From: an archaeon | GTDB taxonomy: Archaea; Aenigmatarchaeota; Aenigmatarchaeia; GW2011-AR5 | Reading direction: 5' to 3' | DNA: 64,000 nucleotides | Assembly: GCA_028279825.1 (NCBI GenBank) | Contig: JANQNA010000002.1 | Location: forward strand, 1 to 64,000 | Part shown: piece by piece, positions 1 to 64,000 of the stretch | Layout of the letters: each line of letters opens with the position of its first letter | How positions within the stretch are numbered: the first letter of the stretch is position 1 | Position numbers and translations under genes: made by a program | Notes under the pieces: model-generated | The model's database searches: none | The model's input: the letters and a program-made list of their open reading frames with translations, nothing else | Told to the model about the DNA's origin: nothing

Positions 1-895
1 CAAATTTATTTTTGTTTTCTTTCACACCGAATATTATGAACCCGCCTTCTGTATTTGCGAACGCACAACAAAGTTTTGTTAATGTATCGCCACCAGGTAA
101 GTTGTACTTAAAATCAAGATTAATGGATTCGTTGTAGCCTATATCTATCAAATGTTTTATTTTGTAAAAATCCCAATCGTGTAAGTTATCTGGAAAAGAT
201 GGTTTTTTAAGGAAATCTCTTACGACGGCATAAGTTTCTTTTTTTGTTATTTTTGGTATTTTTTTCTTCTGACAATATTCATTGAATATCTTATGAATAA
301 TTGGAAGAAATACATAACATTTTTCTCTTGGTTCCCCTCCTCTTGTGGATACGTACTCTTTGGTTATTATTGATAAACCTATCTTATGCATTTTTCTTAA
401 CAAATTCTGATAGTCCTTCCATATCTCTTCGTCAGAAAATATATCATCCAGATACACGTATTTTTTCTCTAATGGATGAACGTAAAAGCCCCAAATTTCA
501 GAAAGTCTATCATTTTTATCATATAATTTAAATCTTTGATGGAGTAAAAGCCCCAAAAAATTTTCTGGATATGAATCGAGGATTTTGAATAATTGATTTC
601 TTGAATTTTTGTAGAAAGTTTTCTCAATTTGTTTACATATTTTATCTGCACGTTTAGTAGTTTCTATGGGATAATATTTTGTATAGTTCCACCTATTGAT
701 TGTGATTAATTTTTTTTCTGATAACACAGTGATTGATTTTTTTGTTTTTTTCGAGTTTAGTATTGATCCATCTTTGTAGTAGACAATGCCTGGGGGTCTG
801 ATTCTTTGGCCAATGTAAATAAAGAACAATAATTCTAGAGATTTAGAGTCAATTTCAGCTATTTTAGCAAACTGTGTAGAGACGTTTCTTTTCAT
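1..895 (-). CDS. Partial AlbA_2 / Schlafen-type (divergent AAA-4) domain protein, cut by the left edge
   Basis: Reading the minus strand from ATG 895-893 gives an uninterrupted frame of 298 codons that leaves the window without a stop. The first ~250 residues are lysine- and isoleucine-rich and look like winged-helix or unknown domains. The last ~45 visible residues contain ESINLDFKYNL followed by FANTEGGFIIFGV, which matches the start of the AlbA_2 domain (acidic residue, FK, then A-F-A-N-T-x-G-G and a G-V strand). Proteins with this domain are usually nucleic-acid-associated regulators or nuclease-like factors; the role here is unknown. The gene is very AT-rich. The C-terminal part, where any further domain would lie, is outside the window. 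Confidence 0.75.
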   Translation of the reverse strand, partial: MKRNVSTQFAKIAEIDSKSLELLFFIYIGQRIRPPGIVYYKDGSILNSKKTKKSITVLSEKKLITINRWNYTKYYPIETTKRADKICKQIEKTFYKNSRNQLFKILDSYPENFLGLLLHQRFKLYDKNDRLSEIWGFYVHPLEKKYVYLDDIFSDEEIWKDYQNLLRKMHKIGLSIITKEYVSTRGGEPREKCYVFLPIIHKIFNEYCQKKKIPKITKKETYAVVRDFLKKPSFPDNLHDWDFYKIKHLIDIGYNESINLDFKYNLPGGDTLTKLCCAFANTEGGFIIFGVKENKNKF

Positions 896-1013
896 TATAT
901 GAAATTGTATACCTAGTTTTAAATTTGATAATAAACGACGTCTCGCGGGACGATAAAGAGATTTAAAGATTGGCGGATAGAGTAAGGATATTCAACGGAA
1001 AGAATGCTATAAT

Positions 1014-1165
1014 GGGCCATTGGGGCCGCTCTTCTCAAATCGGTGCGTCGGGAGCACTCAAAGATTTGAACCCACGGGTTCATCCTCGATGAGCTATGCT
1101 CATCGGGAGCTTGAAGAACTCTGTTCTTCACAGCAATCCCGTCGGGAGCACTTAAACATTTTCTT
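1014..1165. repeat. Cluster of short perfect hairpins with a repeated TCGGGAGC motif
   Basis: This non-coding stretch carries three small inverted repeats in a row (GAACCCACGGGTTC, CGATGAGCTATGCTCATCG, GAAGAACTCTGTTCTTC). The motif TCGGGAGC occurs three times, twice as GTCGGGAGCACT. One segment resembles a tRNA T-arm on the minus strand but no full tRNA folds. It lies just upstream of the heme membrane protein, so it may be part of its leader or a decayed small repeat. Confidence 0.45.
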
Positions 1166-1187
1166 TAAAAACATCTTTTGGGACACT

Positions 1188-1853
1188 ATGAGAATGAGAT
1201 ACCAGACAAGTATTCTTGCGGTAGTGTTTTGGTTGCTACAATTCCTTTACCAATACTTTTCGTTTAGCAACGGCGATATCGGTGCTTCTCTAGTGCGCAG
1301 CTTTGCTTTCACGGCAGCCACGCTTATTGGAATTGCCCTGCTGGTAAGTCCCTTGGCATTGTTTACTAAACTGAACTACATCAGGCACAGGCGTACTCTG
1401 GGAGACTGGGGAGTCACGTTTGTAATAATGCATTTCATTGCTGTACTATTCTTTTACTTTGCGTGGGATGTTTCACAGATATTCCAGAATCTTGATCCCT
1501 TTACGAACCTATGGCTGATGGGATTCATTTCTATGCTAGTATTCTTGCCGGTGTACGTTAGTTCTTCCAGGTTAGTCGCAATGAAGCTGGGAAGAAGGTG
1601 GAAGAATGTGCAGAGATTATCTTATCCTGCGTATATCCTGGCAATTGTCCATTATATTGGTATAAATCCTGCGGCAATGGCTACAATACCGGGATATCTG
1701 TTGATTCTTGTAACCGGTCTGGTGCTTCTATTACAGTTTCTTGGATTCCTGAAGAGAATTAAGCAAACAAAAGACAAAAAATCAATAATCTGGGGAATAG
1801 CTATAATTTTATTTGCTATAGTTTTGTTATTTTACTCTGGCCTGTCTTTTTAA
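1188..1853 (+). CDS. Ferric-reductase-like / MsrQ-type heme membrane protein
   Basis: The 221-residue protein has about six hydrophobic helices. Its pattern fits the ferric reductase-like transmembrane domain of MsrQ/YedZ: an RHRRTLGDWG stretch followed by an in-helix histidine (VIMHF), and later RRWKNVQRLSYPAY followed by a second in-helix histidine (IVHY). In the family these histidines bind heme b and pass electrons across the membrane. I chose ATG 1188 because the open frame upstream runs through the hairpin repeats. The next gene is a DM13 lipoprotein, a domain also linked to electron transfer, so the pair may form a small redox module. The partner reductase is not in the window. Confidence 0.6.
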   Translation: MRMRYQTSILAVVFWLLQFLYQYFSFSNGDIGASLVRSFAFTAATLIGIALLVSPLALFTKLNYIRHRRTLGDWGVTFVIMHFIAVLFFYFAWDVSQIFQNLDPFTNLWLMGFISMLVFLPVYVSSSRLVAMKLGRRWKNVQRLSYPAYILAIVHYIGINPAAMATIPGYLLILVTGLVLLLQFLGFLKRIKQTKDKKSIIWGIAIILFAIVLLFYSGLSF

Positions 1854-1875
1854 GGCATCATGGACATAACTTCTT

Positions 1876-2385
1876 ATGAAGTACGTCCTGTTGCTTCTTG
1901 TAGTGGTGCTTACAGCCGGCTGTACAGAATCTTCGGTAACTGGTATGAGTTCACTGAGACTGTCGGATGCAATAGAACAGGTACAGGGCTACATGGAAAC
2001 CCATCCCGGTGATACTCCCAACATTGTCATAGAGGAAGATAAGGATTTCATCGGCTTTGTCCAGAAAACGGGCACGTTCAAGCGGGTTGCTTTTGATGCA
2101 GCAGGCGCGGCGGGTATAGTTGAAAAGAACGAGAGTTATTACGTTGTCTTCAGCAATAATTTCCTGGCGGCAAACGGTTATGATCTCGGTGTTTACCTCG
2201 TGAGGTCAGTGAATTCTCCCAACAGGGGAGATATTGAAAGAGGGCTGACTCTTGGGAGCCTTAAAAGTATAAACGGCACGCAGGTATACCCGATACCTTA
2301 CTATGTGAATATACACGAGTTTAATTCAGTGGTTATACATTCCAGAGAGTTTAACGTTCCATGGAGTTATGCAACACTGGAGTGA
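1876..2385 (+). CDS. DM13-domain lipoprotein
   Basis: The 169-residue product begins with a signal peptide ending in LTAGC, a lipobox with Cys16. The mature part matches the DM13 domain: YYVVFSNNF, then GYDLGVYLV, then IPYYVNIHEFNSVVIHSREF near the C-terminus. DM13 domains are proposed to act in redox or heme-associated reactions at the cell surface. The gene begins 22 bp after the MsrQ-like gene on the same strand, so the two are probably co-transcribed. Confidence 0.65.
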   Translation: MKYVLLLLVVVLTAGCTESSVTGMSSLRLSDAIEQVQGYMETHPGDTPNIVIEEDKDFIGFVQKTGTFKRVAFDAAGAAGIVEKNESYYVVFSNNFLAANGYDLGVYLVRSVNSPNRGDIERGLTLGSLKSINGTQVYPIPYYVNIHEFNSVVIHSREFNVPWSYATLE

Positions 2386-2390
2386 TTTCT

Positions 2391-3014
2391 GTGAATCAGA
2401 GAGAAATTTGGGAACAAATAGCACCGGAATGGCAAAAGTACAGAAAAAAACCCAGGGAAGAGATAACTGATTTTTTAAAGAAACAAAGGGGCAGGATTCT
2501 TGATCTTGGGTGCGGTTCCGGGAGGAACTTTAGAAAAGGCCCGACTACTGTTGGACTGGATTTCTCGAAAAGAATGCTGACATTTGCAGGGAGAAATGCA
2601 AAAAAGGCAAAAATCAAGTTTTTGCCCGTTAGAGGAGACATTGTTGATCTTCCTTTCAGGGATAACTCTTTCGATTCAGTTCTTTTTGCGTTCAGCCTTC
2701 ATTGCGTCAAGAAAAACAACCACCGGAAGGTCTTACAGGAAGTGAAAAGAATCTCAAAAAACAGGGCATACGTCTTCATAGGGGTGTGGAACAAGAACCA
2801 GCCGAGATTTCAAAACACCAGAAGAGAGACAACCGTTCCTTGGGAGACAAAAAGTGGAAAATATGACAGATACTGCTATTTATACACCAAAGACGAATTA
2901 AAGTCTTTAGTGAAAAGGGCGGGATTTACCAATATCAGAGTTTTTGGAAGCTCTGATAAAGCCTTCTTCAAATTCCCCAAAAACCTGGTCGCTATTTGCC
3001 GGGTTAAGAAATAA
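2391..3014 (+). CDS. Class I SAM-dependent methyltransferase, Trm9/ALKBH8-like
   Basis: The Rossmann motif I is ILDLGCGSG at residues 36-44, followed by an acidic strand (VGLDFS) and motif IV-like DNSFDSVLFAFSLHC. The N-terminal pattern W-x2-IA-x2-W...R..P is typical of archaeal relatives of the tRNA wobble-uridine methyltransferase Trm9. GTG 2391 gives VNQREIW at the family's usual N-terminus; GTG 2382 and ATG 2361 are in-frame alternatives, the latter overlapping the DM13 gene. The tRNA substrate is inferred from family resemblance only. Confidence 0.65.
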   Translation: MNQREIWEQIAPEWQKYRKKPREEITDFLKKQRGRILDLGCGSGRNFRKGPTTVGLDFSKRMLTFAGRNAKKAKIKFLPVRGDIVDLPFRDNSFDSVLFAFSLHCVKKNNHRKVLQEVKRISKNRAYVFIGVWNKNQPRFQNTRRETTVPWETKSGKYDRYCYLYTKDELKSLVKRAGFTNIRVFGSSDKAFFKFPKNLVAICRVKK

Positions 3015-3037
3015 AAACTTTTGGTCCGGCCGAAACC

Positions 3038-3045
3038 TATTTAAA
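3038..3045 (+). promoter_or_regulatory. Archaeal TATA box for the coiled-coil/HerA pair
   Basis: TATTTAAA preceded by a purine-rich BRE-like CGAAACC lies about 35 bp before the ATG at 3079, with a GAGGTAGTGA ribosome-binding region between them. Confidence 0.55.
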
Positions 3046-3078
3046 GCTTTCGGTGCTTATTACTGAGAGGTAGTGACT

Positions 3079-3621
3079 ATGTATAAGAAAGACGATTATA
3101 GAGAAAGGAAAGACAACGTTTATCTGAAGGAAGACATGGATTTGCCGCAAAGACGTCCAAGGCAAAATCCCGAGGAATACGACATTGAAAAGGAGCGTGT
3201 TCGTGACAGACTGATACGCCAGACCATGCCGCATTCTGAAAATGATAAAATAGATAAACTGAAGCTAAAGGGATCAAAGGTTATAGGAAGTATATTTGAC
3301 AGGGTAAAATTCCTGGAGAGGAGAATAACCGAACTGAGCGACAGCCTGGCTCTCAGAAAGAGGCTGCATGAGGATATTGTCACAAACATAGAGAAGGACA
3401 TTGAAGACAAGAATGACATGCTTTCGTTTATTTCTGACCAGAATGAAAAGCGTAACCTGAAGATGGACGTATCCATACTTCGAAAAGAAAAGAGGCACGA
3501 ACAGCTGCAGTTCTGGAAAGACACAACTGAACTTATGACCGAGCTGCAGGACGTTACGGAACAGTTTGAAACGGAAAAGAAGATAACTTCTATTTTTGGT
3601 GATATAGATGAGAATGAATAA
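3079..3621 (+). CDS. Coiled-coil protein coupled to a HerA-type ATPase
   Basis: The 180-residue, highly charged protein is predicted from its heptad-like composition to be a long coiled coil from about residue 65 onward. The N-terminal 60 residues are rich in Arg, Asp and Pro and look disordered. No catalytic motif is visible. ATG 3079 follows GAGGTAGTGACT; GTG 3073 is an in-frame alternative. The last 14 bp overlap the start of the ATPase gene, which implies translational coupling and a possible structural partnership with it. Confidence 0.6.
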   Translation: MYKKDDYRERKDNVYLKEDMDLPQRRPRQNPEEYDIEKERVRDRLIRQTMPHSENDKIDKLKLKGSKVIGSIFDRVKFLERRITELSDSLALRKRLHEDIVTNIEKDIEDKNDMLSFISDQNEKRNLKMDVSILRKEKRHEQLQFWKDTTELMTELQDVTEQFETEKKITSIFGDIDENE

Positions 3622-5527
3622 AAGTGATTTTGTATCCGATGAGATAAAAAGACTCACACCCGTGCTGGGCAGGGATGTAGCTGCCAGGTTAGCAAGGACC
3701 TATCTGATGGGTGATGAGACCTCTAAGGAAAGGATAATGGAGATGATTGACGTTGTCAAAGCTTCAGTCATGTCAGATAGCGATCTCAAGGATACGGCTC
3801 TGATGGAACCTCCTGAATTCTCAAAGGGTGACATTATGCTTGGTGACGTTTTATACGGAAGAAAGAAGATGTCAAAGCTGAAAATAACCAAAGAACAGCT
3901 GCTTACACACGTAGGTATATTCGGTTCTTCCGGCTACGGTAAAACAAATCTTTCGCTTGCCATGGTGAAACAGCTTTCAGAACAGAATGTTCCCGTGATT
4001 ATATTTGACTTCTCTAAAAGGAACTATAGAGATCTTGATATGGGCGATGTCTATACTATCGGCAGGGATGTAGCCCCGTTCAGGTTTAATCCGCTTAAGC
4101 CTCCCACAGGGACGGACAGGTCCCAGTGGATAAAGGAATTTGCGTCCGTATTTGACCACGCATACTGGCTGCTTGGCGGCGGACAGCATATAATCCTGAA
4201 AGCCATGAAGGAACTGTATAATGAAAAGAAAACACCTAGAATGGGTGACCTGAAGGAAAAACTGGAAAATTATAATTCCGGAACTTCCAGAGAGAAGAAC
4301 TGGCTGTCAACGGCAATGAGACCATTAGAGTCTTTGGAACTGGACGGTGTGAGAGAGGTCTTTGACTGTGAATCAGGGATAAAGCCTTCTGACCTGCTTG
4401 TTCCGGGTAAAATTACAATACTTGAACTGGATGCCTTGTCAACAAACGACAGGACGTTTTTCATAGAAATATTTCTGCAATGGTTAAGGGACCATTTACT
4501 GGTAAACGGCCAGAGAGAAGAACTTTCAGCGGTTGTGCTGATAGAAGAAGCTCATCATATCCTGAACAGAGAGAAGCTGAAGAAACTTGGTGCTGAGACG
4601 GTCATGGATACAATATTCCGTGAAATTCGTGAATTAGGCGTTGGCATAATTTATTCAGACCAGCATCCTTCACTTGTTAGTTATCCTGCTTTGGGTAATA
4701 CTTCCATGCAGATCTACATGAACCTTGGCCTGGATTCAAAGTATTCTTCGGATATTCAGGATGCTGCAAACATGTTAGCTCTGGAAGACGATAAAGACTA
4801 TATGCGTAGATTGCCGGTTGGCCACGGGTTTGTCTTGATACGTAACAGCGAGTTTCCGTTTACTTTCCTTGCTGAATTCGACAAAATAGACATGAAAAAG
4901 GGTTCTATAAGGGATGAACAGATAAGGGAAAAAATGAAAGGCAAGACTAATTACAAATATTCAGAAGTAGAGCCATTTACAGGACATTTAGACAAACAGT
5001 CGGAAAAACTTCTGAAATCGATAGGATCCGGAAAGGGCGTGACTACATCACAACTGTATAAATCAGTTAGAATGTCGGGAACTACTTTCAACCATTATCT
5101 GGCTAAATTGCAGAAAGCGGGTCTTGTGGATACAAAAGAGATAAAGAGCGGCAGAGTGAGGACAAAATTGTGCTTTTTGACGAAATTAGGCGAGAAAACC
5201 GTCGGATCCAAGAAATTTTCCGGAGATCTGGAAATGAATGACGTTGCCAATATCTTTAGAGACGGCGGATGGGACGTAAATCGCAGAGAAAACTACCTTT
5301 TACTACGAAGGAATGGTGAAGAAATTTGTGTTTATATACTTAACGGTCAAAATAGGATGGAGATTGACGCTGCAATTGCGTCCGGGAGCCATTACATTTG
5401 TGCTACAGACGAAGTGCGCAACGTGCTGGTGCAGCAGGCTGCGCGCAAGAAAGAAGGCATGCTGATATATGCAGCAACCCTTGACAGCTTCAAACAGTCA
5501 GGCGGATTCGAGGCTGTACGACTATAG
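3608..5527 (+). CDS. HerA/DUF87-family ATPase with C-terminal winged helix
   Basis: The 639-residue protein has a Walker A motif GSSGYGKT at residues 106-113, a following FDFSKRNYRDL strand typical of HerA/VirB4-like pumps, and a Walker B AVVLIEEAHH at 308-317. Residues about 450-530 look like a winged helix (TTSQLYKSVRMSGTTFNHYL). The last ~100 residues may be a restriction-endonuclease-like or sensor domain. Such ATPases move DNA or protein along membranes or assist end resection; there is no NurA nearby, so this is probably an orphan type paired with the coiled-coil protein. It is the last gene before the composition change. Confidence 0.75.
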   Translation: MRMNKSDFVSDEIKRLTPVLGRDVAARLARTYLMGDETSKERIMEMIDVVKASVMSDSDLKDTALMEPPEFSKGDIMLGDVLYGRKKMSKLKITKEQLLTHVGIFGSSGYGKTNLSLAMVKQLSEQNVPVIIFDFSKRNYRDLDMGDVYTIGRDVAPFRFNPLKPPTGTDRSQWIKEFASVFDHAYWLLGGGQHIILKAMKELYNEKKTPRMGDLKEKLENYNSGTSREKNWLSTAMRPLESLELDGVREVFDCESGIKPSDLLVPGKITILELDALSTNDRTFFIEIFLQWLRDHLLVNGQREELSAVVLIEEAHHILNREKLKKLGAETVMDTIFREIRELGVGIIYSDQHPSLVSYPALGNTSMQIYMNLGLDSKYSSDIQDAANMLALEDDKDYMRRLPVGHGFVLIRNSEFPFTFLAEFDKIDMKKGSIRDEQIREKMKGKTNYKYSEVEPFTGHLDKQSEKLLKSIGSGKGVTTSQLYKSVRMSGTTFNHYLAKLQKAGLVDTKEIKSGRVRTKLCFLTKLGEKTVGSKKFSGDLEMNDVANIFRDGGWDVNRRENYLLLRRNGEEICVYILNGQNRMEIDAAIASGSHYICATDEVRNVLVQQAARKKEGMLIYAATLDSFKQSGGFEAVRL

Positions 5528-5827
5528 TCATATTACGTTCATGTTAACCCATAAACAAAAAGAAAAGTTACAACCGTGATGGAATGTAACTAAATTCATT
5601 AATGCAGGAATGCAGAATGCATTCATAACTCAGGACAGGTAGAGGATTTGTGAAAAATCCTCCAATCCATACGTCCAGGGCTGCTTCTAGGAATCTAGCT
5701 AAGGCTCGATTCCTGAAAAGAAATTCGGTCTTTCGTTTGTCTTCCGTTGACTTTCGTCAATGATAGAGGTAGAAATAACCCGAAACCCGAAATGGTTCCA
5801 ACAGGGAACCCACCCGAGAGGAAAGAC
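5528..5827. other. Left junction of the foreign insert
   Basis: The 300-bp gap holds an AT-rich part with the hairpin GTTACA/TGTAAC (5568-5590) and a second hairpin GAGGATTT/AAATCCTC (5652-5673). Base composition shifts toward the G+C-richer insert at about 5650-5750. No tRNA remnant, integrase gene or long repeat is visible here. A relaxed CCCGAAACCCGAAA leader precedes the first insert gene. Confidence 0.5.
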
Positions 5828-6001
5828 ATGACTAATGTCTATGACGTTCTCGCACGTCACCAAGAAACCGAGACGGAACTCGCTCGCGCCCGACAGGATC
5901 ACAAACGGTTGTTGGATGCTGCCAGAGAGACTGGAACAGCCTTGAGAATGGCCAAGGCCAAGCACCAAATGGCGACCCAAGCTCTCCGACAAGGCAGTTA
6001 A
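5828..6001 (+). CDS. Small helical protein, unknown
   Basis: The 57-residue product is almost entirely amphipathic helix (repeated E/A/R-rich heptads) and probably forms a coiled coil. ATG 5828 follows GAGAGGAAAGAC; the open frame extends upstream but has no ribosome-binding site there. It is the first gene of the insert and is followed by the first hairpin-plus-octamer cassette. No family recognised. Confidence 0.6.
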   Translation: MTNVYDVLARHQETETELARARQDHKRLLDAARETGTALRMAKAKHQMATQALRQGS

Positions 6002-6013
6002 GGGTGACCCAAA

Positions 6014-6054
6014 GGGCCGGTGGCTGCAGTAATATACCACCGCCCCGCACTCAT
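6014..6054 (+). terminator. Cassette hairpin plus GCACTCAT
   Basis: GGGCCGGTGG pairs with CCACCGCCCC and is followed directly by GCACTCAT, the octamer shared by most insert intergenic regions. Confidence 0.6.
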
Positions 6055-6110
6055 ATGAGCTCTTCGAAAAAGCTCAACCAAAATTCATCCATACACGAAC
6101 ACGACGCAAA
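6047..6110 (+). repeat. Long intergenic repeat, copy 1
   Basis: About 60 bp nearly identical to copies at 7755-7817 and 20238-20300. It contains an inverted repeat around TCGAAAAAGCTC and the run CATACACGAACACGAC, and ends in the A-rich leader of the next gene. Confidence 0.8.
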
Positions 6111-6141
6111 GAACCCAAAACCCAAAAACGGAGAAAGAACG

Positions 6142-6645
6142 ATGACACTGTCTCAAGAGCAGAGTAGAGAAGTTGAGGGAACGGTACGCGTATGGATCGC
6201 AAACAGGCTGCGCGTTGATCCCACCGATGAACGGGTGAAGCGGATCGCTCTTGCGGTGGCTCAGGATGCTTCCAATGAGGAAAGTGTACCGCTGTTTCTG
6301 GAGAACATCTCCGGCGTGATCTCCCGCCATGAAGGAAGCCTGAAGAAACTCGAGGTGAATATCGCTAATCGAGTGTACAAACAACTCGGACAGAAGGTTA
6401 CCAACTTCGCAACCATGCTCAGGATGGTCGGCAAACCCGAGCTTGCCGAATTCATGGAAGATCCGGCCAACAAGAACAAGTCGGGTGTCAGGGAAGCTCT
6501 TGCCGAACTCCAAGAGCTCCGGAGGAAGCATCCTGAGGAGCAGGCGCTGAGTCTGCTTGTCGGGTTCCTTGAGCTGGGCCTGGCGACGGCCAACGGCGAA
6601 CACGTTGCGGCGACCAGAAGACTCGTCGAGGCCCTTGGCTCGTAA
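6142..6645 (+). CDS. Helical cytosolic protein, unknown
   Basis: The 167-residue product is soluble and helix-rich, with no signal peptide or membrane segment. ATG 6142 is set by the leader CCCAAAAACGGAGAAAG ending 5 bp upstream; the longer open frame from 6004 would read through the hairpin and repeat. The C-terminal half (from about residue 110) is Leu/Glu/Ala-rich like helical repeat folds. No family recognised. It is a single-gene cassette bounded by hairpins on both sides. Confidence 0.7.
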   Translation: MTLSQEQSREVEGTVRVWIANRLRVDPTDERVKRIALAVAQDASNEESVPLFLENISGVISRHEGSLKKLEVNIANRVYKQLGQKVTNFATMLRMVGKPELAEFMEDPANKNKSGVREALAELQELRRKHPEEQALSLLVGFLELGLATANGEHVAATRRLVEALGS

Positions 6646-6652
6646 TCCACAA

Positions 6653-6685
6653 GGCACGGTGCGTCTTCCCGTGCCACGCAATAAT
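6653..6685 (+). terminator. Cassette hairpin plus GCAATAAT
   Basis: GGCACGG pairs with CCGTGCC over a TGCGTCTTC loop; ACGCAATAAT follows in place of a U-tract. Confidence 0.65.
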
Positions 6686-6742
6686 TCATATTCATAAACG
6701 TAAACGACGCAAACCCAAAACCCAAAAACGGAGAAAGAGAAA

Positions 6743-7411
6743 ATGTCGAGGAATCAAGAGAGTTCGCGAAGCCGTTCTGAGAAGAAAGGCCTGAGCTTGT
6801 CACTTCGTCGCCGCCACGTGAAACAAGACACGTTGGGCGATAGGATCGGCATGATCATGCCGGCATTTGCATTGCTCTGCGTGGTCGTCTACGCCGGGAT
6901 CACCTGGGGACCTCAGACTGTCCAGACTGTAAAGTCAAGCTACGAGCAGTGGCAGACCGAAAATGAACTCGCAGAGCAACAGGGCAGTCGCTGCGATGGA
7001 GTGTTCGACGTCGAGCTGATCAACGAGGAGACCATGTTCGACGACGGGAAGGCGACTTTCCGTTTCGACCCGATCGACCGCTACGCGTGGAAGGGATTCT
7101 ACCTTGCGGTCTACGACGGATCGCAAGAGATCGGTGAACAGAAACTCCTTGCCAAGAGCACCGGCGAATTCGCCTACCATCGTGGACGAATGTCCACTCT
7201 AGGATCGTCTCTCGCCACAGTGGAGCTGCCTGCTGGCGACAGCTGCTACTATCTCCATGTCGTCACTGGTTGTGGGACAGCCGCTCATAATCTTAATGGA
7301 GGTGACTACTTCGGCAACGAGTACTTCAGGAAGGCGTTCAACCTCAAGACCGCCGGCTGCTTCGTCTCGACGGAGGATCAGAAAACGTCGATGGCCCACT
7401 GGCTCAACTAG
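6743..7411 (+). CDS. Membrane-anchored exported protein with the CG/GGDY domain
   Basis: The 222-residue protein has a basic cytosolic tail of about 35 residues, one transmembrane helix (about 36-55), then an extracytoplasmic domain. That domain contains SCYYLHVVTGCG, GGDYFGNEYFRKAF and a closing KTAGC. The same order of motifs is found in the three lipoproteins at 13438, 14604 and 16062, so these four are paralogs with probable disulfides. The leader CCCAAAAACGGAGAAAG places the start at 6743. Function unknown. Confidence 0.7.
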   Translation: MSRNQESSRSRSEKKGLSLSLRRRHVKQDTLGDRIGMIMPAFALLCVVVYAGITWGPQTVQTVKSSYEQWQTENELAEQQGSRCDGVFDVELINEETMFDDGKATFRFDPIDRYAWKGFYLAVYDGSQEIGEQKLLAKSTGEFAYHRGRMSTLGSSLATVELPAGDSCYYLHVVTGCGTAAHNLNGGDYFGNEYFRKAFNLKTAGCFVSTEDQKTSMAHWLN

Positions 7412-7420
7412 TTCCTCAAA

Positions 7421-7453
7421 GGATGTGGAGCGCATCCCACATCCCGTAATAAT
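7421..7453 (+). terminator. Cassette hairpin plus GTAATAAT
   Basis: GGATGTGG pairs with CCACATCC over AGCGCATC and is followed by a one-base variant of the octamer. Confidence 0.65.
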
Positions 7454-7508
7454 ACTGAATCATAAGAACACGTAGTAAAACCCAAAACCCAAAAACGGAG
7501 AAAGAACA

Positions 7509-7715
7509 ATGAGAAGGCACTTCAAGAGACCGGAACAACCGACTCATGTTCACACGAAAGATGAACTGACGCCGAATCAGATCATGGATTTGTGTGGACC
7601 CTTCCCGGTATCCCATGTGGATCCCTTCGCCACGGGCAAGCCGCAGCGCAGGCACCGGCGGAACAGGAACCAACGCGAGGAGTTGCTCGATCTAAGGGAC
7701 GCCCGAGGCTACTGA
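7509..7715 (+). CDS. Small basic protein, unknown
   Basis: The 68-residue product is rich in Arg, His and Pro, with a strongly basic patch (RRHRRNRNQR) near residue 50 and no membrane segment. The leader CCCAAAAACGGAGAAAG ends 5 bp before the ATG, and a hairpin cassette closes the gene, which is the main reason to call it. It could bind nucleic acid, but no fold is recognised. Confidence 0.6.
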   Translation: MRRHFKRPEQPTHVHTKDELTPNQIMDLCGPFPVSHVDPFATGKPQRRHRRNRNQREELLDLRDARGY

Positions 7716-7729
7716 TCCAACTTTCGAAA

Positions 7730-7762
7730 GGACGTGGAGCGCATCCCACGTCCTGCACTCAT
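7730..7762 (+). terminator. Cassette hairpin plus GCACTCAT
   Basis: GGACGTGG pairs with CCACGTCC over AGCGCATC; the loop is identical to that of the preceding hairpin at 7421. Confidence 0.65.
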
Positions 7763-7817
7763 ATGAGCTTTTCGAAAAAGCTCAACCAAAATTCATCCAT
7801 ACACGAACACGACACAA
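7755..7817 (+). repeat. Long intergenic repeat, copy 2
   Basis: Matches the 6047 copy almost base for base and contains the perfect inverted repeat GAGCTTTTCGAAAAAGCTC. Confidence 0.8.
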
Positions 7818-7847
7818 AACCCTAAACCCAAAAACGGAGAAAGAGAA

Positions 7848-8159
7848 ATGTTTGGTTTCGAGATTTTCGAGGTACTTATCGGCCACTTCATGCTGGACGT
7901 GGTCGGTATCAAGATCGAGACAGCCCTGGTTGTCATCGAGACGATCGCCAAGATCGTCCCCATCAGTGCGGCTCTTTGTGCCGCCTCTGCTGTCGTTCTC
8001 TGGTATCAGAGCAAAGTACTCAGGGTACCTGAAGAGAAGTGGTCTTTCGGAAGAGTAGCGACTGCCATCACGAGCCTATCGTTCGGGCTGCTACTGTCGA
8101 TCGGCTATTTCTTCCAAGCTCCGGTCACGGTACATTGGATCCGTTCTCTCTTCGGCTGA
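7848..8159 (+). CDS. Small membrane protein, three hydrophobic segments
   Basis: The 103-residue product has hydrophobic segments at about residues 10-27, 35-52 and 70-95, with a short charged loop (KVLRVPEEKWSFGR) between the second and third. ATG 7848 follows a CCCAAAAACGGAGAAAG leader. It could be read as a holin-like or small integral membrane protein, but no family-specific motif supports that. Confidence 0.65.
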   Translation: MFGFEIFEVLIGHFMLDVVGIKIETALVVIETIAKIVPISAALCAASAVVLWYQSKVLRVPEEKWSFGRVATAITSLSFGLLLSIGYFFQAPVTVHWIRSLFG

Positions 8160-8167
8160 GCAGCCAA

Positions 8168-8210
8168 GGGTGTGATTGAACTAAGAATTCAGTCACGCCC
8201 ACGCACTAAT
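8168..8210 (+). terminator. Cassette hairpin plus GCACTAAT
   Basis: GGGTGTGA pairs with TCACGCCC (one G-U) around an inner TTGAA/TTCAG helix; ACGCACTAAT follows. Confidence 0.6.
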
Positions 8211-8220
8211 AAAGTTCTGC

Positions 8221-8624
8221 GGTCGCGCAGTGGACAGGTTCCTGTTTTCTCGCCGTGGCTAAACCCCGCCAAGCCCAGAACGGAACCGAGAACTTTTTAG
8301 GGGGTATCCCAGGTTCTCTCGTCTGCTGCGCGTCCTCCAATTTCAAACGGGAACTCACCGGGCTGAGTGACAGGCAGACAATCCGAAGTCTAATGCGTGC
8401 ATCAGCGATAACGCGTCCACGCGACGACTGACTTGCGGATTAAGAAGAACCTTGACAAAACAGGATCTCTGTGCTCTGCGTAAGACGAGTACGTCTGTCT
8501 GGAACAGGTTAACGCCCAATCACCTGGATTAGTTCCCGACCAGTTCTGTGTGTCTGCCGGGTTCATGCGTCCCAGTGTTTTTCCGGGGGAGGACATTGGG
8601 ATACCCTCCTAATGGACCCGGCAG
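8221..8624 (+). ncRNA. Large multi-domain structured RNA candidate
   Basis: About 400 bp with no convincing ORF but several long helices. Domain 1 is closed by CGCGCAG (8224-8230) with CTGCGCG (8326-8332) and holds GGTTCC/GGAACC and GAGAACT/AGGTTCTC hairpins. Domain 2 pairs 8380-8390 with 8430-8441 over 11 bp and contains CGCGTCCACGCG. Domain 3 pairs CTGCCGGGTTCAT (8554-8566) with ATGGACCCGGCAG (8612-8624) and encloses CCCAGTGT/ACATTGGG. GGAGG 8588-8592 could pair with CCTCC 8605-8609 as a pseudoknot. It does not match RNase P or tmRNA signatures I know. The pairing is seen; expression is inferred. Confidence 0.6.
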
Positions 8625-8649
8625 CCACTCCAACCTTACGGAGGTTGAC

Positions 8650-8742
8650 ATGGAGGTAAAAGCGAAACCGTTGACACTTGCTGAGGTGATCATCATGGCA
8701 GTTTTGCTTGTGGGAACTTTCGTGATGATGTCGTTCTACTAA
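8650..8742 (+). CDS. Thirty-residue single-helix membrane peptide
   Basis: A short ORF starts at ATG 8650, 5 bp after a strong ACGGAGG site. The peptide has a polar N-terminus (MEVKAKPLT) and one hydrophobic helix ending MMSFY. It directly follows the structured RNA, whose 3' helix ends 25 bp upstream, so the RNA may be its leader. It is then closed by a cassette hairpin. Confidence 0.55.
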   Translation: MEVKAKPLTLAEVIIMAVLLVGTFVMMSFY

Positions 8743-8747
8743 AACCA

Positions 8748-8781
8748 GAGCACAGTGTGTACTCCTGTGCTCAGCAATTAT
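8748..8781 (+). terminator. Cassette hairpin plus GCAATTAT
   Basis: GAGCACAG pairs with CTGTGCTC and is followed by AGCAATTAT. Confidence 0.6.
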
Positions 8782-8784
8782 ACA

Positions 8785-8820
8785 TGCATTCATCCCTAAC
8801 AGGATGAAGTTACATCCTGG
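8785..8820 (+). repeat. Two-hairpin element, partial copy
   Basis: TTCATCC pairs with GGATGAA as in the elements at 13302, 19316 and 24106, but the second GTTGCACC/GGTGCATG hairpin is degenerate here. Confidence 0.55.
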
Positions 8821-8831
8821 AAAACACAACA

Positions 8832-8902
8832 GGGAAGGGACATGATGTTTGTACACACCCCCCCCCACGGACCTCGTGTCCCTTCCCGTGGTTCGCACTC
8901 AT
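8832..8902 (+). terminator. Eleven-bp cassette hairpin with a poly-C loop, plus GCACTCAT
   Basis: GGGAAGGGACA pairs perfectly with TGTCCCTTCCC. The long loop contains an uninterrupted C run. GCACTCAT follows. Confidence 0.65.
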
Positions 8903-8941
8903 TCGTAAACGACGTCAAACCCAAAAACGGAGAAACGAAAG

Positions 8942-9643
8942 ATGACTTGCCAAGATGAGTCCGTAAGAGAAGTCTCGGAAGGTCAAGAGATGCCCCTCCA
9001 ACATAGGCTGCTTGTTGTGGCAGCCTTTTTGCTGGTTGTGATTCTTTTCGCGGTCTTCTGCCCCAAGCCTTTAAGTGCGCAGCCGATTTCTGGCACGCAC
9101 TGCGTCTTCTGGGCTGAACAGAACCTGGAATCTTCAAGGGTGCTGAACGTCTCGCTCAACAGCAACTTCGGTGCTTCTCTGAGAAACTGCTTCGATGTGG
9201 AGCTTCGTCTTGCAAGTACCGAACCGAAAGAGAAGAAGCTGGAGATCGACTACGATGCCATCGCGTTGAGGTACGGCAAGATATACGAAATTTTTCACGC
9301 CCCCGACTGGAACTATCCACTCGAATGTCAACCCTGGAACTTCTGTTTGGAGCCCGGCATTTCCACACTGAAGAACGCCATGTGGTTCTACACCAAGCAG
9401 GAGATGATTGAGGTTGGTGCAAGTCAGCTGGTCATTTCCACGAGTGATATGGAACACCGATTCCCCATCGAGATAAGAGTCCTTGGAAGTGCCGCTTCAA
9501 TTCTCCTTAACACACTGTCTGAGAGGAGGATCATCAACCCGGAGACGCAGAAGAAGGTTCGGAAGCGCGCCAAGATCATCACGGGTCTGTCCGTCGTTGC
9601 AACCATGATTGTCGTCCCGGCGGTCGTAAATATGCAACGATAA
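8942..9643 (+). CDS. Exported protein with two membrane helices, unknown
   Basis: The 233-residue protein has an N-terminal hydrophobic helix at about residues 22-42 ending near LSAQPISG, which could be a signal anchor or a cleaved signal. An extracytoplasmic domain with four cysteines follows (residues 52-140), then a C-terminal helix (about 212-230) preceded by a basic KKVRKRAK. The fold is not recognised. ATG 8942 follows CCCAAAAACGGAGAAAC. Confidence 0.65.
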   Translation: MTCQDESVREVSEGQEMPLQHRLLVVAAFLLVVILFAVFCPKPLSAQPISGTHCVFWAEQNLESSRVLNVSLNSNFGASLRNCFDVELRLASTEPKEKKLEIDYDAIALRYGKIYEIFHAPDWNYPLECQPWNFCLEPGISTLKNAMWFYTKQEMIEVGASQLVISTSDMEHRFPIEIRVLGSAASILLNTLSERRIINPETQKKVRKRAKIITGLSVVATMIVVPAVVNMQR

Positions 9644-9692
9644 TTCGTAATGGGAAGCAGATCATCGCGGGTATGCAACAGTAGCTCGCAAC

Positions 9693-9732
9693 GGAAGAGC
9701 GACACGATCTTGTCGTTCTTCCACGCAATCAT
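9693..9732 (+). terminator. Cassette hairpin plus GCAATCAT
   Basis: GGAAGA...CGACA pairs with TGTCG...TTCTTCC, followed by ACGCAATCAT. Confidence 0.65.
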
Positions 9733-9810
9733 TCTGACTCATATAACCTTTTCATTCATCCATACACGAACACGTAGTAAAACCCAAAACCCTAAACAGG
9801 AGAAAGAAAA

Positions 9811-10674
9811 ATGAAGTCCTACTTGAACTCAAAACCACTGACCAGAGGAGAAAAGGTGATCGTTGTCGTGGCGATCCTTCTTCTCCTGTGCTTGGCGTTT
9901 GCACCTGTGGTGATCGACAAGGTAACACTCTGGCAAGAACGCCAGGAACGCCAGGAGCTGGCCCAGGAACTCCGTAAGGACATCACGCGCCTGGTCTACA
10001 GGATGGATACCTCAGTGGGTCCTTTGGAGAACAGAAAACGCATTGACTTTTTAGACCAGAAAGTTGCGCAACTCGAGGAGCTTGGGTATTTAGTCGCGAA
10101 CTTCGGCGGGCGGCGCTGCTCGGGTTACTTCCTGCAGAAAGCTCCCTTGAACCCATTCGACTGGGAAGAATTCGACACAAGATGCAGGGATAGGTGGGGA
10201 CCTCATCCATTTCAAATCAGGGAGCACTACATCCGTGCCACCATGACCAGCAAAGAGGCGGAAGTGGACGACATCCTGGATGACATGAGGAGTGCACTCC
10301 GCCACATACGAGACCCTGAGTATGGTGAGTATTCCAGACAGGACCTGAATGAGGGCATCGAGAGATTGGAACAACTTGGATACACTGTTCGTCATTCCGG
10401 CCGCCGTTTGGTGTTCAAAAAAGGTGACATCATAGAGCGAATGCCTGATGGCAGACAGTACAACTGGTTCTTCGAGAGAAAGGTCGCAGAATTCAACGAT
10501 GAATTCCCACTGCCGGAAGAGAAGACAAGGACTCCGAGTGGTGTGCCTCCAGGAACCGGGTCCCTGATCATGTTGATCGCTGGCATCTGCTACATCTTCT
10601 CAGGAACGATCTCTAAGGCCATCACGATTCTGACCAACAAACCAGGAGCAGCTGCCGTTTTGTTCAAGAAGTAG
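9811..10674 (+). CDS. Membrane protein with an internally duplicated domain
   Basis: The 287-residue protein has a transmembrane helix after an RGEK motif (about residues 15-36) and a C-terminal helix (about 247-268). The soluble middle carries two related halves, each with a helix ending LEELGYLV or LEQLGYTV and then a GGRR or SGRR turn, which suggests an internal duplication of about 100 residues. ATG 9811 follows AAACAGGAGAAAGAAAA. The juxtamembrane GEK motif recurs in the next gene. Confidence 0.65.
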   Translation: MKSYLNSKPLTRGEKVIVVVAILLLLCLAFAPVVIDKVTLWQERQERQELAQELRKDITRLVYRMDTSVGPLENRKRIDFLDQKVAQLEELGYLVANFGGRRCSGYFLQKAPLNPFDWEEFDTRCRDRWGPHPFQIREHYIRATMTSKEAEVDDILDDMRSALRHIRDPEYGEYSRQDLNEGIERLEQLGYTVRHSGRRLVFKKGDIIERMPDGRQYNWFFERKVAEFNDEFPLPEEKTRTPSGVPPGTGSLIMLIAGICYIFSGTISKAITILTNKPGAAAVLFKK

Positions 10675-10681
10675 TCTTCAA

Positions 10682-10713
10682 GAGCGTGGCAATCGTCACG
10701 CTCATGCAATCAT
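10682..10713 (+). terminator. Cassette hairpin plus GCAATCAT
   Basis: GAGCGTG pairs with CACGCTC; ATGCAATCAT follows. Confidence 0.65.
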
Positions 10714-10770
10714 ACTTCATAAGACGTAGAACACAAACGACGTAAAAACCCTAAACAAGGAGAAAGAAGG

Positions 10771-11469
10771 ATGGGAATTCAAGACGAAATCGGAAGAGGA
10801 GTCGTAACGGAGACGAAGCTGAGCTGGGGTGAGAAGCTGGCAGCCTTGCTGATCGTTTTGATTGTTGCCGGTTTCCTGGCAGCAAATCTCGGCTGCGCCC
10901 ATTCCCGGCCGCCCGAGATCTCGAAGCCGCCCAAGGACGCGAAGCCGGCGAATGCCGAGAAGGCCGAGAACGCACAGTTCGTCGAACTCTTCGAGAAGAT
11001 CGATCAACCCATGGTTGTGTCAACGTCCGACGGCCAGACGATGATCATCGAGATGGGGTTTGTCAGGAAGTCGGACATGAAGGCCCCGTACGCGGAACGC
11101 TACGAGAAGGACGTGGACGCTCCGCTTCCGAAGGGGACCCCCGTCTGGGCCAACTTCGGCGACTTCCAGTGCACGCCTCGGAACTTCTTCCCCATCGTCG
11201 AGGAGAGGTGCTTCCAGAATGCCTACGTCAAGGCAACGGTCGCCGGGTCAGAGAAGGAGGAGCACGGGTGGCAGCATATCTACGAGGTTGAGGCTCTGGA
11301 CAACCCCGAGCCTGTTGTGAAGATCCCTGGGTTCCACGTGGACGACGTGGTGGTCTACAGGCACGCCATTCAACACTCCTTCTCGGAGGACATCTACACG
11401 GTGGTCAACCTGCCGGATGAACACGCGGAGTACTCGCAACTCCTCGTCGTGAACTCACGCCTGAACTAG
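10771..11469 (+). CDS. Membrane-anchored exported protein, paralog of the 20748 product
   Basis: The 232-residue protein has a helix at about residues 25-45 ending ANLGCAH, a weak lipobox or simple anchor. A Pro/Lys/Ala-rich linker follows, then a domain with LPKGTPVWANF, VEERCFQNAYVKA and a later IYEVEALD. The protein at 20748 has LPVGTQVWINA, VEDECFREYNKGV and YYYIVKLN in the same order, so the two are paralogs. ATG 10771 follows AAACAAGGAGAAAGAAGG. Function unknown. Confidence 0.65.
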   Translation: MGIQDEIGRGVVTETKLSWGEKLAALLIVLIVAGFLAANLGCAHSRPPEISKPPKDAKPANAEKAENAQFVELFEKIDQPMVVSTSDGQTMIIEMGFVRKSDMKAPYAERYEKDVDAPLPKGTPVWANFGDFQCTPRNFFPIVEERCFQNAYVKATVAGSEKEEHGWQHIYEVEALDNPEPVVKIPGFHVDDVVVYRHAIQHSFSEDIYTVVNLPDEHAEYSQLLVVNSRLN

Positions 11470-11518
11470 GCCTACGATCGTGCGTTCACTAGTCTTGACA
11501 ACATGGAAAAACTAACAC

Positions 11519-11561
11519 GAGGGGCATGAGGTTCACTTACCCCCTGGATCTCATGCCCCTC
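11519..11561 (+). terminator. Twelve-bp perfect intergenic hairpin
   Basis: GAGGGGCATGAG pairs with CTCATGCCCCTC over a 19-nt loop. A CTTCTTCC run follows, with no octamer, and a GGAGAAG site for the next gene comes after it. Confidence 0.65.
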
Positions 11562-11583
11562 TTCTTCCGAAAGGAGAAGAACG

Positions 11584-11874
11584 ATGACGTGGCTTCTGAT
11601 CGGACTCGCGCTCGTTCTGTTCGTTGTTCTCGTGCGTCGTTGGGAGGCTCTCCAGGACCGGCTGTACTACATCTTTGAGGCAGTCACCGGCTACCTGTTT
11701 GGTTTTCTGGACATCATCGATTCACGGACCGAAAGATGGTGGCTTGTTCCCAGAATCATCTCCTGCATCGTGCTGGGGATAGTCTGGATCTTCGCTACGA
11801 TCATCATGTTCATTATCGGCGTGGTACTTTTCGGATACATGCGTACCCTTGAATGTGGTGATGAGTTGTTCTAG
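11584..11874 (+). CDS. Small membrane protein, unknown
   Basis: The 96-residue product has an N-terminal helix (residues 3-18), an amphipathic middle with RRWEALQDRLYYIF, and one long hydrophobic segment near residues 58-85. ATG 11584 follows AAAGGAGAAGAACG. It is unusual in lacking the CCCAAAAA leader. No family recognised. Confidence 0.65.
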   Translation: MTWLLIGLALVLFVVLVRRWEALQDRLYYIFEAVTGYLFGFLDIIDSRTERWWLVPRIISCIVLGIVWIFATIIMFIIGVVLFGYMRTLECGDELF

Positions 11875-11889
11875 GCTAACTGACCCAAA

Positions 11890-11919
11890 GGCGCGAATCA
11901 TTTCGCGCCGCGCAATAAT
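11890..11919 (+). terminator. Cassette hairpin plus GCAATAAT
   Basis: GGCGCGA pairs with TCGCGCC; the octamer follows. The stem is almost the same as the one at 17933. Confidence 0.65.
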
Positions 11920-11925
11920 ACTCCA

Positions 11926-12000
11926 TGGACGCACGGGATTCGAACCCTCCTTTCCGGTTGTTGCAAAACGACCGTTAACCAAATCGGATTCTGTGCGTCC
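11926..12000 (-). ncRNA. tRNA-like structure, possibly degenerate tRNA-Cys(GCA)
   Basis: On the minus strand an 8-bp acceptor-like stem GGACGCAC/GTGCGTCC encloses a D-arm-like CCG ATTTGGTTAA CGG, a GTTTTGCAAC anticodon-like loop and a GGG TTCGAAT CCC T-arm. It is not a standard cloverleaf: about three extra bases precede the D-stem, the anticodon stem has a mismatch, and the T-stem has only three clear pairs. No CCA is encoded. All neighbouring genes run on the opposite strand. It could be a decayed tRNA, a phage-type tRNA or a processing signal. Confidence 0.5.
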
Positions 12001-12055
12001 GCCAACTGACTAATAAGACGTACCAAACCCAAAACCCTAAACAGGAGAAAGAAAG

Positions 12056-12568
12056 ATGAAGATTACTGCACTCAGCCCGGATAAGCTCAAACTTGTCCTG
12101 GAAAATCTCAAGCTGTCGCTACGTCTTGTCCTTTCCGAACTAGGCGACGATGCCAACGGGCGCGAGGGAGGCTACTTCCGCCTCTTTTCTTCCATTGGCT
12201 ATCGACTCTTCGAGCAAATGTGCTGCCTGGTCGGAAGTGTCGAACCCGACAAGATCAAGAAGTACGAGGAGCTTTCTGCGGAGAAAGCGATCCGAGCACA
12301 CAAGAAGGGTCACGTGAGCTCTTGGGTCAGCAGAGATCCGGGCAACCTCAAGTTCGGCGGTGCAATTCATGCTGGGGGCGATCTGTTCATGTCCTTCAGC
12401 GGCTTACCCGAGAAGGGAGACGAAGCCCTGATGCTTGTGGTGGCGCATCGCATTGGAGTCATCTCCATGCGGGATGTGTCAACGATCGTCAAGATCAGCC
12501 ACAACGACGTGGCGCGGCGATGCTTCCAACGAATGGGCAAGTTTGCCGACGAAAGAAGTTCCGTCTAA
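12056..12568 (+). CDS. Cytosolic protein, unknown
   Basis: The 170-residue product has no signal or membrane segment. The N-terminal ~80 residues are helical; the middle has a glycine-rich FGGAIHAGGDLF stretch and hydrophobic strands that suggest a mixed fold. The start at 12056 is fixed by AAACAGGAGAAAGAAAG. Along with 6142 and 19768 it is one of few soluble proteins in the insert. No family recognised. Confidence 0.65.
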   Translation: MKITALSPDKLKLVLENLKLSLRLVLSELGDDANGREGGYFRLFSSIGYRLFEQMCCLVGSVEPDKIKKYEELSAEKAIRAHKKGHVSSWVSRDPGNLKFGGAIHAGGDLFMSFSGLPEKGDEALMLVVAHRIGVISMRDVSTIVKISHNDVARRCFQRMGKFADERSSV

Positions 12569-12597
12569 GCAGTTCCTTGATGTTCCTCAATCCGAAC

Positions 12598-12624
12598 GGG
12601 ACAACGCATCGTCCCAGCAATCAT
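12598..12624 (+). terminator. Cassette hairpin plus GCAATCAT
   Basis: GGGAC pairs with GTCCC; AGCAATCAT follows and the next leader begins within 8 bp. Confidence 0.55.
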
Positions 12625-12659
12625 TCGTAAACCCAAAACCCTAAACAGGAGAAAGAAAG

Positions 12660-12911
12660 ATGGTATTTGGTGGTTTAGGTGATGAGATCCGTGGCCTCAA
12701 TGAGGATCTTAAAGAGGCAAGAGCAGAGAACGAGAGACTCAGGGCTACGATCAAGAGTCTCAAGATCCGCCACGGGTGGCAGCTCAAGGCCGCGCGCAAG
12801 GAGATGTACTATCTTTGTGTGCGTCTCTTGACGCAGCGTGCACTGACCGATGCGTTGAAGACGCTGCTGAAGTCAACCAGTATCCGTTCGCTGCTGGCAA
12901 GACGGAAGTAA
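12660..12911 (+). CDS. Small coiled-coil protein
   Basis: The 83-residue product begins with a glycine-rich start and then a heptad pattern over residues 10-45 (IRGLNEDLKEARAENERL), followed by a basic helical C-terminus ending LLARRK. It likely oligomerises; a DNA- or membrane-surface role is possible because of the basic tail. ATG 12660 follows AAACAGGAGAAAGAAAG. Confidence 0.65.
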   Translation: MVFGGLGDEIRGLNEDLKEARAENERLRATIKSLKIRHGWQLKAARKEMYYLCVRLLTQRALTDALKTLLKSTSIRSLLARRK

Positions 12912-12924
12912 ATCATTCTTCGTC

Positions 12925-12955
12925 AGGGGGAACTATGGTTCCTCCTTGCACTCAT
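12925..12955 (+). terminator. Cassette hairpin plus GCACTCAT
   Basis: AGGGGGAAC pairs imperfectly with GGTTCCTCCT over a TAT loop; TTGCACTCAT follows. Confidence 0.5.
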
Positions 12956-12993
12956 TCGTAAAGTCGTCAAACCCAAAAACGGAGAAAACGAAA

Positions 12994-13242
12994 ATGGAGT
13001 ATATCACGCTGATGTCGGGCACGTTGCTCATCCTGACGATCGCGTCTGGGGCCAATGCGGTAGCTTCGGTGAAGATGGACGATCACCGTGCCAAGGAGCA
13101 TGCACCCAAGTTCTTCGTGCTGACGCTCTTTCTTCTCGTGGCTCTTCTAGTTTCCATTACCTCGCCACAGTTCGCCGGACTGATCCTGGCGGCCATCTGC
13201 TTCGGATCAGGCTGGGTAGGCAGGGAAATATACGAGGGTTAG
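12994..13242 (+). CDS. Small membrane protein
   Basis: The 82-residue product has three hydrophobic segments (about residues 5-23, 41-57, 60-77) and a charged KMDDHRAKEHAPK loop between the first two. ATG 12994 follows CCCAAAAACGGAGAAAACG; the upstream in-frame extension lacks a ribosome-binding site. Unknown family. Confidence 0.65.
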   Translation: MEYITLMSGTLLILTIASGANAVASVKMDDHRAKEHAPKFFVLTLFLLVALLVSITSPQFAGLILAAICFGSGWVGREIYEG

Positions 13243-13257
13243 TTCATTCACTGAAAA

Positions 13258-13289
13258 GGGAAGCAGAGCAACGCTTCCCTCGCAATCAT
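13258..13289 (+). terminator. Cassette hairpin plus GCAATCAT
   Basis: GGGAAGC pairs with GCTTCCC; the same stem recurs at 22428 and 25875. Confidence 0.65.
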
Positions 13290-13301
13290 AAAAACTGTAA
13301 A

Positions 13302-13368
13302 AAGTTCGTTCATAAGCCTTAAGCATTCATCCTCAGGGATGGAGTTGCACCGCACGTTGTGGTGCATG
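13302..13368 (+). repeat. Two-hairpin RNA element, full copy
   Basis: Begins AAGTTCGTTCATAAGCCTT, identical to the start of the 24106 copy. Hairpin 1 is ATCC TCA GGGAT; hairpin 2 is GTTGCACC...GGTGCATG. It lies in the leader of the 13438 lipoprotein gene. Confidence 0.7.
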
Positions 13369-13389
13369 GTCGTAGAACAACCACAAGTC

Positions 13390-13437
13390 GTTCAACCAAC
13401 AACCATTCGGGCGAGTGCCTGAAGAGGAGACAATAAG
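13390..13437 (+). promoter_or_regulatory. Shared lipoprotein 5' leader, copy 1
   Basis: The stretch CAAGTCGTTCAACC, then AACCATTCGGGCGAG, then a GAGGAG site is repeated before the genes at 14604 and 16062. TTCGGGCGAG followed by a CTGAA or CTCG segment can form a small hairpin just before the ribosome-binding site. Confidence 0.6.
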
Positions 13438-14391
13438 ATGAGTAAGAAGTTCTGGACCATCACTTCGGCGATTGCCATTTCGTCGCTGACTTTCTGGGCG
13501 TGCGACGGCGACACCGGGATGTCACCATCGCGAGTCGAGACTCCGGTTGCGGTGGACACGGCCGCAGTGCCTGACGGAACGGTCACGGCCCAGTCGGTCA
13601 TGTGCGAGAACCGGTTCACGGCCACGCCGCTCGAACGCCTGGATCCTATCGAGGGTGACTCGGTCAGGTTCAAGTTCGAGCGTGACGACGATCGCTGGAT
13701 CGCCGGCGACGTGCCCGTTCACCTCGCAGGCTTCGACACCCACGGCGGCACCAGCCGGCCCGGCTCGCAAGAGATCCTGCCCGGCAGCCCCAGGGTCAAG
13801 ACGTTCAACAACCAGCCCGTGATCTACCTCAGCATCCCGATCCCGCAGGACAAGTGCTACGTTCTGCAGCTCGATTCCGCCTGCGGCGAGAAGGCGCCCA
13901 GGGACGGCGACTACGCCGGCATCGACTTCAACAAGAGCTGGACTGCGAAGACCGAGAAGTGCTTCCCGGGCCGCACGCCGAAGCCCAAGCCCACACCTGT
14001 ACCGTGCGACGACCAGGATCCCCAGTACGTGACATACGAGATGACCGAAGGCTCGGTCGTTCCGCATCACACCCATGCTGGCGGTCGCGTCAAGCACGGT
14101 GTCAGGGCTGACGCGACGGTTGCGCTTTCGGCCGGCACGTACGAGCTGAGGCTGCGTGCGTCTACCTGCTCCAGAGTCGGGCCGAGCTTCACGAACACTC
14201 ACTGCCAGACCTGGACGAAGGACAGCTGGAGGGGCACCGTCTTGTGCGAGGAGGAGATCAAGGAGGTCGGGCTGGACTACAGCTCCCCTCACAGCCACAC
14301 CAACACCAAGTACTGGTGGGTCGTCGCCAACCCGATCGACGGTGGTGTCAGGCCTACCAAGTACTTCGACATTCCACGCACCGGCTACTAG
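13438..14391 (+). CDS. Lipoprotein 1: CG/GDY domain plus His-rich PRTGY domain
   Basis: The 317-residue precursor has a lipobox ending in Cys22 (TFWAC) with Asp at +2, then DTGMSPSRVETPVAVDTAA, nearly the same as in lipoprotein 2. Residues about 55-180 form the domain shared with 6743, 14604 and 16062 (KCYVLQLDSACG, DGDYAG). After a Pro/Lys linker, residues about 200-317 form a second domain with PHHTHAGGRVKHG, HSHTNT and the terminal FDIPRTGY; this is shared with lipoprotein 3. The 3' end and following terminator are almost identical to those of 16062, so duplication was recent. Function unknown; metal binding by the histidines is a guess. Confidence 0.75.
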   Translation: MSKKFWTITSAIAISSLTFWACDGDTGMSPSRVETPVAVDTAAVPDGTVTAQSVMCENRFTATPLERLDPIEGDSVRFKFERDDDRWIAGDVPVHLAGFDTHGGTSRPGSQEILPGSPRVKTFNNQPVIYLSIPIPQDKCYVLQLDSACGEKAPRDGDYAGIDFNKSWTAKTEKCFPGRTPKPKPTPVPCDDQDPQYVTYEMTEGSVVPHHTHAGGRVKHGVRADATVALSAGTYELRLRASTCSRVGPSFTNTHCQTWTKDSWRGTVLCEEEIKEVGLDYSSPHSHTNTKYWWVVANPIDGGVRPTKYFDIPRTGY

Positions 14392-14423
14392 CCGACCAAC
14401 GGACGTGACGTAGTCTAAGTCGT

Positions 14424-14468
14424 GGGGGGAGGTGTTCCGCAAGAACACCTCTTTCCCCTCGCAATCAT
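14424..14468 (+). terminator. Cassette hairpin plus GCAATCAT
   Basis: GGGGGAGGTGTT pairs with AACACCTCTTTCCCC; the same hairpin type follows all three lipoprotein genes. Confidence 0.7.
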
Positions 14469-14534
14469 TTTCATTTCTCTAATGTAAGCTGTTCATTGGG
14501 AACAGCTGGATGAAAGAAAGGAGAAACTGAAAGT

Positions 14535-14603
14535 CATAGAACAAGTCGTCCAACAAAAACCATTCGGGCGAGTAGCTCGAATTAGCGAAGGAGTATCGAG
14601 TAG
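14535..14603 (+). promoter_or_regulatory. Shared lipoprotein 5' leader, copy 2
   Basis: AACAAGTCGTCCAACAAAAACC, then ATTCGGGCGAGTAGCTCGAAT and a GAAGGAG site. The CGAGTAGCTCG hairpin is clearest in this copy. A GGAGAAACTGAAAG site at 14519 has no start codon after it. Confidence 0.6.
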
Positions 14604-15557
14604 ATGATGAAGTCCACGAAATGGACGGCAGTGCTGGTGACTATCGGTGTCCTTGGTCTTGGTGCCTGCGACAGTGACACCGGCATCAGCCCATCACAGA
14701 TCGACACCCCTGTTGCTGTCGACACGGCCGCTGCTACGGTGCCTGCTGCACCGGCAGTCGAAGCCGCACCCGCGGCAACTCCGGATCCGAACAACTCGGC
14801 CGCATCGTGCAGTGACCGCTTCACGTCGCTTCCGCAGAACTTCAGCATGGACGGCGTCGCGCCGGCGAACGGCTTGCTGAAGCTCCAGCTCAAGAAGGAT
14901 CATATCGACCCTCTCGAGCCCGTTCACGTCGCGGTGTTCGACACCCAAGGCGGTACTCTGGGCCCAGGTGATCAGATCAAGCTCTTCCACAAGACGAGGA
15001 CGTTCGACAACCAACCGGTTCTACACCTCAACCTGCAACTGCCCGACGACTGTCGCGAGGTCCAGATCGACACCGGCTGCGGCGAGAATCCTCCGCGGGG
15101 CGGCAAGTACACCCATGAGCTCAACGACTACTGGAATGTTCGCACTGACGCCTGCGTGGTGGGACGAGAGCCCAAGCCCAAGGGCTGCGACATGGAGGTC
15201 ATCAAGTCGGCCCGCCGCTCTGGACCTTACATCAGGTACAGGATCGACTTCAAGAACGTCGGCGATGATGACTGCACCGGTGGCGGGGTGAAGGTCAGTG
15301 ACCGCATCCCGAAGGGAACATACTACATCGGCGGAAGCCACTGGGAGCAGGGCGACGGCAACTACGTCCAGAGCTGTCACACCGGCAAGTGCAAGTGGAA
15401 CTACGGCACCATGGAGCCCGGCGAGGAAGGTGCCGTTGGTTTCAAGGTCAAGCTGCGACGATGCCAGAGCAGCGTCACCAACACGGTCAATGTCTGGAGC
15501 AGGGAGCAGGGCAACGTCCAGGCTTCAGTCACAACCAACCTGCAGTGCGGCGACTAG
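14604..15557 (+). CDS. Lipoprotein 2: CG/GDY domain plus DUF11-like domain
   Basis: The 317-residue precursor has Cys22 (GLGAC) with Asp at +2 and a DTGISPSQIDTPVAVDTAA segment, followed by an Ala/Pro linker. Residues about 70-185 carry the shared domain (ECR-type variant DCREVQIDTGCG). The C-terminal ~115 residues look like a DUF11 repeat: YRIDFKNVGDDDC, then VKVSDRIPKGTYYI and a later WNYGTMEPGE. It therefore differs from lipoproteins 1 and 3, whose C-terminal domain is the His-rich PRTGY type. ATG 14607 is an equivalent start. Confidence 0.75.
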   Translation: MMKSTKWTAVLVTIGVLGLGACDSDTGISPSQIDTPVAVDTAAATVPAAPAVEAAPAATPDPNNSAASCSDRFTSLPQNFSMDGVAPANGLLKLQLKKDHIDPLEPVHVAVFDTQGGTLGPGDQIKLFHKTRTFDNQPVLHLNLQLPDDCREVQIDTGCGENPPRGGKYTHELNDYWNVRTDACVVGREPKPKGCDMEVIKSARRSGPYIRYRIDFKNVGDDDCTGGGVKVSDRIPKGTYYIGGSHWEQGDGNYVQSCHTGKCKWNYGTMEPGEEGAVGFKVKLRRCQSSVTNTVNVWSREQGNVQASVTTNLQCGD

Positions 15558-15588
15558 GCCCCAGCAGACGTAAGTCGTAAGTAGTCTT

Positions 15589-15632
15589 GGAGGGAGGTGT
15601 TTCCGTAAGAACACCTCTCTCCTTGCAATATT
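15589..15632 (+). terminator. Cassette hairpin plus GCAATATT
   Basis: GGAGGGAGGTGTT pairs with AACACCTCTCTCC, followed by a variant octamer. Confidence 0.65.
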
Positions 15633-15694
15633 ACTTGCTTTTATTCAGAGCCCGAGGACGTAAGGCAAGTCGTAAACTGCAGAAGGGGGTAGTG

Positions 15695-15919
15695 GTGAAA
15701 GCGGTTGGTGATGTGTGTTTTGTTGTTCTTCCTGAGGAAGCCTGTGCCACCATTGATGCACTTTCCGACACACTCGAGGAAGAAGAAGTACGACATGCAC
15801 AGGGTGAGTTGACCATGCAGGAGTTCCTTGTCCTACGCGGTGAACTCTTTTCAATCGCTGACGGGGCTAGGGCGGCTGAACTGGCCGAGCTAAACAGGAG
15901 ATGTACAGACCGGAAGTAA
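15695..15919 (+). CDS. Small acidic helical protein
   Basis: The 74-residue product starts at GTG 15695 (or GTG 15692) after AGAAGGGGG; the longer open frame would overlap the previous terminator. It has a short beta-like start (VGDVCFVVLP) and a strongly helical, Glu/Ala-rich body. It lies between lipoproteins 2 and 3 in its own hairpin-bounded cassette. Unknown family. Confidence 0.5.
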   Translation: MKAVGDVCFVVLPEEACATIDALSDTLEEEEVRHAQGELTMQEFLVLRGELFSIADGARAAELAELNRRCTDRK

Positions 15920-15939
15920 AAAAGTACAACCTACCGGAC

Positions 15940-15969
15940 GGGAGAACAATTGTTCTCCCTAGCAATTAT
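15940..15969 (+). terminator. Twenty-base perfect palindrome plus GCAATTAT
   Basis: GGGAGAACAATTGTTCTCCC is a perfect palindrome and could equally be a protein-binding operator. CTAGCAATTAT follows. Confidence 0.6.
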
Positions 15970-16003
15970 TTTCGTGAAATCGTAAGGAAAGGAGGAAGGA
16001 CGT

Positions 16004-16061
16004 AAAAACAAGTCGTTCAACCCATAACTTTCGGGCGAGGTTCCGAAAAAGGAGGACGTAA
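16004..16061 (+). promoter_or_regulatory. Shared lipoprotein 5' leader, copy 3
   Basis: AACAAGTCGTTCAACCC, then ACTTTCGGGCGAGGTTCCGAA and an AAAGGAGG site 7 bp before ATG 16062. A second GGAGG at 15990 has no start codon. Confidence 0.6.
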
Positions 16062-17507
16062 ATGAGTAGGTACAAGTGGCTGATCGCTCTGGCGATCGTT
16101 GTTCTGCCGTTGAGTTTCTGGGCCTGCGACAACGCTGGTACACCCGGCCCATCGCCAGTCGAAGAACCCGTGGCCGTGCAGACCGCACCGGCTACTCCGG
16201 CCACACCCACACCCCCGGCCCAGGCCACGCCTGAGCCGACTCCACAAGCCTTGGCTGCTTGCGAAGATCAATACACGGCCGTTCCCCTGAACTTCGACAA
16301 CATGACGACCGTTCCCAACGGCGCTACGTTGCGTGTTCGCTTCGATCGGAAGAACGTCCCGTCCGATCACCCGGTTCACGTTGCGTGGTTCGACGAGACC
16401 GGCGGCAAGAAGCCCGGCGAACAGGATCTGGTTGACAAGAAGGTCAAGACGTTCAGCAACTCGAACGAGCTTTTCTTCAACCACATCCAACTGCCTGACG
16501 ACGACGAGTGCCGCGAGTTCCAGATCGACGCCGGCTGCGGTGACAAGATTCCGGACGGCGGCAACTACGGTATCGATGCACGCGGAATGTTCAACAAGGC
16601 CTGGCACGTGCGCACCGACAAGTGTGTGCCGCCTCCGCCAACACCGACGCCGCCTCCGTGCGCCGATTCGTTCCTGTCTCACAACGCGGTCACCGACGAC
16701 TGCTCCGTGTGCATCAACGTCAATTCATCGCATCCGGGCACTGGCACGGTTTCCGACGGTGAAAGCGTTGTCCACAGCTGGGAATTCCCGGCCGGCGAGA
16801 GCCAGGAGTGCAGCGGCGAGATCGAGGAAGGCGGATCGTTCACCTACAATCTCAAGACCGAGTGCGATGACGGCCGTGGCAAGTTCGCGGTCGAATGCGA
16901 GGACAGCTGCGACAACTACGATCCTCCGCCCTTTGGCGGCAGCCTCGACCGCGAGCTGACCAAGAACAAGGCCACGTTCGACGTTGGCACAACTCCGCAG
17001 GCCTGCGTCTGGGATCCTTCGCTGCCGAAGACGTACAACCGTCCCGACTACGGTGATCCCACCAAGCACGTCAGCTTCACGTGCACCCAGTCGTACGGAC
17101 CGCCGGAACTCGAGTGCGAGGCCAGCGGGAAGTACCCCGGCAAGGTGCCGCCGAAGAAGCCGACCTGCGAGGACCTCAACCCGCCGTACAACACCTACAA
17201 GATGACCTCGGGCAGCGTGAAGCCGCATCACTACCATGGAAGCACCCCTCACGGTGTCAAGGCCAACGTGACGGTTCTTCTCAAGAACGGCACGTACGAG
17301 GTACGCCTGAAGGCCAAGCAGGGCCAGACCTGGACGAAGGACAGGAAGCGCGTTACCGTCTCGTGCGAAGCCGGCGCGAAGAGCGTGTCGCTGGGCTACT
17401 CCTCGTCGCATTCGCACACTAACACCGAGGAGTGGTGGGTGGAGATCGACCCGCAGGCTGGTGGTTACCCCACCGAGAAGACTGATATTCCACGCACCGG
17501 CTACTAG
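16062..17507 (+). CDS. Lipoprotein 3: three-domain exported protein ending PRTGY
   Basis: The 481-residue precursor has Cys22 (SFWAC) with Asp at +2, then a Pro/Thr/Ala linker. Residues about 66-185 carry the shared domain (ECREFQIDAGCG, GGNYG). Residues about 190-370 are a cysteine-rich region unique to this protein (SFLSHNAV... through CEASGKYPG). The C-terminal domain, about 375-481, matches lipoprotein 1: PHHYHGSTPHG, QTWTKD, HSHTNTEEWW, DIPRTGY. The run of nucleotides around the stop and terminator is nearly identical to the end of 13438. Confidence 0.75.
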   Translation: MSRYKWLIALAIVVLPLSFWACDNAGTPGPSPVEEPVAVQTAPATPATPTPPAQATPEPTPQALAACEDQYTAVPLNFDNMTTVPNGATLRVRFDRKNVPSDHPVHVAWFDETGGKKPGEQDLVDKKVKTFSNSNELFFNHIQLPDDDECREFQIDAGCGDKIPDGGNYGIDARGMFNKAWHVRTDKCVPPPPTPTPPPCADSFLSHNAVTDDCSVCINVNSSHPGTGTVSDGESVVHSWEFPAGESQECSGEIEEGGSFTYNLKTECDDGRGKFAVECEDSCDNYDPPPFGGSLDRELTKNKATFDVGTTPQACVWDPSLPKTYNRPDYGDPTKHVSFTCTQSYGPPELECEASGKYPGKVPPKKPTCEDLNPPYNTYKMTSGSVKPHHYHGSTPHGVKANVTVLLKNGTYEVRLKAKQGQTWTKDRKRVTVSCEAGAKSVSLGYSSSHSHTNTEEWWVEIDPQAGGYPTEKTDIPRTGY

Positions 17508-17540
17508 CCGACCAACGGACGTGACGTAGTCTAAGTCGTG

Positions 17541-17579
17541 GGGGGAGGTGTGTCCGCAAGAACACCTCTCCCTTGTAAT
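17541..17579 (+). terminator. Cassette hairpin after lipoprotein 3
   Basis: GGGGGAGGTGT pairs with ACACCTCTCCC. A weak TTGTAATC replaces the octamer. An AAAGGAGG at 17582 has no start codon downstream. Confidence 0.65.
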
Positions 17580-17650
17580 CAGAAAGGAGGCAAACTACGG
17601 ACGCTGACGTAAGCCAACTACGACGCAGTCAACTCTTAAGGAGGTAAGTC

Positions 17651-17842
17651 GTGAAACGATCTCGACGCGGACGGAGAAACCGACTCCTGGAAATGAATCA
17701 ACGGGTCACTCCAAAAGTATGGCGCAAGAAGACCCACAGGACTCCCCGGAACGGTAAGGGGAAGCACCTGAGGGTACTGCGCCAGAAAAGGAAGCGGGTC
17801 CTGGCCGGGATGTCAGTTTCCGTCACGTCGCAGGCCGCCTAG
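17651..17842 (+). CDS. Small highly basic protein
   Basis: The 63-residue product starts at GTG 17651 after AAGGAGGTAAGTC, an almost ideal site. Over a third of the residues are Lys or Arg, spread along the length (MKRSRRGRRNR, KTHRTPRNGKGKHLR), so it probably binds nucleic acid or ribosomes. It resembles small ribosomal proteins in composition only. No leader or octamer of the common type lies in front. Confidence 0.55.
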   Translation: MKRSRRGRRNRLLEMNQRVTPKVWRKKTHRTPRNGKGKHLRVLRQKRKRVLAGMSVSVTSQAA

Positions 17843-17995
17843 GAGTTGACGACAACTAGATAGGACAATAATCCTCCCCTGAGGATCAAGCACCCCAACC
17901 GGGTGCGGGTTCATTCCCATTGTGTTGAGCTAGGCGCGAATCATCTCGCGCCAGCTCTCTGACTCATTCGATTCTTCAAAAACCGGAGGATGAAC
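17843..17995. other. Intergenic region with two hairpins
   Basis: GCACCC/GGGTGC at 17890-17906, resembling hairpins at 19588-19632, and GGCGCGA/TCGCGCC at 17933-17952 followed by AGCTCTCTGACTCATT. The second has the same stem as 11890. ACCGGAGG precedes the next gene. Confidence 0.55.
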
Positions 17996-18235
17996 ATGCT
18001 CCACGAAGTCTCTATGGACGGAGAAGCTGAGCAACTTCATCAGTGTATGTCACGCAAGTTGCAACTGCTTCGTCGAACGTTGCCGGGTAACGCTCATTTC
18101 GGTCCATGCGCCGAGAAAATTGCCAGCATGATAAGGCAGCAAGGCGAAGACGATCCTGCAAGAAGGACAGTCGTGGCAGAGACCGTCATGGTGCTGATCA
18201 ACCAGGAAGTTCTGCGCATCCTTGATCGTCGTTAG
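17996..18235 (+). CDS. Small helical protein, unknown
   Basis: The 79-residue product is helical and soluble, with two internal cysteines (CMSRKLQLL, GPCAEKIA). ATG 17996 lies 6-8 bp after CCGGAGG; ATG 17990 overlaps the ribosome-binding site. Unknown family. Confidence 0.55.
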   Translation: MLHEVSMDGEAEQLHQCMSRKLQLLRRTLPGNAHFGPCAEKIASMIRQQGEDDPARRTVVAETVMVLINQEVLRILDRR

Positions 18236-18280
18236 CCGTTTGTCCTGATGGGCCCAGTCAGGAGCCGTATCATTTGGGCC

Positions 18281-18326
18281 GGGGGGTGGAGTGGTTAGGT
18301 TTCTCCGACCTTGGGTTCCACCCCCC
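18281..18326 (+). terminator. Ten-bp hairpin
   Basis: GGGGGGTGGA pairs with TCCACCCCCC and is followed by a GTTT run. Confidence 0.6.
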
Positions 18327-18395
18327 GTTTGATTCATCCTGCCTTCATTGTCGTTTAGTGAAGGGTGACCATGAACGAACCAAAGGAGGTTCACC

Positions 18396-18461
18396 ATGTG
18401 GCCAACCAGAGCTAGTCCCATGAAGAAGCTCACCCGCCGTGGCATCGAGGACAACGTCTGA
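18396..18461 (+). CDS. Micro-ORF, 21 residues
   Basis: ATG 18396 follows AAAGGAGGTTCACC. The peptide is MWPTRASPMKKLTRRGIEDN plus V, with a basic middle. The ribosome-binding site lies in a possible GGTGA...TCACC hairpin. The terminator at 18508 closes the unit. Translation is plausible but unproven; it could be a leader peptide or part of a small RNA. Confidence 0.4.
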   Translation: MWPTRASPMKKLTRRGIEDNV

Positions 18462-18507
18462 CCGGTACGCGGAACCGTAAGACAATGTTGTCCTAGCCGT
18501 GCATCTG

Positions 18508-18541
18508 CCCGGGTCTGGCATAAAACCCAGGCCCGGGTTTT
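18508..18541 (+). terminator. Intrinsic terminator with U-tract, copy 1
   Basis: CCCGGGTCTGG pairs with CCAGGCCCGGG (one G-U) over CATAAAAC, then TTTT. An almost identical 35-bp copy is at 24336. Confidence 0.8.
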
Positions 18542-18735
18542 CGCACTAATATACGTTCTTACTTGGCGACTCCCTCTCGCCCGACCAAGAAAGGAGGATA
18601 CCCTAGCTTAGATAGACAACAAAACGATAGCTAGAACAGCAAAACGATGTAGCGTCTTTAGAGATGCTGAGGGACGAAACCTCAACAAAACCGGGAGTGG
18701 TGCAGTAAGGCCACTCCTCTGTCTCATAAACCGAG
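18542..18735. other. Gene-free stretch before the 18832 gene
   Basis: It holds an AAAGGAGG at 18591 with no following start codon, an A-rich segment with repeated CAAAACGAT (18609-18647), and a small hairpin GGAGTGG/CCACTCC at 18694-18717. I see no ORF of note. Confidence 0.45.
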
Positions 18736-18804
18736 GGAGCTTGCCTGTCACATTGCGGGGGACCACCCTGGCATGTGTCTAGGGTCCGTTGGCAGGCAAG
18801 CTCC
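18736..18804 (+). ncRNA. Structured 5' leader with a 12-bp perfect stem
   Basis: GGAGCTTGCCTG pairs exactly with CAGGCAAGCTCC around a 45-nt interior with a GGACC/GGTCC element. It sits 28 bp before the start of the 18832 gene, so it may be a cis-regulatory RNA; it does not match a riboswitch I know. Confidence 0.5.
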
Positions 18805-18831
18805 AACCAAACCCAGAACAGGAGAAGAATG

Positions 18832-19119
18832 ATGAAGAAGGTTTACCTGAAGATGAGGATCTCTGACGAGGACATGAGGAATCTTGGGGAGGTTGCTGAG
18901 ATCCTTCCCAAAGAGAGACTCGGGGAAACGGAGGTTGTCATCACCGACGATGTGGCTACAGCCAAGTTGTTCGCCGAGCAAGCGATCAAAACGACGGTGA
19001 TCCTTCTTCCCATCGGCAAGTTCGATGGACAGATGGAGAAGAGGTTGAGGTCCACTGGAGTCAGAATCGTCTACGGCAGCGATCCGTTCATGTTCAAGGT
19101 CGAACGACATCTCAAGTAG
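18832..19119 (+). CDS. Small alpha/beta protein, paralog of the 20332 product
   Basis: The 95-residue product alternates strands and helices like a Rossmann-type half domain: MKKVYLKM, then VVITDD, TVILLP and VRIVYG strands. The protein at 20332 has the same spacing (MKQVFLAL, VVLTGD, IVILIT, VKIVCI). ATG 18832 follows ACAGGAGAAGAATG. No catalytic motif is visible. Confidence 0.6.
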   Translation: MKKVYLKMRISDEDMRNLGEVAEILPKERLGETEVVITDDVATAKLFAEQAIKTTVILLPIGKFDGQMEKRLRSTGVRIVYGSDPFMFKVERHLK

Positions 19120-19136
19120 CACACAACCAACCGAAA

Positions 19137-19170
19137 GGGCGTGGTGTGTCTTCCCACGTCCCGCAATCAT
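19137..19170 (+). terminator. Cassette hairpin plus GCAATCAT
   Basis: GGGCGTGG pairs with CCACGTCCC (one bulge), followed by CGCAATCAT. Confidence 0.55.
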
Positions 19171-19177
19171 TCTCTAT

Positions 19178-19312
19178 GGACGTGCCAAGCTGATGAGCAA
19201 GTCAGTTCGTTTACTCTATGTTAATGAACACCATGGGTTTTGGGGTTCTTTCCCATGTAAAAAACAAAAAAGGGTTCTGGAGAAACGAATGACCTGTGTG
19301 CTTGGCGCGTCC
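19178..19312 (+). ncRNA. Long-stem structured RNA candidate, 135 nt
   Basis: The outer stem GGACGTGCCAAGC (19178-19190) pairs with GCTTGGCGCGTCC (19300-19312) over 13 bp. After an internal loop a second long helix pairs GTCAGTTCGTTTACTC with GGAGAAACGAATGAC (two bulges). The apex holds a CATGGG/CCCATG hairpin and an A-run. The boundary ATGGACG...CGTCC matches the tRNA-like element at 11926 in both position and sequence. No ORF is present. Confidence 0.65.
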
Positions 19313-19315
19313 GTC

Positions 19316-19366
19316 AGCATTCATCCCTAACAGGATGGAGTTGCACCACACACACGATGGTGCATG
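19316..19366 (+). repeat. Two-hairpin RNA element, full copy
   Basis: CATCC/GGATG hairpin, then GTTGCACCA...TGGTGCATG. It begins four bases after the structured RNA. Confidence 0.7.
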
Positions 19367-19437
19367 AACAGGGGAGAGGGGATTGGATACTTTCTCTCCA
19401 GATCCAATAACCTTGGCATGTACACGAGGATAATCCT

Positions 19438-19503
19438 ATGTGTATGTACCAGTTCGGTGTCGACGCCGTGTTCCGAGCTGCGAGCACGAGCCAGAAGGTC
19501 TGA
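19438..19503 (+). CDS. Micro-ORF, 21 residues
   Basis: ATG 19438 is 9 bp after GAGG. The predicted peptide starts MCMYQFGVDAVFRAAS and is followed by TGA. Support is weaker than for the other micro-ORFs. Confidence 0.3.
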   Translation: MCMYQFGVDAVFRAASTSQKV

Positions 19504-19767
19504 ACAACCGACAAAGGGTAAAGGAGGCAGTCTTCCTCTGACGAAGCGTAACTCGAGGTGATGTGATTTAACAGGAACTAGGCACCCCAACAAGGTGCAG
19601 GAAAATGTCCCACCCCTTAACCGGGTGCGTTGGTACATATCCAAACATACCAAGAGTCTGGTGCAAAAACGTTTTGCGCCAGCTCTCTGTCTCATAAAAA
19701 TCCGTTTTTCTTACTATACAACGAACTAGAAACCAGAAACGGTAAACCCTAAACAGGAGAAAAGGAA
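19504..19767. other. Gene-free stretch with hairpins
   Basis: It holds an AAAGGAGG at 19522 without a start codon, a GGCACC/GGTGC hairpin at 19588-19602, a related ACCCCTTAACCGGGTGCG at 19613-19631, and TTTTGCGCCAGCTCTCTGTCTCAT at 19673-19696, which mirrors 17945-17968. Then comes the AAACCCTAAACAGGAG leader. Confidence 0.5.
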
Positions 19768-20202
19768 ATGAGTAAAAAGAGAGAAGACGCGTATCGTGAC
19801 GAAGTACGGCAAAGACGCAGCGATGCTGTAATGGAAGAGGCCAACCTGCGAATCCTTCTCATGGATACGGAGGAACTTCTCTACGCATCCAGGGAACGAC
19901 TGGAAGCTAAGCTCAATAAAGTGAAACTTCTTCAAGACCCTCTTGATCCACGCGAGGGGGAGCAACTGGCTCTTGCAAAGGATTTCGAAACCGCCATGGA
20001 GGAGCATCGCAATGTTTTGCTACAGCTGGGCAGGGTTGCGATCCTGCGTGAAACTGCCAGGGAGAAGTTCGTTCATGCTTTTGCGGAGCTCAGCTCAACA
20101 GACCGCCAAAACCGGGCTGCCAGCAAGGATCTCAGAACGGCGATGGATTTGATGACCCCTGAGCAACTGCGCAAGTTCAGAAGCAGGCAGCGACGGCAGT
20201 AG
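19768..20202 (+). CDS. Coiled-coil protein, 144 residues
   Basis: The product is nearly all charged helix with heptads over residues 18-110 and a basic C-terminus (RKFRSRQRRQ). It has no membrane segment. ATG 19768 follows AAACAGGAGAAAAGGAA. It may be structural or bind nucleic acid through its tail; no family recognised. Confidence 0.65.
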   Translation: MSKKREDAYRDEVRQRRSDAVMEEANLRILLMDTEELLYASRERLEAKLNKVKLLQDPLDPREGEQLALAKDFETAMEEHRNVLLQLGRVAILRETAREKFVHAFAELSSTDRQNRAASKDLRTAMDLMTPEQLRKFRSRQRRQ

Positions 20203-20209
20203 GCTTCCA

Positions 20210-20245
20210 GAGTCTGTGCTCTGACAGGCAGGCTCTCGCACTCAT
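20210..20245 (+). terminator. Cassette hairpin plus GCACTCAT
   Basis: GAGTCTG pairs with CAGGCTC, followed by TCGCACTCAT. Confidence 0.55.
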
Positions 20246-20300
20246 ATGAGCTTTTCGAAAAAGCTCAACCAAAATTTGTCCATACACGAACACGACGTCA
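20238..20300 (+). repeat. Long intergenic repeat, copy 3
   Basis: Carries the inverted repeat GAGCTTTTCGAAAAAGCTC and CATACACGAACACGAC as in copies 1 and 2, with a TTTGTCC variant in the spacer. It lies about 12.5 kb from copy 2. Confidence 0.8.
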
Positions 20301-20331
20301 AACCCAAAACCCAAAAACAGGAGAAAGAAAG

Positions 20332-20640
20332 ATGAAGCAAGTTTTTTTGGCACTCGGTGCGGAACTGACCGATCAACAACTTCACTACCTCGGTGATGTT
20401 GCCGATGTTGGTGATGATCTCAAGTTTGCTGATGTGGTTCTCACTGGCGACCCGTTGGTTCCCAAAACCGTTATTCGAGTCTACAAGAGGAAGATCGTGA
20501 TCCTCATCACCACCGGGCTCAGTGAGCAGGAAGGAGCAAAGCTGCAGGAACTCGGCGACCGTGTCAAGATCGTATGCATCGAAAATCCCAGGAGCATTGC
20601 GGCTGCGGTCCGTATCCGGAACATCATCAAAACGCTGTAG
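20332..20640 (+). CDS. Small alpha/beta protein, paralog of the 18832 product
   Basis: The 102-residue product shares the strand-helix layout of the 18832 protein, including LTDQQLHYLGDVADV and a C-terminal helix. ATG 20332 follows CCCAAAAACAGGAGAAAG. A response-regulator-like or small Rossmann fold is possible, but I see no phosphorylation or nucleotide-binding motif. Confidence 0.6.
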   Translation: MKQVFLALGAELTDQQLHYLGDVADVGDDLKFADVVLTGDPLVPKTVIRVYKRKIVILITTGLSEQEGAKLQELGDRVKIVCIENPRSIAAAVRIRNIIKTL

Positions 20641-20675
20641 GCGAAGGGCATGACATCTTTGTCGTGCAACTTCAT

Positions 20676-20700
20676 GGACACGGTGATTCTCCCCGTGTCC
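20676..20700 (+). terminator. Cassette hairpin
   Basis: GGACACGG pairs with CCGTGTCC; CGCACTCAT follows at 20701. Confidence 0.65.
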
Positions 20701-20747
20701 CGCACTCATACTTCGTAAACCCAAAACCCAAAAACGGAGAAAGAACG

Positions 20748-21479
20748 ATGACACCAGAAAAGAGTAGAGTGCTGATCGTTGCGATCATGGCACTTGTGCT
20801 GTTTGCTGTGGTCGGTGTTGCAACTTCTTTCGCTGAAGTCAGCATGACGGAAGAGAGAATCCTTCCGAACGTCCCGGCTCCGGGTTCGTATCCTCTCGTG
20901 GCTTTCGGCGGACAACATCTGCCCGTTGGAACCCAGGTGTGGATCAACGCCGACAGCAAGAGTCCCTGTGCCTCTGAAAAGTATCCGAGCGTTGAGGACG
21001 AGTGCTTTCGTGAATACAACAAGGGAGTCATCAAGAGAGTCATTGCAAGGAACAACGGCTTTCACGATAGTGTTCGCCAATACTACTACATCGTCAAGCT
21101 CAACGGTCAGAACGGCGCGGCGCTGAATCATGTGCGCGATACACATCTGGACAACGCGTTCATGACGTACAACCTCCCGGAGAAGTGGGTCCGATACTCG
21201 CGATACATCCTTCGCAACACGGGTCTCTGCTACCCGACGAGGACGTTCGAACTTCCAAGAACCGGATACGAACAACCGGTGGCGGCAGACCCGGGATGCG
21301 CAGAGCTGGGGTTGACAGACGAGGAGTGTGAGGAGCTCACCGCATCAATTCAGCAACTCGACAGGAGTTTCGAGGAGCTGAGGGTGACGCTTCGTATGCT
21401 CGGTTATGTAATCCTGGCCGGGCTTATAGTGATAACAGTGGTCTTTCTGGCTCATGTGATTCGTCACTGGAACGACTGA
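20748..21479 (+). CDS. Exported protein with LPRTG-like motif and C-terminal helix
   Basis: The 243-residue protein has a signal or anchor helix (about residues 8-28, ending SFAEV). Its central domain is paralogous to 10771 (LPVGTQVWINA, VEDECFREYNKGV, YYYIVKLN). Near residue 166 is FELPRTGYEQP, resembling the PRTGY ends of lipoproteins 1 and 3 and formally fitting the sortase LPxTG pattern. About 70 residues later come a transmembrane helix and RHWND. In typical sortase substrates the motif is directly next to the helix, so sorting is doubtful. ATG 20748 follows CCCAAAAACGGAGAAAG. Confidence 0.65.
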   Translation: MTPEKSRVLIVAIMALVLFAVVGVATSFAEVSMTEERILPNVPAPGSYPLVAFGGQHLPVGTQVWINADSKSPCASEKYPSVEDECFREYNKGVIKRVIARNNGFHDSVRQYYYIVKLNGQNGAALNHVRDTHLDNAFMTYNLPEKWVRYSRYILRNTGLCYPTRTFELPRTGYEQPVAADPGCAELGLTDEECEELTASIQQLDRSFEELRVTLRMLGYVILAGLIVITVVFLAHVIRHWND

Positions 21480-21510
21480 ATATCATGAACCCTAAACCGG
21501 AGGAAAGGAA

Positions 21511-21942
21511 ATGACAAACCTGTGGAAGTACTCGACACTGTTCTTCGTGTTTCAGCTGATTGTTGGTGGATGTGTATACTACTGGAACAGCAAATTACCG
21601 ATCAGCGACACGAACAACAACGCAATGACCATCGGCGTCGTTGTTATCTTTACTGCCGTATTTGTTTTACTGGCTGCAGCCATCCATGACAGATTAGCCG
21701 TCTGCCTTGGCACTGTCTCTGTTTTTGCTGTCATGGCATTCGTCATGACCATAGTTGACTATTTGTTTTTGGCGTTTTTCTTCATTGGTGTCGCCCTCTT
21801 CGGTCTCGGGGTTGCCACTAATGACACAAAACGTCAAGATGAAACTCGTGCTCCGTTCTGGGCGCTGATGCTTGCGGGACTTCCTCTTGGAATCGGCACT
21901 GTTGCCGGTGGCGTCCTGCTGCTCAATCGTAAGTGGCGATAG
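21511..21942 (+). CDS. Four-helix membrane protein
   Basis: The 143-residue product has hydrophobic segments at about residues 8-25, 40-58, 63-100 (two helices) and 115-138. ATG 21511 follows AAACCGGAGGAAAGGAA. Only 31 bp separate it from the previous gene, without a hairpin, so the two likely share a transcript. Confidence 0.65.
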   Translation: MTNLWKYSTLFFVFQLIVGGCVYYWNSKLPISDTNNNAMTIGVVVIFTAVFVLLAAAIHDRLAVCLGTVSVFAVMAFVMTIVDYLFLAFFFIGVALFGLGVATNDTKRQDETRAPFWALMLAGLPLGIGTVAGGVLLLNRKWR

Positions 21943-21951
21943 TAACTTAAT

Positions 21952-21985
21952 GGACACGGTGCATCTTCCCGTGTCCCGCACTCAT
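21952..21985 (+). terminator. Cassette hairpin plus GCACTCAT
   Basis: GGACACGG pairs with CCGTGTCC; almost identical to the 20676 hairpin. Confidence 0.65.
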
Positions 21986-22024
21986 ACTTCGTAAAACCAA
22001 AAACCCTAAACCGGAGAAAGAACG

Positions 22025-22396
22025 ATGAAGAAACTTTTTGTCGGACTTCTGGCGATGACGTTCGTTCTGTCGGTTCTGCTGGCAACACCCGTCTTTGCCG
22101 ACAACCCGAATGTTGAGAAGGCCGAGGTGCAAAAGGAATCGCAGCACCTCTCAGAGATCAGGCACCTATACGCCATCTCCGTCTACACGGGCAAGGTGAT
22201 TCTCTACTCGACTGTCGCCGCCCGGGAAAACCTACCGGATGTCTTGGTGACGAGGACGCACAACGGGGTAGAAGTCTACACCTGGCTCGATGCTGAGAAG
22301 AAAGGCCATGAGCATCACAAGGCCGATGGCGAGATCATCCACATCAGTGACGTGAGGCTTGAACTGTCAGATGACGGGACGATCCACATCGAGTAG
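22025..22396 (+). CDS. Secreted protein, 123 residues
   Basis: A clear signal peptide ends TPVFADNP. The mature ~98 residues are mostly beta-strand and include VYTGKVILYSTVAA and a histidine-rich KKGHEHHKADGEIIH. ATG 22025 follows AAACCGGAGAAAG. No family recognised. Confidence 0.65.
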   Translation: MKKLFVGLLAMTFVLSVLLATPVFADNPNVEKAEVQKESQHLSEIRHLYAISVYTGKVILYSTVAARENLPDVLVTRTHNGVEVYTWLDAEKKGHEHHKADGEIIHISDVRLELSDDGTIHIE

Positions 22397-22427
22397 ACGT
22401 ACCAATACTTCCAGGCGCGAGGCCTAA

Positions 22428-22459
22428 GGGAAGCGGAGCAACGCTTCCCACGCATTCAT
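22428..22459 (+). terminator. Cassette hairpin plus GCATTCAT
   Basis: GGGAAGC pairs with GCTTCCC; stem as at 13258 and 25875. Confidence 0.65.
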
Positions 22460-22515
22460 ACTCGTACCGGCCTCATTCACACTGTGTGAGTGTTGGCAAA
22501 AACGGGAGGTGTACC

Positions 22516-22587
22516 ATGCGAGCAACTGGAATGACCAAGAAGGAACGTCTCTCGGCTGAAGCGATCGTGACCTCGTTCCGGACCTAG
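22516..22587 (+). CDS. Micro-ORF, 23 residues
   Basis: ATG 22516 is 5 bp after GGGAGGTG. The peptide begins MRATGMTKKERLSAEAI and ends with TAG. It is followed by a hairpin GCCTG/CAGGC at 22640. Same layout as the micro-ORFs at 18396, 22832 and 24222. Confidence 0.45.
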   Translation: MRATGMTKKERLSAEAIVTSFRT

Positions 22588-22639
22588 GGCTGCCAAGGTC
22601 AACTGAGTAACCGATCGCCATCTTTAGATTTGCATCAGT

Positions 22640-22660
22640 GCCTGGCTCTCATAGCAGGCC
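22640..22660 (+). terminator. Hairpin with GCTCTCATAG loop, copy 1
   Basis: GCCTG pairs with CAGGC. The same loop recurs at 22956. A TTCTTTTTC run lies 15 bp downstream. Confidence 0.5.
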
Positions 22661-22831
22661 GGAACTCAATAATTCTTTTTCATAAAACACATGCACTCGT
22701 ACAAGCTGTAGTGTGCAAGTGGTAGCATCAAGACAGCGGGAAAATCATCTGGTGATGCTGAAGTGGAGAGGCATGGTGCTTCTCTTTTCTACAGCAACGG
22801 CTCTCTGAAAATTTCCAGGAGGAAATGTGTT
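22661..22831. other. Structured leader of the 22832 micro-ORF
   Basis: It contains GCACT/AGTGTGC, AGCATCA/TGATGCT and GAGAGGC/GCTTCTC helices in series. No larger ORF is visible. Confidence 0.45.
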
Positions 22832-22891
22832 ATGAGAGTCTTCACGCCGTTTGCCGAGATCGCGGAGACCAGCCACATCTGCCCGGGCTGA
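22832..22891 (+). CDS. Micro-ORF, 19 residues
   Basis: ATG 22832 follows CAGGAGGAAATGTGTT. The peptide is MRVFTPFAEIAETSHICPG. A terminator-like hairpin is at 22956. Confidence 0.4.
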   Translation: MRVFTPFAEIAETSHICPG

Positions 22892-22955
22892 ATCCGAAGG
22901 GCGACTCGTAACGTAAAGGGCTTGTAGCTCTGGTCGCCGGCTTGAGGCAAGTCCT

Positions 22956-22981
22956 GGGGCCTGGCTCTCATAGCAGGCCCC
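22956..22981 (+). terminator. Hairpin with GCTCTCATAG loop, copy 2
   Basis: GGGGCCTG pairs with CAGGCCCC. Confidence 0.6.
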
Positions 22982-23004
22982 GAATTCTGAAAGAGAGGTG
23001 AAGT

Positions 23005-23742
23005 GTGACGAGGATGTATGCCGTTCTGCTTGTGCTGATGGCTTCGCCGGTCATGGCGCAGGTGACAGAAGCACCGGTGAGATTGAACATGGAGTTCCGG
23101 TTTAATTTCACCCAGCACGATCCCTTTGTGAAGAGTCTGGAGGTTCAGGACCTTGCGCTGGGTGCTGACTCAGACAACACGACCGTTTTCGAGGGACGCG
23201 ATTCAATATCGTTTGATCCGTCCCTTGCGCTTACCCTGAAAGTCTACAGGCTCTTCCTGGCTGCGGGTGCAACAAGACCATTTGGTTTCTTGCACACAAT
23301 GGACAATCTTTCGTTCATCAACAGCCATAGATCTTTGAAGTGGGGCATCGAGGAGACAGTCAGGCCTGGCCCGTTCTTCGAGGCAGGTGCATCATTGAGT
23401 GACAAGTACCTTCTGGTGGTCGGCTACAACGAGGCACCATATCAACTGAAGTTTGCCGGCGGCAAAATGGAATACGGGTGCGACTTCTGCGGTAACCGCA
23501 CCGAAAGATTTGACGTTAGCCGCCGGGTTCAGATCGCCGAGTCTACCCTGAAGAGGTTGTACGCATCGTTGCGTATTGACTTCGGCAGAGCAGGCTTCAC
23601 TATCCTGGCGTCCCGAACAGAAAACCCATTCACAACAAACAGCCTTCCCTTTTCCGGTACGGAGATCATAATCCAGCCTGACACCAGCGAAAGATGGGGA
23701 TTCAATGCAACATTCTTCCTGAAGTTAAAGAAAACGAGGTGA
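23005..23742 (+). CDS. Secreted beta-barrel-like protein
   Basis: The 245-residue precursor has a signal peptide ending ASPVMAQ. The mature part is rich in alternating strands with aromatic girdles and ends FNATFFLKLKKTR, as in small outer-membrane barrels, though the terminal residue is not aromatic. Two cysteines lie in YGCDFCGN. GTG 23005 is 5 bp after AGAGAGGTG; ATG 23014 is possible. If truly a barrel, it points to a Gram-negative source. The signal peptide's nucleotide sequence is close to that of 25522. Confidence 0.55.
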   Translation: MTRMYAVLLVLMASPVMAQVTEAPVRLNMEFRFNFTQHDPFVKSLEVQDLALGADSDNTTVFEGRDSISFDPSLALTLKVYRLFLAAGATRPFGFLHTMDNLSFINSHRSLKWGIEETVRPGPFFEAGASLSDKYLLVVGYNEAPYQLKFAGGKMEYGCDFCGNRTERFDVSRRVQIAESTLKRLYASLRIDFGRAGFTILASRTENPFTTNSLPFSGTEIIIQPDTSERWGFNATFFLKLKKTR

Positions 23743-23746
23743 GGAG

Positions 23747-24040
23747 GTGTTTCTAGAGAGAAAGTGGGTGGGGAAAACTTCCAGGTGGAAGTTCCGGCTC
23801 AGGGACTGGAGCATACTTCTTGGACTTACTATTCTGCTCCGTTTCATGAGCACGTTCCTGCTGAATCCCTTCGGGCGTACAATGCCGGTGTGGTTCATCG
23901 TCTGCATCGGCATGGTCATCTGGATGACCCGGGACAGGAACTTCTGGAACTACAAGCCGCCGTACAGGTTCTACACAAGAGTGGTCAATTTCGTTTTATG
24001 TGCATCCGCGATTCTGCTTTTGTTGTCCGCTCTTGACTAG
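23747..24040 (+). CDS. Three-helix membrane protein, 97 residues
   Basis: GTG 23747 directly follows a GAGGTGAGGAG site that overlaps the previous stop, implying translational coupling to the beta-barrel-like gene. Hydrophobic segments lie at about residues 20-40, 47-60 and 78-96, separated by basic loops (KTSRWKFRLRDW, RDRNFWNYKPPYR). Unknown family. Confidence 0.55.
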   Translation: MFLERKWVGKTSRWKFRLRDWSILLGLTILLRFMSTFLLNPFGRTMPVWFIVCIGMVIWMTRDRNFWNYKPPYRFYTRVVNFVLCASAILLLLSALD

Positions 24041-24069
24041 CTTGCAGCAAGAATATGACTCAGTCGCAA

Positions 24070-24096
24070 GGAGCAGCGCACCGCTCCTGCACTCAT
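24070..24096 (+). terminator. Cassette hairpin plus GCACTCAT
   Basis: GGAGC pairs with GCTCC, followed by TGCACTCAT. Confidence 0.55.
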
Positions 24097-24105
24097 AAGA
24101 ACTGA

Positions 24106-24175
24106 AAGTTCGTTCATAAGCCTTAAGCATTCATTCCCGTCGGGGATGAAGTTGCACTGCCTGCGGTGGTGCATG
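24106..24175 (+). repeat. Two-hairpin RNA element, full copy
   Basis: Starts AAGTTCGTTCATAAGCCTT, identical to 13302. Hairpin 1 is TTCATTCCC/GGGGATGAA and hairpin 2 is GTTGCAC...GTGCATG; sequence differences fall in loops or keep pairing. Confidence 0.7.
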
Positions 24176-24221
24176 TGGTGGAGAGAGTGATCTCTCTTGA
24201 ATGACTCCGAAGGGAGTTTCA

Positions 24222-24281
24222 ATGTTGAAGCGAAAGACTGGCAGGAACTGTCTTCTCGCGGCCAAGGGCATCTGGGACTGA
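24222..24281 (+). CDS. Micro-ORF, 19 residues
   Basis: ATG 24222 is 5 bp after AAGGGAG. The basic peptide is MLKRKTGRNCLLAAKGIWD. It is followed by the terminator at 24336, the twin of the one after the 18396 micro-ORF. Confidence 0.4.
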   Translation: MLKRKTGRNCLLAAKGIWD

Positions 24282-24335
24282 CCGAGGTCTGGTCCGGATG
24301 CCGGTGAAGCTGAGTCTATGACTCAGTGTGTCGTA

Positions 24336-24370
24336 CCCGGGTCTGGCATAAAACCCAGGCCCGGGTTTTT
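24336..24370 (+). terminator. Intrinsic terminator with U-tract, copy 2
   Basis: CCCGGGTCTGG pairs with CCAGGCCCGGG over CATAAAAC, then TTTTT. Confidence 0.8.
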
Positions 24371-24385
24371 GAAAGGAGAGGGGAG

Positions 24386-24994
24386 ATGAGACTATTTGTG
24401 TTGTTGGCGGTGCTCTTACTGTCTATGGCCACACTTCCAGCGAGTGCTGCGTCCTTTACGCTCGTGGAGAATGCCACAGAGCAACCTGCCGAGGCTCCTG
24501 AACATGGCGAAGACTGTGGTGTTGAGGACTGCGATGCTGGGGAGATTTGCGGTCTCTGCTGCCTTGCCAGTTTTGCCGTGGGGATAGTTGTGATAGGTTT
24601 TTTGGCGATCTTGTTCATTCCACTAGGTCTCAAAAAACAGGCATCTGGAAAAGGCTTCACTGTCATCGAGTTGATAATCGCGGTGGCGATCATCGGCGCC
24701 ATTGCGAGCATCGCGATTCCGAGTTTCTTACGTGGAGAGAAGATCCAGATGCATCGTGTTGGGAAGCCAACCCAGTACATCACCGTAACGGACCGCGAGG
24801 GCAACCTTCTGATTCAGGGTGTTGTACTGCAGGTGAATGTAAACAACATTGGCCCTGAAACTACGTGCATCCGCTTATCGGATCAGCCACTGGATGTCAA
24901 GGACGGCAAGGTCGAGGGCATTTGTCCAGACCTTGAGCAGACTCAGAACCCCAGATACCAACGATGCGTTCCGTACAGTGTCGTAGGAGGCTAG
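24386..24994 (+). CDS. Signal peptide/TM protein with an internal type IV pilin motif
   Basis: The 202-residue product starts with a signal peptide ending PASAAS, then a cysteine-rich acidic stretch (CGVEDCDAGEICGLCC) and a transmembrane helix (about residues 60-80). Next, at about residues 88-115, comes KGFTVIELIIAVAIIGAIAS, a textbook bacterial prepilin site and pilin helix, followed by a soluble tail with two to three cysteines. Normal prepilins have this motif at the N-terminus; here ~85 residues precede it. It could be a fusion or a protein processed twice. ATG 24386 follows AAAGGAGAGGGGAG. Confidence 0.7.
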   Translation: MRLFVLLAVLLLSMATLPASAASFTLVENATEQPAEAPEHGEDCGVEDCDAGEICGLCCLASFAVGIVVIGFLAILFIPLGLKKQASGKGFTVIELIIAVAIIGAIASIAIPSFLRGEKIQMHRVGKPTQYITVTDREGNLLIQGVVLQVNVNNIGPETTCIRLSDQPLDVKDGKVEGICPDLEQTQNPRYQRCVPYSVVGG

Positions 24995-25001
24995 GCACCA
25001 A

Positions 25002-25041
25002 GAGCGTAGCTACAACATTCATTGCTACGCTCAGCACTAAT
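25002..25041 (+). terminator. Cassette hairpin plus GCACTAAT
   Basis: GAGCGTAGC pairs with GCTACGCTC; AGCACTAAT follows. Confidence 0.65.
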
Positions 25042-25072
25042 TCGTAAAAACCCTAAACAAGGAGGAAAGACG

Positions 25073-25453
25073 ATGCCTTCTATTGAGACGTGGGAAATCT
25101 GGACACTTCTTCTCATAGTGTCTGGTATTTGGGCAAGCCTCAAATGGAACATCTTGACATGTACATCAGTCGCGATAAGCTTCATTTTCTTGGTGGTGAC
25201 CTACTCCATCAAGGAAACCGGATCACTCGGGGCCTTCGGGGGCATGTTCTTCACATACCTCAAATATGCCATCGTCATGACGTTTTTGGCGGTGGTGTTC
25301 TTGATCGCTTTGCGAAAGGGATTGCGACGGGGTGCTGTGCCTGCAAGTTCCCGTACGCACCTGATCATTATTTTTGTGGTCTATTTAATTGGCACCATGG
25401 TGGCTGTGATAGTCACTGTTGCATCAGGGATTACAGAGATGCTCTTGATGTGA
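25073..25453 (+). CDS. Four-helix membrane protein, 126 residues
   Basis: Hydrophobic segments at about residues 8-22, 28-45, 55-82 and 98-122. ATG 25073 follows AAACAAGGAGGAAAGACG. Layout resembles the 21511 product but no clear sequence kinship is seen. Confidence 0.65.
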   Translation: MPSIETWEIWTLLLIVSGIWASLKWNILTCTSVAISFIFLVVTYSIKETGSLGAFGGMFFTYLKYAIVMTFLAVVFLIALRKGLRRGAVPASSRTHLIIIFVVYLIGTMVAVIVTVASGITEMLLM

Positions 25454-25460
25454 TCCAACG

Positions 25461-25490
25461 AGGAGAGCAACCGCTCTCCTCCGCACTCAT
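25461..25490 (+). terminator. Cassette hairpin plus GCACTCAT
   Basis: AGGAGAGC pairs with GCTCTCCT over AACC. Confidence 0.65.
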
Positions 25491-25521
25491 AAGTACAAAC
25501 CCTAAACAAGGAGGAAAGACG

Positions 25522-25866
25522 ATGATCCGAATCATCTCGTTGCTGATTGTCGTTGCCATGGCTTCTCCGGTCATGGCGGATACCGGCCTGGCGATCGACT
25601 ACGACTCCATCGCCGAGGAAGCCGTACAAAGTTCAGAGGCATCGAACAAAGACAGCAAGAAGCCTCGGGTCGTTGACAGCCCCGACGACTGTGAATGCTG
25701 GGAGAAGGTCTGTATTCTTGACGACCCGATCCTGGGTCAGCATGAATACGTTCCAGAGAGCTGCGAGGAATTGTTGAGATCTGACCGCCCTAAGATACCA
25801 TTGGGCAGCCTCGTTCCTACTGTGGTCATTACGGTCCTGCTTATCGTCCTCACACCAAGCGAGTAA
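25522..25866 (+). CDS. Secreted or anchored small protein
   Basis: The 114-residue precursor has a signal peptide ending ASPVMADT, an acidic middle with four cysteines (CECWEKVC and one more) and a C-terminal hydrophobic helix (about 95-111). ATG 25522 follows AAACAAGGAGGAAAGACG. The signal peptide matches that of 23005 closely, suggesting reuse of one export module. Confidence 0.65.
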   Translation: MIRIISLLIVVAMASPVMADTGLAIDYDSIAEEAVQSSEASNKDSKKPRVVDSPDDCECWEKVCILDDPILGQHEYVPESCEELLRSDRPKIPLGSLVPTVVITVLLIVLTPSE

Positions 25867-25874
25867 CGCAACAA

Positions 25875-25906
25875 GGGAAGCGGAATACTGCTTCCCATGC
25901 ACTCTT
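25875..25906 (+). terminator. Cassette hairpin with GCACTCTT variant
   Basis: GGGAAGC pairs with GCTTCCC; the octamer is a variant. Confidence 0.6.
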
Positions 25907-25942
25907 ACTTAAAACCAAAAACCCTAAACCGGAGGAAAGACG

Positions 25943-26239
25943 ATGAGTGAAGAGGAAACCCGCGAAGCTCAGATTCGCGAGGAGCTCCAGGAACCACTTG
26001 ACGATATCGTGAGAGCTTTGTTGCTTCGCTTCGAGGTCGATGCGGAGCGCGACGAGGTCAAGCAACGCCAGGTCAAAGTATTGACCATCATGGACATTCA
26101 GGAACGGGTGGCTGAACTCAGTAGGCTCAGTGAAGAAACTGAAGAGCTTTCATCGAGGGTCACATCGACTGAGCGTCTATTTGGCATGGCCGTCGAGAAA
26201 TTTCACGACGCCCTGGAAAGAATTAAACGCTCCGGCTAG
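25943..26239 (+). CDS. Small coiled-coil protein, 98 residues
   Basis: An acidic, helix-only protein with two heptad blocks (residues 5-45, 52-95). ATG 25943 follows AAACCGGAGGAAAGACG. The next gene begins 37 bp later without a hairpin, so the two are probably co-transcribed. Confidence 0.65.
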   Translation: MSEEETREAQIREELQEPLDDIVRALLLRFEVDAERDEVKQRQVKVLTIMDIQERVAELSRLSEETEELSSRVTSTERLFGMAVEKFHDALERIKRSG

Positions 26240-26276
26240 TTCTTCGAGAGCAAACCCTAAACCGGAGGAAAGAACG

Positions 26277-26606
26277 ATGAAGGTGATCTCGTGGTTGTTG
26301 TTGCTTGGGCTTGTCATTGTTGTAGTGATGGCAATGATAGGCATTGTCGTGGAAAGCGATCCCTTTGGATTCTTTCAGAACGTCTGGAATCGTCTGATGG
26401 GATTCGATGCCGCATGGAAGACCTTGTTCTGTGTCTGGGCCTTTCTCGTTGTGGTTGGATCCGTCGGGTTCTTTCTGTTCCAGATCTCTGTACTGCCAGG
26501 AAAACCGGCAGTGATACTTGCCGTGAGAATTTTCAGGGACATATTCATGATAGTCACTCTTTGTCTCGTCGTCAGCGCGGCGTATTGGATCTGGGTCAAC
26601 GGCTAA
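26277..26606 (+). CDS. Three-helix membrane protein, 109 residues
   Basis: Hydrophobic segments at about residues 4-26, 48-70 and 85-106; the loop DPFGFFQNVWNRLMGFD lies between the first two. ATG 26277 follows AAACCGGAGGAAAGAACG. Unknown family. Confidence 0.65.
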   Translation: MKVISWLLLLGLVIVVVMAMIGIVVESDPFGFFQNVWNRLMGFDAAWKTLFCVWAFLVVVGSVGFFLFQISVLPGKPAVILAVRIFRDIFMIVTLCLVVSAAYWIWVNG

Positions 26607-26626
26607 CCTAAAGGGAGGGAACGAAA

Positions 26627-27064
26627 ATGAGAACACCAATGATAGTAGCGTTGCTGGTAGTCGTGGCGGTTGTTTCGCCTCTTTTCTTCGTCGACAGCAA
26701 CGACGTGGAGCAACCTGAACAGTACTGCACTGGCACCACGACCGAGCAGTACCAGTGCCTGAGAGTTGTTGCCGGCGATCTCGTTGACCTGGAGAACGAT
26801 TTCCAACGTCATCGGGCTGACATGCTTTCCATTAAGGAAGCACACGATGGAGAGTACATTGAGTGGCCTGACGAGGTTCGGAAGTCGTATGTGCTTGCGA
26901 AGGCCGAGGCACGCGTGGCCATGCTCCGTCACGAAGGCCTCGTTGGTTACTACAACAGCGATATGGCGAGACTGGGATGGGTTTTCACGGATCCTTCCAG
27001 GATTCCGGACGGCAATCTCTTTTTACTGCCACGCGAGTTCAGGCCCCTGAAGATGGATGAATGA
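26627..27064 (+). CDS. Exported protein, last gene of the insert
   Basis: The 145-residue product has a signal anchor at about residues 5-22, then an acidic domain with two cysteines (YCTGTTTEQYQC) and a helical body. ATG 26627 follows AAAGGGAGGGAACGAAA, 20 bp after the previous gene. Unknown family. Confidence 0.6.
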   Translation: MRTPMIVALLVVVAVVSPLFFVDSNDVEQPEQYCTGTTTEQYQCLRVVAGDLVDLENDFQRHRADMLSIKEAHDGEYIEWPDEVRKSYVLAKAEARVAMLRHEGLVGYYNSDMARLGWVFTDPSRIPDGNLFLLPREFRPLKMDE

Positions 27065-27087
27065 GCTACCATGTAGCATGATCAGTG

Positions 27088-27126
27088 AACAAGGATTGAG
27101 TATGTAAAAACTCTTTCCTTGTTTTG
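27088..27126 (+). terminator. Terminator at the right end of the insert
   Basis: AACAAGGA...GAGT pairs with ACTC...TCCTTGTT, followed by TTGT. Composition becomes AT-rich from here on. Confidence 0.65.
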
Positions 27127-27201
27127 TATGTGTCAAATTAACGGTATATGACCGATCTTTTTCTTTGTAAAGAAAAACCTAGGTATCTCAAAAAGAAACT
27201 A

Positions 27202-27489
27202 TTATAGTCTTCGGTATTTTTTGTTCCAGAGAGAAATAGACCAGCGGGAAATTTTGTAACCTCTAAGTTTCATTTTCTGCTGGACCTCTGATAAAGAATA
27301 TCCCTGACGATGTAATTTTGCAGCACGTCTGATTTCTTTTTCCGGAAATCGTGTTTTTGGACCGGGCGTGAACTTTCTCTTGCATTTGTTACAGAGGAAC
27401 ATTTGTTTTTCTCCTGAATCATTATAACGAATTCCTCTCTTTACTATCTTGGTGCTTCTACAGAATTTGCATTTTATTTTCTTTTTCAT
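27202..27489 (-). CDS. Zinc-ribbon plus HTH protein (InsA-like N-terminal module)
   Basis: The 95-residue product has two Cys pairs, CKFC near residue 7 and CNKC near 34, forming a zinc ribbon like that of IS1-type InsA. A basic helix-turn-helix follows (EKEIRRAAKLHRQGYSLSEV). No transposase catalytic domain or terminal inverted repeat is next to it. It could be a stand-alone regulator or the remnant of a mobile element at the insert's edge. Confidence 0.65.
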   Translation of the reverse strand: MKKKIKCKFCRSTKIVKRGIRYNDSGEKQMFLCNKCKRKFTPGPKTRFPEKEIRRAAKLHRQGYSLSEVQQKMKLRGYKISRWSISLWNKKYRRL

Positions 27490-27520
27490 ATGTCAAATTA
27501 TAGGGATAGAACTTAATAAG

Positions 27521-27606
27521 TGCGAGGGGGCGGATTCGAACCGCCGAACGGACTAACCGACAGGGTCCTAAGCCCTGCGCCTTTGACCAGACTTGGCTAC
27601 CCTCGC
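27521..27606 (-). tRNA. tRNA-Leu (anticodon UAG)
   Basis: GCGAGGG pairs with CCCTCGC as the acceptor; the anticodon arm is CAGGG CTTAGGA CCCTG, with TAG at the anticodon. A long variable arm as expected for leucine tRNA and a GGCGG TTCGAAT CCGCC T-arm are present; discriminator A; no encoded CCA. Its 3' end faces the foreign insert. Confidence 0.93.
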
Positions 27607-27686
27607 ATGGATGTAAGACATACTTCGTGTGTCAGTCTATCTCTTGTATCATTTAGTAACACTTTAAAAGTTATTGAAGAAGCAAA

Positions 27687-28277
27687 TTATTCTTTTTCTA
27701 TCTCGTGGCAGTCTCTGCATCGTGCTTCATACTTTTCTTGTGCGCCTATAACAATGGTTGGTTCACTATACTTTGCGGGTTTCCCGTCAATCAGTCTTTG
27801 CGTCATGACTCCCTGGTTGCTCTTGCATTTCATGCAGATTGCCCTTAACTTCAGTACTTCATCAGCATGGGCAAGAATATTACCCATTGGCCCGAATGTC
27901 TCGCCGCGGTAGGTCTTGTCCAAACCCGCAACTATTACTCTTTTTCCCTGATCGACCCACTTTAACACTGAACCTGTAAGAGACATATCATAGAAACAGC
28001 CTTCATCCACAGCTACAATCTCAGGGTTTTCTTCTTCGACCATCTTTTCCATTTCTGTTATACCTACTCTGTCTATGGTTGTAGGCACTGCAGTGAATGT
28101 CCTTTTGTCATGCGTGGCAACTTGTTTTGACGTATAACGATCGTCAATTATCGGCTTGAAAATAAGATACGATTTTCCGCTGATCTGGATTCTTTTCATC
28201 CTTCGGATTAGTTCTTCGGATTTTCCGGAAAACATCGGCCCGCAAATAACTTCTAGATTACCTTTCATGAATATCAT
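27687..28277 (-). CDS. tdk: Thymidine kinase, type II
   Basis: The enzyme phosphorylates thymidine with ATP in deoxynucleotide salvage. The 196-residue product has a P-loop GPMFSGKS, a Walker B-like VAVDEGCF, the lid/lasso segment near YRGETFGPM, and zinc-ligand pairs CMKC and CRDC. ATG 28268 (MKGNLEV) is a slightly shorter alternative start. The gene begins 3-13 bp after the end of the small gene at 28281 and, with the PRPP synthetase upstream, forms a nucleotide-metabolism operon. Confidence 0.92.
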   Translation of the reverse strand: MIFMKGNLEVICGPMFSGKSEELIRRMKRIQISGKSYLIFKPIIDDRYTSKQVATHDKRTFTAVPTTIDRVGITEMEKMVEEENPEIVAVDEGCFYDMSLTGSVLKWVDQGKRVIVAGLDKTYRGETFGPMGNILAHADEVLKLRAICMKCKSNQGVMTQRLIDGKPAKYSEPTIVIGAQEKYEARCRDCHEIEKE

Positions 28278-28280
28278 TCT

Positions 28281-28478
28281 TTACGATCTGCTGTAATCAT
28301 GCTCGCCAGCTCTTCTTGGCCTGATATCTACACGACCAAGCACTTCTTTGCTGCGTATCCATTCTTCAAAGGGAGGTAAAATAATCAGGGGAACACCATC
28401 TTTTCCGTAAAGCAGTTCATCCCCATATACCCTAAGTTCACCGGTTTGCGGGTGGCGTCTTATTGCTTTTTCTTCCAT
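28281..28478 (-). CDS. Small protein between prs and tdk
   Basis: The 65-residue product starts MEEKAIRRHPQTGELRVYGD and has IILPPFEEWIRSK in the middle. It is likely co-transcribed with its neighbours. I do not recognise a family; a longer in-frame start exists but overlaps the prs gene. Confidence 0.55.
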   Translation of the reverse strand: MEEKAIRRHPQTGELRVYGDELLYGKDGVPLIILPPFEEWIRSKEVLGRVDIRPRRAGEHDYSRS

Positions 28479-28515
28479 GGTCAGAACTATGTCGCTAAAA
28501 TATAAAAATGAGAGA

Positions 28516-29499
28516 TTAGAATACATTGGGATCGAAGAAGGCCTGATCGAACAGTGCACTTAGTGAACGATTGGCATTTAAGCGTGCTATTGCTTCTGAA
28601 AATAATGGCAAACTTGATACTACTTCTATTGACTCACAGCCGTCAGGTACCGTGGGAAGAGTTGGTATTGTATCGGTTACATATAATCTTTCTATTTCAG
28701 AATCTTGTATTCTTTTCCAAGCCGGTATTCCATCCTTTTCACTTAGTACCGGGTGGCAACAATATGCAAGAACTCTTTTTGCACCTTTACCTTTGACTTC
28801 TTCAGCTGCTGCCACTAATGATTGACATGTAACTGCTTGATCATCTATGAACAGTACATCCTTTCCATCTACATCCCCCATGACACCTTTTGAAGTAACT
28901 TCTTTCGTTAGGGGATCTCTTAGTTTGTAAACAATTGCTAAATTATGTGTTCCTACTCCTTCAGCCAGTATCTGTGCTCTCTTTGCTCCGCCAATGTCAG
29001 GAGATGCTACTACTAAATTGCTTGTATCTATATACCTTTTTACGTGAGGTGTGAATATTACACTAACATCCAAATGATCAAGTGGTATTCTGAAAATACC
29101 TTGTATTTGAGGCGAATGCATGCTCATTGTCAATACACGGTCTGCATACTGTTCGATTATTTTGGCTTCTTCACGTATGGATATTGGTACTCTTGCCTCA
29201 TCTTTCCAGTCTTTTTTCATATAACCCAAGTATGTTGGAACATCAATTACTCTGTAGGCAGAATCAGCTATGACACTGTTTATAAGCATTATTTCATGTG
29301 ACCTTCTTCTTGGATCAGGTTGATATGGGCATATAAAGAATGCATCACGCCCACGTACTTCATCCTTTACTTTTATGTCTTCTTCACCATCAGAGAAATC
29401 GTCTACTCTGGTATCCACGTATTTACAACCAATTTTTTGAGCTATTGCTCTCCCGAGTCTTTCACCAGCGTAATCAGAAACTATTACCATCTCAGGCAT
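28516..29499 (-). CDS. prs: Ribose-phosphate pyrophosphokinase (PRPP synthetase)
   Basis: The product would make PRPP from ribose 5-phosphate and ATP for nucleotide synthesis. The 327-residue protein has the family's two-domain phosphoribosyltransferase fold, with DFSDGE near residue 35 and SPDIGGAKRAQ near 168. The PRPP-binding loop reads VLFIDDQAVTCQS, where the usual form is DDxxxTGGT, so the second half of the loop is unusual. The C-terminal extension of ~20 residues is also longer than usual. Divergently transcribed from the Nudix gene. Confidence 0.85.
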   Translation of the reverse strand: MPEMVIVSDYAGERLGRAIAQKIGCKYVDTRVDDFSDGEEDIKVKDEVRGRDAFFICPYQPDPRRRSHEIMLINSVIADSAYRVIDVPTYLGYMKKDWKDEARVPISIREEAKIIEQYADRVLTMSMHSPQIQGIFRIPLDHLDVSVIFTPHVKRYIDTSNLVVASPDIGGAKRAQILAEGVGTHNLAIVYKLRDPLTKEVTSKGVMGDVDGKDVLFIDDQAVTCQSLVAAAEEVKGKGAKRVLAYCCHPVLSEKDGIPAWKRIQDSEIERLYVTDTIPTLPTVPDGCESIEVVSSLPLFSEAIARLNANRSLSALFDQAFFDPNVF

Positions 29500-29520
29500 A
29501 CTAAAAAAGTGTGATGAGTC

Positions 29521-29530
29521 TATATAAAAT
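29521..29530 (+). promoter_or_regulatory. TATA box for the Nudix gene
   Basis: TATATAAAAT ends 21 bp before ATG 29551, implying a nearly leaderless transcript. Confidence 0.6.
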
Positions 29531-29550
29531 TTAGATGTAATTCTATTGTA

Positions 29551-29931
29551 ATGCGGAGATTGGTTGCAGGTGTAGTATTGAAGAATGATAAAGTCTTGGT
29601 TCTGCGTAGAAGCCTTAACTGGAAAGGCTGGGAGCTTGTAAAAGGAAGAATGGGCAGAGAAACACCTAGACAGGCACTGCTTAGAGAGATAAAAGAGGAG
29701 ACTAACCTGAAAGTCAGGATTGTAAAGAAATTAGGAGAAGTTGTTTACAGACACAAACCCCTTCGGGGTCATGTGGAATCGAGACAGATAGTTTATCTTT
29801 GTGAATGTAGTGGTGGAAGCATACGCCTCTCTACAGAACATTCCGGGTATAAATGGGTTACACCAAAACAAGCGGAAAAACTTCTGACTTATTCTAATCA
29901 AAGAAAATTTGTAAGGAAAGCAAATTTATAG
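29551..29931 (+). CDS. Nudix hydrolase
   Basis: The 126-residue protein hydrolyses nucleoside diphosphates linked to another group; the substrate is unknown. The Nudix box is GRMGRETPRQALLREIKEET, with the REIKEE catalytic core. The length is that of small MutT/Ap4A-type enzymes. The ATG lies just after a TATA box, with no ribosome-binding site, as expected of a leaderless archaeal gene. Confidence 0.85.
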   Translation: MRRLVAGVVLKNDKVLVLRRSLNWKGWELVKGRMGRETPRQALLREIKEETNLKVRIVKKLGEVVYRHKPLRGHVESRQIVYLCECSGGSIRLSTEHSGYKWVTPKQAEKLLTYSNQRKFVRKANL

Positions 29932-29969
29932 TAGTGCAGTCAAGTATTATTACGTAATTGGGTGGTAAT

Positions 29970-32192
29970 TTGAAGCACGTACTGTTCTTTTCGGAAGTTA
30001 GGATGAAAGATGTTCCTCTGGTTGGAGGTAAGAATGCCTCGCTTGGAGAAATGATTTCTTTTGGTCTGCCGGTGCCGAACGGCTTTGCTGTTACTTCTGC
30101 TGCTTACAGATACTTTATCAGAGAGAATGACCTTGACGGCAAGATAAAGGATGTGCTGCGTGGCACAAATGTTCATTCTCTTCGTGAACTGAAACGCGCC
30201 GGTGCTTTGATAAGAGGCATGATTAATTCTGCAAAGTTTCCTAAGGATCTTGAAAAGGATATACTTGCCGCTTACCACAAATTAGGAAGCAGGTTTGTGG
30301 CTGTGAGATCTTCGGCTACTGCTGAGGATCTTCCGGATGCAAGCTTTGCAGGTGAACAGGAGAGCTATTTGAATGTTGACCAGAGAAATCTTCTGAAGCG
30401 CGTGCGCAATTGTTTTGCTTCGCTGTTCACTGACAGAGCGATATCTTACCGTCAGGATAAAGGATTCAATCATTTCAAAGTTTACCTTTCAGTGGCCGTG
30501 CAGAAGCAAGTTTTTTCTAAGGCCAGCGGTGTTATGTTTACAATTGATCCTGACAGCGGACACCAGAACTTTATTGTAATCAATTCAGGCTTTGGTCTTG
30601 GTGACTACATTGTCCAGGGAAAGATCAATCCTGACGAGTTCTGGATCTTCAAAAAATCCGGCAGGCTTGTAGAGAAACAGCTTGGCAAGAAGACAATGAT
30701 GGAAGTAAGATCGATCTACGGCGTCAAGAAAAAAAGGCTGTCAAAAACAATGCAGAATTCATTTTCTATAAGCGACAAGGAAGCTGAGAGACTTGCAGCC
30801 TATGGGCTCCGCATAGAAAAGCACTATAAACGCGCGATGGATATTGAGTGGGCAAAAGATGCTGACAACAAGATCTACATCATACAAGCCAGGCCCGAGA
30901 CGGTTCATGCTTCAAAGAAAAATGTGTTTGAGGAATTTAGAATGCTTGAAAAAGGAACTTTGATAGCTGAAGGGGCGGCCGTGGGCCGCAAGATTGCGGC
31001 AGGTCCTGTGAATGTTATAAGGGATGTTCGCGATATCGGGAGATTCAAGAAGGGCCAGGTCTTGGTAACAACAATGACTGATCCTGACTGGGAGCCTATA
31101 ATGAAGATTGCTTCTGCTATTATTACAGAACAAGGTGGCCGAACTTCTCATGCGGCTATTGTGTCAAGAGAGTTGGGAATACCAGCCGCTGTCGGTGTGC
31201 CTAATGCTACAAAATTGCTTCGCAACGGGCAGCAGATAACAATTGACTGTTCTGCTGAAAAAGGAAGAATATGGAAAGGTAAACTGAAGTTTTCCTCTAC
31301 AAAGCACAATATCAAGAAGATGCCAAAAACACGAACAAAGTTGTACGTTAATGTTGGCGAGCCGCATGAAGCTGTTGATGCATCGCTCTTGCCGGTGGAC
31401 GGGGCTGGTCTGGCAAGAGAGGAGTTCATAATCTCATCGGCCATAGCCGAACATCCAATGGCAATGATCAAGCAGAAACGGGAGAAAATTTTTATCGACA
31501 GACTTGCTTCAGGCATAGCGAAGATCGCAGCTTCATTTTACCCGCGACCAATTACTATTCGTTTCAGCGACTTCAAGACTAATGAATACAGGAATCTAAA
31601 AGGCGGTAAGCCTTACGAACCTGAAGAATCAAACCCGATGATCGGGTGGAGGGGTACGTCCAGGTATATTTCTGAATATGAGCCGGCTTTTCGCCTGGAG
31701 CTAAAGGCTCTGAACAGGTGTTACAACGAGTTTGGTCTCACGAACATTAAAGTTATGCTGCCGTTCTGTAGGACTATATCGGAGGCCAAAAAGGTTCTGG
31801 CAATAATCAAATCTGAAAAACTGAAAGCAGATATTGGCGTGATGGCTGAAATTCCTTCAAATGTTATCATAGCAGACCAGTTTGCAAAACACTTCAAGTT
31901 CTTTTCTATCGGTTCCAATGATTTAACACAGTTAACACTTGGTATTGACAGGGACAGTACTAAACTGGCCCATTCATTTGACGAAAGAAACGATGCAGTG
32001 AAACACCTGATAGAACATCTCATCAGGACAGCCCACAAGAGAAAGAGAAAAGTCGGAATATGCGGACAGGCACCTTCAGACTATCCAGACTTTACAGAAT
32101 TCTTAGTGAAGAAAAAGATAGACAGCATATCTGTGAATCCTGATGTTGCTGTTACGATGAGATTAGTTATAGCTAAAGCTGAGAAGCGTTAA
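29970..32192 (+). CDS. ppsA: Phosphoenolpyruvate synthase (pyruvate, water dikinase)
   Basis: The enzyme converts pyruvate and ATP to PEP, AMP and phosphate, a gluconeogenic entry point. The N-terminal ATP-grasp domain begins VRMKDVPLVGGKNASLGEM; the phosphohistidine domain has QGGRTSHAAIVSRELG with the catalytic His; the C-terminal PEP-binding barrel ends IGICGQAP-like VGICGQAPSD. At 740 residues it is a little shorter than typical. TTG 29970 after GGTGGT matches the family start; TTG 29958 is the longer option. Its last 4 bp overlap the convergent lysS. Confidence 0.9.
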   Translation: MKHVLFFSEVRMKDVPLVGGKNASLGEMISFGLPVPNGFAVTSAAYRYFIRENDLDGKIKDVLRGTNVHSLRELKRAGALIRGMINSAKFPKDLEKDILAAYHKLGSRFVAVRSSATAEDLPDASFAGEQESYLNVDQRNLLKRVRNCFASLFTDRAISYRQDKGFNHFKVYLSVAVQKQVFSKASGVMFTIDPDSGHQNFIVINSGFGLGDYIVQGKINPDEFWIFKKSGRLVEKQLGKKTMMEVRSIYGVKKKRLSKTMQNSFSISDKEAERLAAYGLRIEKHYKRAMDIEWAKDADNKIYIIQARPETVHASKKNVFEEFRMLEKGTLIAEGAAVGRKIAAGPVNVIRDVRDIGRFKKGQVLVTTMTDPDWEPIMKIASAIITEQGGRTSHAAIVSRELGIPAAVGVPNATKLLRNGQQITIDCSAEKGRIWKGKLKFSSTKHNIKKMPKTRTKLYVNVGEPHEAVDASLLPVDGAGLAREEFIISSAIAEHPMAMIKQKREKIFIDRLASGIAKIAASFYPRPITIRFSDFKTNEYRNLKGGKPYEPEESNPMIGWRGTSRYISEYEPAFRLELKALNRCYNEFGLTNIKVMLPFCRTISEAKKVLAIIKSEKLKADIGVMAEIPSNVIIADQFAKHFKFFSIGSNDLTQLTLGIDRDSTKLAHSFDERNDAVKHLIEHLIRTAHKRKRKVGICGQAPSDYPDFTEFLVKKKIDSISVNPDVAVTMRLVIAKAEKR

Positions 32193-33754
32193 AATTCTTC
32201 TATTCTTCCCTTTAATGTATCGGCTGCTTTCTGGCAGCCAATGGCCACGATAAACTGTGTAAGCCTTGGTCCGCGTTTGTTATTAAGCAACAGCACATAG
32301 GCCGCTTCGAAGAAATTTTTTACATCCAGATTAGCTTCTTTTGGTATTGCATACAGGCGTGCATAAAGTTCCCTTTCGTTCCATTCTTTTGACTCCAACT
32401 CGTAAATCAGTTTTTTGATGGTTTTTCTCTGGTCGTCTGTTAAAGCGTAAATTATCTTTTCTTCGGGCACGGTATCCCTTACCCAGTTTTCCACGTAGCC
32501 CAGTCTTTCCTCTATATCATCGTCTTTTTTGATATGACCGGTGCGCTGTAGAATGTTCTTTACAACTTCCCTGTTCTTTGCCAGCCGCAGGAGCGTAGCC
32601 AGCATGTTATACTGAATAGATACTTCTTCTTTTGGCTTGTTCAGGAAATGAACGTACTCGAACAGTCTTTTCTGGTGTTCCAGTTCCTTCTGGTTACCGG
32701 ATTTTACCTTGCCCAGGTAAACATTCTGAAGCTCGTCTAATTCATCCATGTAGGCCGGTATTGCATCAGGATCAACAACACGGCTCGTACCGAGTCTTTT
32801 TAAGAAAAGCAAACGCAGGCTTAACGGACTCGCGTATTTCATCCATCTTGCAGGTGTAAATACATTGCCTGCACTCTTGGATATTTTTTTACCGCTCCTC
32901 TCGGTGAATAATTCGTAAAAAGAGTGTATAGGCGGTTCCCAGCCAAGAATTTCCTTGGCAATCCTGTCGTTACATTTTACACTGTCAAGTATGTCTTTGC
33001 CGTATGCTTCATAGTTTATCTTCAGGGCAGCCCATCTTGCACCGAATTCAACTTTCCAAGCAAGCTTGCCGTCTCTTATGCCGCATGTTCCGTCATGACC
33101 GCAACCCTTGATTTCTATCTCTTTGCCGGTATTGGAGTTTTTTCCTGTGAACGACTGGTCACATTTATAGTAGATTTTATCATCCTCAAATCTGTAGCTT
33201 CGTGTTGTGTAGACGCGGCCGCACTTTTCACAGACTGCCAGATAGGGCAACTGTGTCATGAACTTTTCCTGGCCTGTCACTTCGCGAATAATTTCCCCGC
33301 ATCGTTTGCCGTTCTTCAGGATTGTTCTTATCTGATCGTCCAGGGTTCCTTTCGGGTATTCCACACTTGCGCGAAGCAGCTTGAATTCAACACCTAATTC
33401 GACAAAGGCGTCTGTTAATAATGAAGATATGTGTGATCCGAAAGAATCATGGCATCCAAACGGGTCTTCTATCCGGGACACCGGTTTTCCGATATCCTTT
33501 TCCATTTCAGCCGGAAACCCTGCAGGAACTTTTCTCAGGCCGTCACGATCATCACTAAAAGCAATAAACTCGCTCAGTTTTCCAAGTTCCTTTATGGCCA
33601 GATTTACGACGAATGACCTTATTCCGTCACCGGCTGAGCCTACATGAGGTATGCCTGACGCACCAAGGCCCATTTCCGTCCTGAGTATGCTTGACCTTTT
33701 TAGCTTGTCTTCCCTTTCAACGACTTCTTTTGCAACATTATCTGCCCAAAACAT
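32189..33754 (-). CDS. lysS: Lysyl-tRNA synthetase, class I
   Basis: This is the archaeal-type class I LysRS that charges tRNA-Lys. The HIGH-like motif is GIPHVGSAGD and the KMSKS-like motif is GKKISKSAGN. A zinc-binding insertion is visible (CEKCGRVY, later CDQSF and CGHDGTCG). Start MFWADNVAKEVV at 33754 fits the family; a longer frame upstream is unlikely. Class I LysRS is a strong archaeal marker. Confidence 0.92.
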   Translation of the reverse strand: MFWADNVAKEVVEREDKLKRSSILRTEMGLGASGIPHVGSAGDGIRSFVVNLAIKELGKLSEFIAFSDDRDGLRKVPAGFPAEMEKDIGKPVSRIEDPFGCHDSFGSHISSLLTDAFVELGVEFKLLRASVEYPKGTLDDQIRTILKNGKRCGEIIREVTGQEKFMTQLPYLAVCEKCGRVYTTRSYRFEDDKIYYKCDQSFTGKNSNTGKEIEIKGCGHDGTCGIRDGKLAWKVEFGARWAALKINYEAYGKDILDSVKCNDRIAKEILGWEPPIHSFYELFTERSGKKISKSAGNVFTPARWMKYASPLSLRLLFLKRLGTSRVVDPDAIPAYMDELDELQNVYLGKVKSGNQKELEHQKRLFEYVHFLNKPKEEVSIQYNMLATLLRLAKNREVVKNILQRTGHIKKDDDIEERLGYVENWVRDTVPEEKIIYALTDDQRKTIKKLIYELESKEWNERELYARLYAIPKEANLDVKNFFEAAYVLLLNNKRGPRLTQFIVAIGCQKAADTLKGRIEEF

Positions 33755-33856
33755 AGCAAATACTTTAACTGAATACTTAAAAAAAGGAGACCTAACAAAA
33801 GATAAACGTTTAATAACCTTCCATGGCAACTATACGAGAATAGAAGGGTAATTCTT

Positions 33857-35083
33857 ATGGCGATACCAAAATATACCTATATTATATTGGGAATAGTGGT
33901 AGCCGCGCTTCTCTCTCAGATAACCTCGATGGATATTGCATTGTTTACAGGATTCATAATTGTGATAGCGGGATTGATTTTTTCGGACAAAAAGAACGTT
34001 AAACTTGAAGGAATTGTCATAATACGAAGAACAAAGAAGGGAAGACACTTCATTGACAAAATTGCCAATAAATGGCCCGGCTTCTGGCGGAAGATGTCCA
34101 CGGCCGGAATAGTGGTTGCTGTCATTATTATGATTTTTGGATCAGTATTGCTCTTAACACAGGCATGGTCCGTAATAGAAGGTGCTGAAGGCGGGGTTAA
34201 GCTTTTGCTGCCCGGTCCTGTGAGTGATCCCGTGAGTGCGCCCGGCGTTTTCCTTGTTCCGTGGTGGATATGGATTGTGGGAATTGCTATTGTCATTATT
34301 CCTCACGAGTTTATGCACGGTGTTATGTGCAGGCTGGATAAAGTGAGAATAAAGTCTGTCGGGTGGTTATTGCTTATCTTGATACCGGGTGCATTTGTGG
34401 AGCCGGATGAGAAGCAGCTGGAAAAGGCGAAAAAACGTACGAAACTGAGCGTATATGCTGCAGGCTCTTTTGCAAACATGGTGGTTGCCGCTGTTGTTTT
34501 TCTGCTGTTGTTCCTCTTTATGACATCCACGATATCCGCAGCCGGCGTATATACAACACCTTTAGAAGGTTTGCCAGCGGCTGTGGCAGGTATAAACGGT
34601 ACTATAACTGCGATAAACGGACAGGAAATAAGAATGGTCGATGACCTTTCTGATACGCTTTCACAATATAGCCCGGGAGAAACAATCCAGGTAACAACCA
34701 CAGAAGTTGATTACATAATACCCGGTATAACAGGAGGATTGCTGCCGCAGTCCGTACCGGTTGTTGGTGAAGAGACGAACACTTATACTGTAACGCTCAC
34801 GGAAAAGGAGGGAGCTGCTTATCTGGGCGTGGCAGTGATCGCGCAGGCTATAACGCTGAATTTTGACCTCAATGCTTACTTCCTGATATCTACGCTGTTG
34901 TTCTGGATGTTTATCTTCAGTTTCGGTATAGGGCTGGTGAACATGCTGCCAATTGGTCCTCTGGACGGCGGACTGTTCTTCAGTGAAATTACAGGCAAGA
35001 AAAGGCTTTCAAAGATTGTTTCCGTGGCAATGATCATACTTCTTCTGTTCAATTTGGTAGGGCCTATTTTCCTGACAGGATAG
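33857..35083 (+). CDS. Site-2 protease-like intramembrane metalloprotease with PDZ-like insert
   Basis: The 408-residue membrane protein has the zinc site IIPHEFMHGV (HExxH) in a helix at about residue 150 and the second site NMLPIGPLDGG near residue 365, as in the M50 family. Between them residues about 245-325 look like a PDZ domain (INGTITAINGQEI). Such enzymes cut membrane-anchored regulators or signal peptides; the substrate is unknown. Confidence 0.85.
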   Translation: MAIPKYTYIILGIVVAALLSQITSMDIALFTGFIIVIAGLIFSDKKNVKLEGIVIIRRTKKGRHFIDKIANKWPGFWRKMSTAGIVVAVIIMIFGSVLLLTQAWSVIEGAEGGVKLLLPGPVSDPVSAPGVFLVPWWIWIVGIAIVIIPHEFMHGVMCRLDKVRIKSVGWLLLILIPGAFVEPDEKQLEKAKKRTKLSVYAAGSFANMVVAAVVFLLLFLFMTSTISAAGVYTTPLEGLPAAVAGINGTITAINGQEIRMVDDLSDTLSQYSPGETIQVTTTEVDYIIPGITGGLLPQSVPVVGEETNTYTVTLTEKEGAAYLGVAVIAQAITLNFDLNAYFLISTLLFWMFIFSFGIGLVNMLPIGPLDGGLFFSEITGKKRLSKIVSVAMIILLLFNLVGPIFLTG

Positions 35084-35124
35084 TGACAAAAGTCACCACT
35101 AGAAAGTAATATAAATACCATATC

Positions 35125-35132
35125 TTTATATA
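35125..35132 (+). promoter_or_regulatory. TATA box before the zincin-motif gene
   Basis: TTTATATA lies about 47 bp before ATG 35179. Confidence 0.5.
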
Positions 35133-35178
35133 CCTGGGAAATCTTAATATAAACAAGAGAAAATATGGACGTGGTTTA

Positions 35179-36384
35179 ATGTCGTTATTCATACCGAAGG
35201 ATCTAATGGGAAGGGGTCTTATAGCTGAGCCTACACCCAGAGAAATTGATAATTACGGTAACGGCGGCGGGCCTGTAAGAGCTGCGCGTAATTACATAAG
35301 AGGCGGTCTTGCGCCTTATGTTCTTGGTTTAAGCATGATTGCACTTCCGAGTGCTGCATGCGGTGACAGCGGTCCAGCTGGACATACACCTGTACCTGAC
35401 ACAAGCGGCCAGACAACTGGCGATCCGGTTCCGGGACCAACACCATCACCGACGCCACCTGTAGAGGGATGTAAAGACGGTTCATGGTGCGGGCGTCTTT
35501 ATAGTCGTATGACAGGCGAGCCTATCCAGGGTGCAAGGGTAAGTGCTAGGTCACTTAGCGGCCCTTCTGCACATTCAGAATCTGTTGATCCTTCCACGGA
35601 CGTTGACGGAAGTTTTGTTGTTCCAGGCGTTGGTTTTGACCAGGAATATTTAATAGAAGTCACGAAAGAGGGTGAATTAGTGCCACACGTTACTGAAAGA
35701 GCAAGAATTCCGGGTCACACAGATCTGTCAGTTCTTAGATACGGCGATGAACGTAACGGCGTTGTTTTCGACCGCTTATTTGAAAGGTTCTTCAACGATT
35801 ACGCAAGGATGAGTGTATCAAACGGGCGAACCGTAACAAAAGTAGATCCTGCCCGTCCATTCACAGAGATATATGTTGTGGAAGGCGGGTTACCGCAGAA
35901 ACAATTCGATGAATTAATAGGGTATTTAGAGGCTATAAGTGAGAGAAACACAAGCGACTATTTATGTGATCCTGGTGCAATTCCACCTGTTGTTAAAGTG
36001 GGCCGACCTGTAAATGGCAACAGGAAAGACGGTTCAATAGTTGTAACAATAGGTGATGGTGCGTCTGCACGTCCCTGGTTAGATCCTAATGGATATATAG
36101 TTAGTTGTCATCTAACACTTGATAGAAACTACTTTGGGTCTTCAAATTCCGATGATACGCCAGGTAAACTACATGTTGCTGCACATGAACTAGGTCATTG
36201 TCACGGAGCCGGTCATGTAGAGCCAGATATGAGTGAACCTCGTTTAATGGCGACCGGCGGTCTTCTTTCGGATGAACTGTCAGAACCAGAGAAAGGGGCT
36301 GCGTGTCTTATGAACCACGGTGATACGTGGACAGGTAACGTGGCACCTGACAGGAACAGGCATGGTGTCAGATTCCAGAACTAG
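35179..36384 (+). CDS. Zincin-motif surface lipoprotein with a carboxypeptidase regulatory-like domain
   Basis: The 401-residue protein has an N-terminal cytosolic tail of ~40 residues, a hydrophobic helix ending PSAAC (Cys61, lipobox-like) and a Thr/Pro linker. Residues about 100-175 resemble a carboxypeptidase regulatory-like domain (GRLYSRMTGEPIQGARVSA). The catalytic part has HELGHCHGAGH at residues 336-346, the extended HExxHxxGxxH zinc motif of metzincins. A Met-turn is not obvious, though RLMATGG follows ~20 residues on. Likely a cell-surface protease. Confidence 0.65.
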   Translation: MSLFIPKDLMGRGLIAEPTPREIDNYGNGGGPVRAARNYIRGGLAPYVLGLSMIALPSAACGDSGPAGHTPVPDTSGQTTGDPVPGPTPSPTPPVEGCKDGSWCGRLYSRMTGEPIQGARVSARSLSGPSAHSESVDPSTDVDGSFVVPGVGFDQEYLIEVTKEGELVPHVTERARIPGHTDLSVLRYGDERNGVVFDRLFERFFNDYARMSVSNGRTVTKVDPARPFTEIYVVEGGLPQKQFDELIGYLEAISERNTSDYLCDPGAIPPVVKVGRPVNGNRKDGSIVVTIGDGASARPWLDPNGYIVSCHLTLDRNYFGSSNSDDTPGKLHVAAHELGHCHGAGHVEPDMSEPRLMATGGLLSDELSEPEKGAACLMNHGDTWTGNVAPDRNRHGVRFQN

Positions 36385-36584
36385 ATCTTTTTTCTTGCAT
36401 CTCTTATTAACACGATGAATGTCGTTACAGACAATACGAGTATTATTACGGATATTATTTTGTATATACCACTGACTGTATTAACGTCCAAGCCAATTAT
36501 ATTCATTACGTCATCTATTATATAGAATGTTCCAATGAACAGTATTGTAAATGCCATCAGGATTTGTATTCTCCGCGGATCCAT
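36381..36584 (-). CDS. Small two-helix membrane protein
   Basis: The 67-residue product has hydrophobic helices at residues 7-27 and 40-60 and a KKI C-terminus. It overlaps the convergent gene by 4 bp. Unknown family. Confidence 0.55.
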   Translation of the reverse strand: MDPRRIQILMAFTILFIGTFYIIDDVMNIIGLDVNTVSGIYKIISVIILVLSVTTFIVLIRDARKKI

Positions 36585-36644
36585 GTTTATACTTGTTTTT
36601 ACCGGTATAAATGTATAATCACGATGATCGCAACATCTAAAAAA

Positions 36645-36652
36645 TTTATATA
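36645..36652 (+). promoter_or_regulatory. TATA box for giant surface protein 1
   Basis: TTTATATA centred about 35 bp before ATG 36684, with an A-rich BRE-like region upstream. Confidence 0.6.
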
Positions 36653-36683
36653 CGGCCCTTGACCATAGATATCTTAGATATAC

Positions 36684-39600
36684 ATGAAGAAAGGTTATCT
36701 GCTGTTTGCGATATTGTTGGTTTTTGTATTCTTTTTGAATACAGATGTTGGATTAGCCCGTATTGGTGATTGTGGCGGTAGCTGGTGCAGCGGCACTGAA
36801 AAGACAAACTGTGTTGGCTGTTCTTACGGGTGCAGTGAAGTTGATACGTGTATAGATTCTGTTATTGAGCCCGGTATATGTGATTTAACATCGATAATGC
36901 AATGTGATGAGGCACAAACCTGTGTCCCTCCTTGTTCTGCATATTGCAGCAACGGCAGGGCTTGTACTGGCGGTAGTTGTGACGGATCTACCGGTACCTG
37001 TACAGGAGACTCATGTGGGCCGGTTTGTGCACATGGATGCAACGGAGGGTCGTGCAATCCTGATCCTTGTGACGGCGTTAGTTGTAATTCACACTGCAGC
37101 GGTGATAATTACAAGTATAGTGGCTCATGCAGCGGCGGCACGTGCTCTTATTCGACCTGGGTTTGTGATGATGAAAACGGATGGTACTGTGACGGAACTA
37201 CAAGAGAATGGAGAAACTACAAATGTTGCTGGGAACCGGGTTGTATAGGATGCGAGGATTATTCTACAAGCCAAAGTACAAATTGTCTTAATGAGGAGAA
37301 TTACTGCAGCGGCGGCAATCTTGTCCGATACATTGGCTGCAGTAATGGTGCATGTACCACAACAACTGATATATGTGAGTATGGCTGTTTAGCCAAGACA
37401 GGCGATGATGTATGCCAGACAAACCCGCCACCTGTTTTAACTTCCGTGAATTTCAATCCTTCTACCGTTAAACAAGGAACATCTGTGACAGCTACATCTG
37501 TTGCATCTGATCCTGAGAGTGAGCAGGTACGTCTCATATGCGGAACAACACAGCATGCAAATGATTTGTGTAATGGCAGCCTGGCTGCAAATAATCCTTC
37601 CTGTACGTTTACTGCTCCTGACGCGGTTACATGGCCGGACGGCCCTAACGATGTCTGGTGTTATGTTGAGGATGAGGTCGGACCTTTTTCAGACGACCTT
37701 GCCACGCCAATAACTTCTGACAATTCAGGGCCATCAATAACTCCTACAAGAATACCTTCGGAGACTTATGTTACAACAGGGACAGAGATTACTTTTTCTG
37801 CTTCAGCTTCAGATACCCTGGCAGGACTAAAATCAATGACCCTGTACGTTGATGATATTGCGGAGCAAACGTGCCTGAATTCACCTTGTTCTTTCCAAAC
37901 AACACTTGCTTACGGGCAGCACACTTTTTACGTAGAGGCTTTGGACAATCTTGACAACCTTGCGACAAGTCCTACGGATACATTCTACATGGATGATGTT
38001 CCGGTTACAAGTGATGTTTATTACAACTCTGCAAACGGCGAATGCAAGACAGGGCAGACGATGATTCTTGAATGTGACGTGACAGACGCGAATGTGCCTT
38101 TAGGCGACACGGTTTCCACGGCTGCGTGGATTGGTACATGCAATGAGGCTGATTGCTTCAATACAAGAACATGGGAAACAGGTTTTGTAGGTGCGGCAAT
38201 GACAGGACCTGCTACAGGAGGAACATTCACGATTTCATTTCCTGTGCCGGGCGGTTACACGGAAGGTATGCCTATAGCGGCAACCTGCCAGGCAACAGAC
38301 AGCCATGGCGGTACGTCTAATTGGGGCAACGGATATCCCGTTTGCATACTGAATAACTGTCCTGTCCTTCCTGAACTGACAGTAGATTCTATTACACCTA
38401 ACCCTGTTAAACTAGGAGATACAGTGACAATTGTGTTTAGTGCCAATGAAACACTGTCTTCCACGGAAGTCAAGGTAAAGCCAAACGCTCAGGGGGGTGG
38501 ATCTATAGAGTATGATGCCAGCTTCGCTGGCCAGACAGGAGATCAATATACTTACACGTTTACTGTTGCTGCGCAACATGACGACGGCATTGCCGATGTT
38601 TATATGACTGGAAGAGACGTTTCTCCATACGCATGTCCAAAAACTGTAATAGCACCGCTAACCATAGACAAAACACCACCGGTCACCACACCAACATGTA
38701 ACGACGGGACATGCCTGGCTTCTTACAATGGAATACCGGTAACGGTTACATTCGACTGCCAGGATCTTGCGGGCTGTGATTACACGGAGTATTCCATAAA
38801 CGGAGGGGCCTTTGAAGTTTACAATCCATCTACACCACCGGAAATTACATCCCTTGCAGACGGCCAGACAGTTGATTACAGGTCTGTAGATATTCTTGGA
38901 AACACGGAAACAACGAAGCAGTACGTTTTCACAAACACGGAAAAAGAAATACGTATATGGATAACTCTGGACAACGATCATGTTAACGAAGGAACCCCGA
39001 TAAACGGTGAGTGGTTCTGCTTAATAAGGGATGCAAACATTCCTGCAAACATATACGGCATGTGTGATATGTGGAATCCTGTGAACACGTTTGATATTAC
39101 AATAGACCCGCAACAACCAACAGAGCAGTGCTATCTTTGCGAGGCCTGGGGGAGCAGCAAAACAAATTATCTAACAAATAATGAAGTGACAAGTATATCG
39201 GAACCGCAAAGCGTGGACGGCGTTGCTTATACGATAACAAAGAAATGGACTGTACCCATAGACACGAATATTTTCCATTCAGATTTATGCGCCGGTTTCT
39301 ATGATGGCGGGATGGATCTTGGAGGATCAAATTGTACACAATATACTGTTGATCAGTGCGGCAGCGTAACCTGTGATACACCGCCTGCTGAGGATTACTG
39401 TGACGGGTCTACCCTGTTCTATTACGGTCCCGGTGTATGCGTGCCCGACACCGGCTTATGCGAATATCCGTTCCTAAACCAGACATGTGCATACGGGTGT
39501 GACAGCCTTCCGGGAGATGATGAATGTTCAACAAATCCAAAACCGGAGCTTATGGGAATAACACTTACGGGTTCTTATGGGGTTTATGCCAAATTCGGAG

Positions 39601-42600
39601 ATACGATAACTGTAACGTCATTAGGCAACGATACTGACCCGGGTGCTGAAAATGTGAGACTGATATGCGAGGACGGTTCAAACACATGGTGCGGTGCGGA
39701 TCCTTTTGTCCCAAGAGATCCGACATGTACATTTACTTCACCTTGGATGCACTCCCAGGACGTGCAGATTTCCTGCTACATGGAAGATGAATCATTGGGA
39801 CGTTCGATTACACGCATTGCCACGGCCTCTTCAGACAATACAGGTCCTAGCTTTTTGCCGGAGACAGACCCGCCTGAAAGAATAATACCTGTTGGGTCTT
39901 CTTTACTCCTGTACGTGTCGGGTGCCGGTGACTATGCACGCAGCGGCGTCAACAGGATAGAAATGAATGTAAATCTTGTGCCAGTGGCAACATGCAATGA
40001 CATTGTATGCAGTTATAACTCAACATATTCATACGGCCGCCATGATTATACAGTCACAGCTTATGATAACGTCGGAAATTCAAGAATTGTGAGTGATTAT
40101 TTTGCTGCGAATGACCCGCCTGTCATAGATGAGAGAATTTCTTATACAGGAAATTGCATAAGCGGCGGCACGATAACACTCGGCTGCAGTCCGACTGATG
40201 ACCAGTCAGGCCCGCTGACTGTAAAGGCATGGGCAGGACAGTGTGATCCTTTCAACTGTGCCGATACTTTGTCATGGGAGACGGCTGTAGGCATAACATA
40301 CCATGATAATGCGTCAATGTCAGGAAAGGATCCCCAGATTGTTGATACGGATACGGATGCAACGATAAACGGCGCTTCAAGCCCTTACGTTATGGGTGAC
40401 TACATGTTTGTCCCGTGCCGGGCTGCAAATAATCTGAAAGTTTTTGACATTTCTGTTGCATCAAATCCTGTATTACTGGCAAACGGCGTGTCGGGTCTTG
40501 AAGGTGCAGGCAGCATTTATCCGTCAGAGGATGAGAATTACATGTATGTTGCCTCGCGTAACTCAAACAGTATAGACGTTATTGACATATCCGATCCATT
40601 AAATCCATCACACGTTACAGAGGTTACACATGCAGAAATAGGCGGGCTTCACAGTGTTTTCGTTTCGGGCAATTATCTTTACGTGCCAATGAGGGCAACT
40701 GACAAGTTAGTTATATTTAATATTACAGACCCGGCGAACCCGGTATACCTGAGCACATTCACCCATGCGGATATTGATGACCCAAGATACATCAAGGTGA
40801 TTGGTAATTATGCATACATGTCCACACACATATCTAACCGCGGCATGGTAATTATGGATGTTTCGGACCCTGCAAATCCGTCATTTGTTTCTTCAGCAAA
40901 TGATGTGACTCTTGATAACACGAATCAGTTGGACGTTTCCGGTAACTATGCATACCTGGCAGTTGCCGGCGGTACGCCAAGTGTATCAGTCGTGGATGTT
41001 TCCAATCCGGCTTCCCCGACGTTGGTTGGCCAGGCTACTCATCCTCAATTCTCCGGTCTTAACATGATTATTGTATCGGGAAGCCGTGCATATGCTACAT
41101 CCTCGGCCAATCAGTTATTTGCAATAATAGATGTTTCCAATCCCGCTTCCCCGACGGTCACGAATACCATACAGGATGGTGTTCTTAGCGGTGTAACCGG
41201 CTCATTCCCGGAGGGTGCATATTCTTACGCCGGTGTACTGGGCGGAAGGCTGGTAACGATAGACATTTCCTCAGGTTCTTACGCTCTGGACACTTTGTTG
41301 AACCAGCCTACAGATACGGGTGTTGCAGCAACATGCATTGCTATAGACGAATTTGATATCCAGAACGAGGAACAGTGGAGAGCCCAGGCATATCCTATTT
41401 GCGTGATAGACGGATGCGCAAACCCGCCACAGGTGTACATAGACTCGATTACACCTAACCTGACTACAGGTGGTTTAGTCACGGTGAACTTCCATGCGGA
41501 TGTTGACATTGGATATGACATGTCTGTCAATGTGACGCCGGGTTATGACAGAGGATTTACTTCCGAATACGTTGCAGGTCTCGTGAAGAACGGAAATAAT
41601 TATGTTGCTACTTTTGACGTACTGCCGGGACATGAAGACGGAGAGGCACAGGTGCAGATATGGGGAAGGACTTCTTTACAGACAAACGCATGTCCCGCTT
41701 ATGCAGCCCCTACATTCGTTATAGACACAACAGGCCCGCAAACGGACGTTATTTGTAACGGTGAAGTTTGCCAGAACAGAGTGTACAGGGCACCGGCAGC
41801 CATATCATTCAGGTGCACGGATGCAATCACTTCATGCAACTGGACTGAATACAACATAAGCCTTGTTAACGACACGGAGCCGGCTTCAGTCCTCTTTGAC
41901 AGGCTTGACCCGACAATACTGAACAGGAGCGGGCTGTACAATGTCAATTACAGGTCAATGGATGAACTTGGAAATATTGCGGAAGGAACAAGACAGATCA
42001 GGATTTATTATTCTGAATATGATGAAGAAATGGTAATGGCCCTGAGACTAGACAAGAAAGTTGTACAGAAGGGGGGAATAATAAACGGAAAAATATACTG
42101 TTTCCTGAGAGATAAAGATAACCCGGGCGTTATAACAAGGCCTTGTGAACTTAACGTTCCTTCATTGAACATAATCGTTGACCGTGACACAGCAGAAGAG
42201 AAAGATTACTTCACAGAAACGCAGACAACGCAGGCGGAGTTCCTGACAGATAATGCTGTTAATACGGTTGAAGATGTACAGATAGGTGCACGTGATTATG
42301 TTGTAGACAGATGGTTCTACATAGGCCTGGACACCGATAAGTTCCAGTCTGAATTATGTGTAAACGGCTCTGATAATTCTTCTGGTTTAGGCGGCGGAGA
42401 CTGTGGTAATTATACTGTAACGGAGTCCGAACTTGGCATGGTGGTTACATTCCCTGATCTGGAAGAGGGTGTAGTTTCCCCTACAGTTACGGGTGCGCCA
42501 AACTTCACAAAACTCATGCCAATATGGTTCGAAGCAAGGCCTTACACTGACATAGGCGGGAATGTAGAACAGTGTGAAGATGTTTACTGCAGGGTTGAAT

Positions 42601-43328
42601 ACAGCTTTGATCACTACAGCTTCTGGGGACCGGGAAATCCTCCTAAGCTGGCATACTGGGATGGATTTTCAAGGTCATATACGCCTACTATAGAAGAGGT
42701 TTCCAGCAGCGGTTTTGCGTGCGACCAGTACCAGACCTTGTACACAAGAGTTACCAAGCAGGGCGGCGAAATGGACGGCCTGGAAGAGGAGGTCCAGCAT
42801 GACTTCTTCATAAGCTGTGATGCAAGGATGACAATAGAACCTATAGAGACAAGGCATGCTTTAGGTGACAGGCCTGGACAGATATTTGTACTAACAATAT
42901 GGAATCCTACCGACACACAAAGAGATTTCAGGCTGCAGGCAGCATCAAATAATCCACAGCAATATCCTCTTGCATGGATAAGTCTTGACTGCAACAACGA
43001 CTTCAACTGCTGGGACGAGGAAAGAAAGACCGCGGGCCCGGCTCCTAATGATGATCCTGACGGCTGGGTCAGTTCCGGTGAAGACGACAAGGTATTCATA
43101 CAGGTAGGCAGCCTTACGTCCAGATCCATCAATGTTGTGATGCCTAATGCTGCAAAATCAGGTTCATTCCCTACATCATTTGTAGCAGAGGACGTGACAG
43201 AAGGCAGATATTTTTCTGTTATAGGAAATATCCTGATATTTGCAGAAGGACTTGAAGAGTTCCAGGCATGGCAGATAATAATACTTTTGGGATTGGCGGC
43301 TGTAATTTTCATCTACAGAAAACGCTAG
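36684..43328 (+). CDS. Giant cysteine-rich surface protein 1 with an inserted beta-propeller
   Basis: The 2214-residue protein has a signal peptide (residues 1-25), a Cys/Gly-rich head (to ~250), long arrays of Ig-like domains, and a C-terminal anchor helix followed by RKR. A module of ~650 residues (about 255-900) is repeated (about 965-1890): TVDSITPNPVKLGDTVT matches YIDSITPNLTTGGLVT, and NEGTPINGEWFCLIRD matches QKGGIINGKIYCFLRD. In the second copy a block of ~320 residues made of LVIVD-type repeats (VIDISDPLNPS, IFNITDPANPV, IMDVSDPANPS) is inserted, predicted to fold as a beta-propeller. Likely an S-layer or adhesion protein. Confidence 0.8.
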   Translation: MKKGYLLFAILLVFVFFLNTDVGLARIGDCGGSWCSGTEKTNCVGCSYGCSEVDTCIDSVIEPGICDLTSIMQCDEAQTCVPPCSAYCSNGRACTGGSCDGSTGTCTGDSCGPVCAHGCNGGSCNPDPCDGVSCNSHCSGDNYKYSGSCSGGTCSYSTWVCDDENGWYCDGTTREWRNYKCCWEPGCIGCEDYSTSQSTNCLNEENYCSGGNLVRYIGCSNGACTTTTDICEYGCLAKTGDDVCQTNPPPVLTSVNFNPSTVKQGTSVTATSVASDPESEQVRLICGTTQHANDLCNGSLAANNPSCTFTAPDAVTWPDGPNDVWCYVEDEVGPFSDDLATPITSDNSGPSITPTRIPSETYVTTGTEITFSASASDTLAGLKSMTLYVDDIAEQTCLNSPCSFQTTLAYGQHTFYVEALDNLDNLATSPTDTFYMDDVPVTSDVYYNSANGECKTGQTMILECDVTDANVPLGDTVSTAAWIGTCNEADCFNTRTWETGFVGAAMTGPATGGTFTISFPVPGGYTEGMPIAATCQATDSHGGTSNWGNGYPVCILNNCPVLPELTVDSITPNPVKLGDTVTIVFSANETLSSTEVKVKPNAQGGGSIEYDASFAGQTGDQYTYTFTVAAQHDDGIADVYMTGRDVSPYACPKTVIAPLTIDKTPPVTTPTCNDGTCLASYNGIPVTVTFDCQDLAGCDYTEYSINGGAFEVYNPSTPPEITSLADGQTVDYRSVDILGNTETTKQYVFTNTEKEIRIWITLDNDHVNEGTPINGEWFCLIRDANIPANIYGMCDMWNPVNTFDITIDPQQPTEQCYLCEAWGSSKTNYLTNNEVTSISEPQSVDGVAYTITKKWTVPIDTNIFHSDLCAGFYDGGMDLGGSNCTQYTVDQCGSVTCDTPPAEDYCDGSTLFYYGPGVCVPDTGLCEYPFLNQTCAYGCDSLPGDDECSTNPKPELMGITLTGSYGVYAKFGDTITVTSLGNDTDPGAENVRLICEDGSNTWCGADPFVPRDPTCTFTSPWMHSQDVQISCYMEDESLGRSITRIATASSDNTGPSFLPETDPPERIIPVGSSLLLYVSGAGDYARSGVNRIEMNVNLVPVATCNDIVCSYNSTYSYGRHDYTVTAYDNVGNSRIVSDYFAANDPPVIDERISYTGNCISGGTITLGCSPTDDQSGPLTVKAWAGQCDPFNCADTLSWETAVGITYHDNASMSGKDPQIVDTDTDATINGASSPYVMGDYMFVPCRAANNLKVFDISVASNPVLLANGVSGLEGAGSIYPSEDENYMYVASRNSNSIDVIDISDPLNPSHVTEVTHAEIGGLHSVFVSGNYLYVPMRATDKLVIFNITDPANPVYLSTFTHADIDDPRYIKVIGNYAYMSTHISNRGMVIMDVSDPANPSFVSSANDVTLDNTNQLDVSGNYAYLAVAGGTPSVSVVDVSNPASPTLVGQATHPQFSGLNMIIVSGSRAYATSSANQLFAIIDVSNPASPTVTNTIQDGVLSGVTGSFPEGAYSYAGVLGGRLVTIDISSGSYALDTLLNQPTDTGVAATCIAIDEFDIQNEEQWRAQAYPICVIDGCANPPQVYIDSITPNLTTGGLVTVNFHADVDIGYDMSVNVTPGYDRGFTSEYVAGLVKNGNNYVATFDVLPGHEDGEAQVQIWGRTSLQTNACPAYAAPTFVIDTTGPQTDVICNGEVCQNRVYRAPAAISFRCTDAITSCNWTEYNISLVNDTEPASVLFDRLDPTILNRSGLYNVNYRSMDELGNIAEGTRQIRIYYSEYDEEMVMALRLDKKVVQKGGIINGKIYCFLRDKDNPGVITRPCELNVPSLNIIVDRDTAEEKDYFTETQTTQAEFLTDNAVNTVEDVQIGARDYVVDRWFYIGLDTDKFQSELCVNGSDNSSGLGGGDCGNYTVTESELGMVVTFPDLEEGVVSPTVTGAPNFTKLMPIWFEARPYTDIGGNVEQCEDVYCRVEYSFDHYSFWGPGNPPKLAYWDGFSRSYTPTIEEVSSSGFACDQYQTLYTRVTKQGGEMDGLEEEVQHDFFISCDARMTIEPIETRHALGDRPGQIFVLTIWNPTDTQRDFRLQAASNNPQQYPLAWISLDCNNDFNCWDEERKTAGPAPNDDPDGWVSSGEDDKVFIQVGSLTSRSINVVMPNAAKSGSFPTSFVAEDVTEGRYFSVIGNILIFAEGLEEFQAWQIIILLGLAAVIFIYRKR

Positions 43329-43389
43329 TTCTTACTTTAAAAGCATTTTCATTAAATATTAGGAGTAATGGGAAAGGGGAATGGTTTAG

Positions 43390-43941
43390 ATGAAAGAGTT
43401 AAACTGTATAGTCTTGGATTTTTTGCCAAGCGGATATGCCGACCGAAGGCATACAGAACCGATAGCCCAGGCTATAGGAACTAGTTTTTTCTCACTGCTG
43501 GAGTTAGTGGCCAGAGAAGGCGCGACACTAAAACAGGAAGAAGATGTGTACATCGGTGAAGGTAAGAGGGATAAGATAAGGTTTATACGCGGCCAGTTGA
43601 ACTACAACGACCTTACGAACATGTCAAGGAATGTTTTGCCGGAGATAGTTGAAAAATTAGTAAAGCAAAACGAGGGCAAATTTGTTGAATTCTTCAACAA
43701 GGGTACAATAATTACTCCAAGGATGCACCAGTTTCAGTTACTTCCGGGTATAGGAAAGAAACACCTTTCGGATATACTTGATGAAAGATCAAAAAAGCCT
43801 TTCGAGAGCTTTGAAGACATATCCAGCAGGGTAAAGCTGTTCCCTGACCCGATAAAGACTATTGTAAGAAGGATACTTGACGAGCTAGAAGGGGATCAGA
43901 AGTACTACTTATTTGCTCTGAGGCAGAGAAGACACGTTTAA
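43390..43941 (+). CDS. DUF655 archaeal nucleic-acid-binding protein
   Basis: The 183-residue product begins LNCIVLDFLPSGYADRR and carries a helix-hairpin-helix-like LLPGIGKKHLSDIL, both typical of the archaeal DUF655 family. These genes are usually beside L21e and rpoF, as here, which suggests a role in RNA or ribosome metabolism. 24 bp separate it from the L21e gene. Confidence 0.85.
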   Translation: MKELNCIVLDFLPSGYADRRHTEPIAQAIGTSFFSLLELVAREGATLKQEEDVYIGEGKRDKIRFIRGQLNYNDLTNMSRNVLPEIVEKLVKQNEGKFVEFFNKGTIITPRMHQFQLLPGIGKKHLSDILDERSKKPFESFEDISSRVKLFPDPIKTIVRRILDELEGDQKYYLFALRQRRHV

Positions 43942-43965
43942 AAAGGTTTGTGATTGGTAGATTTT

Positions 43966-44238
43966 ATGGTACAGAAATCTTACGGTAAAATGAGGCAGTC
44001 AAGAAAGAAACTCAGGAAGCCTGCAAGACTTACAATAAATCAGAAGCTTAAGACATTCAATATTGGCGACAAAGTTCACGTTATTATTAACTCTTCCGGC
44101 AAATTCCAGCATCCAAGGTTCCACGGCAAAACAGGAACTGTGCTGAAAAAATCTGGAAGGGTATATGTTGTAGAGGTCAGGGATGGATCTTTGAAGAAAA
44201 AACTTAATCTCGAGCCTATGCATCTGAAAAAAGGGTGA
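43966..44238 (+). CDS. rpl21e: 50S ribosomal protein L21e
   Basis: The 90-residue protein matches archaeal/eukaryotic L21e: a basic start (MVQKSYGKMRQSRKKLRKP) and an SH3-like core with GDKVHVIINSSGKFQHPRF and GKTGTV. ATG 43966 is preferred to TTG 43954. It sits between DUF655 and rpoF. Confidence 0.9.
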   Translation: MVQKSYGKMRQSRKKLRKPARLTINQKLKTFNIGDKVHVIINSSGKFQHPRFHGKTGTVLKKSGRVYVVEVRDGSLKKKLNLEPMHLKKG

Positions 44239-44242
44239 TTAG

Positions 44243-44572
44243 ATGGATATTGTAGCTGAAGAAGATGTAAGTATACACGATGCGAAGAAAATTCTGGATG
44301 AGAGAAGGAAAGAAAGAGATCTTGTTTATGACCAGAAGATATGTCTGGAGTATTTAGAGAAAGTGGCAAATCTTTCAGCAACGCAGCTGAAGAGCATCAT
44401 GGAGGAACTTGCCTCAATTACAATCCTTAAACCAAGATACGTTGCACTTATACTCGGCATGATGCCTGACACAGAGGAAGAAGTTGAATCTTTGTTCTCA
44501 AAGGAACGGACCAATCTCAAGAAGGAAGAGATAAAGAAGATCGTTGAGATTGTCAAGAAACATAAAAAATAG
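44243..44572 (+). CDS. rpoF: DNA-directed RNA polymerase subunit F (Rpb4)
   Basis: The 109-residue helical protein pairs with subunit E in the polymerase stalk. EYLEKVANLSATQLKSIMEEL and the later KPRYVALILGMMPDTEEEVESL are typical. It starts 4 bp after L21e, so the two are translationally close. Confidence 0.88.
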   Translation: MDIVAEEDVSIHDAKKILDERRKERDLVYDQKICLEYLEKVANLSATQLKSIMEELASITILKPRYVALILGMMPDTEEEVESLFSKERTNLKKEEIKKIVEIVKKHKK

Positions 44573-45787
44573 TTATTTTTTCTGGGACGAATGGATTTTC
44601 AGTACATCCAGTTCTTTGCACATACATGTCTGATCTAGAATAGAAGATACGGAAGGTGTTGTTCTTCCGTTATCGCCGCTTATCATTTCTTTTACGTATA
44701 AACCAGCTTCACACTTTGCTGTTATGTGGAACTTTTTCTTGGAAATGAATTTTGTGCGTATTGAATGGACCTTGCGGAACCTGTATTTGTCTGCCCTTCT
44801 GTGCATAACACGCTCGGGTGTTTTTTGCTTGAGCCCCTTTAGCAGGGGTTTTAGCTTTCTAAGGTCACTCTTTTTGATACCCTCACAGACAACAACAGCT
44901 TTGTATGTTTTATCAGCCCGTTCTTCCTTGATTTTTCTTACCTCACTTATATTGGAGGGCCTCATTTTTCTTACTTTTATTCCACGACCGATTCTCTTTG
45001 ACAACTTTTTGATATCTATTTTTCTTTTCTTCGGTTCTAGAATCTCTAAAACAAAAGGCCTCCAGCCAAGACACTTTGCGTCTATGTCTTCACGTCCAAG
45101 ACCATGAAGTTTATGCGCTCTACCGCGCGTGGCAAGCATGAAGGGCTTGGCCATTATCTCTTCTACAGAAGTCTTGTACTTCTTGGAGGGCCACTTTGTC
45201 TGTGGAATGCCTCTTACTAACTTCTGGTATTCACCGTAAATGAATATTGGATTAACCTGTGTGTCAACTTTATTCTCAGGCACATGCACTACGAAATTAA
45301 TATCAGGTTTTGAATGGAAAGAAGGTTTTATCTTCTTCTCTACAAGTTTTCCTATTTCACGATTAAGCTCGGCCTTTATCGGCTCGCAATAATCTATACC
45401 GACTCTTTCCCAAAGCGCTTCTTCCCTTGAAATAAGATCAAAAGATATTTTTGTCCCGACCAGGAATGTATTGTACTCGAACTTTTTGCCGGTCCGTACT
45501 ACCTTGTCAGCCGTCTTATGCAGCGTTTCAAAAATATCATTGCAGATGGCGCACTTTTTCTTTTCCGGATTTGCATCAAGCTTGTAGAACTTGAATCCGC
45601 GGAAGTTTGAAAGATCTATAGCTCCTGAGTATCCTTCCTTGTCTATGGACATTGCCACAACCGTGCGCATTAACTGGCCGCGTTCTTCATTTGTGTAGCC
45701 GCTTAGAAGCTGTGCAAATTGACGACCGAGACAACGATCACAAACAGGTTGTTGTAGTATTCGATGAGCCTTTTCTTGTAACTGCAT
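44573..45787 (-). CDS. pus10: tRNA pseudouridine synthase Pus10
   Basis: Makes pseudouridine 54 and 55 in the tRNA T-loop of archaea. The 404-residue protein has zinc pairs CDRCLGRQF and CAIC in the N-terminal THUMP-containing part and the synthase motif GLGREDIDAKCLGWRPFVLEI. Convergent with rpoF with no gap. The neighbouring iMet tRNA has an insertion at the T-arm, the region this enzyme acts on. Confidence 0.88.
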   Translation of the reverse strand: MQLQEKAHRILQQPVCDRCLGRQFAQLLSGYTNEERGQLMRTVVAMSIDKEGYSGAIDLSNFRGFKFYKLDANPEKKKCAICNDIFETLHKTADKVVRTGKKFEYNTFLVGTKISFDLISREEALWERVGIDYCEPIKAELNREIGKLVEKKIKPSFHSKPDINFVVHVPENKVDTQVNPIFIYGEYQKLVRGIPQTKWPSKKYKTSVEEIMAKPFMLATRGRAHKLHGLGREDIDAKCLGWRPFVLEILEPKKRKIDIKKLSKRIGRGIKVRKMRPSNISEVRKIKEERADKTYKAVVVCEGIKKSDLRKLKPLLKGLKQKTPERVMHRRADKYRFRKVHSIRTKFISKKKFHITAKCEAGLYVKEMISGDNGRTTPSVSSILDQTCMCKELDVLKIHSSQKK

Positions 45788-45825
45788 AGAAATACTTGTT
45801 ATCTTAATTTAAAAAAGAAATAAAA

Positions 45826-45963
45826 TAGCGGAGGGTGGATTTGAATTCGGCAGCAAGAACGAAAGTTGCTTGCTTCCACCGACCTCCGGGTTATGGGCCC
45901 GACGAGCATTCAAGCGATAGAAACACTTCGTGTTTCAATCTCTCCAGGCTGCTCTACTCCGCT
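45826..45963 (-). tRNA. Initiator tRNA-Met (CAU) with two hairpin-bearing insertions
   Basis: Read on the minus strand the gene has AGCGGAG/CTCCGCT acceptor, GAGC/GCTC D-stem, anticodon arm TCGGG CCCATAA CCCGG and T-arm GGTGG ... TTCAAAT CCACC, the archaeal initiator pattern. About 32 extra bases lie in the D-loop, with the stem GAAACAC/GTGTTTC, and 30 lie between GGTGG and TTCAAAT, with AGCAAG/CTTGCT. These look like two introns at non-canonical positions. Base 33 is C rather than T, as in some eukaryotic initiators. Confidence 0.8.
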
Positions 45964-46057
45964 GTGAACAAAAAGTAATTCGTGCTTATTCTTAAATAAA
46001 CAACAAAAACGCATTACGCGGAAATTACAACTACCTCGAATAGATTTTTAATAGCGC

Positions 46058-46065
46058 TATAAATA
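46058..46065 (+). promoter_or_regulatory. TATA box for the RNase HII-fold cluster
   Basis: TATAAATA lies 26 bp before ATG 46091, consistent with a leaderless transcript. Confidence 0.6.
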
Positions 46066-46090
46066 CGAAAAAGTGTAAAGTAGAGTTGTA

Positions 46091-46705
46091 ATGGGTAGTG
46101 GTCGGCTTATTGGAATTGACGAGACAGGTAGTTTTGGCGAACATAAATTTTGTTTGGTTGTTGCTGTTGAGTCACAAAATCCAGGAGACGGTACCCGCAG
46201 ACATAACCTTCCCAAAAAACGCAGGGGTGCATTGATAAGGGCGGAGGAACCGGAAAGGGATTTTAGGTTCATACACCTCAAACCGGAAATGGAAGATTGG
46301 GTCAATGGCCATGCCATTGGGCTTCAGGAAGTTGCAAGGGCACATCTTCTGATACAACTTGGATTTGATCCGACATCTGAAAAGGCTTTTATTGATGCAT
46401 ACAGAAATCCAAGTGCTTTTGCAAGAGGTATAAAGGACGTTCTTTATGGAGAATATGGTGGAATTCCACGCGGATCTGTAATATGCAGAAGAAATGCTGA
46501 CAATCAATATCCCATAGTCAGACGGGCACATGAACGTGGTTACGGCTTGCTTGATAGTTATGAATTTTTTTCATCACTTTGTGTACCGTTTGGCCGAGAA
46601 CATTTTGAGCGTTTATCGTTGGGCGCTAATGGGGGATCCCACAAAAAACCTGAATACGTGAACATTCCTCCTTCACGTCGTGGTATTGTAAGACCTTATG
46701 GATAG
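46091..46705 (+). CDS. RNase HII-fold paralog A, divergent
   Basis: The 204-residue protein starts GRLIGIDETGSFGEHKF, like the first strand of RNase HII (GIDExG) but without the GRG motif. KAFIDAYRN near residue 97 can supply the third acidic residue and NADNQYPIVRRAH near 137 the fourth (RNase HII: AD...S). It overlaps the next gene by 8 bp. DUF3800-type proteins share this start, so the assignment is to the fold, not to the activity. No known substrate. Confidence 0.6.
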   Translation: MGSGRLIGIDETGSFGEHKFCLVVAVESQNPGDGTRRHNLPKKRRGALIRAEEPERDFRFIHLKPEMEDWVNGHAIGLQEVARAHLLIQLGFDPTSEKAFIDAYRNPSAFARGIKDVLYGEYGGIPRGSVICRRNADNQYPIVRRAHERGYGLLDSYEFFSSLCVPFGREHFERLSLGANGGSHKKPEYVNIPPSRRGIVRPYG

Positions 46706-47372
46706 TGTTTTAATGAGAATTGCAAGACCAAGATTTTTTGCTGCTGATGAGAGTGGTTATTTCCAGCCTCACCTGGATGAGCATTCATCTATTGACAGAA
46801 GACGGATGATGCTACAGGTTGGCGTATCTAATTTGTATAGTGATGTAGAAAGATATCCCGGAAGAGAAATTCTGAGGAGATGTTATCTGGATAAGCGTCT
46901 TTCTACTGGACGTATTAGAGGCAGGTGGACAGAACTTAATGGTCAGCATTCAACTATCGAGGGACTGGAATACACACCCCTGACCTCTACACAGATATGG
47001 ATGATTGCATTTGTGCACCTTCTCAAAGAGGCTGGGTTTAGGGGATTGCCGGGACAGCGCGCTTACGTTGATAAATTCTGGCGTGATTATCAGGATTCGT
47101 TATTTGAGGAATGTCTTGCGCATTTTGAATTGCCTACAGATCAGGTTACTGTTACGCGCATGCATCATGCTGATGACGAGATTCCTCTTGTGTGCAGGAC
47201 AGATCTGGAAGTACATGATCTATATACAAGCAGACAGGCACGCGAAAGAAATCGTGATCTGTGGGTTGATCTTCCGACTGATGTTGTTATGGGAGCCATA
47301 GGTGTAATGTCTGGAGAGGCAGCTTTTAAACGATCCCTTCCAAGTAGTTGGTATGAAAGTCCTCGGAATTGA
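46698..47372 (+). CDS. RNase HII-fold paralog B, divergent
   Basis: The 224-residue protein has RFFAADESGYF, then after a charged insertion MMLQVGVSN; RAYVDKFWRD near residue 119; and HHADDEIPLV near 150. These align in order with the four acidic positions of RNase HII and with paralog A (AYVDKF against AFIDAY). GRG is again absent. ATG 46713 is a possible shorter start. It overlaps rnhB by 20 bp, indicating coupled expression. Confidence 0.6.
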   Translation: MDSVLMRIARPRFFAADESGYFQPHLDEHSSIDRRRMMLQVGVSNLYSDVERYPGREILRRCYLDKRLSTGRIRGRWTELNGQHSTIEGLEYTPLTSTQIWMIAFVHLLKEAGFRGLPGQRAYVDKFWRDYQDSLFEECLAHFELPTDQVTVTRMHHADDEIPLVCRTDLEVHDLYTSRQARERNRDLWVDLPTDVVMGAIGVMSGEAAFKRSLPSSWYESPRN

Positions 47373-48009
47373 TGAATCCGGAAGAGGGCCCGTATGCGGG
47401 CCGCTGGTTTTATGCGGCTACTTGATTGATGAAGCTAAGGTGAAAAAGCTCAAAACTTTGGGCGTTAAGGATTCAAAGCTGCTTTCTCCAGAACAGCGAA
47501 CGCAAATAGCTTCTTCTTTGAAGAAACTGGCAGATGATTATGTTCTTCTGAAAGTATCAGCAAAGGAAATTGATAAATTAAGGGATAAAACTAACATCAA
47601 CCTCCTGGAAATAGAAAAAATGCAGCAAATTATCAATGCGCTAAATCCGGAAAAGGTTGTTATAGACTCTCCGGAGACAAACACGGTCAGATTTACAGAA
47701 AAAATCAGAGGCAAACTGAAAAACAAGCGTGTGAAGATAATTTCAGAGAATTATGCTGATAAAAATCACCTGGAAGTATCAGCGGCCTCTATTCTGGCCA
47801 AACAGCTCCGCGATGCGGAGGTAAAGAAACTCCATAAAAAACACGGATTCTTCGGATCGGGATACCCCAGCGACGAGGTAACTGTTAAGTTTTTAAGGGC
47901 TTGGATCAAGAAGAATAAGGAGTTTCCGGATTTTGTAAGGAAAAGCTGGTATACAGCCCAAAAAATGATGGAAGAAAAACAACAGACAAACTTGAGGGGA
48001 TTCAAGTGA
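47353..48009 (+). CDS. rnhB: Ribonuclease HII
   Basis: Cleaves RNA in RNA-DNA hybrids and at single ribonucleotides. The 218-residue protein has LGIDESGRGPVCGPLV with D-E and GRG, VVIDSPETN with the third Asp, and ENYADKNHLEVSAASILAK with the fourth Asp, as in archaeal RNase HII. It is third in a tandem with two diverged relatives. Confidence 0.92.
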   Translation: MKVLGIDESGRGPVCGPLVLCGYLIDEAKVKKLKTLGVKDSKLLSPEQRTQIASSLKKLADDYVLLKVSAKEIDKLRDKTNINLLEIEKMQQIINALNPEKVVIDSPETNTVRFTEKIRGKLKNKRVKIISENYADKNHLEVSAASILAKQLRDAEVKKLHKKHGFFGSGYPSDEVTVKFLRAWIKKNKEFPDFVRKSWYTAQKMMEEKQQTNLRGFK

Positions 48010-48269
48010 AGTACTTTGACTTTGAGTTAAGGACAACAAGCATCTACACGGTGGTTGCTATATTAATGGGGTATGTCTCCTTTACTATGAACCACACAGC
48101 CTATGCTACAGTTGCAGCACTGGTTGTGCTTGTTGCAGTGACTTTTGGTATGAGATTTCTATGGAAGATAAAGGAAAGTGCGCGGTGGTGGCTTGCAAAC
48201 GGGGCTGTTGTTTATTTGTTTGTATGGATCATTGTCTGGACAGTTTTCTATAATGCTTACGTGATCTAA
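48006..48269 (+). CDS. Small membrane protein
   Basis: The 87-residue product has three hydrophobic segments (about residues 12-25, 32-50, 62-85). GTG 48006 overlaps the rnhB stop, and the stop codon abuts the AspRS start. Unknown family. Confidence 0.6.
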   Translation: MKYFDFELRTTSIYTVVAILMGYVSFTMNHTAYATVAALVVLVAVTFGMRFLWKIKESARWWLANGAVVYLFVWIIVWTVFYNAYVI

Positions 48270-49547
48270 ATGAGAAGCCATTACATAAACGAGATAACCA
48301 AGGAGCATGTCGGCAAAACAGTTAAGCTTGCCGGCTGGGTTCGTAAGATCAGGGATCTTGGAAGTGTCAAGTTTTTGGTTCTTTATGACAGAGATGGTGA
48401 GATTCAGGTAACCGTGAAGGATTCCAATATGGTTGATGAAATCACGAGGGAAAGTGCTATACTTGTAGAAGGTAAAGTGACCGCAAGCGATAAGACGGGG
48501 ACTGGAGTGGAACTGATACCTGAAAAGGTTGATGTTGTGGCAAAAGCGGAAACACCTTTGCCTATGGAAACGGATTCCAAAATTGTATCGGAGTTAGAAA
48601 CAAGAATAGAAAACAGATTTATTGACCTTAGACGCAAGGAAGGGGCTGCTATTTTTGAAATAAAGAGTGTGATATACAAGAGTTTTCTTGACTACTTTGA
48701 ACAGCAAGGTTTCAAGTTCATGCACGCACCATGCATAATTGCTGCTGCTACAGAAGGCGGCACAAATTTATTCCCTCTGTCCTATTTTGAGAGAGAAGCA
48801 TTCTTGGTGCAGAGCCCACAGCTGTACAAGCAGATTCTAATGGCTTCAAGTTTCGACAATGTTTGCATAATTTCTCCGGCGTTTCGCGCTGAAGAGCACA
48901 ACACGTCCTATCACTTGAATGAAGTTGTGCAGATGGATATTGAAACTGCTTTCGTTGAGGATGAGGAGCCTGCTTTGAAATATGCAGAAGGTATGCTGAA
49001 CTATGTGTATTCACAGGTAAAGGAGAAATGTGCGGAACATCTAAAACTTTTGGGCAGAGAGGATCTAAAGATCCCACAGTTGCCAATAAAGAGACTGAAG
49101 TATGATGACGCAATAGAATTGCTTCAGAAAGAAGGTGTTGACATAAAATGGGGAGATGATCTTACAAGAGAAACAGAGAGGATAATCTGTAAGCACTTCA
49201 ACCCGGTCATAATTACCAGATGGCCTACGGCCGTTAGGGCATTCTACTCTATGCCAGAACCAACTAATCCAAAGATTTGCAGGTCTTATGACGTAATCAT
49301 AGACGGTCTGGAGGCCATGTCCGGTGCACAACGTACACACGAATTAAAACTTCTGGAAAAGGGACTGAAGGATAATGACTTGGATCCCAAGGACTTCAAG
49401 TTCTATCTGGACGCGTTCAGATATGGAATGCCGCCGCACGCGGGCTGGTCATTTGGATTGGAAAGATTAACGATGCTGATTACCGGCGTGAAGAACATAC
49501 GTGAGGTTGCGCTTTGGCCAAGAGACAGATCAAGACTCACACCTTAA
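48270..49547 (+). CDS. aspS: Aspartyl-tRNA synthetase, archaeal type
   Basis: Charges tRNA-Asp (and possibly tRNA-Asn, as many archaeal AspRS do). The 425-residue protein has an OB-fold N-terminus ([20 protein letters not shown]), class II motif 2 with [14 protein letters not shown] and motif 3 [14 protein letters not shown] 48270 directly follows the previous stop. Confidence 0.92.
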
Positions 49548-49596
49548 TCGATCTTTCTTTTCGCAAAAGAAAGTTAGGTCTCACAAAGAAAACATA

Positions 49597-50217
49597 TTAT
49601 TTTTTCTTTGCTATAACCAGAAAGAATTTTCCTTTTGCTTTGAAACCATAATTTTGTATGTTTGTTAGATCGTCTTCAAATTCTGATTGTTGGAATCTTG
49701 TTTCGTAACCTTTCAGTAAGTCTTCCAGTAGTTCTTTGATATCGGCTCCTTTATAATCTAGTGTGTAATCAGGTCTGTTATCAAGTGGAACTGAATTGTC
49801 GTCCTGTAATATTTTTTTGACGTCAGTCGCAAAATCTATTATTAGTTTACCGCTCGGTTTCAGTATCCTTGTTATCTCCTTGAATATTGATTTCAGATCT
49901 TCTTGTCCGAATAGATGTAGTGTTCCTGTGCATAAAACCCCGTCAAATGAGCCGTCTTCAAGAGGAAATTCCTTTGTCATATCAAATATCGATACCTCGA
50001 TTTTCTTTTTCTCGTCTTCCGTAAGTGTTTCTATTGTTTTGTTAATTTCACCTTGGTCTATATCGGCCAATACTAGATGGTTGACTTTTTTCAGAAGAGA
50101 ATTGACATATCTTCCATCACCTGCAGCAAGATTTAGCCACTTACCTGATATATTCTCCGTTTTTAGTGTTTCTAGTGTTATTTCTTCTCCTTCGCCCCAT
50201 GTTGAATCTTTGCTCAT
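49597..50217 (-). CDS. Class I SAM-dependent methyltransferase
   Basis: Motif I is WLNLAAGDGRYV, followed by VLADIDQGEI and motif IV-like GVLCTGTLHLFG. The 206 residues are a single methyltransferase domain with no substrate-defining extra domain. A longer start at 50238 would overlap the neighbouring gene. Substrate unknown. Confidence 0.75.
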   Translation of the reverse strand: MSKDSTWGEGEEITLETLKTENISGKWLNLAAGDGRYVNSLLKKVNHLVLADIDQGEINKTIETLTEDEKKKIEVSIFDMTKEFPLEDGSFDGVLCTGTLHLFGQEDLKSIFKEITRILKPSGKLIIDFATDVKKILQDDNSVPLDNRPDYTLDYKGADIKELLEDLLKGYETRFQQSEFEDDLTNIQNYGFKAKGKFFLVIAKKK

Positions 50218-50221
50218 ATGA

Positions 50222-50674
50222 TCACTGTGTATAATCACCCATCTTTGGTTTAACTGATTTTACTATGTCTTTAGGATCCATGTTTATGGATTCATTGTGG
50301 GTGCCCGCGGAAAAATTCACGGTTTCGTTCTCTAAAATCTTTTCATCCATCAGGACCTCTAACCCGAAAAGGTTTCCGAAAGGGTGGACAGAGCCGATTT
50401 CACAGCCTGTTTTCTCCAGAACAACTTTCGGATCGGCTAAACGGACCTTCCCGAGACCTAACTTTGAAAAGTCCATCTTTTTGTCACCGGGAACAAGGAT
50501 CATGTAATATTTTTCTTCTGCTTTTAATACCAACGCCTTAACACCGCTCTTCAGAGGAACTCCTCTGATCTTTGCAGCTTCTTCGGACGTGTGTACTTTT
50601 GGATGAGTAGACACTTTGTAGGTTAAGTTATTGTCATCCAGGAACTTTTTCAATGCTTCAAACTCTTTTTTCAT
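50222..50674 (-). CDS. YbaK/ProX-type aminoacyl-tRNA deacylase
   Basis: The 150-residue protein matches the editing domain that hydrolyses mischarged tRNA: KVSTHPKVHTSEEAAKIRG, then VKALVLKAEEKYYMILVPGDKKMD, GSVHPFGNLFG and NFSAGTHNESINM. Free-standing forms edit Ala-, Cys- or Ser-tRNA; which applies cannot be told here. Co-directional with the methyltransferase that follows. Confidence 0.85.
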   Translation of the reverse strand: MKKEFEALKKFLDDNNLTYKVSTHPKVHTSEEAAKIRGVPLKSGVKALVLKAEEKYYMILVPGDKKMDFSKLGLGKVRLADPKVVLEKTGCEIGSVHPFGNLFGLEVLMDEKILENETVNFSAGTHNESINMDPKDIVKSVKPKMGDYTQ

Positions 50675-50695
50675 GAGTTAATCTCTCTCACGCAT

Positions 50696-50704
50696 CTTTA
50701 TATG
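50696..50704 (+). promoter_or_regulatory. TATA box for giant surface protein 2
   Basis: CTTTATATG ends about 30 bp before ATG 50735. Confidence 0.55.
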
Positions 50705-50734
50705 GGGGGAAACACAATATTTTTTTAGTTGTTC

Positions 50735-53700
50735 ATGAAAGCCCAAACAGCTTTAGGACTATTTGTAGTATTTGCAGTAGCTTTGTCACTATTTGCGATA
50801 TCTGTTGATGCAAGAGTATGCGTTGATGACAATGATTGTGACATTGGTGAATCGTGCGTGGACATACTTGATGAAGTTGGCACGTGTGAATCTGATGGTT
50901 CTGACACACCTCCGGGTGATACCGGGACTACCTCAGCAAGCTGTGATTCAGTTACATGTACAGGCGGAGAGCAGTGTGTAAACGGCATGTGTGTTGATCC
51001 TTATGATTTTGATGTTGACGAAGCGTTGACATGCTCGAGCGACGCTGACTGTGCTCATATTCCTACGGACGGTTCTTTTGATAAATGGGTGTGTCCTCCG
51101 GCTGATGGTCCGGACGGCTGGGGAGAACCAAGGATATGCATAAGGGATGGCGTATCAATCTGGCAGCATCACAACGGTATTACTGCTTACGGTGAAAAGG
51201 CCGTATACAAGCGATGTAAATGTAATACTAACAACTGCGGTACCGACTGCGGTATTGATCCTAACCTGAATTATGAGCAATGCGAGAATGACCGTTGCGG
51301 AAGACCTGAATGGGAGAATCCTTCAAAGGACTCATGGTCTGATTCAGATCCACTCCCGGCGCTTGTGGGTGTTGATCCTCTTTGTGTTTACAGGATGAAC
51401 CTTACGGAAGCTGCCGGCGGAGGTCCGTATGCTGTCTGCTCCGGCGGAAGCTGTGCAGAGAGGGGTGGTTTTCTAAATCAACCACCTGGTCGTCCCGGTC
51501 TTTCTGCAGCTAATCCACTGGAGGTTACACCGCATTTTGTTGACGAAGATTCAGAATTCGCGACATCACTTGCTTCAATGTGGATAAAGAAACGAGGCGA
51601 TCCTGTGGAGGGTTCAGACGGGAACTATTACTGGGGTCTTGGCAATGCAATGTTTTATATCGACATTTTAACCCCGACTGAAGTGCAGAAGTGTGATCTG
51701 GTTGACGGACAGGACAGGCCTCAGATAGTGCCTGCATGTGCAGGGACTCAGGACGATTGTACTTACTGGTTTGAGAATCATTATCACTGCGGATCATGCA
51801 CTAAATTAAACGGATGGGATCCTGTATCAACTGAATCTGTCTGTGAGGAAAGATTCAGGAAAATAGTGTCAAAGGAACAATACAAGACTTATGCCTGCGG
51901 TGAACATCAGGTTGATACCGTTGGTGAATTCATAGGCTGTGCCGAATCTCCGGGCGATTTCAGGGACAAGGAGGTTGGAAGAGCACTTTGTAAGTTTGGC
52001 TGCGCCCAAGGTTACTGCAAGTGTAGCAATCCTCCTACACTGACTTCACTTACCGTGACACCGGAACAGGTGACAATGGGTGAGCCATTGGAGATTACGA
52101 GTGTTGCAAAAGATCCTGACAAAGTATACGGCTGGGATGATCCTCCGTCGCAGCAGCAAATAAAACTTAGATGCGGTACGACAGGCGGCGGGCTTACCGG
52201 CGTGTCGATGCAGGGTACATGTGACTACGAAAAACCAAGCGTCACACTTACATGGACTGCACCCGATTCAATAACGCAGAACGTTATCCTGAAAAGAAAA
52301 AGTACGGGATCGTTTACAGAAACCCCGCCAATTACACTTCCTTTGGGGGAAAGAAAATGGACAGACTCTGACATTGAAAAAGGTGAGGCTTATGTTTACA
52401 GATTCAAGGCAAGTACAACAGATTTTGCAGACGTTAAGATAGAAATATCCGAAGAGTCATGTGCCAACTCGACGGCACAGGAATTTGCAGCTGTTTGTAC
52501 CGGCGGGTCAACACCTAGCGTAGAACTTTCATGGACAATTGCACCCGGAGCAGAGCAGAACGTTATCCTGAAGAGGAAGAACAACGGATCTTTTGTGGAA
52601 TACCCAAAAGTTGTTGACGAGGCAAACGCTCCTTTCGTGACTTCAGCTATTGATACTGATGTCGAACTTGGAACCACTTATGTTTACAGATATAAACCGG
52701 ATACAATGACTGCAACGGATGTCAGTGTTGAAGTCTCAGCGATAAACTGTGCCGATGCTCCTGCAGGCGGATCAAATCCTATAACCGGCCAGGTAACATT
52801 TGGTATTCCAATAACAGGGATGTCATCACCTGGCTGCCAGGGAAGTCATTTTACCGGTGCTACCGGAACTTGTGCTACGCATAAAAGTAATAATCCTGGC
52901 GGATGGGGAAAGCACGCTGTCTGCGGCGTGCCTGACAGGGTCAGGATGATAATCCACCACTATGAGTGCCCGGGAAAATCATATCCATACACGGGTCCAA
53001 TATTTACTGATTGTGCAGTTACGTTCGACCTGACTGCATTCAAAGGTAACCAGGAAATTGATGTTGCATCTGATCCGGTTATAGAACCTTGTACCGGTGC
53101 AGAATTCCACTGGGGCCGTAAAGATTGTTTTGTTCCCAGAGGAAACACAAGAGAAGCAGGGCAGGTTACATGCAGTGCAACCATAGCCGGGGTCAGAGGT
53201 TCCAAAACATTTACAGTGCAAGGGGGATCCGGCGGTGGGGGCGGACCAGGTGACACCGGCGGCGGATCCAGCAGCGGACCTTGCCCTAAGCCAACACCAT
53301 TTGATGCTAATCTCTGTGAAGGTGAGTGGGCAGACGAAAACCCGTCATGTACAGTAACTGAATTCCCTGCCGAGTGGGCAACTGAAGGCGGAGAGAAAAC
53401 AATCTACTGTGTTGTAACAGACAAATACAGGCCAGGACTGACTTCAGATCCATTGGAGGTCAAGATCATGCTGGATGCAACGGGGCCTATATCAGAGATA
53501 AAGTCTCCTGACGATGGAAGTGCACAGAGCTTTGCGTTTCCTGTAGAAGTTTCCGATGTTGACGACCAGGAACTTGACGTGTGTTATTATTACACAAAGT
53601 ATGAGGGCGGCGAAAAGGAAGTTGCGGAAAGACCATGTGATTCCAAGATTGTTGTCAGCGTAGGTCCCGGAATGGACTGTCCGATGCACGGTGACTGCGA

Positions 53701-56700
53701 GGTTGTCGTATACGCAACTGATGCATCGGGAAATGAGGGTGAACATGCTTCAAGAACTTATTCGATAAAACTAATCAAGACAAATATTACAGAGCCTCTG
53801 GAAAACACATACCGCACGAAAATGTTTGAGGTAACCGTGAATGATGATGATTTTCTGTCCTATGGTGTTGATTGTTCTTACAGCGTGCAGTCCATAAACG
53901 GATCTGATATAATAACCACAGTTAACGACACTTTACGTGAATGCAACGGAAAGTTCAACGTAACAATAGGTCCGGACGGCGACTGTAACATCATGCAGGA
54001 AGATGAAAACACATGCAGGGTTGTTTCAAGGATAAACGCAACGATTGAGGGCGTTCCCGCAGAAGACAAGGATGTTAAATATTACAAGGTTGACTGGGTA
54101 ACACCGTTCTCAGAAATAATTCCAAAGCCAACCGGCTGGGCAAGCAGAGACTTTACACTTCTGGTTCACGACAGCCCGAGTATCGGCGGCATATCACAGT
54201 GCCAGTACAGGGTTGTGAGCAACTCAACACAGACAATTCCATGGAAAACAAGGGACTGCAGCGGTGAAGAACCTTCGGAGCTGGTAATAGGCGTAGGTGC
54301 AAATGCTGAATGCAGGCATGAAGGCGGAAGAGCATGCAAGATATTTGTAAGACCGCTGGATGCAAACGGTAACCCAGGGTACGGTGACAACGTAACGGTT
54401 CCTATAATATTCGGCGTTGACGACGTAAACGGATTTTCAATATACGAGTCGGAGACGACGGATATTGGCCTGGATTTCACGGGCAGATTGAGATCTGACA
54501 TTGAAATGCGCGCGGCTTCCTTCTATGCGTGCCATGCCGACTCAAATGTGGACAACTGCATATCATCGTACAACGCAGAGAGAAGCGGCATAAAATACTC
54601 AAATCTTTGTGGTTCATTCCTGATGGACGGCCAGGGACAATGCCAGCTAAGATGCAATGACATGGTTCTTCCATACTACTTTGTTGCAAGGGGACAGACA
54701 ACAACGGGATCAATTGACACTATTACGGTGATAAGTCCTGTTACCGAAGGATACTGTCCTACATTCAGGATAGATGAGATTAACGAGCTTCTCGAGATAT
54801 TCCAGAATCTGGAGGAAGGAATTTCAATACAGATAAGCCAGATGGATATTTTCATACAGCAAAACGGCGAGAATGACTTTGTGAACAATGAGACGCTTGC
54901 AGCTCACCGAGAGGCACTGATGCTTACCATAGATCATCTGCAATTCATGGAGATTACAATGCAGGACCTTAGTGTTCCAATTGCTGAAAATCTGATAGAT
55001 GTGTCAAATGACAGGCTTGATGAAATAAATGACCTGCTGAACAATCTTGTCACACCAACTTCACTGAAGATGTCACTGACAATGCCTGACATAATAAGAT
55101 ACAACACATCGACTGTATTGCCTGTGACAGTCACAAAGACAGGTCCAAGAGATATGTACGGAACAGTTTACTGTTCAGTCACAAAGCCTGGCGGTGAAAC
55201 ACTCCGTGAGAAGTCCGCATGTGCACCTGTTGACGATCCTATAACATTTGACCTTCCATTTACAACAGACAGGATAGGCACGTGGTCCTACAACTGCATA
55301 CTTGGAAGAGCAATAAGATCTGACTGCTCGTTTGAGGTAAACACTTCACCTAGAGTGGGCACATTTGAATCAATGCCAGGGCTTGGAAGTTACATCGAGT
55401 CAATATCAGCTCCTAGTACTGCTACAAAGAGAGAACTGATAGTGGTGAATGCCATGGTTAATAATCCGGATGAAGTCGAGAAATTTGTCAAGGTAAGATG
55501 CGACTTCATTGACCCTCAGGGATTCTTTGACAGGAACTATTCTGAATGCACGAACATACCGGCTAATGATGTTGGTGTTGCAACCGTTTACAGAACTGCG
55601 GACAGGATTGGAAACTGGACAATCAACCGCTGCAGGGTGGAAGCTTCGGAATTTGCAGGGTGCCACAGCCTCGTACTTAATAATGTTTCACTGGAAGAGA
55701 AGAATGTTACTGTGATACTGCCAACAGACCTTTACATAGAGGCAGTCTATGTTCCCGGCAGTCCTGTTATGAATGATACGAAGGTGAGCCTGTCGGCTGT
55801 CGTGCAAAACCCTTCAAGTCAGGCAGCCTTTGCCACGTTTGAGTGTAATTTCAGGAATCCTCAGGAAACTTATACGCTTTCAGGCCAGCAGGGAATCGAG
55901 CTTGGCTCAAATACACAGTTCCAGCTGAACATAACAGCAGACATAGTTGGCAACTGGTATGTTGACAACTGTACTATCAGCAAGTCTTCAAATCCGGATT
56001 ACTCGGCTTCTGTGCCTACGTATACAACAAACAATCCTGGATCGTTTGAGGTCATCAAGGGGACAAACCTTACAATTACATCCGTTTCTCTGCCACCACC
56101 GGTGGATAACGGAACACTGGCGGGCATAGATGTGTCTGTTAGAAATCCTTCCGTAGCACGCTATGCACAGGTGAGTTGTGTGGTGAGAAATCCACTGAAC
56201 TTCCCGACCACCGAGACGTCATTGTGTTCAGAGGTTGGCACGGATGAAACAGTAAGTCTTCCTGTCAGCGTACTGATTGACCAGTATGGTGTATGGAATG
56301 TGGATTCATGTTCTGTTTATGGCTCACTTTCCGCTGACTGCGCTTCGCGTGTATTGCATGGAACTGTTTACACTCCCGGAAACCTGGAAACATCAAGTCC
56401 TTATGATACTTCATCAGTTGCAAATCTCTACATAAACAGCGTAAACACTCCATCTTCCGCATACAAGGGAAGCAAGACAAACATACTGCTTGACGTGGTA
56501 AACACAAATCATACACATGTTGCTTATGCGCTTGCCGGATGTACTTCAGAGAATCCTGTAAGCGGCACGGAGAGACTTGTGTCTGAATGCACGCAGATTC
56601 CTGCAAGCACTTCACAGTTTGTCGCCTTGCCTCAGAGCCTGGATGTTGCAGGTGAGTGGACAATCGATGAATGTTTTGTCAATTCGTCTACCAAGACTGA

Positions 56701-58564
56701 CTGCAGTCCATCTGTCACTACAAATACTTCCGAAGAGGTGAGAACTTTTGATGTTGTTGACCCTACTGATTTGTTTGTTAGCGAGGTCGAGGCACCGGAT
56801 ACAATTGTCAACAACAGTGACGCCGGCATAAATGTCCAGGTTACGAACCCGCTTACAGATGACAAGTTCGGTTCAGTCCTGTGTACGATCACGAATCCAA
56901 AGGGAATCAACCAGACTGCATCAATGCCTTGTACAGTTGTGCTGAAACAGTCAACAAAGACTTACAACTTCTCGGTATTTGCAGACACTGCAGGAACATG
57001 GGTTGTTTCAAAGTGTTCTGTCCAGTCCTCATCAAGTCTTGGATGTGCAGGTGCTGTAGCTACCGGGGAACTTTACAACGGTGATACGTTTAGTGTCATA
57101 AGAGGATACAACTTGCAGTTTTCAACAATAAATGTTAATGAACCTGTTTATCTTGACGGAAGGATAAAGGTTGACTATACCGTTTACAATCCATCAACTA
57201 CTGACAGGTTTTCAAGAGTTTCATGTACAGCTTCAAAGGGCGGGATTACAAAATCTAATTCAAGCGTATGCACTTCCATTACCCGTGAGTCATTTACAAC
57301 TGGATCATTGTCAATGCAGGCCGATTCACTGGGCCAGTGGAACCTGTTGTGCAATCTTGAAAGATCCTTCGATGACTCATGCTCAACACCAACTGCAGAT
57401 GATTCACTTGCAAGGACAATCAGCGTTACAAACCCGCCTGACCTGTTCATTGAATCAGTAGACGTGCCAAGTATTGCCGACAAAGACAAACCAGTCGGGA
57501 TTATAGTTAACGTGAAGAATATCGGAGTTGTTGAAAGGTATGGATACGTCGGATGTACGTTTGAGAACTTTAGGAATGAAACGTTCCAGAACAGTTCAAT
57601 ATGCACGGACTTCACAAGAGATATATCAACGCCTGTTGTACAGTTTACTCCTGAGTTTAGAGGAAACTGGGATGTTTATGACTGCTTTGTCAGGGTAGCA
57701 GATACAATGTCACAGTGCGAAAACAACACAGCCACGCTGCATAACAAATCAACGGAGAAGCACTCATTCAACGTACAGTCACCTGCTCTTATGATAGTGG
57801 ATGCAAAAATTGCCAACGACAACCTGTTTGTTGGTGACCTTCTTGACATAGAGGTTGACGTCAAGAATGATGACGTTGAAGACGTGCTTGCATTCGTGAA
57901 CTGTACTGTATTTGACCCGGCCAATAACAAGTATGAAGTATCCTCGCCGGAGTCAATGATAAGTATGGGAGTTACTGATACTTACCACGTACAGAAACTT
58001 GTTGATGTTACAGGAACATGGAGGGTGACAACCTGCAGTGTCTACAGCATACACAGCCCTCCTACACTGGAAGATCAGATAACACTTGGAGAGATAATTG
58101 ACGTTTACGCAACTCCACCGGCAGACTACTGCAGTGCTACAATACCATGCCCTACAGGCCAGAAGTGCGAGAACAACAAGTGTGTGTCTTTACAGACATG
58201 CAGCCTGTCTAATTGTCCGGGCGTAAAAAATGCCTGTTACTGCCAGGGCAACAGCTGTATAGCATGCGGTGCCGGATTCACATGCATATCAGCCAAGTGC
58301 GTACCGGAGACGCCTAACACACAGGTCTGCCGTACGGTAAGTGACTGCGCAGCCGGGCTTTCATGTATAGGCGGTATTTGCGTTGAGCCTCCAGCAGAAT
58401 GTGCACAGGATTCAGATTGTCCTGTGGATCTTGCATGTGAAAACGGAACATGCAAGGTTCCTTCAGAAGGAATCAGTCAGGACCTGCTTAACCTGGTTGC
58501 AATAGCTCTTGGCGTAATAGCAGTCCCGGCAATCTTGTTTGTTTATATCAGGCGGGTGATGTGA
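50735..58564 (+). CDS. Giant surface protein 2 with about nine Ig-like repeats
   Basis: The 2609-residue protein has a signal peptide (MKAQTALGLFVVF..., cleaved near DARVC), a Cys-rich head, fibronectin/Ig-like domains, and a Gly/Ser linker near residue 830. Residues about 1440-2450 hold roughly nine tandem repeats of 115-120 residues, each with a start such as DLYIEAVYVPGS or NLYINSVNTPSS, a VxNP motif, one Cys, and a W-x-(V/I)-x2-C ending, so each probably has one disulfide. A Cys-rich stalk and a C-terminal helix with RRVM follow. It is CARDB-like and probably an S-layer or adhesin component. ATG 50735 preferred to TTG 50729. Confidence 0.8.
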   Translation: MKAQTALGLFVVFAVALSLFAISVDARVCVDDNDCDIGESCVDILDEVGTCESDGSDTPPGDTGTTSASCDSVTCTGGEQCVNGMCVDPYDFDVDEALTCSSDADCAHIPTDGSFDKWVCPPADGPDGWGEPRICIRDGVSIWQHHNGITAYGEKAVYKRCKCNTNNCGTDCGIDPNLNYEQCENDRCGRPEWENPSKDSWSDSDPLPALVGVDPLCVYRMNLTEAAGGGPYAVCSGGSCAERGGFLNQPPGRPGLSAANPLEVTPHFVDEDSEFATSLASMWIKKRGDPVEGSDGNYYWGLGNAMFYIDILTPTEVQKCDLVDGQDRPQIVPACAGTQDDCTYWFENHYHCGSCTKLNGWDPVSTESVCEERFRKIVSKEQYKTYACGEHQVDTVGEFIGCAESPGDFRDKEVGRALCKFGCAQGYCKCSNPPTLTSLTVTPEQVTMGEPLEITSVAKDPDKVYGWDDPPSQQQIKLRCGTTGGGLTGVSMQGTCDYEKPSVTLTWTAPDSITQNVILKRKSTGSFTETPPITLPLGERKWTDSDIEKGEAYVYRFKASTTDFADVKIEISEESCANSTAQEFAAVCTGGSTPSVELSWTIAPGAEQNVILKRKNNGSFVEYPKVVDEANAPFVTSAIDTDVELGTTYVYRYKPDTMTATDVSVEVSAINCADAPAGGSNPITGQVTFGIPITGMSSPGCQGSHFTGATGTCATHKSNNPGGWGKHAVCGVPDRVRMIIHHYECPGKSYPYTGPIFTDCAVTFDLTAFKGNQEIDVASDPVIEPCTGAEFHWGRKDCFVPRGNTREAGQVTCSATIAGVRGSKTFTVQGGSGGGGGPGDTGGGSSSGPCPKPTPFDANLCEGEWADENPSCTVTEFPAEWATEGGEKTIYCVVTDKYRPGLTSDPLEVKIMLDATGPISEIKSPDDGSAQSFAFPVEVSDVDDQELDVCYYYTKYEGGEKEVAERPCDSKIVVSVGPGMDCPMHGDCEVVVYATDASGNEGEHASRTYSIKLIKTNITEPLENTYRTKMFEVTVNDDDFLSYGVDCSYSVQSINGSDIITTVNDTLRECNGKFNVTIGPDGDCNIMQEDENTCRVVSRINATIEGVPAEDKDVKYYKVDWVTPFSEIIPKPTGWASRDFTLLVHDSPSIGGISQCQYRVVSNSTQTIPWKTRDCSGEEPSELVIGVGANAECRHEGGRACKIFVRPLDANGNPGYGDNVTVPIIFGVDDVNGFSIYESETTDIGLDFTGRLRSDIEMRAASFYACHADSNVDNCISSYNAERSGIKYSNLCGSFLMDGQGQCQLRCNDMVLPYYFVARGQTTTGSIDTITVISPVTEGYCPTFRIDEINELLEIFQNLEEGISIQISQMDIFIQQNGENDFVNNETLAAHREALMLTIDHLQFMEITMQDLSVPIAENLIDVSNDRLDEINDLLNNLVTPTSLKMSLTMPDIIRYNTSTVLPVTVTKTGPRDMYGTVYCSVTKPGGETLREKSACAPVDDPITFDLPFTTDRIGTWSYNCILGRAIRSDCSFEVNTSPRVGTFESMPGLGSYIESISAPSTATKRELIVVNAMVNNPDEVEKFVKVRCDFIDPQGFFDRNYSECTNIPANDVGVATVYRTADRIGNWTINRCRVEASEFAGCHSLVLNNVSLEEKNVTVILPTDLYIEAVYVPGSPVMNDTKVSLSAVVQNPSSQAAFATFECNFRNPQETYTLSGQQGIELGSNTQFQLNITADIVGNWYVDNCTISKSSNPDYSASVPTYTTNNPGSFEVIKGTNLTITSVSLPPPVDNGTLAGIDVSVRNPSVARYAQVSCVVRNPLNFPTTETSLCSEVGTDETVSLPVSVLIDQYGVWNVDSCSVYGSLSADCASRVLHGTVYTPGNLETSSPYDTSSVANLYINSVNTPSSAYKGSKTNILLDVVNTNHTHVAYALAGCTSENPVSGTERLVSECTQIPASTSQFVALPQSLDVAGEWTIDECFVNSSTKTDCSPSVTTNTSEEVRTFDVVDPTDLFVSEVEAPDTIVNNSDAGINVQVTNPLTDDKFGSVLCTITNPKGINQTASMPCTVVLKQSTKTYNFSVFADTAGTWVVSKCSVQSSSSLGCAGAVATGELYNGDTFSVIRGYNLQFSTINVNEPVYLDGRIKVDYTVYNPSTTDRFSRVSCTASKGGITKSNSSVCTSITRESFTTGSLSMQADSLGQWNLLCNLERSFDDSCSTPTADDSLARTISVTNPPDLFIESVDVPSIADKDKPVGIIVNVKNIGVVERYGYVGCTFENFRNETFQNSSICTDFTRDISTPVVQFTPEFRGNWDVYDCFVRVADTMSQCENNTATLHNKSTEKHSFNVQSPALMIVDAKIANDNLFVGDLLDIEVDVKNDDVEDVLAFVNCTVFDPANNKYEVSSPESMISMGVTDTYHVQKLVDVTGTWRVTTCSVYSIHSPPTLEDQITLGEIIDVYATPPADYCSATIPCPTGQKCENNKCVSLQTCSLSNCPGVKNACYCQGNSCIACGAGFTCISAKCVPETPNTQVCRTVSDCAAGLSCIGGICVEPPAECAQDSDCPVDLACENGTCKVPSEGISQDLLNLVAIALGVIAVPAILFVYIRRVM

Positions 58565-58566
58565 TT

Positions 58567-58941
58567 ATGAAAGGAATATCAATGCCGATGAACATGATGG
58601 TTATTGTAGCAATAGCTGTACTTGCTGTCGTGGCTGTCGGTGCATTTTTCATGCTAAGTTCAGGGGGAACAATATCCGATACGCAGGCCTATACAACCTT
58701 CTCCAATGGCTGCAGCCAGTACTGCAAGCCTACCTTGTATGAAACTTTCAAGTCATTGCAAAGCGAGGCAAAGAACAATCCTGCATTTGCCAGTGCATGC
58801 ATTAAACTTGGATATGTCCAGGAAGGCGAGGAAAATCTGGAAGCAAGGTGCCTTCTTCGCTGTGTAGGATGCAACCTTGACGTTGATGAAGAGGATCTTC
58901 GGGGCAACCTCGACGAACTCATCATTGTTAGTGGTGGTTAA
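58567..58941 (+). CDS. Small membrane-anchored Cys-rich protein
   Basis: The 124-residue product has one N-terminal helix (residues 10-30) after MKGISMPMN, a pilin-like position, and a periplasmic/extracellular domain with five or six cysteines. It overlaps the giant gene's stop if GTG 58561 is used. Likely a partner of giant protein 2. Confidence 0.6.
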   Translation: MKGISMPMNMMVIVAIAVLAVVAVGAFFMLSSGGTISDTQAYTTFSNGCSQYCKPTLYETFKSLQSEAKNNPAFASACIKLGYVQEGEENLEARCLLRCVGCNLDVDEEDLRGNLDELIIVSGG

Positions 58942-58943
58942 TA

Positions 58944-59189
58944 ATGAAAAGGAAAAAGAAATCTGTTAGAAGGCGTAGCAATGCTTCGCTTATGTCGCGT
59001 GAGGAGTTTTATCTGAACAAGCACGACGAAGAAAAGGTTCTGCTCTTTTTGACGGGATTGGTTTTCGGTATGGGCGTAGTTGCCACGATTCTTGACGAAT
59101 TTGTATATGGCGGTCTGGCCATGCTGGTAGTGGGTCTGGTCCTGCTTCTGATCGAATTGAATGTGGAAGAAAAAACGTACAAGGTATGA
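58944..59189 (+). CDS. Small two-helix membrane protein
   Basis: The 81-residue product has a very basic N-terminus (MKRKKKSVRRRSN) and two helices (about residues 33-48, 53-70). It begins 2 bp after the previous stop, so the three genes are one unit. Unknown family. Confidence 0.6.
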   Translation: MKRKKKSVRRRSNASLMSREEFYLNKHDEEKVLLFLTGLVFGMGVVATILDEFVYGGLAMLVVGLVLLLIELNVEEKTYKV

Positions 59190-59197
59190 TATATAAA
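59190..59197 (+). promoter_or_regulatory. TATA box for rnz
   Basis: TATATAAA ends 20 bp before ATG 59218, indicating a leaderless transcript and supporting the ATG over the upstream TTG. Confidence 0.6.
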
Positions 59198-59217
59198 CAT
59201 TGGATCAAAATAGAATT

Positions 59218-60138
59218 ATGACCCAGATAGATGTTACCTTTCTAGGTACAACGGCCGGAATACCTACAGCCAAACGAAATCATGCTTCCATATACCTCAA
59301 ATACAGGAGCGAGAACGAGTACTGCTGTTTACTGGACTGCGGTGAAGGTACACAGAGACAAATTTTCACAGCCAAGCTCAACTTTATGAGAATAGACGAT
59401 ATTTTTGTTACACACTGGCACGCTGATCATTTTGCCGGAATCTTTGGGTTAATGGAGACAATGAACCTTGAGCAGCGGACAAGGCCGCTGAATATATACG
59501 GTCCTGAAGCAGACAAGTTTGTGGAAACTATACTGGAACTTGGGTATGCTTCAAAAAGATATGAAGTTGTTGCAAAGCCCGTGCCTTTTGAGGGTTCACA
59601 GGTAACAAAATTAATTGACACGCCTGAGTTTTCTGTGTGTTCCGTGCCTGCAAAACACGGTATACCTGCGGTTGCATATGCGTTTGTGGAGAAGGATCGC
59701 ATAAAAATTGACAAGGAAAAGACAAAGAAACTCGGATTACCGGCAAAGGGGCTAATGTACAAAAAACTGAAAGAGACGGGATCTGTTGTTTACAAGGGAC
59801 AAAGAATAAGACTGGCTGATATTTCCCTTATAGAGGAGGGCAAGAAGGTTGTTTATTCCGGTGATACCCTGCCCTGCAAGAATGTTGTCAACCTTGCAAA
59901 GCATGCGAGTCTCCTGATACATGACTCAACTTTCTTCCTGGAGGACGTCTTTGACACACAGTACAAGCACACAACGTTTGAGGATGTTATTGGAATCATA
60001 AAAGAGGCACAGGTCAAACAGGCTGTGCTGACACACATAAGCAGGAGATACAGGAATGTTGAGGAGCTTAAAGAGAAAATAAAGGAATACCCGAATGTCA
60101 AAATTGCCAGAGATTTCATGACGATAACGCTAAAATAG
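59218..60138 (+). CDS. rnz: Ribonuclease Z (tRNA 3' endonuclease)
   Basis: Cuts the 3' trailer from pre-tRNA. The 306-residue metallo-beta-lactamase has FLGTTAGIPTAKRN, the zinc motif THWHADHFAG, an exosite-like region and the distal YSGDTLPCKN and HISRRY motifs. The window's tRNAs lack encoded CCA, consistent with RNase Z processing. Confidence 0.92.
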   Translation: MTQIDVTFLGTTAGIPTAKRNHASIYLKYRSENEYCCLLDCGEGTQRQIFTAKLNFMRIDDIFVTHWHADHFAGIFGLMETMNLEQRTRPLNIYGPEADKFVETILELGYASKRYEVVAKPVPFEGSQVTKLIDTPEFSVCSVPAKHGIPAVAYAFVEKDRIKIDKEKTKKLGLPAKGLMYKKLKETGSVVYKGQRIRLADISLIEEGKKVVYSGDTLPCKNVVNLAKHASLLIHDSTFFLEDVFDTQYKHTTFEDVIGIIKEAQVKQAVLTHISRRYRNVEELKEKIKEYPNVKIARDFMTITLK

Positions 60139-60158
60139 TCAGCTAGACAAATTCTATT

Positions 60159-61070
60159 ATGATCTTTGAAGTACTGATGCTTCTGGTTGGACTGGTGTTA
60201 CTGGCAAAGTCAAGTGATTTTACAATTACAAATGCTGTTAAGTTCTCGAAAACTTCCGGCATAAACCAGTTTATAGTGGGATTTATCCTGATAGCCGTTG
60301 CAACGTCTTTGCCGGAGATGACGATTGCGATAATGTCTTCAGCAACCGGCGTGGGTGCAATCAGCCTGGGTAATATCATCGGTGCGGACATAATAAACAT
60401 GACACTGATTTTCGGAATAATGGCGTTTATCGGTTTCAAGGTAAACAAGAGAGAGATTGACGAGATGGCACTGGCCTGTATTCTTGTTTCGATCTCGGCG
60501 CTGTTTCTTTACATACTAGGGTCTGCAGGATTTATCTTTGGATTGTTTCTTCTGCTTCTCTTCTATATGTTTGCAAGAATTCTTCTGGACAAGAAAGTCC
60601 AGGTTGATCATCACGTAACCAATAAGAAAAAATCGAGAAAATACGCCCTGCTTTCCATGGCCGGTATAGCTGTTGTCATCATAAGTGCCAATATTGTTAC
60701 AGAATATGCTGTTATACTGGCATCTTCTTTCAATCTCTCCGCGACACTGATAGGAGCCACTATAATCTCTCTCGGAACGACTCTTCCGGAGTTAAGTGTG
60801 AATGTTGCTGCGCTCAGAAAAGGAAATGTCGAATTAGCAATAGGGGACAGCATGGGTACCATTGTCTCGAACATAACACTGGTTCTTGGAGTTGCGGCTA
60901 TTATAAGCCCGATAGTTGTTGATGCCGTTGCCGCCACGTCCCTGTTATTCCTGTTATTCTCTTCAGCCCTGCTTGTATTTTTCACAGGAAAACTGAAGTT
61001 TGGAAAGAAAGAGAGCTTAGTATTTTTCGCTGTATATTTGTTATATATACTAACGATAATTAGGGTGTAA
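60159..61070 (+). CDS. CaCA-family sodium/calcium exchanger
   Basis: Ten hydrophobic helices. The two inverted alpha-repeats are SLPEMTIAIMSSATGVGAIS...GNIIGADIIN and TTLPELSVNVAALRKGN...GDSMGTIVSN, the ion-binding motifs of the family. Cation exchange across the membrane; ion preference unknown. 3 bp before the permease-methyltransferase gene. Confidence 0.88.
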   Translation: MIFEVLMLLVGLVLLAKSSDFTITNAVKFSKTSGINQFIVGFILIAVATSLPEMTIAIMSSATGVGAISLGNIIGADIINMTLIFGIMAFIGFKVNKREIDEMALACILVSISALFLYILGSAGFIFGLFLLLLFYMFARILLDKKVQVDHHVTNKKKSRKYALLSMAGIAVVIISANIVTEYAVILASSFNLSATLIGATIISLGTTLPELSVNVAALRKGNVELAIGDSMGTIVSNITLVLGVAAIISPIVVDAVAATSLLFLLFSSALLVFFTGKLKFGKKESLVFFAVYLLYILTIIRV

Positions 61071-61072
61071 TA

Positions 61073-62932
61073 ATGGAACTAAAGAAGAGTATAGGCAAGA
61101 AAACTTTATTGATGCTGACAATAAATGCTATTCTCGGCACAGGTATATTCTTTCTCCCGGCTATCGGTGCCCTGTATTCGGGAAGTTCCTCCATACTTGC
61201 CTGGGTCATAATGTCAGGCTTTGCGATTCTCATTTCACTTTATTTTGCCGAACTGATTTCACTATTCCCGCAATCGGGCGGTGCCTACGGTTTTATCAAG
61301 AATGCTTTCGGGAAATCAACAGGGTTTGTATTTGGCTGGCTGTCATGGATAGTGGCGAACATAACTATCGGCATGCTGATAGTCGGCTCTATAAGATACC
61401 TGTTTCCGGAGGCCAGCGCAATTTCGAGCATGGGACTTGCCGTATTCTTCATACTTTTCTTCAACTTTGTCAATTACCACGGTATTGACTGGTCATCAAA
61501 ACTCTTGCTGTTTTTTGGCATAATGACAATAATCACCCTGACGGCTCTTATAGTCCCGGGACTGTTCACGATTAACACGGCCAACTTTTCTGACGTTCTT
61601 ATCGCCCCGATCCCGATGGTTTTGCTTACGGTCTACTTCATTTCGGAGACATTTTTTGGATGGGAGACAACTACCTATCTATCCGAGGAGATCAAGGATG
61701 CAAGAAAAGTCCTGCCAAAAATCCTTGTGCTGGCAACAGCACTGATAGCACTGATAAGTTTCCTGATAGTTTTCGTGGCTTTAGGCAACCTGGATATTGC
61801 AGCATTTGCAAGCCATCCGGCTCCCCTGGAGTTCCTGGCGGATAATCTGTTCGGATCGAGCATGGGACAGATCTTTGCACTGGTAATATTCATACCTCTT
61901 GTCGGTACTGCCGCTTCCTGGATTGTCTCATCTCCGAGACTTCTTTATGCCATGTCAAGAGACAAGATGCTTGTTCCTATATTCAGCAAGGTCCACAAAA
62001 AATACAGATCACCACACACGGCAATTGCATTCCAGACAATTGTGACAACAATAATAACCATCATAGCTTTCGGCAGCTACATGTTTTTGCTTTCACTGCT
62101 GATTCCTCTTGTTATAATAATGTACACGTTTGTTATGCTGTCTGTGGTTAAACTAAGGATTGATCTGCCCAAGGAAAAGAGATATTTCAACGCACCGTTC
62201 CCGAAAACAGGTCCCTTTGTGGTTATAGCGTTTAACCTGATGCTGTTGTACATGTGGCTGACGCAGGTGAACGATGCTGTTTATGTATTCCTGATGGGAG
62301 TGATCCTTGTTTTCATAGGCGCACCGCTTTATATTGTGATAAGACTGCAGACAGACAAGAAATTTGTTGAAAGATTCTACGACAAGATATCTTTTATATG
62401 GGACTCCGCCTTCAAGGTCTGGTTCGGGAGAGATGAGACGGAAAGAATCATGAAGCACCTGAGGCTGAAGAAAAAATCAACTGTTCTTGATTTTGGCTGC
62501 GGATCCGGTAATACAACACTGGCATTATCAGAGGCCGCTAGCGATGGAAATGTTGTGGCTGTGGACGTCAGCAGAAAGCAGATACGCAATGCAATAAAGA
62601 AAGTCAAAAATTTTCAATTACCTAATGTCATCTTTGTCAAGGGCGATAAGAAGTTTCCAAGAGGTTCTTTTGATGCAGTCACGGGCGTAGGAGTTTTAGA
62701 GCATCTGGATAACCCTCATGCCTATCTGGTTCAGCTGATAAAATCTCTTAGAAAAAGGGGCAAGTTCTACTTTTTGTCTTTTGGCGAGACATTCCTGATA
62801 CCCGGCCCGGAATTTTTGTCGAATAATAAAAAAATAAGGGATTTGTTCAAAGACATGAAAGTTGAGATTCATATAAAACGCGAAAAGAAGAGGTTAACGG
62901 AATATATCCACATATACGGCGTCAAAAAATAA
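61073..62932 (+). CDS. APC-family amino acid permease fused to a methyltransferase
   Basis: The 619-residue protein joins two unrelated parts in one frame. Residues 1-440 have about twelve transmembrane helices, with GTGIFFLPAIGALY in the first as in the APC superfamily. Residues about 460-619 are a class I SAM-methyltransferase: VLDFGCGSGNTT, VVAVDVSRKQI and GVGVLEHLDNPH. The linker is FVERFYDKISFIWDSAF. No frameshift is needed to join them. A cytosolic methyltransferase tied to a transporter is unusual; its substrate is unknown. Confidence 0.8.
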   Translation: MELKKSIGKKTLLMLTINAILGTGIFFLPAIGALYSGSSSILAWVIMSGFAILISLYFAELISLFPQSGGAYGFIKNAFGKSTGFVFGWLSWIVANITIGMLIVGSIRYLFPEASAISSMGLAVFFILFFNFVNYHGIDWSSKLLLFFGIMTIITLTALIVPGLFTINTANFSDVLIAPIPMVLLTVYFISETFFGWETTTYLSEEIKDARKVLPKILVLATALIALISFLIVFVALGNLDIAAFASHPAPLEFLADNLFGSSMGQIFALVIFIPLVGTAASWIVSSPRLLYAMSRDKMLVPIFSKVHKKYRSPHTAIAFQTIVTTIITIIAFGSYMFLLSLLIPLVIIMYTFVMLSVVKLRIDLPKEKRYFNAPFPKTGPFVVIAFNLMLLYMWLTQVNDAVYVFLMGVILVFIGAPLYIVIRLQTDKKFVERFYDKISFIWDSAFKVWFGRDETERIMKHLRLKKKSTVLDFGCGSGNTTLALSEAASDGNVVAVDVSRKQIRNAIKKVKNFQLPNVIFVKGDKKFPRGSFDAVTGVGVLEHLDNPHAYLVQLIKSLRKRGKFYFLSFGETFLIPGPEFLSNNKKIRDLFKDMKVEIHIKREKKRLTEYIHIYGVKK

Positions 62933-63982
62933 TTACTGGTTTCTTTGTCTTCCATTGAGACCCTTCAATAATCTTCTGGCTGCTTCTTCTGCCGCTTCCC
63001 TACTTGCAGCCAGACTGTTTAGTACTTCATCAGCTTCTGCGGATTTTCCTCTCTTGCCCTGCTGAATTCTGTAAATATCTTCCATCATTCCCTGTATATC
63101 CGCTCTTTCCGCCGCTTCTCTTGCCCTGTTTATTCCACTGCGTAGAGGTTCCGGCACGGACTCAAGATTTTCGTTTATCTGTGCATCTCTTCTGTCCTGC
63201 AGCAGCTGTCTCTCTCTTTCATCGTACCACCCTGTCGGGTCAGCGTCCGTGGTTGTTAGCCATGTATTTGGCCCGGTCTGAAGTGTTCTTTTTTCTTCCC
63301 CTGGAGGCCTGACTACCCTGGCTTTTGAATGGTCTATGGCAATACCGTTCATGGCATCTCTTAATTCTCTTTGAGTGGGTACCCTGCCGTATATCCTTAC
63401 GACATCCCTGTCTGCACCCGTTTCCTGCAGATAGCCTACGTATCTTTCATAATCATTTGGAGTGAACTGTTGTGCCAATGACAGTCCAAAGGCAGCAACG
63501 TAGCCTTTAGCACCCATTGATCTTAACGCATCCGGGTGGGTTGCCTTACGGAATAATCTTCTTCTAAGCTCTTCAGGTGTATAATCTCCCTTTTCTAGTC
63601 TTCCAGTCATCGTCAGGTGCTCTACAAGTCTATCAAATTCAACGTCAGTTGGTAATGGTACACCTTCAGGGTATTGAGAATCAACAAATGCTCTAAGTGT
63701 TATATCTGTGCCAAAAAGCTCTTCCATTCTTTCTAATTCTCTTTTTCTTACTCCGCCGTTCCTGTATGTTTGGAAATAAGATCTTAGATGACTTACAAGA
63801 TGAGGGCGCTTTGAGGCATACCCTGAATAATCAGCTTCAACACGTTCTGTATAAGATTTTCCTTCAAAAAAGTCATGTACATCTCTACGCAAACCCGGCG
63901 ATACGGCTAATGTGGTCCCGCCGGCAAGTAATGCGGCCCATGCCAGGCCTGATGCGTAACCGGGCCCTTTATGTTGTCCCAT
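62933..63982 (-). CDS. Unknown protein with an N-terminal helix
   Basis: The 349-residue product begins with an Ala/Gly-rich hydrophobic helix (about 8-28) and then a long, mostly helical, Arg/Glu-rich body with coiled-coil tendency toward the C-terminus (EEAARRLLKGLNGRQRN). Convergent with the permease fusion, with no gap. I do not recognise a family. Confidence 0.6.
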   Translation of the reverse strand: MGQHKGPGYASGLAWAALLAGGTTLAVSPGLRRDVHDFFEGKSYTERVEADYSGYASKRPHLVSHLRSYFQTYRNGGVRKRELERMEELFGTDITLRAFVDSQYPEGVPLPTDVEFDRLVEHLTMTGRLEKGDYTPEELRRRLFRKATHPDALRSMGAKGYVAAFGLSLAQQFTPNDYERYVGYLQETGADRDVVRIYGRVPTQRELRDAMNGIAIDHSKARVVRPPGEEKRTLQTGPNTWLTTTDADPTGWYDERERQLLQDRRDAQINENLESVPEPLRSGINRAREAAERADIQGMMEDIYRIQQGKRGKSAEADEVLNSLAASREAAEEAARRLLKGLNGRQRNQ

Positions 63983-64000
63983 TGTAATAGTAACAACATG

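What the first reader, a model, noticed from the sequence alone, without database searches (positions are those of the whole stretch)
6014..25941. Repeated intercistronic cassette: hairpin, GCAMTMAT octamer, A-rich leader, ATG
More than 20 intergenic regions share one order: a perfect hairpin with variable sequence, then an octamer such as GCAATCAT, GCACTCAT or GCACTAAT, a short spacer often with CGTAAA, then CCCAAAAACGGAGAAAG or CCCTAAACAGGAGAAAG and the start codon. Most hairpins lack a U-tract, so the octamer may stand in for one, or be a promoter or RNA-processing site. The layout recalls the mobile promoter-plus-stem-loop cassettes (PeSLs) described in T4-type phages, but the sequence is different.
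Basis: partly seen in the sequence, partly recalled or inferred. Interest (0 to 1): 0.85.

Follow-up and report, generated by a model that had tools for sequence, protein, structure and literature searches.

The report
Hairpin-plus-octamer gene punctuation in foreign island
A 21.5-kb stretch of foreign-looking DNA in an archaeal genome separates about 25 unknown genes with the same small unit, an RNA hairpin butted against a fixed 8-base word, many followed by a shared ribosome-binding leader; it looks like an unrecorded system for cutting up or ending and restarting gene messages.

Summary
In the block about 5,540-27,070, GCA[ACT]T[ACT]AT occurs 28 times on the + strand, never inside an ORF, and once on the other strand. 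For GCAMTMAT the count is 20 forward and 0 reverse, against 1.1 expected. A strong hairpin ends 0-2 bases before nearly every octamer. Related hairpins covary (100% of cells paired, four of eight pairs with double changes), and their non-Watson-Crick pairs lean to G.U over A.C (14:3), so the hairpin is probably kept as + strand RNA. The leader AAACCCWAAAMMGGAGRAA is a separate ribosome-binding module. It also stands at tight gene junctions without a hairpin. Leader similarity starts, and hairpin similarity ends, at the octamer, so octamers bound shuffling leader-gene-hairpin cassettes. Most hairpins lack U-tracts, sigma-70-like promoters are scarce, and there is no canonical attC. Three genes sit about 22 bases behind a hairpin, with no room for a promoter. 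I therefore favour RNA punctuation of long messages (cleavage or leaky termination at the octamer) over terminator plus octamer promoter, but sequence alone cannot settle this. No relative was found in phages, plasmids, IMG/VR or the genomes searched. The layout resembles T4 PeSLs, but membership is not supported.

The parts
5540..27070 (+). Foreign block that carries the cassettes; about 36 small ORFs, all on the + strand
   Evidence: GC 52% against about 42% in the flanks; ATA 8% of Ile codons against 54%, GC3 68% against 43%, TAG 62% of stops; no Pfam hit over cut-off except DUF11
6014..6054 (+). hairpin + octamer GCACTCAT
6653..6685 (+). hairpin + octamer GCAATAAT (covarying family)
7421..7453 (+). 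hairpin + octamer GTAATAAT (covarying family)
7729..7762 (+). hairpin + octamer GCACTCAT (covarying family)
8168..8210 (+). hairpin + octamer GCACTAAT
8748..8781 (+). hairpin + octamer GCAATTAT
8832..8902 (+). hairpin(s) + octamer GCACTCAT
9693..9732 (+). hairpin + octamer GCAATCAT
10679..10713 (+). hairpin + octamer GCAATCAT
11890..11919 (+). hairpin + octamer GCAATAAT
12598..12624 (+). weak hairpin + octamer GCAATCAT
12925..12955 (+). hairpin + octamer GCACTCAT
13257..13289 (+). hairpin + octamer GCAATCAT
14424..14468 (+). hairpin + octamer GCAATCAT behind lipoprotein paralogue 1
15589..15632 (+). hairpin + octamer GCAATATT behind lipoprotein paralogue 2
15940..15969 (+). hairpin + octamer GCAATTAT
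17540..17582 (+). hairpin + variant octamer GTAATCAG behind lipoprotein paralogue 3
17933..17967 (+). hairpin + variant octamer TGACTCAT
18507..18550 (+). U-tract hairpin followed by octamer GCACTAAT
18693..18727 (+). hairpin + variant octamer TGTCTCAT
19137..19170 (+). hairpin + octamer GCAATCAT (covarying family)
19658..19695 (+). hairpin + variant octamer TGTCTCAT
20209..20245 (+). hairpin + octamer GCACTCAT
20676..20709 (+). hairpin + octamer GCACTCAT (covarying family)
21952..21985 (+). hairpin + octamer GCACTCAT (covarying family)
22428..22459 (+). hairpin + octamer GCATTCAT
24069..24096 (+). hairpin + octamer GCACTCAT
25002..25041 (+). hairpin + octamer GCACTAAT
25460..25490 (+). hairpin + octamer GCACTCAT
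25872..25906 (+). hairpin + octamer GCACTCTT
6119..6144 (+). Consensus A-rich leader / ribosome-binding module (AACCCAAAAACGGAGAAAG...ATG); further copies begin at 6721, 7488, 7827, 8920, 9790, 10749, 12035, 12639, 12972, 19747, 20310, 20727, 21490, 22004, 25051, 25500, 25922, 26255
   Evidence: absent elsewhere in the genome except one 1-mismatch hit
21488..21513 (+). Leader in a 31-nt gene junction without hairpin or octamer (also at 26253-26278)
7755..7835 (+). 81-nt spacer, 85-93% identical at 6047-6127 and 20238-20318; similarity starts at the octamer while the hairpins upstream differ
11519..11583 (+). Strong hairpin without octamer directly before the ribosome-binding site of gene 11584 (22 nt to ATG): read-through needed
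24335..24388 (+). U-tract hairpin (exact 34-nt duplicate of 18508-18541) ending about 20 nt before the ATG of gene 24386: read-through needed

Best explanation
Each unit is an intercistronic RNA punctuation mark. The block is transcribed as long + strand messages. At each gene boundary the RNA folds a short G+C-rich hairpin whose foot touches a conserved single-stranded word, GCAMTMAT(W). I infer that the word, read together with the hairpin, sets the 3' end of the upstream message, by endonuclease cleavage at the word or by leaky termination there with the word in place of a U-tract. The hairpin would then shield that 3' end, and the downstream cistron would begin with an open A-rich leader and a strong, nearly invariant ribosome-binding site. 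Because each gene is bounded by octamers, leader-gene-hairpin cassettes and spacer halves have been copied and reassorted. Shown: repeated layout, flush spacing, paired evolution of the hairpins, RNA-strand bias, separability of the leader, seam at the octamer. Inferred: transcript ends at the octamer, and the enzyme responsible. Unknown: donor organism.
For: Octamer columns almost invariant over 26 sites with unlike hairpins. Stem end to octamer gap 0-2 nt in 25 of 27, mean 1.3, the spacing of a U-tract behind a terminator stem; hairpin scores peak sharply there. Six related hairpins: 100% paired, 4 of 8 pairs changed on both sides, 0/500 shuffles as high in covariation score, slid versions 36-60% paired. 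Non-Watson-Crick pairs G.T 14, A.C 3, other 6, against 253/191/660 in control hairpins. U-tract terminators not enriched (17 against 20.6) and sigma-70-like promoters scarce (2 against 9.9). Genes 11584, 23005 and 24386 lie about 22 nt behind a hairpin, so messages must pass it. Gene junctions under 40 nt have neither hairpin nor octamer. Octamer somewhat more open than in shuffles, 0.67 against 0.58; start regions more open than host ones, 0.64 against 0.42.
Against: No RNA data. Every gene with a hairpin and octamer upstream could instead have its own promoter at the octamer. One unit has both U-tract and octamer (18507-18550), so the octamer is not simply a U-tract substitute. Five GCATTCAT copies lack a flush hairpin. 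No nuclease or polymerase is recognisable in the block. The G.T excess partly rests on one paralogous hairpin family (5 of 14).
Confidence: 0.5

Rival explanations
1. PeSL-like composite: the hairpin terminates the upstream gene and the octamer is a minimal promoter (like the T4 late octamer) for the downstream gene, read by an element-encoded sigma factor or polymerase.
For: Octamer always precedes a gene or small ORF by at least 31 nt; in the shortest spacers it is the only conserved DNA that could be a promoter; tightly spaced genes lack it; last genes of the block have none behind them; shuffling of halves at the octamer recalls PeSLs.
Against: A promoter need not sit 0-2 nt from a hairpin foot; G/C at the start of the octamer is unlike known -10 elements; fewer sigma-70-like sites than in shuffles; no sigma factor or polymerase recognisable in the block; several genes must be read through a hairpin.
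Confidence: 0.33
2. The hairpin+octamer is a recombination site and the block is an integron-like cassette array.
For: One orientation, one ORFan per unit, hairpin with conserved core at its foot, similarity breakpoints at the octamer; integrons are known from archaeal MAGs (PMC9668308).
Against: No attC-like R''/R' pairs (0; shuffles 0.56) and no complement of the octamer upstream of hairpins; no integrase recognised in the window; G.U-tolerant, perfect short stems fit RNA rather than single-stranded DNA.
Confidence: 0.06
3. Nothing special: ordinary terminators and ribosome-binding sites of an unknown bacterium or phage, made similar by recent duplication of spacers.
For: Several spacers and genes are clearly duplicated.
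Against: The octamer is kept across hairpins of unrelated sequence while most other positions vary, and most hairpins have no U-tract.
Confidence: 0.11

Closest known systems
PeSLs (promoter-early stem-loops) of T4-type phages
   Same: Stem-loop between genes in an ORFan-rich region, repeated many times, mediating shuffling of genes
   Different: No host-like early promoter at the units; no T4-type gene recognised in the block; hairpin flush with an unrelated octamer; a separate near-invariant leader
Intrinsic (Rho-independent) terminators
   Same: G+C-rich hairpin behind the stop codon; conserved word occupies the position of the U-tract
   Different: No U-tract at most units; genes directly behind some hairpins
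T4 late promoter (TATAAATA)
   Same: Short octamer before genes
   Different: Sequence unrelated, G/C-containing, tied to a hairpin
Intercistronic mRNA processing and stabilising hairpins (for example REP elements; tRNA punctuation in mitochondria), from general knowledge
   Same: Hairpins between co-transcribed genes protecting or defining RNA ends
   Different: Conserved single-stranded octamer at the foot in every unit; not a known family (Rfam: none)
Integron gene cassettes / attC sites
   Same: One-orientation ORFan cassettes with a hairpin and conserved core at the end of each
   Different: No attC core pair, no adjacent integrase

Membership tests
PeSL of T4-type phages | Stem-loop in intergenic regions of a hyperplastic, ORFan-rich region | tested here: met
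   26 units; no family hits over cut-off except DUF11
PeSL of T4-type phages | Host-like (sigma-70) early promoter in the unit | tested here: not met
   2 sigma-70-like sites in 20 kb, 9.9 expected, none at a unit
PeSL of T4-type phages | Lies in a T4-type phage genome | tested here: not met
   No phage DNA match, no tblastn match for the two proteins tried, no significant PHROG hit for ten block proteins
Intrinsic terminator | Hairpin followed by U-tract | tested here: not met
   Octamer instead; terminator-like sites not above shuffles; exceptions 18507 and 24335
Integron attC | RYYYAAC ... GTTRRRY pair | tested here: not met
   0 in the block, shuffles 0.56
Integron attC | intI gene next to the array | tested here: not met
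   Tyrosine integrases only on contigs C2 and C6, not C4; whether either is IntI was not tested
Rfam RNA families | Match to a covariance model | tested here: not met
   No match up to E = 1 in 5500-27200
mRNA processing site | RNA ends at the site | not testable with these tools
   Needs 5'/3' end mapping

The most novel reading that the evidence does not exclude
A previously undescribed gene-expression code of an unknown mobile element: a hairpin read together with a fixed octamer by a dedicated enzyme (endonuclease or polymerase) punctuates polycistronic RNA, and the same octamer is the seam at which gene cassettes are exchanged; the element has moved into an archaeal chromosome.
Probability: 0.3. 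Interest if true: 0.8.

Novelty: new variant of a known kind. Interest (0 to 1): 0.57.

Why it matters
If right, it is a compact, sequence-readable signal that separates genes without U-tract terminators or recognisable promoters, repeated enough to study statistically, and coupled to gene shuffling. It would also give a signature (hairpin flush with GCAMTMAT, leader AAACCCWAAAMMGGAGRAA) for finding the unknown element family that carries it.

Tried and rejected
Relatives: full-collection IMG/VR scans with leader, octamer-leader and hairpin patterns and three protein queries gave nothing or chance single hits without hairpin-octamer units. 155 other genomes of the same phylum and 379 others of a second phylum: no cassette-like match. 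Phage and plasmid blastn/tblastn: none or only chance pieces at E 3-4. Sigma-54 and sigma-70 -10 readings of the octamer do not fit (by eye). The fold of the lipoprotein was too uncertain to search (pLDDT 46). Simple assembly chimera considered: two junctions would have to fall between the same two archaeal genes, which are near neighbours in relatives; not excluded, as no reads are available. The two main PeSL papers are not held in the library, so PeSL features rest on citing papers and general knowledge.

Full report
CHECK. The cassette is there, at the coordinates given. In the block (about 5,540-27,070) GCAMTMAT occurs 20 times on the + strand and 0 on the other, with 1.1 expected per simulation; 16 of the 20 have a strong hairpin ending directly before them, against 4.2% of random block positions, and none of the 9 flank copies has one. 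With one more position relaxed (GCA[ACT]T[ACT]AT) there are 28 forward copies, all between genes, and 1 reverse. Aligned at 26 sites, six of the eight columns are 24-26/26 identical; the next base is always A or T and the one after it a pyrimidine in 22. The consensus leader has 19 copies, all in the block; elsewhere in the genome there is one hit with one mismatch.

SURROUNDINGS. The window lies in a 0.98-Mb archaeal assembly. The block differs from its flanks in GC and codon usage (ATA 8% against 54% of Ile, GC3 68% against 43%), all its ORFs point one way, and none matches Pfam above cut-off except a DUF11 domain. Lipoprotein-type signal sequences and a bacterial type IV pilin motif (N_methyl just under cut-off) suggest a bacterial or phage donor (inference). 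In three relatives of the genus the methyltransferase, tRNA-Leu and thymidine kinase genes are neighbours (tRNA by DNA match); in two of them the HerA-like gene and the small HTH/zinc-ribbon gene are near neighbours elsewhere, with one or two variable ORFs between them (ORF count for one relative read by eye). In the window the block sits between that HerA-like gene and that small gene, which argues for insertion at a variable spot rather than a random chimera. No terminal repeat was found.

ANATOMY. Hairpin: perfect or nearly perfect stems, mostly of 6-16 pairs, foot 0-2 nt from the octamer in 25 of 27 sites, with a sharp maximum of hairpin score there. Six related hairpins keep every pair while four of eight pairs change on both sides, so pairing is selected. 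Non-Watson-Crick pairs are mostly G.T in the + strand (14 against 3 A.C; controls 253 against 191), which points to + strand RNA; part of this comes from one paralogous family. Octamer: predicted mostly unpaired, modestly above shuffles. Leader: an open ribosome-binding module that also occurs at 21,490 and 26,255 in gene junctions without hairpin or octamer, hence separable.

MODULES. Pairs of spacers share the hairpin half only (20 pairs), the leader half only (32) or both (5); alignments of hairpin halves tend to stop just after the octamer, those of the most similar leader halves start at it. The three lipoprotein paralogues (13438, 14604, 16062) share the 3' hairpin family, and related 5' spacers are seen for at least two of them. 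The unit of duplication therefore looks like octamer-to-octamer.

MECHANISM. U-tract terminators are not enriched and sigma-70-like promoters are fewer than in shuffles. Genes at 11584, 23005 and 24386 begin about 22 nt behind a strong hairpin, leaving no room for a promoter, so some read-through is needed. Gene junctions shorter than 40 nt carry neither hairpin nor octamer. I take this to favour polycistronic transcription with RNA punctuation at hairpin+octamer. The main rival is hairpin terminator plus octamer promoter, which the shortest spacers (31 nt from octamer to ATG) allow. An integron-type site is unlikely: no attC core pairs and an RNA-type hairpin.

KNOWN SYSTEMS. PeSLs match in layout and in shuffling (PMC4503421 cites them as promoter early stem loops that mediate shuffling), but the sigma-70 promoter and the T4-type context were tested and not met. 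No Rfam family matches. Searches of phages, plasmids, IMG/VR and sampled genomes found no relative; the genome-contig scan was truncated, so absence there is not shown.

LIMITS. Single locus, no transcript data, no read coverage, no relatives: conservation across species could not be tested, and part of the similarity is by descent within the block.

Noticed in passing
8786, 13323, 19317, 24127 (+): Four copies of a second RNA-like motif, GCATTCATYCC..GGATGRAGTTGCACC..GGTGCATG, each with a possible small ORF starting M(E/K)LH; it begins with an octamer variant but has no flush hairpin upstream.
   Followed up: partly
18508-18541 and 24336-24369 (+): Exact 34-nt duplicate hairpin CCCGGGTCTGGCATAAAACCCAGGCCCGGGTTTT with a U-tract, and a related pair GCCTGGCTCTCATAGCAGGCC near 22640 and 22955; small structured RNAs or terminators near tiny ORFs.
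   Followed up: partly
11918-12005 (-): tRNA-like stretch (acceptor-like GGACGCA/TGCGTCC and T-arm GGGTTCGAATCCC) inside a cassette, not recognised by ARAGORN or Rfam; a similar GGACG...CGTCC closing stem at about 19174-19312.
   Followed up: partly
8203-8650 (+): About 440 nt without an ORF between octamer and the next small gene, G+C-rich with long inverted repeats; possible structured RNA.
   Followed up: no
13438-17507 (+): Three paralogous lipoproteins with a shared Cys-containing N-terminal domain; two end in IPRTGY, and the product of 20749 contains LPRTGY, resembling a sortase-type motif.
   Followed up: partly
3014-27520: In relatives the methyltransferase abuts tRNA-Leu, whose gene in at least one of them carries an intron; here the HerA-like module, the block and a small HTH gene lie between them.
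   Followed up: partly
36684-43328 and 50729-58564 (+): Very large ORFs (2214 and 2611 aa) in the archaeal flank.
   Followed up: no

Follow-up and report, generated by a model that had tools for sequence, protein, structure and literature searches.

Is the stretch between positions 8213 and 8647 of this contig a genuine structured RNA and, if so, what would such an RNA do? Throughout, the window means the whole 64,000-nt stretch of DNA that was analysed. An earlier note, made from the letters of the window, had called this block a large ornate RNA candidate, and the folding statistics bear this out on the correct strand. Indeed, positions 8200-8650 of the + strand fold at -186.5 kcal/mol, against -146.9 +/- 6.3 kcal/mol in dinucleotide shuffles (z -6.3). 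The trimmed span 8213-8628 reaches z -7.0, versus only -2.1 for the complementary strand, and this asymmetry points to an RNA rather than to a DNA element. In a composition-corrected scan of both strands, the segment holding the RNA ranked second of 850 of the same size; the first rank went to 8551-9001, which overlaps the RNA in its third domain and continues into the hairpins downstream. Samples of 100-300 shuffles were folded for the whole RNA and for single domains, and none folded as well (0 of 300 for each of the three domains). Judged by these folding statistics, a real three-domain structured RNA of approximately 410-415 nt is very likely.

The three domains, of about 120, 195 and 80 nt, and the long helices that were said to close them are present; the closing helices measure 12 (including G-U pairs), 8 and 13 bp, and their pairing probabilities are 0.99-1.0:

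8219-8338, + strand: domain 1 (z -4.84; pairing probabilities 0.83-0.99)
8224-8235/8321-8332, + strand: closing helix of domain 1, 12 bp including G-U pairs
8237-8248/8277-8287 and 8288-8295/8311-8318, + strand: branched stem and hairpin in the interior of domain 1
8346-8540, + strand: domain 2 (z -5.46; helices listed here at pairing probability 0.96-1.0)
8348-8355/8531-8538, + strand: closing helix of domain 2, 8 bp, followed by 8358-8362/8523-8527
8371-8379/8493-8501, + strand: 9-bp helix of domain 2, with inner helices 8380-8390/8430-8441 and 8471-8476/8487-8492
8550-8628, + strand: domain 3 (z -5.49; pairing probabilities 1.0 for the closing helix and 0.92 for the hairpin)
8554-8566/8612-8624, + strand: closing helix of domain 3, 13 bp
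8569-8583/8588-8602, + strand: hairpin enclosed by domain 3, 15 bp
8603-8611, + strand: single strand ACCCUCCUA of domain 3

The last domain had further been described as enclosing a hairpin plus a GGAGG/CCTCC pair capable of forming a pseudoknot. The hairpin is there; the pseudoknot is not retained. As GGAGG (8588-8592) is already part of the hairpin stem, GGAGG/CCTCC is an alternative and not an additional pairing. A longer complementarity links GGGTATCCCA (8302-8311) to TGGGATACCC (8597-8606). Scored as a contact between loop and single strand, the type of tertiary contact that was examined, it gives -10.8 kcal/mol versus a shuffle mean of -11.2 kcal/mol, with 300 of 600 shuffles at least as good. 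Since half of the shuffles match or beat this contact, the pseudoknot was dropped, neither pairing being better than shuffles.

The covariance search proposed at the outset was run against Rfam and returned no plausible family. There were zero cmscan matches at gathering thresholds, and permissive filters with E up to 10 yielded, for positions 7700-9000, just two chance matches to lncRNA models. In the absence of a cmscan match, all Rfam families were rejected, including GOLLD, ROOL, OLE, riboswitches and introns; the earlier note was thus right to assign the block to neither GOLLD nor ROOL, which were missing even from the permissive output. A tmRNA or tRNA-like identity found no match in Rfam or ARAGORN. 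No DNA homologs of the RNA were detected in phage records, plasmid records or 156 genomes of the same class, and an origin from a phage or plasmid was set aside on the lack of matches in those records. The RNA is an orphan, without an assigned family or detectable relatives, and the job of its fold is one that we infer.

GOLLD RNAs are often over 800 nt, have a conserved 3' domain and occur in phages and prophages, often near tRNA islands (PMC12286853). Like them, the RNA described here is large, multi-domain, non-coding and tied to mobile DNA, but it is about 415 nt long, lacks a cmscan match and lies in an archaeal chromosome. ROOL RNAs, with a 659-nt example, carry multiple pseudoknots, form an octamer and are found in phages and prophages (PMC12286853); both RNAs are ornate, with several closed domains and a function that is not known, whereas the present one has no model match and an unsupported pseudoknot. 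Homo-oligomeric RNA particles belong to the definition of the GOLLD, ROOL and OLE RNAs (PMC12286853). With OLE it shares the appearance of a large structured RNA of bacterial style. OLE RNA works together with a membrane protein. No cmscan match to OLE was obtained, however, and the peptide encoded next to the RNA has 30 aa and is unrelated to described families.

This peptide brings in the question of coding content. In line with the claim that the block has no coding signal, its + strand shows no ATG ORF of at least 25 aa, the 30-aa peptide excepted. Antisense ORFs of 55-76 aa are present, and a TTG codon at 8596, itself provided with a good Shine-Dalgarno sequence (SD), could serve as another start and lengthen the peptide to 48 aa, running through domain 3. 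Of the two refuting conditions named in the note, neither arose: no intact conserved ORF crosses the RNA, and no homologs were detected whose stems could lack compensatory changes. Directly downstream, where a 30-aa membrane peptide had been announced, an SD-led ORF does begin, 21 nt past the end of domain 3 (8628 to 8650):

8631-8647, + strand: predicted 7-bp hairpin CAACCUU/GAGGUUG, which takes in part of the SD of the 30-aa ORF (GGAGG, 8640-8644)
8650-8742, + strand: 30-aa membrane-peptide ORF, MEVKAKPLTLAEVIIMAVLLVGTFVMMSFY (SD energy -10.7 kcal/mol)
8748-8772, + strand: 3' hairpin GAGCACAG..CUGUGCUC, then GCAATTAT (helix probability 0.99)
8786-8835, + strand: repeated two-hairpin element GCATTCATCC..GGATGRAGTTGCA, from repeat search and direct reading

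Direct reading of 8628-8650 found no U-tract terminator between the RNA and the ORF. The RNA lies 21 nt before an SD-led ORF, no terminator comes between them, and behind the ORF stands a 3' hairpin of the type common in the surrounding gene block (hereafter the island); a cis-acting leader is the simplest way to read this arrangement. We put at roughly 40% the probability that 8213-8647 is a long structured 5' leader, co-transcribed with the 30-aa ORF and ending at hairpin 8748-8772. Leader and ORF (8650-8742) would then share one transcript, and the leader would set the amount of peptide in cis through the opening or closing of the SD hairpin, a regulatory role whose direction, too, we infer; a ligand, a protein, a small RNA or temperature are candidate triggers.

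This reading is built on the fold statistics, the strand, the SD-led ORF, the lack of an intervening terminator and the predicted SD hairpin. The latter has a mean pairing probability of 0.95 in the fold of 8200-8800. Its occlusion of the SD is weaker in local folds, where the SD of the 30-aa ORF is 24% unpaired, a moderate difference from the island's ordinary genes (median 42%). In favour of a leader, the 3' end is shaped as for other island genes: the ending at 8748-8772 has the form seen after most of them, and GCAMTMAT occurs 20 times in the forward and 0 times in the reverse direction of the island. Tiny SD-led ORFs elsewhere in the island (18396, 22516, 22832, 24222) also sit behind long non-coding stretches, and the stretch before one of them (22397-22515) is clearly structured (z -3.9); the leaders of units D and E show no significant structure (z -0.6 and -1.6). 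Uniform occlusion of the SD over all tiny ORFs was not found, the unpaired fractions being 24%, 60%, 14%, 60% and 2%. No promoter was identified for the unit, and sigma-70 promoters are not enriched in the island, with 1 sigma-70-like site between 5.5 and 18.5 kb versus 4.6 in shuffles. Against a leader stand the disproportion of 430 nt for 30 codons and the lack of a homolog, and thus of covariation. Riboswitches, RNA thermometers and attenuated leader-peptide units likewise place a structured RNA upstream of an SD-led ORF, with a predicted SD hairpin and no terminator, but the RNA here is much longer, has no riboswitch match and has no identified switch partner or ligand.

The main rival, tentative in its turn and nearly as likely as the cis-acting leader, sees here a large structured non-coding RNA that stands on its own and acts in trans or as an assembly, in the manner of the ornate RNAs known from phages and bacteria, with the 30-aa peptide as its partner or a mere neighbour. 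Three independent and very stable domains exceed what translational control needs, and similar islands in related genomes hold structured non-coding stretches too (locus L077, 10563-10739, z -4.8; locus L078, 3480-3800, z -2.9), the left-end RNA of loci L076 and L080, described below, being a further example. Against it, neither a terminator nor a conserved 3' end sets the RNA apart from the ORF; the RNA also has neither homolog nor Rfam match, and the tertiary contact examined is at chance level.

It is unlikely that the stretch is non-functional as RNA, that is, a GC-rich sequence folding by chance or a decayed coding region. The single known copy, devoid of comparative evidence, and the antisense ORFs of 55-76 aa would suit this explanation, whereas the failure of all 100-300 shuffles to equal the whole RNA or any domain, together with the second rank among 850 despite composition correction, argues against it.

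As to the setting, the RNA lies in a GC-rich gene block of an Aenigmatarchaeota (DPANN) genome, and not in a phage or on a bacterial plasmid. The main features are as follows:

3608-5527, + strand: HerA/TrwB-like ATPase (Pfam HerA central domain 6e-10, TrwB 7e-6), adjoining the left end of the island
5528-27130, + strand: GC-rich island containing the RNA, 21.6 kb, with its genes on the + strand
5590-5805, + strand: another non-coding stretch with structure, at the island's left end (z -3.10)
27131-27149, + strand: variant TGTCAAATTAACGGTATAT of the right-end motif, with a better second copy at 27491-27509
27202-27489, - strand: 95-aa zinc-ribbon/HTH-like protein (weak Pfam zinc-ribbon matches), adjoining the right end of the island

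GC content is 0.49-0.61 at 6-27 kb, whereas most of the flanking sequence has 0.38-0.47, and the median SD energy is -8.6 kcal/mol in the island versus -2.7 kcal/mol for host genes (p = 2e-7; a few island starts are offset by 1-2 nt, with a slight effect on energies). Many island genes have the leader AAACCCNAAANNNGGAGAAAG in common, with 14 near-matches in the window against 0.04 expected. The flanks are archaeal (archaeal-type AspRS, HerA), as is the DPANN host, whose closest named relatives are Candidatus Aenigmatarchaeota, archaeon GW2011_AR5 being one of them. Since the island is of bacterial style and its chromosome archaeal, the cell in which the unit acts is uncertain. The island products are ORFans: lipoproteins with a bacterial lipobox, small membrane proteins and a single protein bearing the motif of bacterial type IV pilins. 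They have no homologs in relatives, and the largest lipoprotein has none in 58 relatives or in the GTDB genome collection at the sensitivity used. The three island proteins compared with phage records and IMG/VR had no match there, the gene-leader motif gave single, scattered matches in IMG/VR, and no convincing phage hallmark gene was found among the scanned proteins. Comparing the left and right ends of the island for attachment-site repeats gave no more than an 11-base match.

Structure is not confined to the RNA. Segments at 5401-5851, at the island's left end, took ranks 3 and 4 of 850 in the fold scan, and the non-coding stretches 19120-19767 (z -5.1) and 8743-8941 (z -5.9) are structured as well. 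Further copies of the two-hairpin element lie at about 13324, at 19317 and at about 24128; four of the island's non-coding stretches thus carry the element, in the form GCATTCATCC..GGATGRAGTTGCACC..GGTGCATG. A 34-nt terminator-like hairpin (CCCGGGTCTGGCATAAAACCCAGGCCCGGGTTTT) is found in identical copies at 18508-18541 and 24336-24369, each of which follows a tiny SD-led ORF (18396 and 24222). On the - strand, 11926-12002 is tRNA-like, with a T-arm, a 7-bp acceptor stem and an irregular anticodon arm, and was called by neither ARAGORN nor Rfam. Among the proteins, three paralogous lipoproteins lie at 13438-17507, two of which share a C-terminal PRTGY, a motif also found internally in the protein at 20748.

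Comparable blocks occur at the same HerA locus in relatives, because of which an assembly chimera is unlikely. In these genomes a HerA gene is followed by the gene for the 95-aa zinc-ribbon protein that is the right neighbour of the island in the window. The interval between the two genes is taken up in L077 by a block of 8.6 kb whose genes are SD-led (-11 to -14 kcal/mol), and in L078 by just 0.65 kb of sequence that is structured and rich in hairpins. In archaeon GW2011_AR5 (AR5, L076) and in genome G002 (L080), GC-rich blocks adjoin the HerA/zinc-ribbon module, and the block downstream of it opens with a structured RNA conserved between the two (L076 14565-14945, L080 14003-14620), in which GAGTCCACGAGGACAGGAAC is identical. 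A second G002 island (L080 4300-4700) bears a shorter resemblance to this left-end RNA. The left-end RNA is preceded by TTTAAAAG, which resembles an archaeal TATA box and is common to three of seven left ends (L076, and L080 twice); over the seven, no conserved left-end motif was found beyond chance. Kinship of our RNA to the left-end RNA of AR5 (G003) and G002, suggested by the common GCGTCCACGCGA, came down to a likeness of about 15 nt, not above chance. Different islands have no proteins in common at E below 1e-3, a short match in the AR5/G002 left-end RNA region excepted. The block upstream of HerA in L080 encodes a bacterial MreB (4706-5707, E 1.5e-119) and a tubulin/FtsZ-like protein (6906-8570). 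A compact ornate RNA candidate of 177 nt lies near the right end of the L077 island (10563-10739, z -4.8), closed by GGGGUCUCAC/GUGAGACCCC; apart from its own genome, its homologs were limited to one weak 51-base match.

The right end of the island and of comparable blocks in relatives is marked by TGTCAANTTANAGGGATAT (L077 11383, L078 3938, L076 20901, L080 8678 and in genome G012), with one or two mismatches at L076 20901, L080 8678 and some others. Exact sites number 17, in 9 of 156 genomes, versus 0 for the reversed control pattern; of these loci (L092-L108), two are those of L077 and L078 again. Genes just left of the motif are mostly co-directional with it and often strongly SD-led, and their products include a pilin, HisI and PurH-like, AIR-synthase-like, phosphoribosyltransferase-like and acyl-CoA dehydrogenase-like proteins. 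How sharply the left side differs from the right varies with the locus, some showing a clear and others a weak contrast. Three species have a second copy of the motif beyond the zinc-ribbon gene, so that it could just as well serve the 95-aa protein as a site of binding or regulation.

Another unlikely explanation denies the RNA a regulatory or catalytic role and makes it a structural element of the island's DNA or transcript (a processing, transfer or packaging signal, or a recombination site): it would account for the recurrent hairpin and GCAMTMAT punctuation behind island genes, the conserved right-end motif and the adjoining gene for a HerA/TrwB-like DNA translocase, but is made improbable by the strong strand asymmetry (-7.0 versus -2.1) and by the position of the RNA 2.7 kb inside the island, at neither end.

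An orphan RNA of such size and stability is rare and points to something larger. On a reading that we regard as a long shot, the RNA would belong to an undescribed kind of Aenigmatarchaeota island, with genes on a single strand, bacterial SDs, structured RNAs, a conserved end motif and often a HerA/TrwB-like ATPase beside it; the products would comprise lipoproteins, type IV pilin, MreB, an FtsZ/tubulin-like protein and enzymes of the purine and histidine pathways. In the boldest form of this reading, the island would be delivered from the archaeon to a bacterial partner in a T-DNA-like manner and the RNA would act there. What speaks for such a partner are the bacterial signals, an island content that varies, the end motif and the adjoining ATPase; against it stand the lack of enrichment in sigma-70-like promoters and the archaeal-looking TTTAAAAG boxes at three left ends. 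Ordinary horizontal gene acquisition is a simpler cause of the islands than delivery. A limited search of open papers found nothing relevant on comparable islands of DPANN archaea.

These DPANN archaea carry discrete blocks of bacterial-style genes, with abundant structured RNA and a conserved sequence at their close. If the blocks are real functional units, they would reveal either how these archaea acquire genes from bacteria and express them or how they act on bacterial partners, two questions that can be tested by way of the motif and the islands described above. Island sequence in genome G012, on the reverse strand of L088 (about 3040-7100), comprises approximately 4 kb, GC-rich and with few or no long SD-led ORFs, and is possibly a large non-coding region.

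Follow-up and report, generated by a model that had tools for sequence, protein, structure and literature searches.

Two RNase HII-like genes upstream of rnhB in an Aenigmatarchaeota genome keep the predicted catalytic residues and have lost the ribonucleotide-reading motifs

RNase HII removes stray ribonucleotides from DNA. Directly upstream of the gene for this enzyme, rnhB, the genome of an uncultured Aenigmatarchaeota archaeon carries two genes, here A and B, whose products are supported by structure prediction and sequence comparison as RNase HII-fold proteins without a ribonucleotide reader. They are members of a hitherto unnamed and rapidly evolving family of RNase HII paralogues, which makes up a new and divergent branch within the lineage of this enzyme. 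We assign a probability of roughly 0.55 to the reading that A and B are RNase HII paralogues that kept the site residues, lost the reader, and probably serve as nucleases alongside RNase HII.

Open reading frame (ORF) calling on the window, by which we mean the whole 64,000-nucleotide stretch of DNA analyzed, placed A, B, and rnhB head to tail on the plus strand, as follows.

46057-46065, plus strand: TATA-like box CTATAAATA, about 30 nt 5' of the gene A ATG (read from the sequence)
46091-46705, plus strand: gene A, A-type RNase HII-like paralogue, 204 aa (ORF, family, AlphaFold2, Foldseek)
46698-47372, plus strand: gene B, B-type RNase HII-like paralogue, 224 aa (ORF, relative in G002, AlphaFold2, Foldseek)
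47353-48009, plus strand: rnhB, canonical archaeal RNase HII, 218 aa (TIGR00729, PF01351)
48006-48269, plus strand: small membrane protein gene, the downstream neighbor (ORF, gene order)

The A/B and B/rnhB overlaps measure 8 nt and 20 nt, bearing out a preliminary description of this DNA in which two genes preceded rnhB and overlapped into it. The overlaps suggest coupled translation, and A and B are probably cotranscribed with rnhB; the spacing of the TATA-like box fits a leaderless transcript beginning at gene A. The small membrane protein gene sits 3' of rnhB in most relatives. GC3 is 0.29 in A and 0.33 in B, against 0.42 to 0.48 in the neighboring genes.

The window rnhB matches TIGR00729 (E = 3e-61, 207 bits against a cut-off of 123) and PF01351 (E = 8.5e-45), and encodes the motifs DESGRG, VIDSPE, ENYADKNHLEVSAAS, and GSGYPSD as well as a C-terminal PIP-like QTNLRGF. 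A and B, in contrast, matched neither profile even at E ≤ 10, and single-sequence searches with them returned no match in Pfam, NCBIfam, PHROGs, PADLOC, or PDB sequences. Among the papers searched, none joined RNase HII and DPANN archaea, and none of the libraries searched names the A/B family.

A scan of genome contigs found relatives of A and B only in the archaea listed here, and none were found in viral contigs or phage records. When relatives of the window genome were searched, G001, G003, and G005 each proved to have a single A-like gene, and G002 a B-like one. Reading the ORFs before rnhB added two members that the first profile had missed, in G006 (L066 1184-1909, minus strand) and G024 (L108 1950-2450, plus strand); because these were chosen for lying 5' of rnhB and for having DExG without GRG, they carry a mild selection. 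Two weak matches, L044 and L045, were rejected as unrelated frames. This brings the family to eight members, spread over 7 of the 156 Aenigmatarchaeota genomes searched, with pairwise identities of 17 to 38%; each of the eight immediately precedes rnhB and shares its strand. This holds even in G024, which belongs to another family of the order and has different genes upstream from those of the window.

The AlphaFold2 models of A (pLDDT 69.6, pTM 0.72) and B (pLDDT 75.3, pTM 0.77), built from six-row alignments containing no RNase HII sequence, share the order b1-b2-b3-aA-b4-aB-b5-aC. When these models were compared with the PDB using Foldseek, the top match for A was the archaeal RNase HII 1eke (E = 9e-5, probability 1.00), and its first 13 matches were all RNase HII/H2. 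For B, an archaeal RNase HII was again on top (E = 7e-4, probability 0.99), and the top matches were RNase HII/HIII. Confidence in the models is moderate, and their TM-scores to RNase HII are modest (0.42 to 0.53). A search of the viral structure library gave no match at E ≤ 0.001.

Profile comparison led to the same relatives. Aligning the eight-member family with 89 RNase HII/HIII sequences in hhalign gave 93% across 134 columns and brought the D-E, D, and A-D positions into register, whereas 60 column-shuffled decoys reached a maximum of 3%. The value was 89 to 90% when either G006 or G024 was left out and 60% when both were; the first six-row alignment, compared with archaeal RNase HII alone, gave 1.3%, and the link became clear only with these two members and the wider RNase HII set. 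In addition, a profile of the eight members, built without RNase HII, had six matches outside the family at E ≤ 0.01 over the 156 genomes, all of them RNase HII/HIII: rnhB in G106, G038, G148, G020, and G025 and RNase HIII in G013. Taken together, AlphaFold2/Foldseek, hhalign, and the profile search support descent from RNase HII and agree on the RNase HII fold proposed in the preliminary description, and none of them pointed to a fold other than RNase H.

A different ancestry, from DUF3800 (PF12686), is the least probable of the readings we considered. DUF3800 proteins are RNase H-fold nucleases that share with A and B an N-terminal DESG motif, a middle Asp, and an Asp in the C-terminal helix. 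The family's N-terminal 33 columns match DUF3800 with hhalign values of 46 to 51%, and the first profile weakly matched a DUF3800 gene in G003. The similarity is restricted to the N terminus, however, and DUF3800 has no counterpart of the AD-x-x-YP-x-V stretch. With the N-terminal DExG part removed, DUF3800 fell to 0.05% while RNase HII remained at 83%, and the larger profile dropped DUF3800 and matched rnhB. A and B themselves gave no match to PF12686 at E ≤ 10, and DUF3800 is absent from the window genome. On the basis of the truncation and the larger-profile search, we rejected DUF3800 as the origin of the family.

We next turn to the predicted active site, whose residues map to the window as follows.

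46118-46123, plus strand: A D10 and E11, catalytic pair in predicted strand b1, invariant in 8/8
46124-46135, plus strand: A T12-G13-S14-F15, replacing A-G-R-G in the alignment with RNase HII
46394-46396, plus strand: A D102 (FID102AY), end of predicted strand b4, invariant in 8/8
46499-46501, plus strand: A D137 (AD137), in the loop preceding the C-terminal helix, corresponding to the fourth carboxylate of RNase HII, D/E in 8/8
46529-46531, plus strand: A H147, within the C-terminal helix, D/E/H in 8/8
46746-46751, plus strand: B D17 and E18, catalytic pair (family alignment)
47070-47072, plus strand: B D125 (YVD125KF), end of b4 (AlphaFold2, family alignment)
47172-47174, plus strand: B D159 (AD159), in a short predicted helix (residues 158 to 161) that follows b5 and precedes the C-terminal helix, an RNase H2-like placement
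47202-47204, plus strand: B D169, within the C-terminal helix (AlphaFold2, family alignment)

Apart from Met1, the only columns invariant across the eight members are D10, E11, G13, and D102 (A numbering), and with pairwise identity as low as it is, this acidic pattern goes beyond chance. The D-E pair, middle Asp, and late A-D previously read in A and B in the order of RNase HII are present in both and acidic in all members, with G002 carrying Glu in place of the late Asp. In the predicted secondary structure of A and B, the acidic residues fall on strands and loops at the same places as in RNase HII. Archaeal RNase HII (PF01351, TIGR00729; PDB 1eke and 1io2) likewise has an RNase H fold with the same order of strands and helices, D-E in b1, D ending b4, a further D in the loop ahead of the C-terminal helix, and an A-D-x-x-Y-P-x-V-x-x-A stretch.

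One further position sets the family apart. Ten residues after the late Asp, at position 147, six members have Asp, G024 has Glu, and A has His, where RNase HII has Ser. RNase H2 has its fourth carboxylate in the loop leading into the last helix, while other RNase H-fold enzymes have their last catalytic residue, D, E, or H, within the helix (PMC3025331, PMC3985635). As judged from the alignment and the models, the A/B family combines the loop carboxylate with the helix D/E/H; the latter, newly seen here in every member, resembles other RNase H-fold enzymes and is unlike RNase HII. RNase H1 (PF00075) also has an acidic residue or His at the helix position but has neither the D-E pair nor the loop Asp of the RNase H2 type; we searched the window genome for RNase H1 and did not find it.

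In the RNase H2 of Thermotoga maritima, the GRG motif and a Tyr detect the 2'-OH of the ribonucleotide (PMC3025331). The preliminary description held that A and B lack GRG. This is accurate for the Arg and the second Gly, which are gone from all eight members, but the first Gly (G13 in A) is kept. The GSGYxSD motif with the C-terminal Tyr that senses the junction was absent from all eight sequences inspected and present in the adjoining rnhB. The DSK motif of archaeal RNase HII is also missing from A and B, and their C termini differ from that of the enzyme.

RNase HIII (rnhC, TIGR00716), itself an RNase HII paralogue with the same fold, is set apart from A and B by its GKG motif and its TBP-like N-terminal domain, for which A and B have no room given that their D-E pairs fall at residues 10 to 18; neither matches TIGR00716. 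An RNase HIII distinct from A and B is encoded on contig C5 of the window genome, and an RNase HIII-like fusion on contig C2.

The family's phylogenetic pattern suggests a dispensable function, given its rapid divergence and patchy presence. By pairwise identity, A groups with the genes of G001, G003, and G005 (28 to 30%) and B with that of G002 (26%), so that A and B may have diverged before the genus arose, one of the two copies being lost later. Two copies are found in the window genome only. A survey of neighboring genomes had been proposed to look for the trio of two paralogues and rnhB; it recovered a single copy with rnhB in the other six genomes. Fast divergence, patchiness, and the reciprocal loss of A-type and B-type genes within one genus could be read as the decay of functionless rnhB duplicates. 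Decay is nevertheless unlikely, as the frames are intact in eight members from two families and conservation is confined to the site residues, which would be unexpected under decay.

The slot before rnhB holds other ORFs elsewhere, which raises the question of whether A and B are free-standing mobile or conflict nucleases, homing-like or defensive, that settled there. PD-(D/E)XK-like ORFs occupy the slot in G009, G014, and G018 and LAGLIDADG ORFs in G011 and G053; nine genomes have tiny bulge-helix-bulge-like insertions in the GRG codons of rnhB; and A and B have lower GC3 than their neighbors. On the other hand, rnhB is uninterrupted in 6 of the 7 genomes with the family, which means that no intron shields a target there, all members stay at one locus, and neither a PADLOC match nor a viral or phage relative was found. 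We consider a mobile origin improbable, though marginally less so than decay.

We return to A and B as paralogues that would work beside RNase HII. The preliminary description left open a nuclease with a new specificity or a regulator of RNase HII, and retention of the predicted metal-site residues favors the nuclease. As partners, for example heteromer subunits, A and B would alter the stability, loading, or substrate choice of RNase HII. Such a role would be consistent with the unfailing proximity of the family to rnhB, with the translational coupling suggested by the gene overlaps in the window, and with the full loss of the substrate-reading parts. However, D, E, D, and the late acid are the family's most conserved residues and a pure partner needs none of them, and genomes with rnhB alone are common; we regard this role as unlikely, if less so than mobility or decay. 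Conservation confined to the predicted metal site argues instead for a working nuclease.

On the preferred reading, A and B retain a predicted RNase H fold together with the D-E-D-D carboxylates of the predicted catalytic site. Having lost the C-terminal Tyr motif as well as the Arg and second Gly of GRG, they would no longer detect a ribonucleotide. They have also kept or gained an acidic or His residue in the C-terminal helix, at the RNase H1-type last catalytic place. They would most likely be Mg2+/Mn2+-dependent endonucleases that no longer require a DNA-embedded ribonucleotide, since the loss of both readers points to a different substrate. They would probably share a repair or primer/hybrid-removal step with RNase HII; the constant position before rnhB suggests a shared pathway, yet tandem duplication could leave the same trace. 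A more specific proposal, which we advance tentatively and at less than even odds, is that of a new nuclease family that unites an H2-type loop carboxylate with an H1-type helix residue and whose specificity complements that of RNase HII from within the same operon. If active, A and B would show RNase HII turning into a nuclease of other specificity, with the center kept, the reader removed, and a helix residue added. They would also offer a natural experiment separating the parts of RNase HII for cutting from those for recognition, and would point to a partner activity in the way archaea repair ribonucleotides or remove RNA/DNA hybrids.

Several additional features of these genomes emerged from the analysis. 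The RNase HIII-like fusion gene (P0001; G000 contig C2 132273-133754, L078 1273-2754) encodes 493 aa with an RNase HIII-like domain, a zinc ribbon, and a PIN domain; the first of these consists of DUF3378 and RNase_HII, with GVG replacing GRG/GKG, and a phage-integrase-like ORF adjoins the gene. In family f1, second matches to TIGR00729 indicate both RNase HII and an RNase HIII-like gene in nearly every genome.

In genus g7 (G009, G014, and G018), the place directly before rnhB is taken by a single ORF or a pair of ORFs carrying PD...(V/I)E(V/I)K motifs (L070 3406-3813 and 3865-4260; L072 992-1540, minus strand; L073 1297-1806). They had no match in Pfam and, from their motifs, are possibly PD-(D/E)XK nucleases. 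The LAGLIDADG-type ORFs of G011 (L071 3097-4113, flipped) and G053 (L133 1408-2436) lie directly before an interrupted rnhB. Such interruptions, 18 to 34 nt long, share one insertion point within the GRG codons and in most cases disrupt the frame; they occur in nine genomes of the phylum: G001 (L075), G011 (L071), G020 (L113), G026 (L116), G030 (L114), G033 (L127), G043 (L120), G053 (L133), and G075 (L128). The window rnhB has no insertion. The insertion can fold as a bulge-helix-bulge (CYGGNAGA...CCRTTAGG-like), and its removal restores G-R-G; an exon Ala codon, GCC or GCT, pairs with CCG or CCA at the insertion end, and the two change together. It looks like an archaeal mRNA mini-intron within the ribonucleotide-reading motif; archaeal mRNA introns of this kind are known for cbf5 (PMC2738675).

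Elsewhere in the window, positions 45828-45966 (minus strand) resemble an elongator tRNA-Met gene with two introns, unreported by ARAGORN, and relatives have LAGLIDADG ORFs near this place. Positions 50729-58564 (plus strand) encode a probable surface protein of 2,611 aa; its domains, which contain Cys, are repeated, and a transmembrane segment lies at its C terminus.
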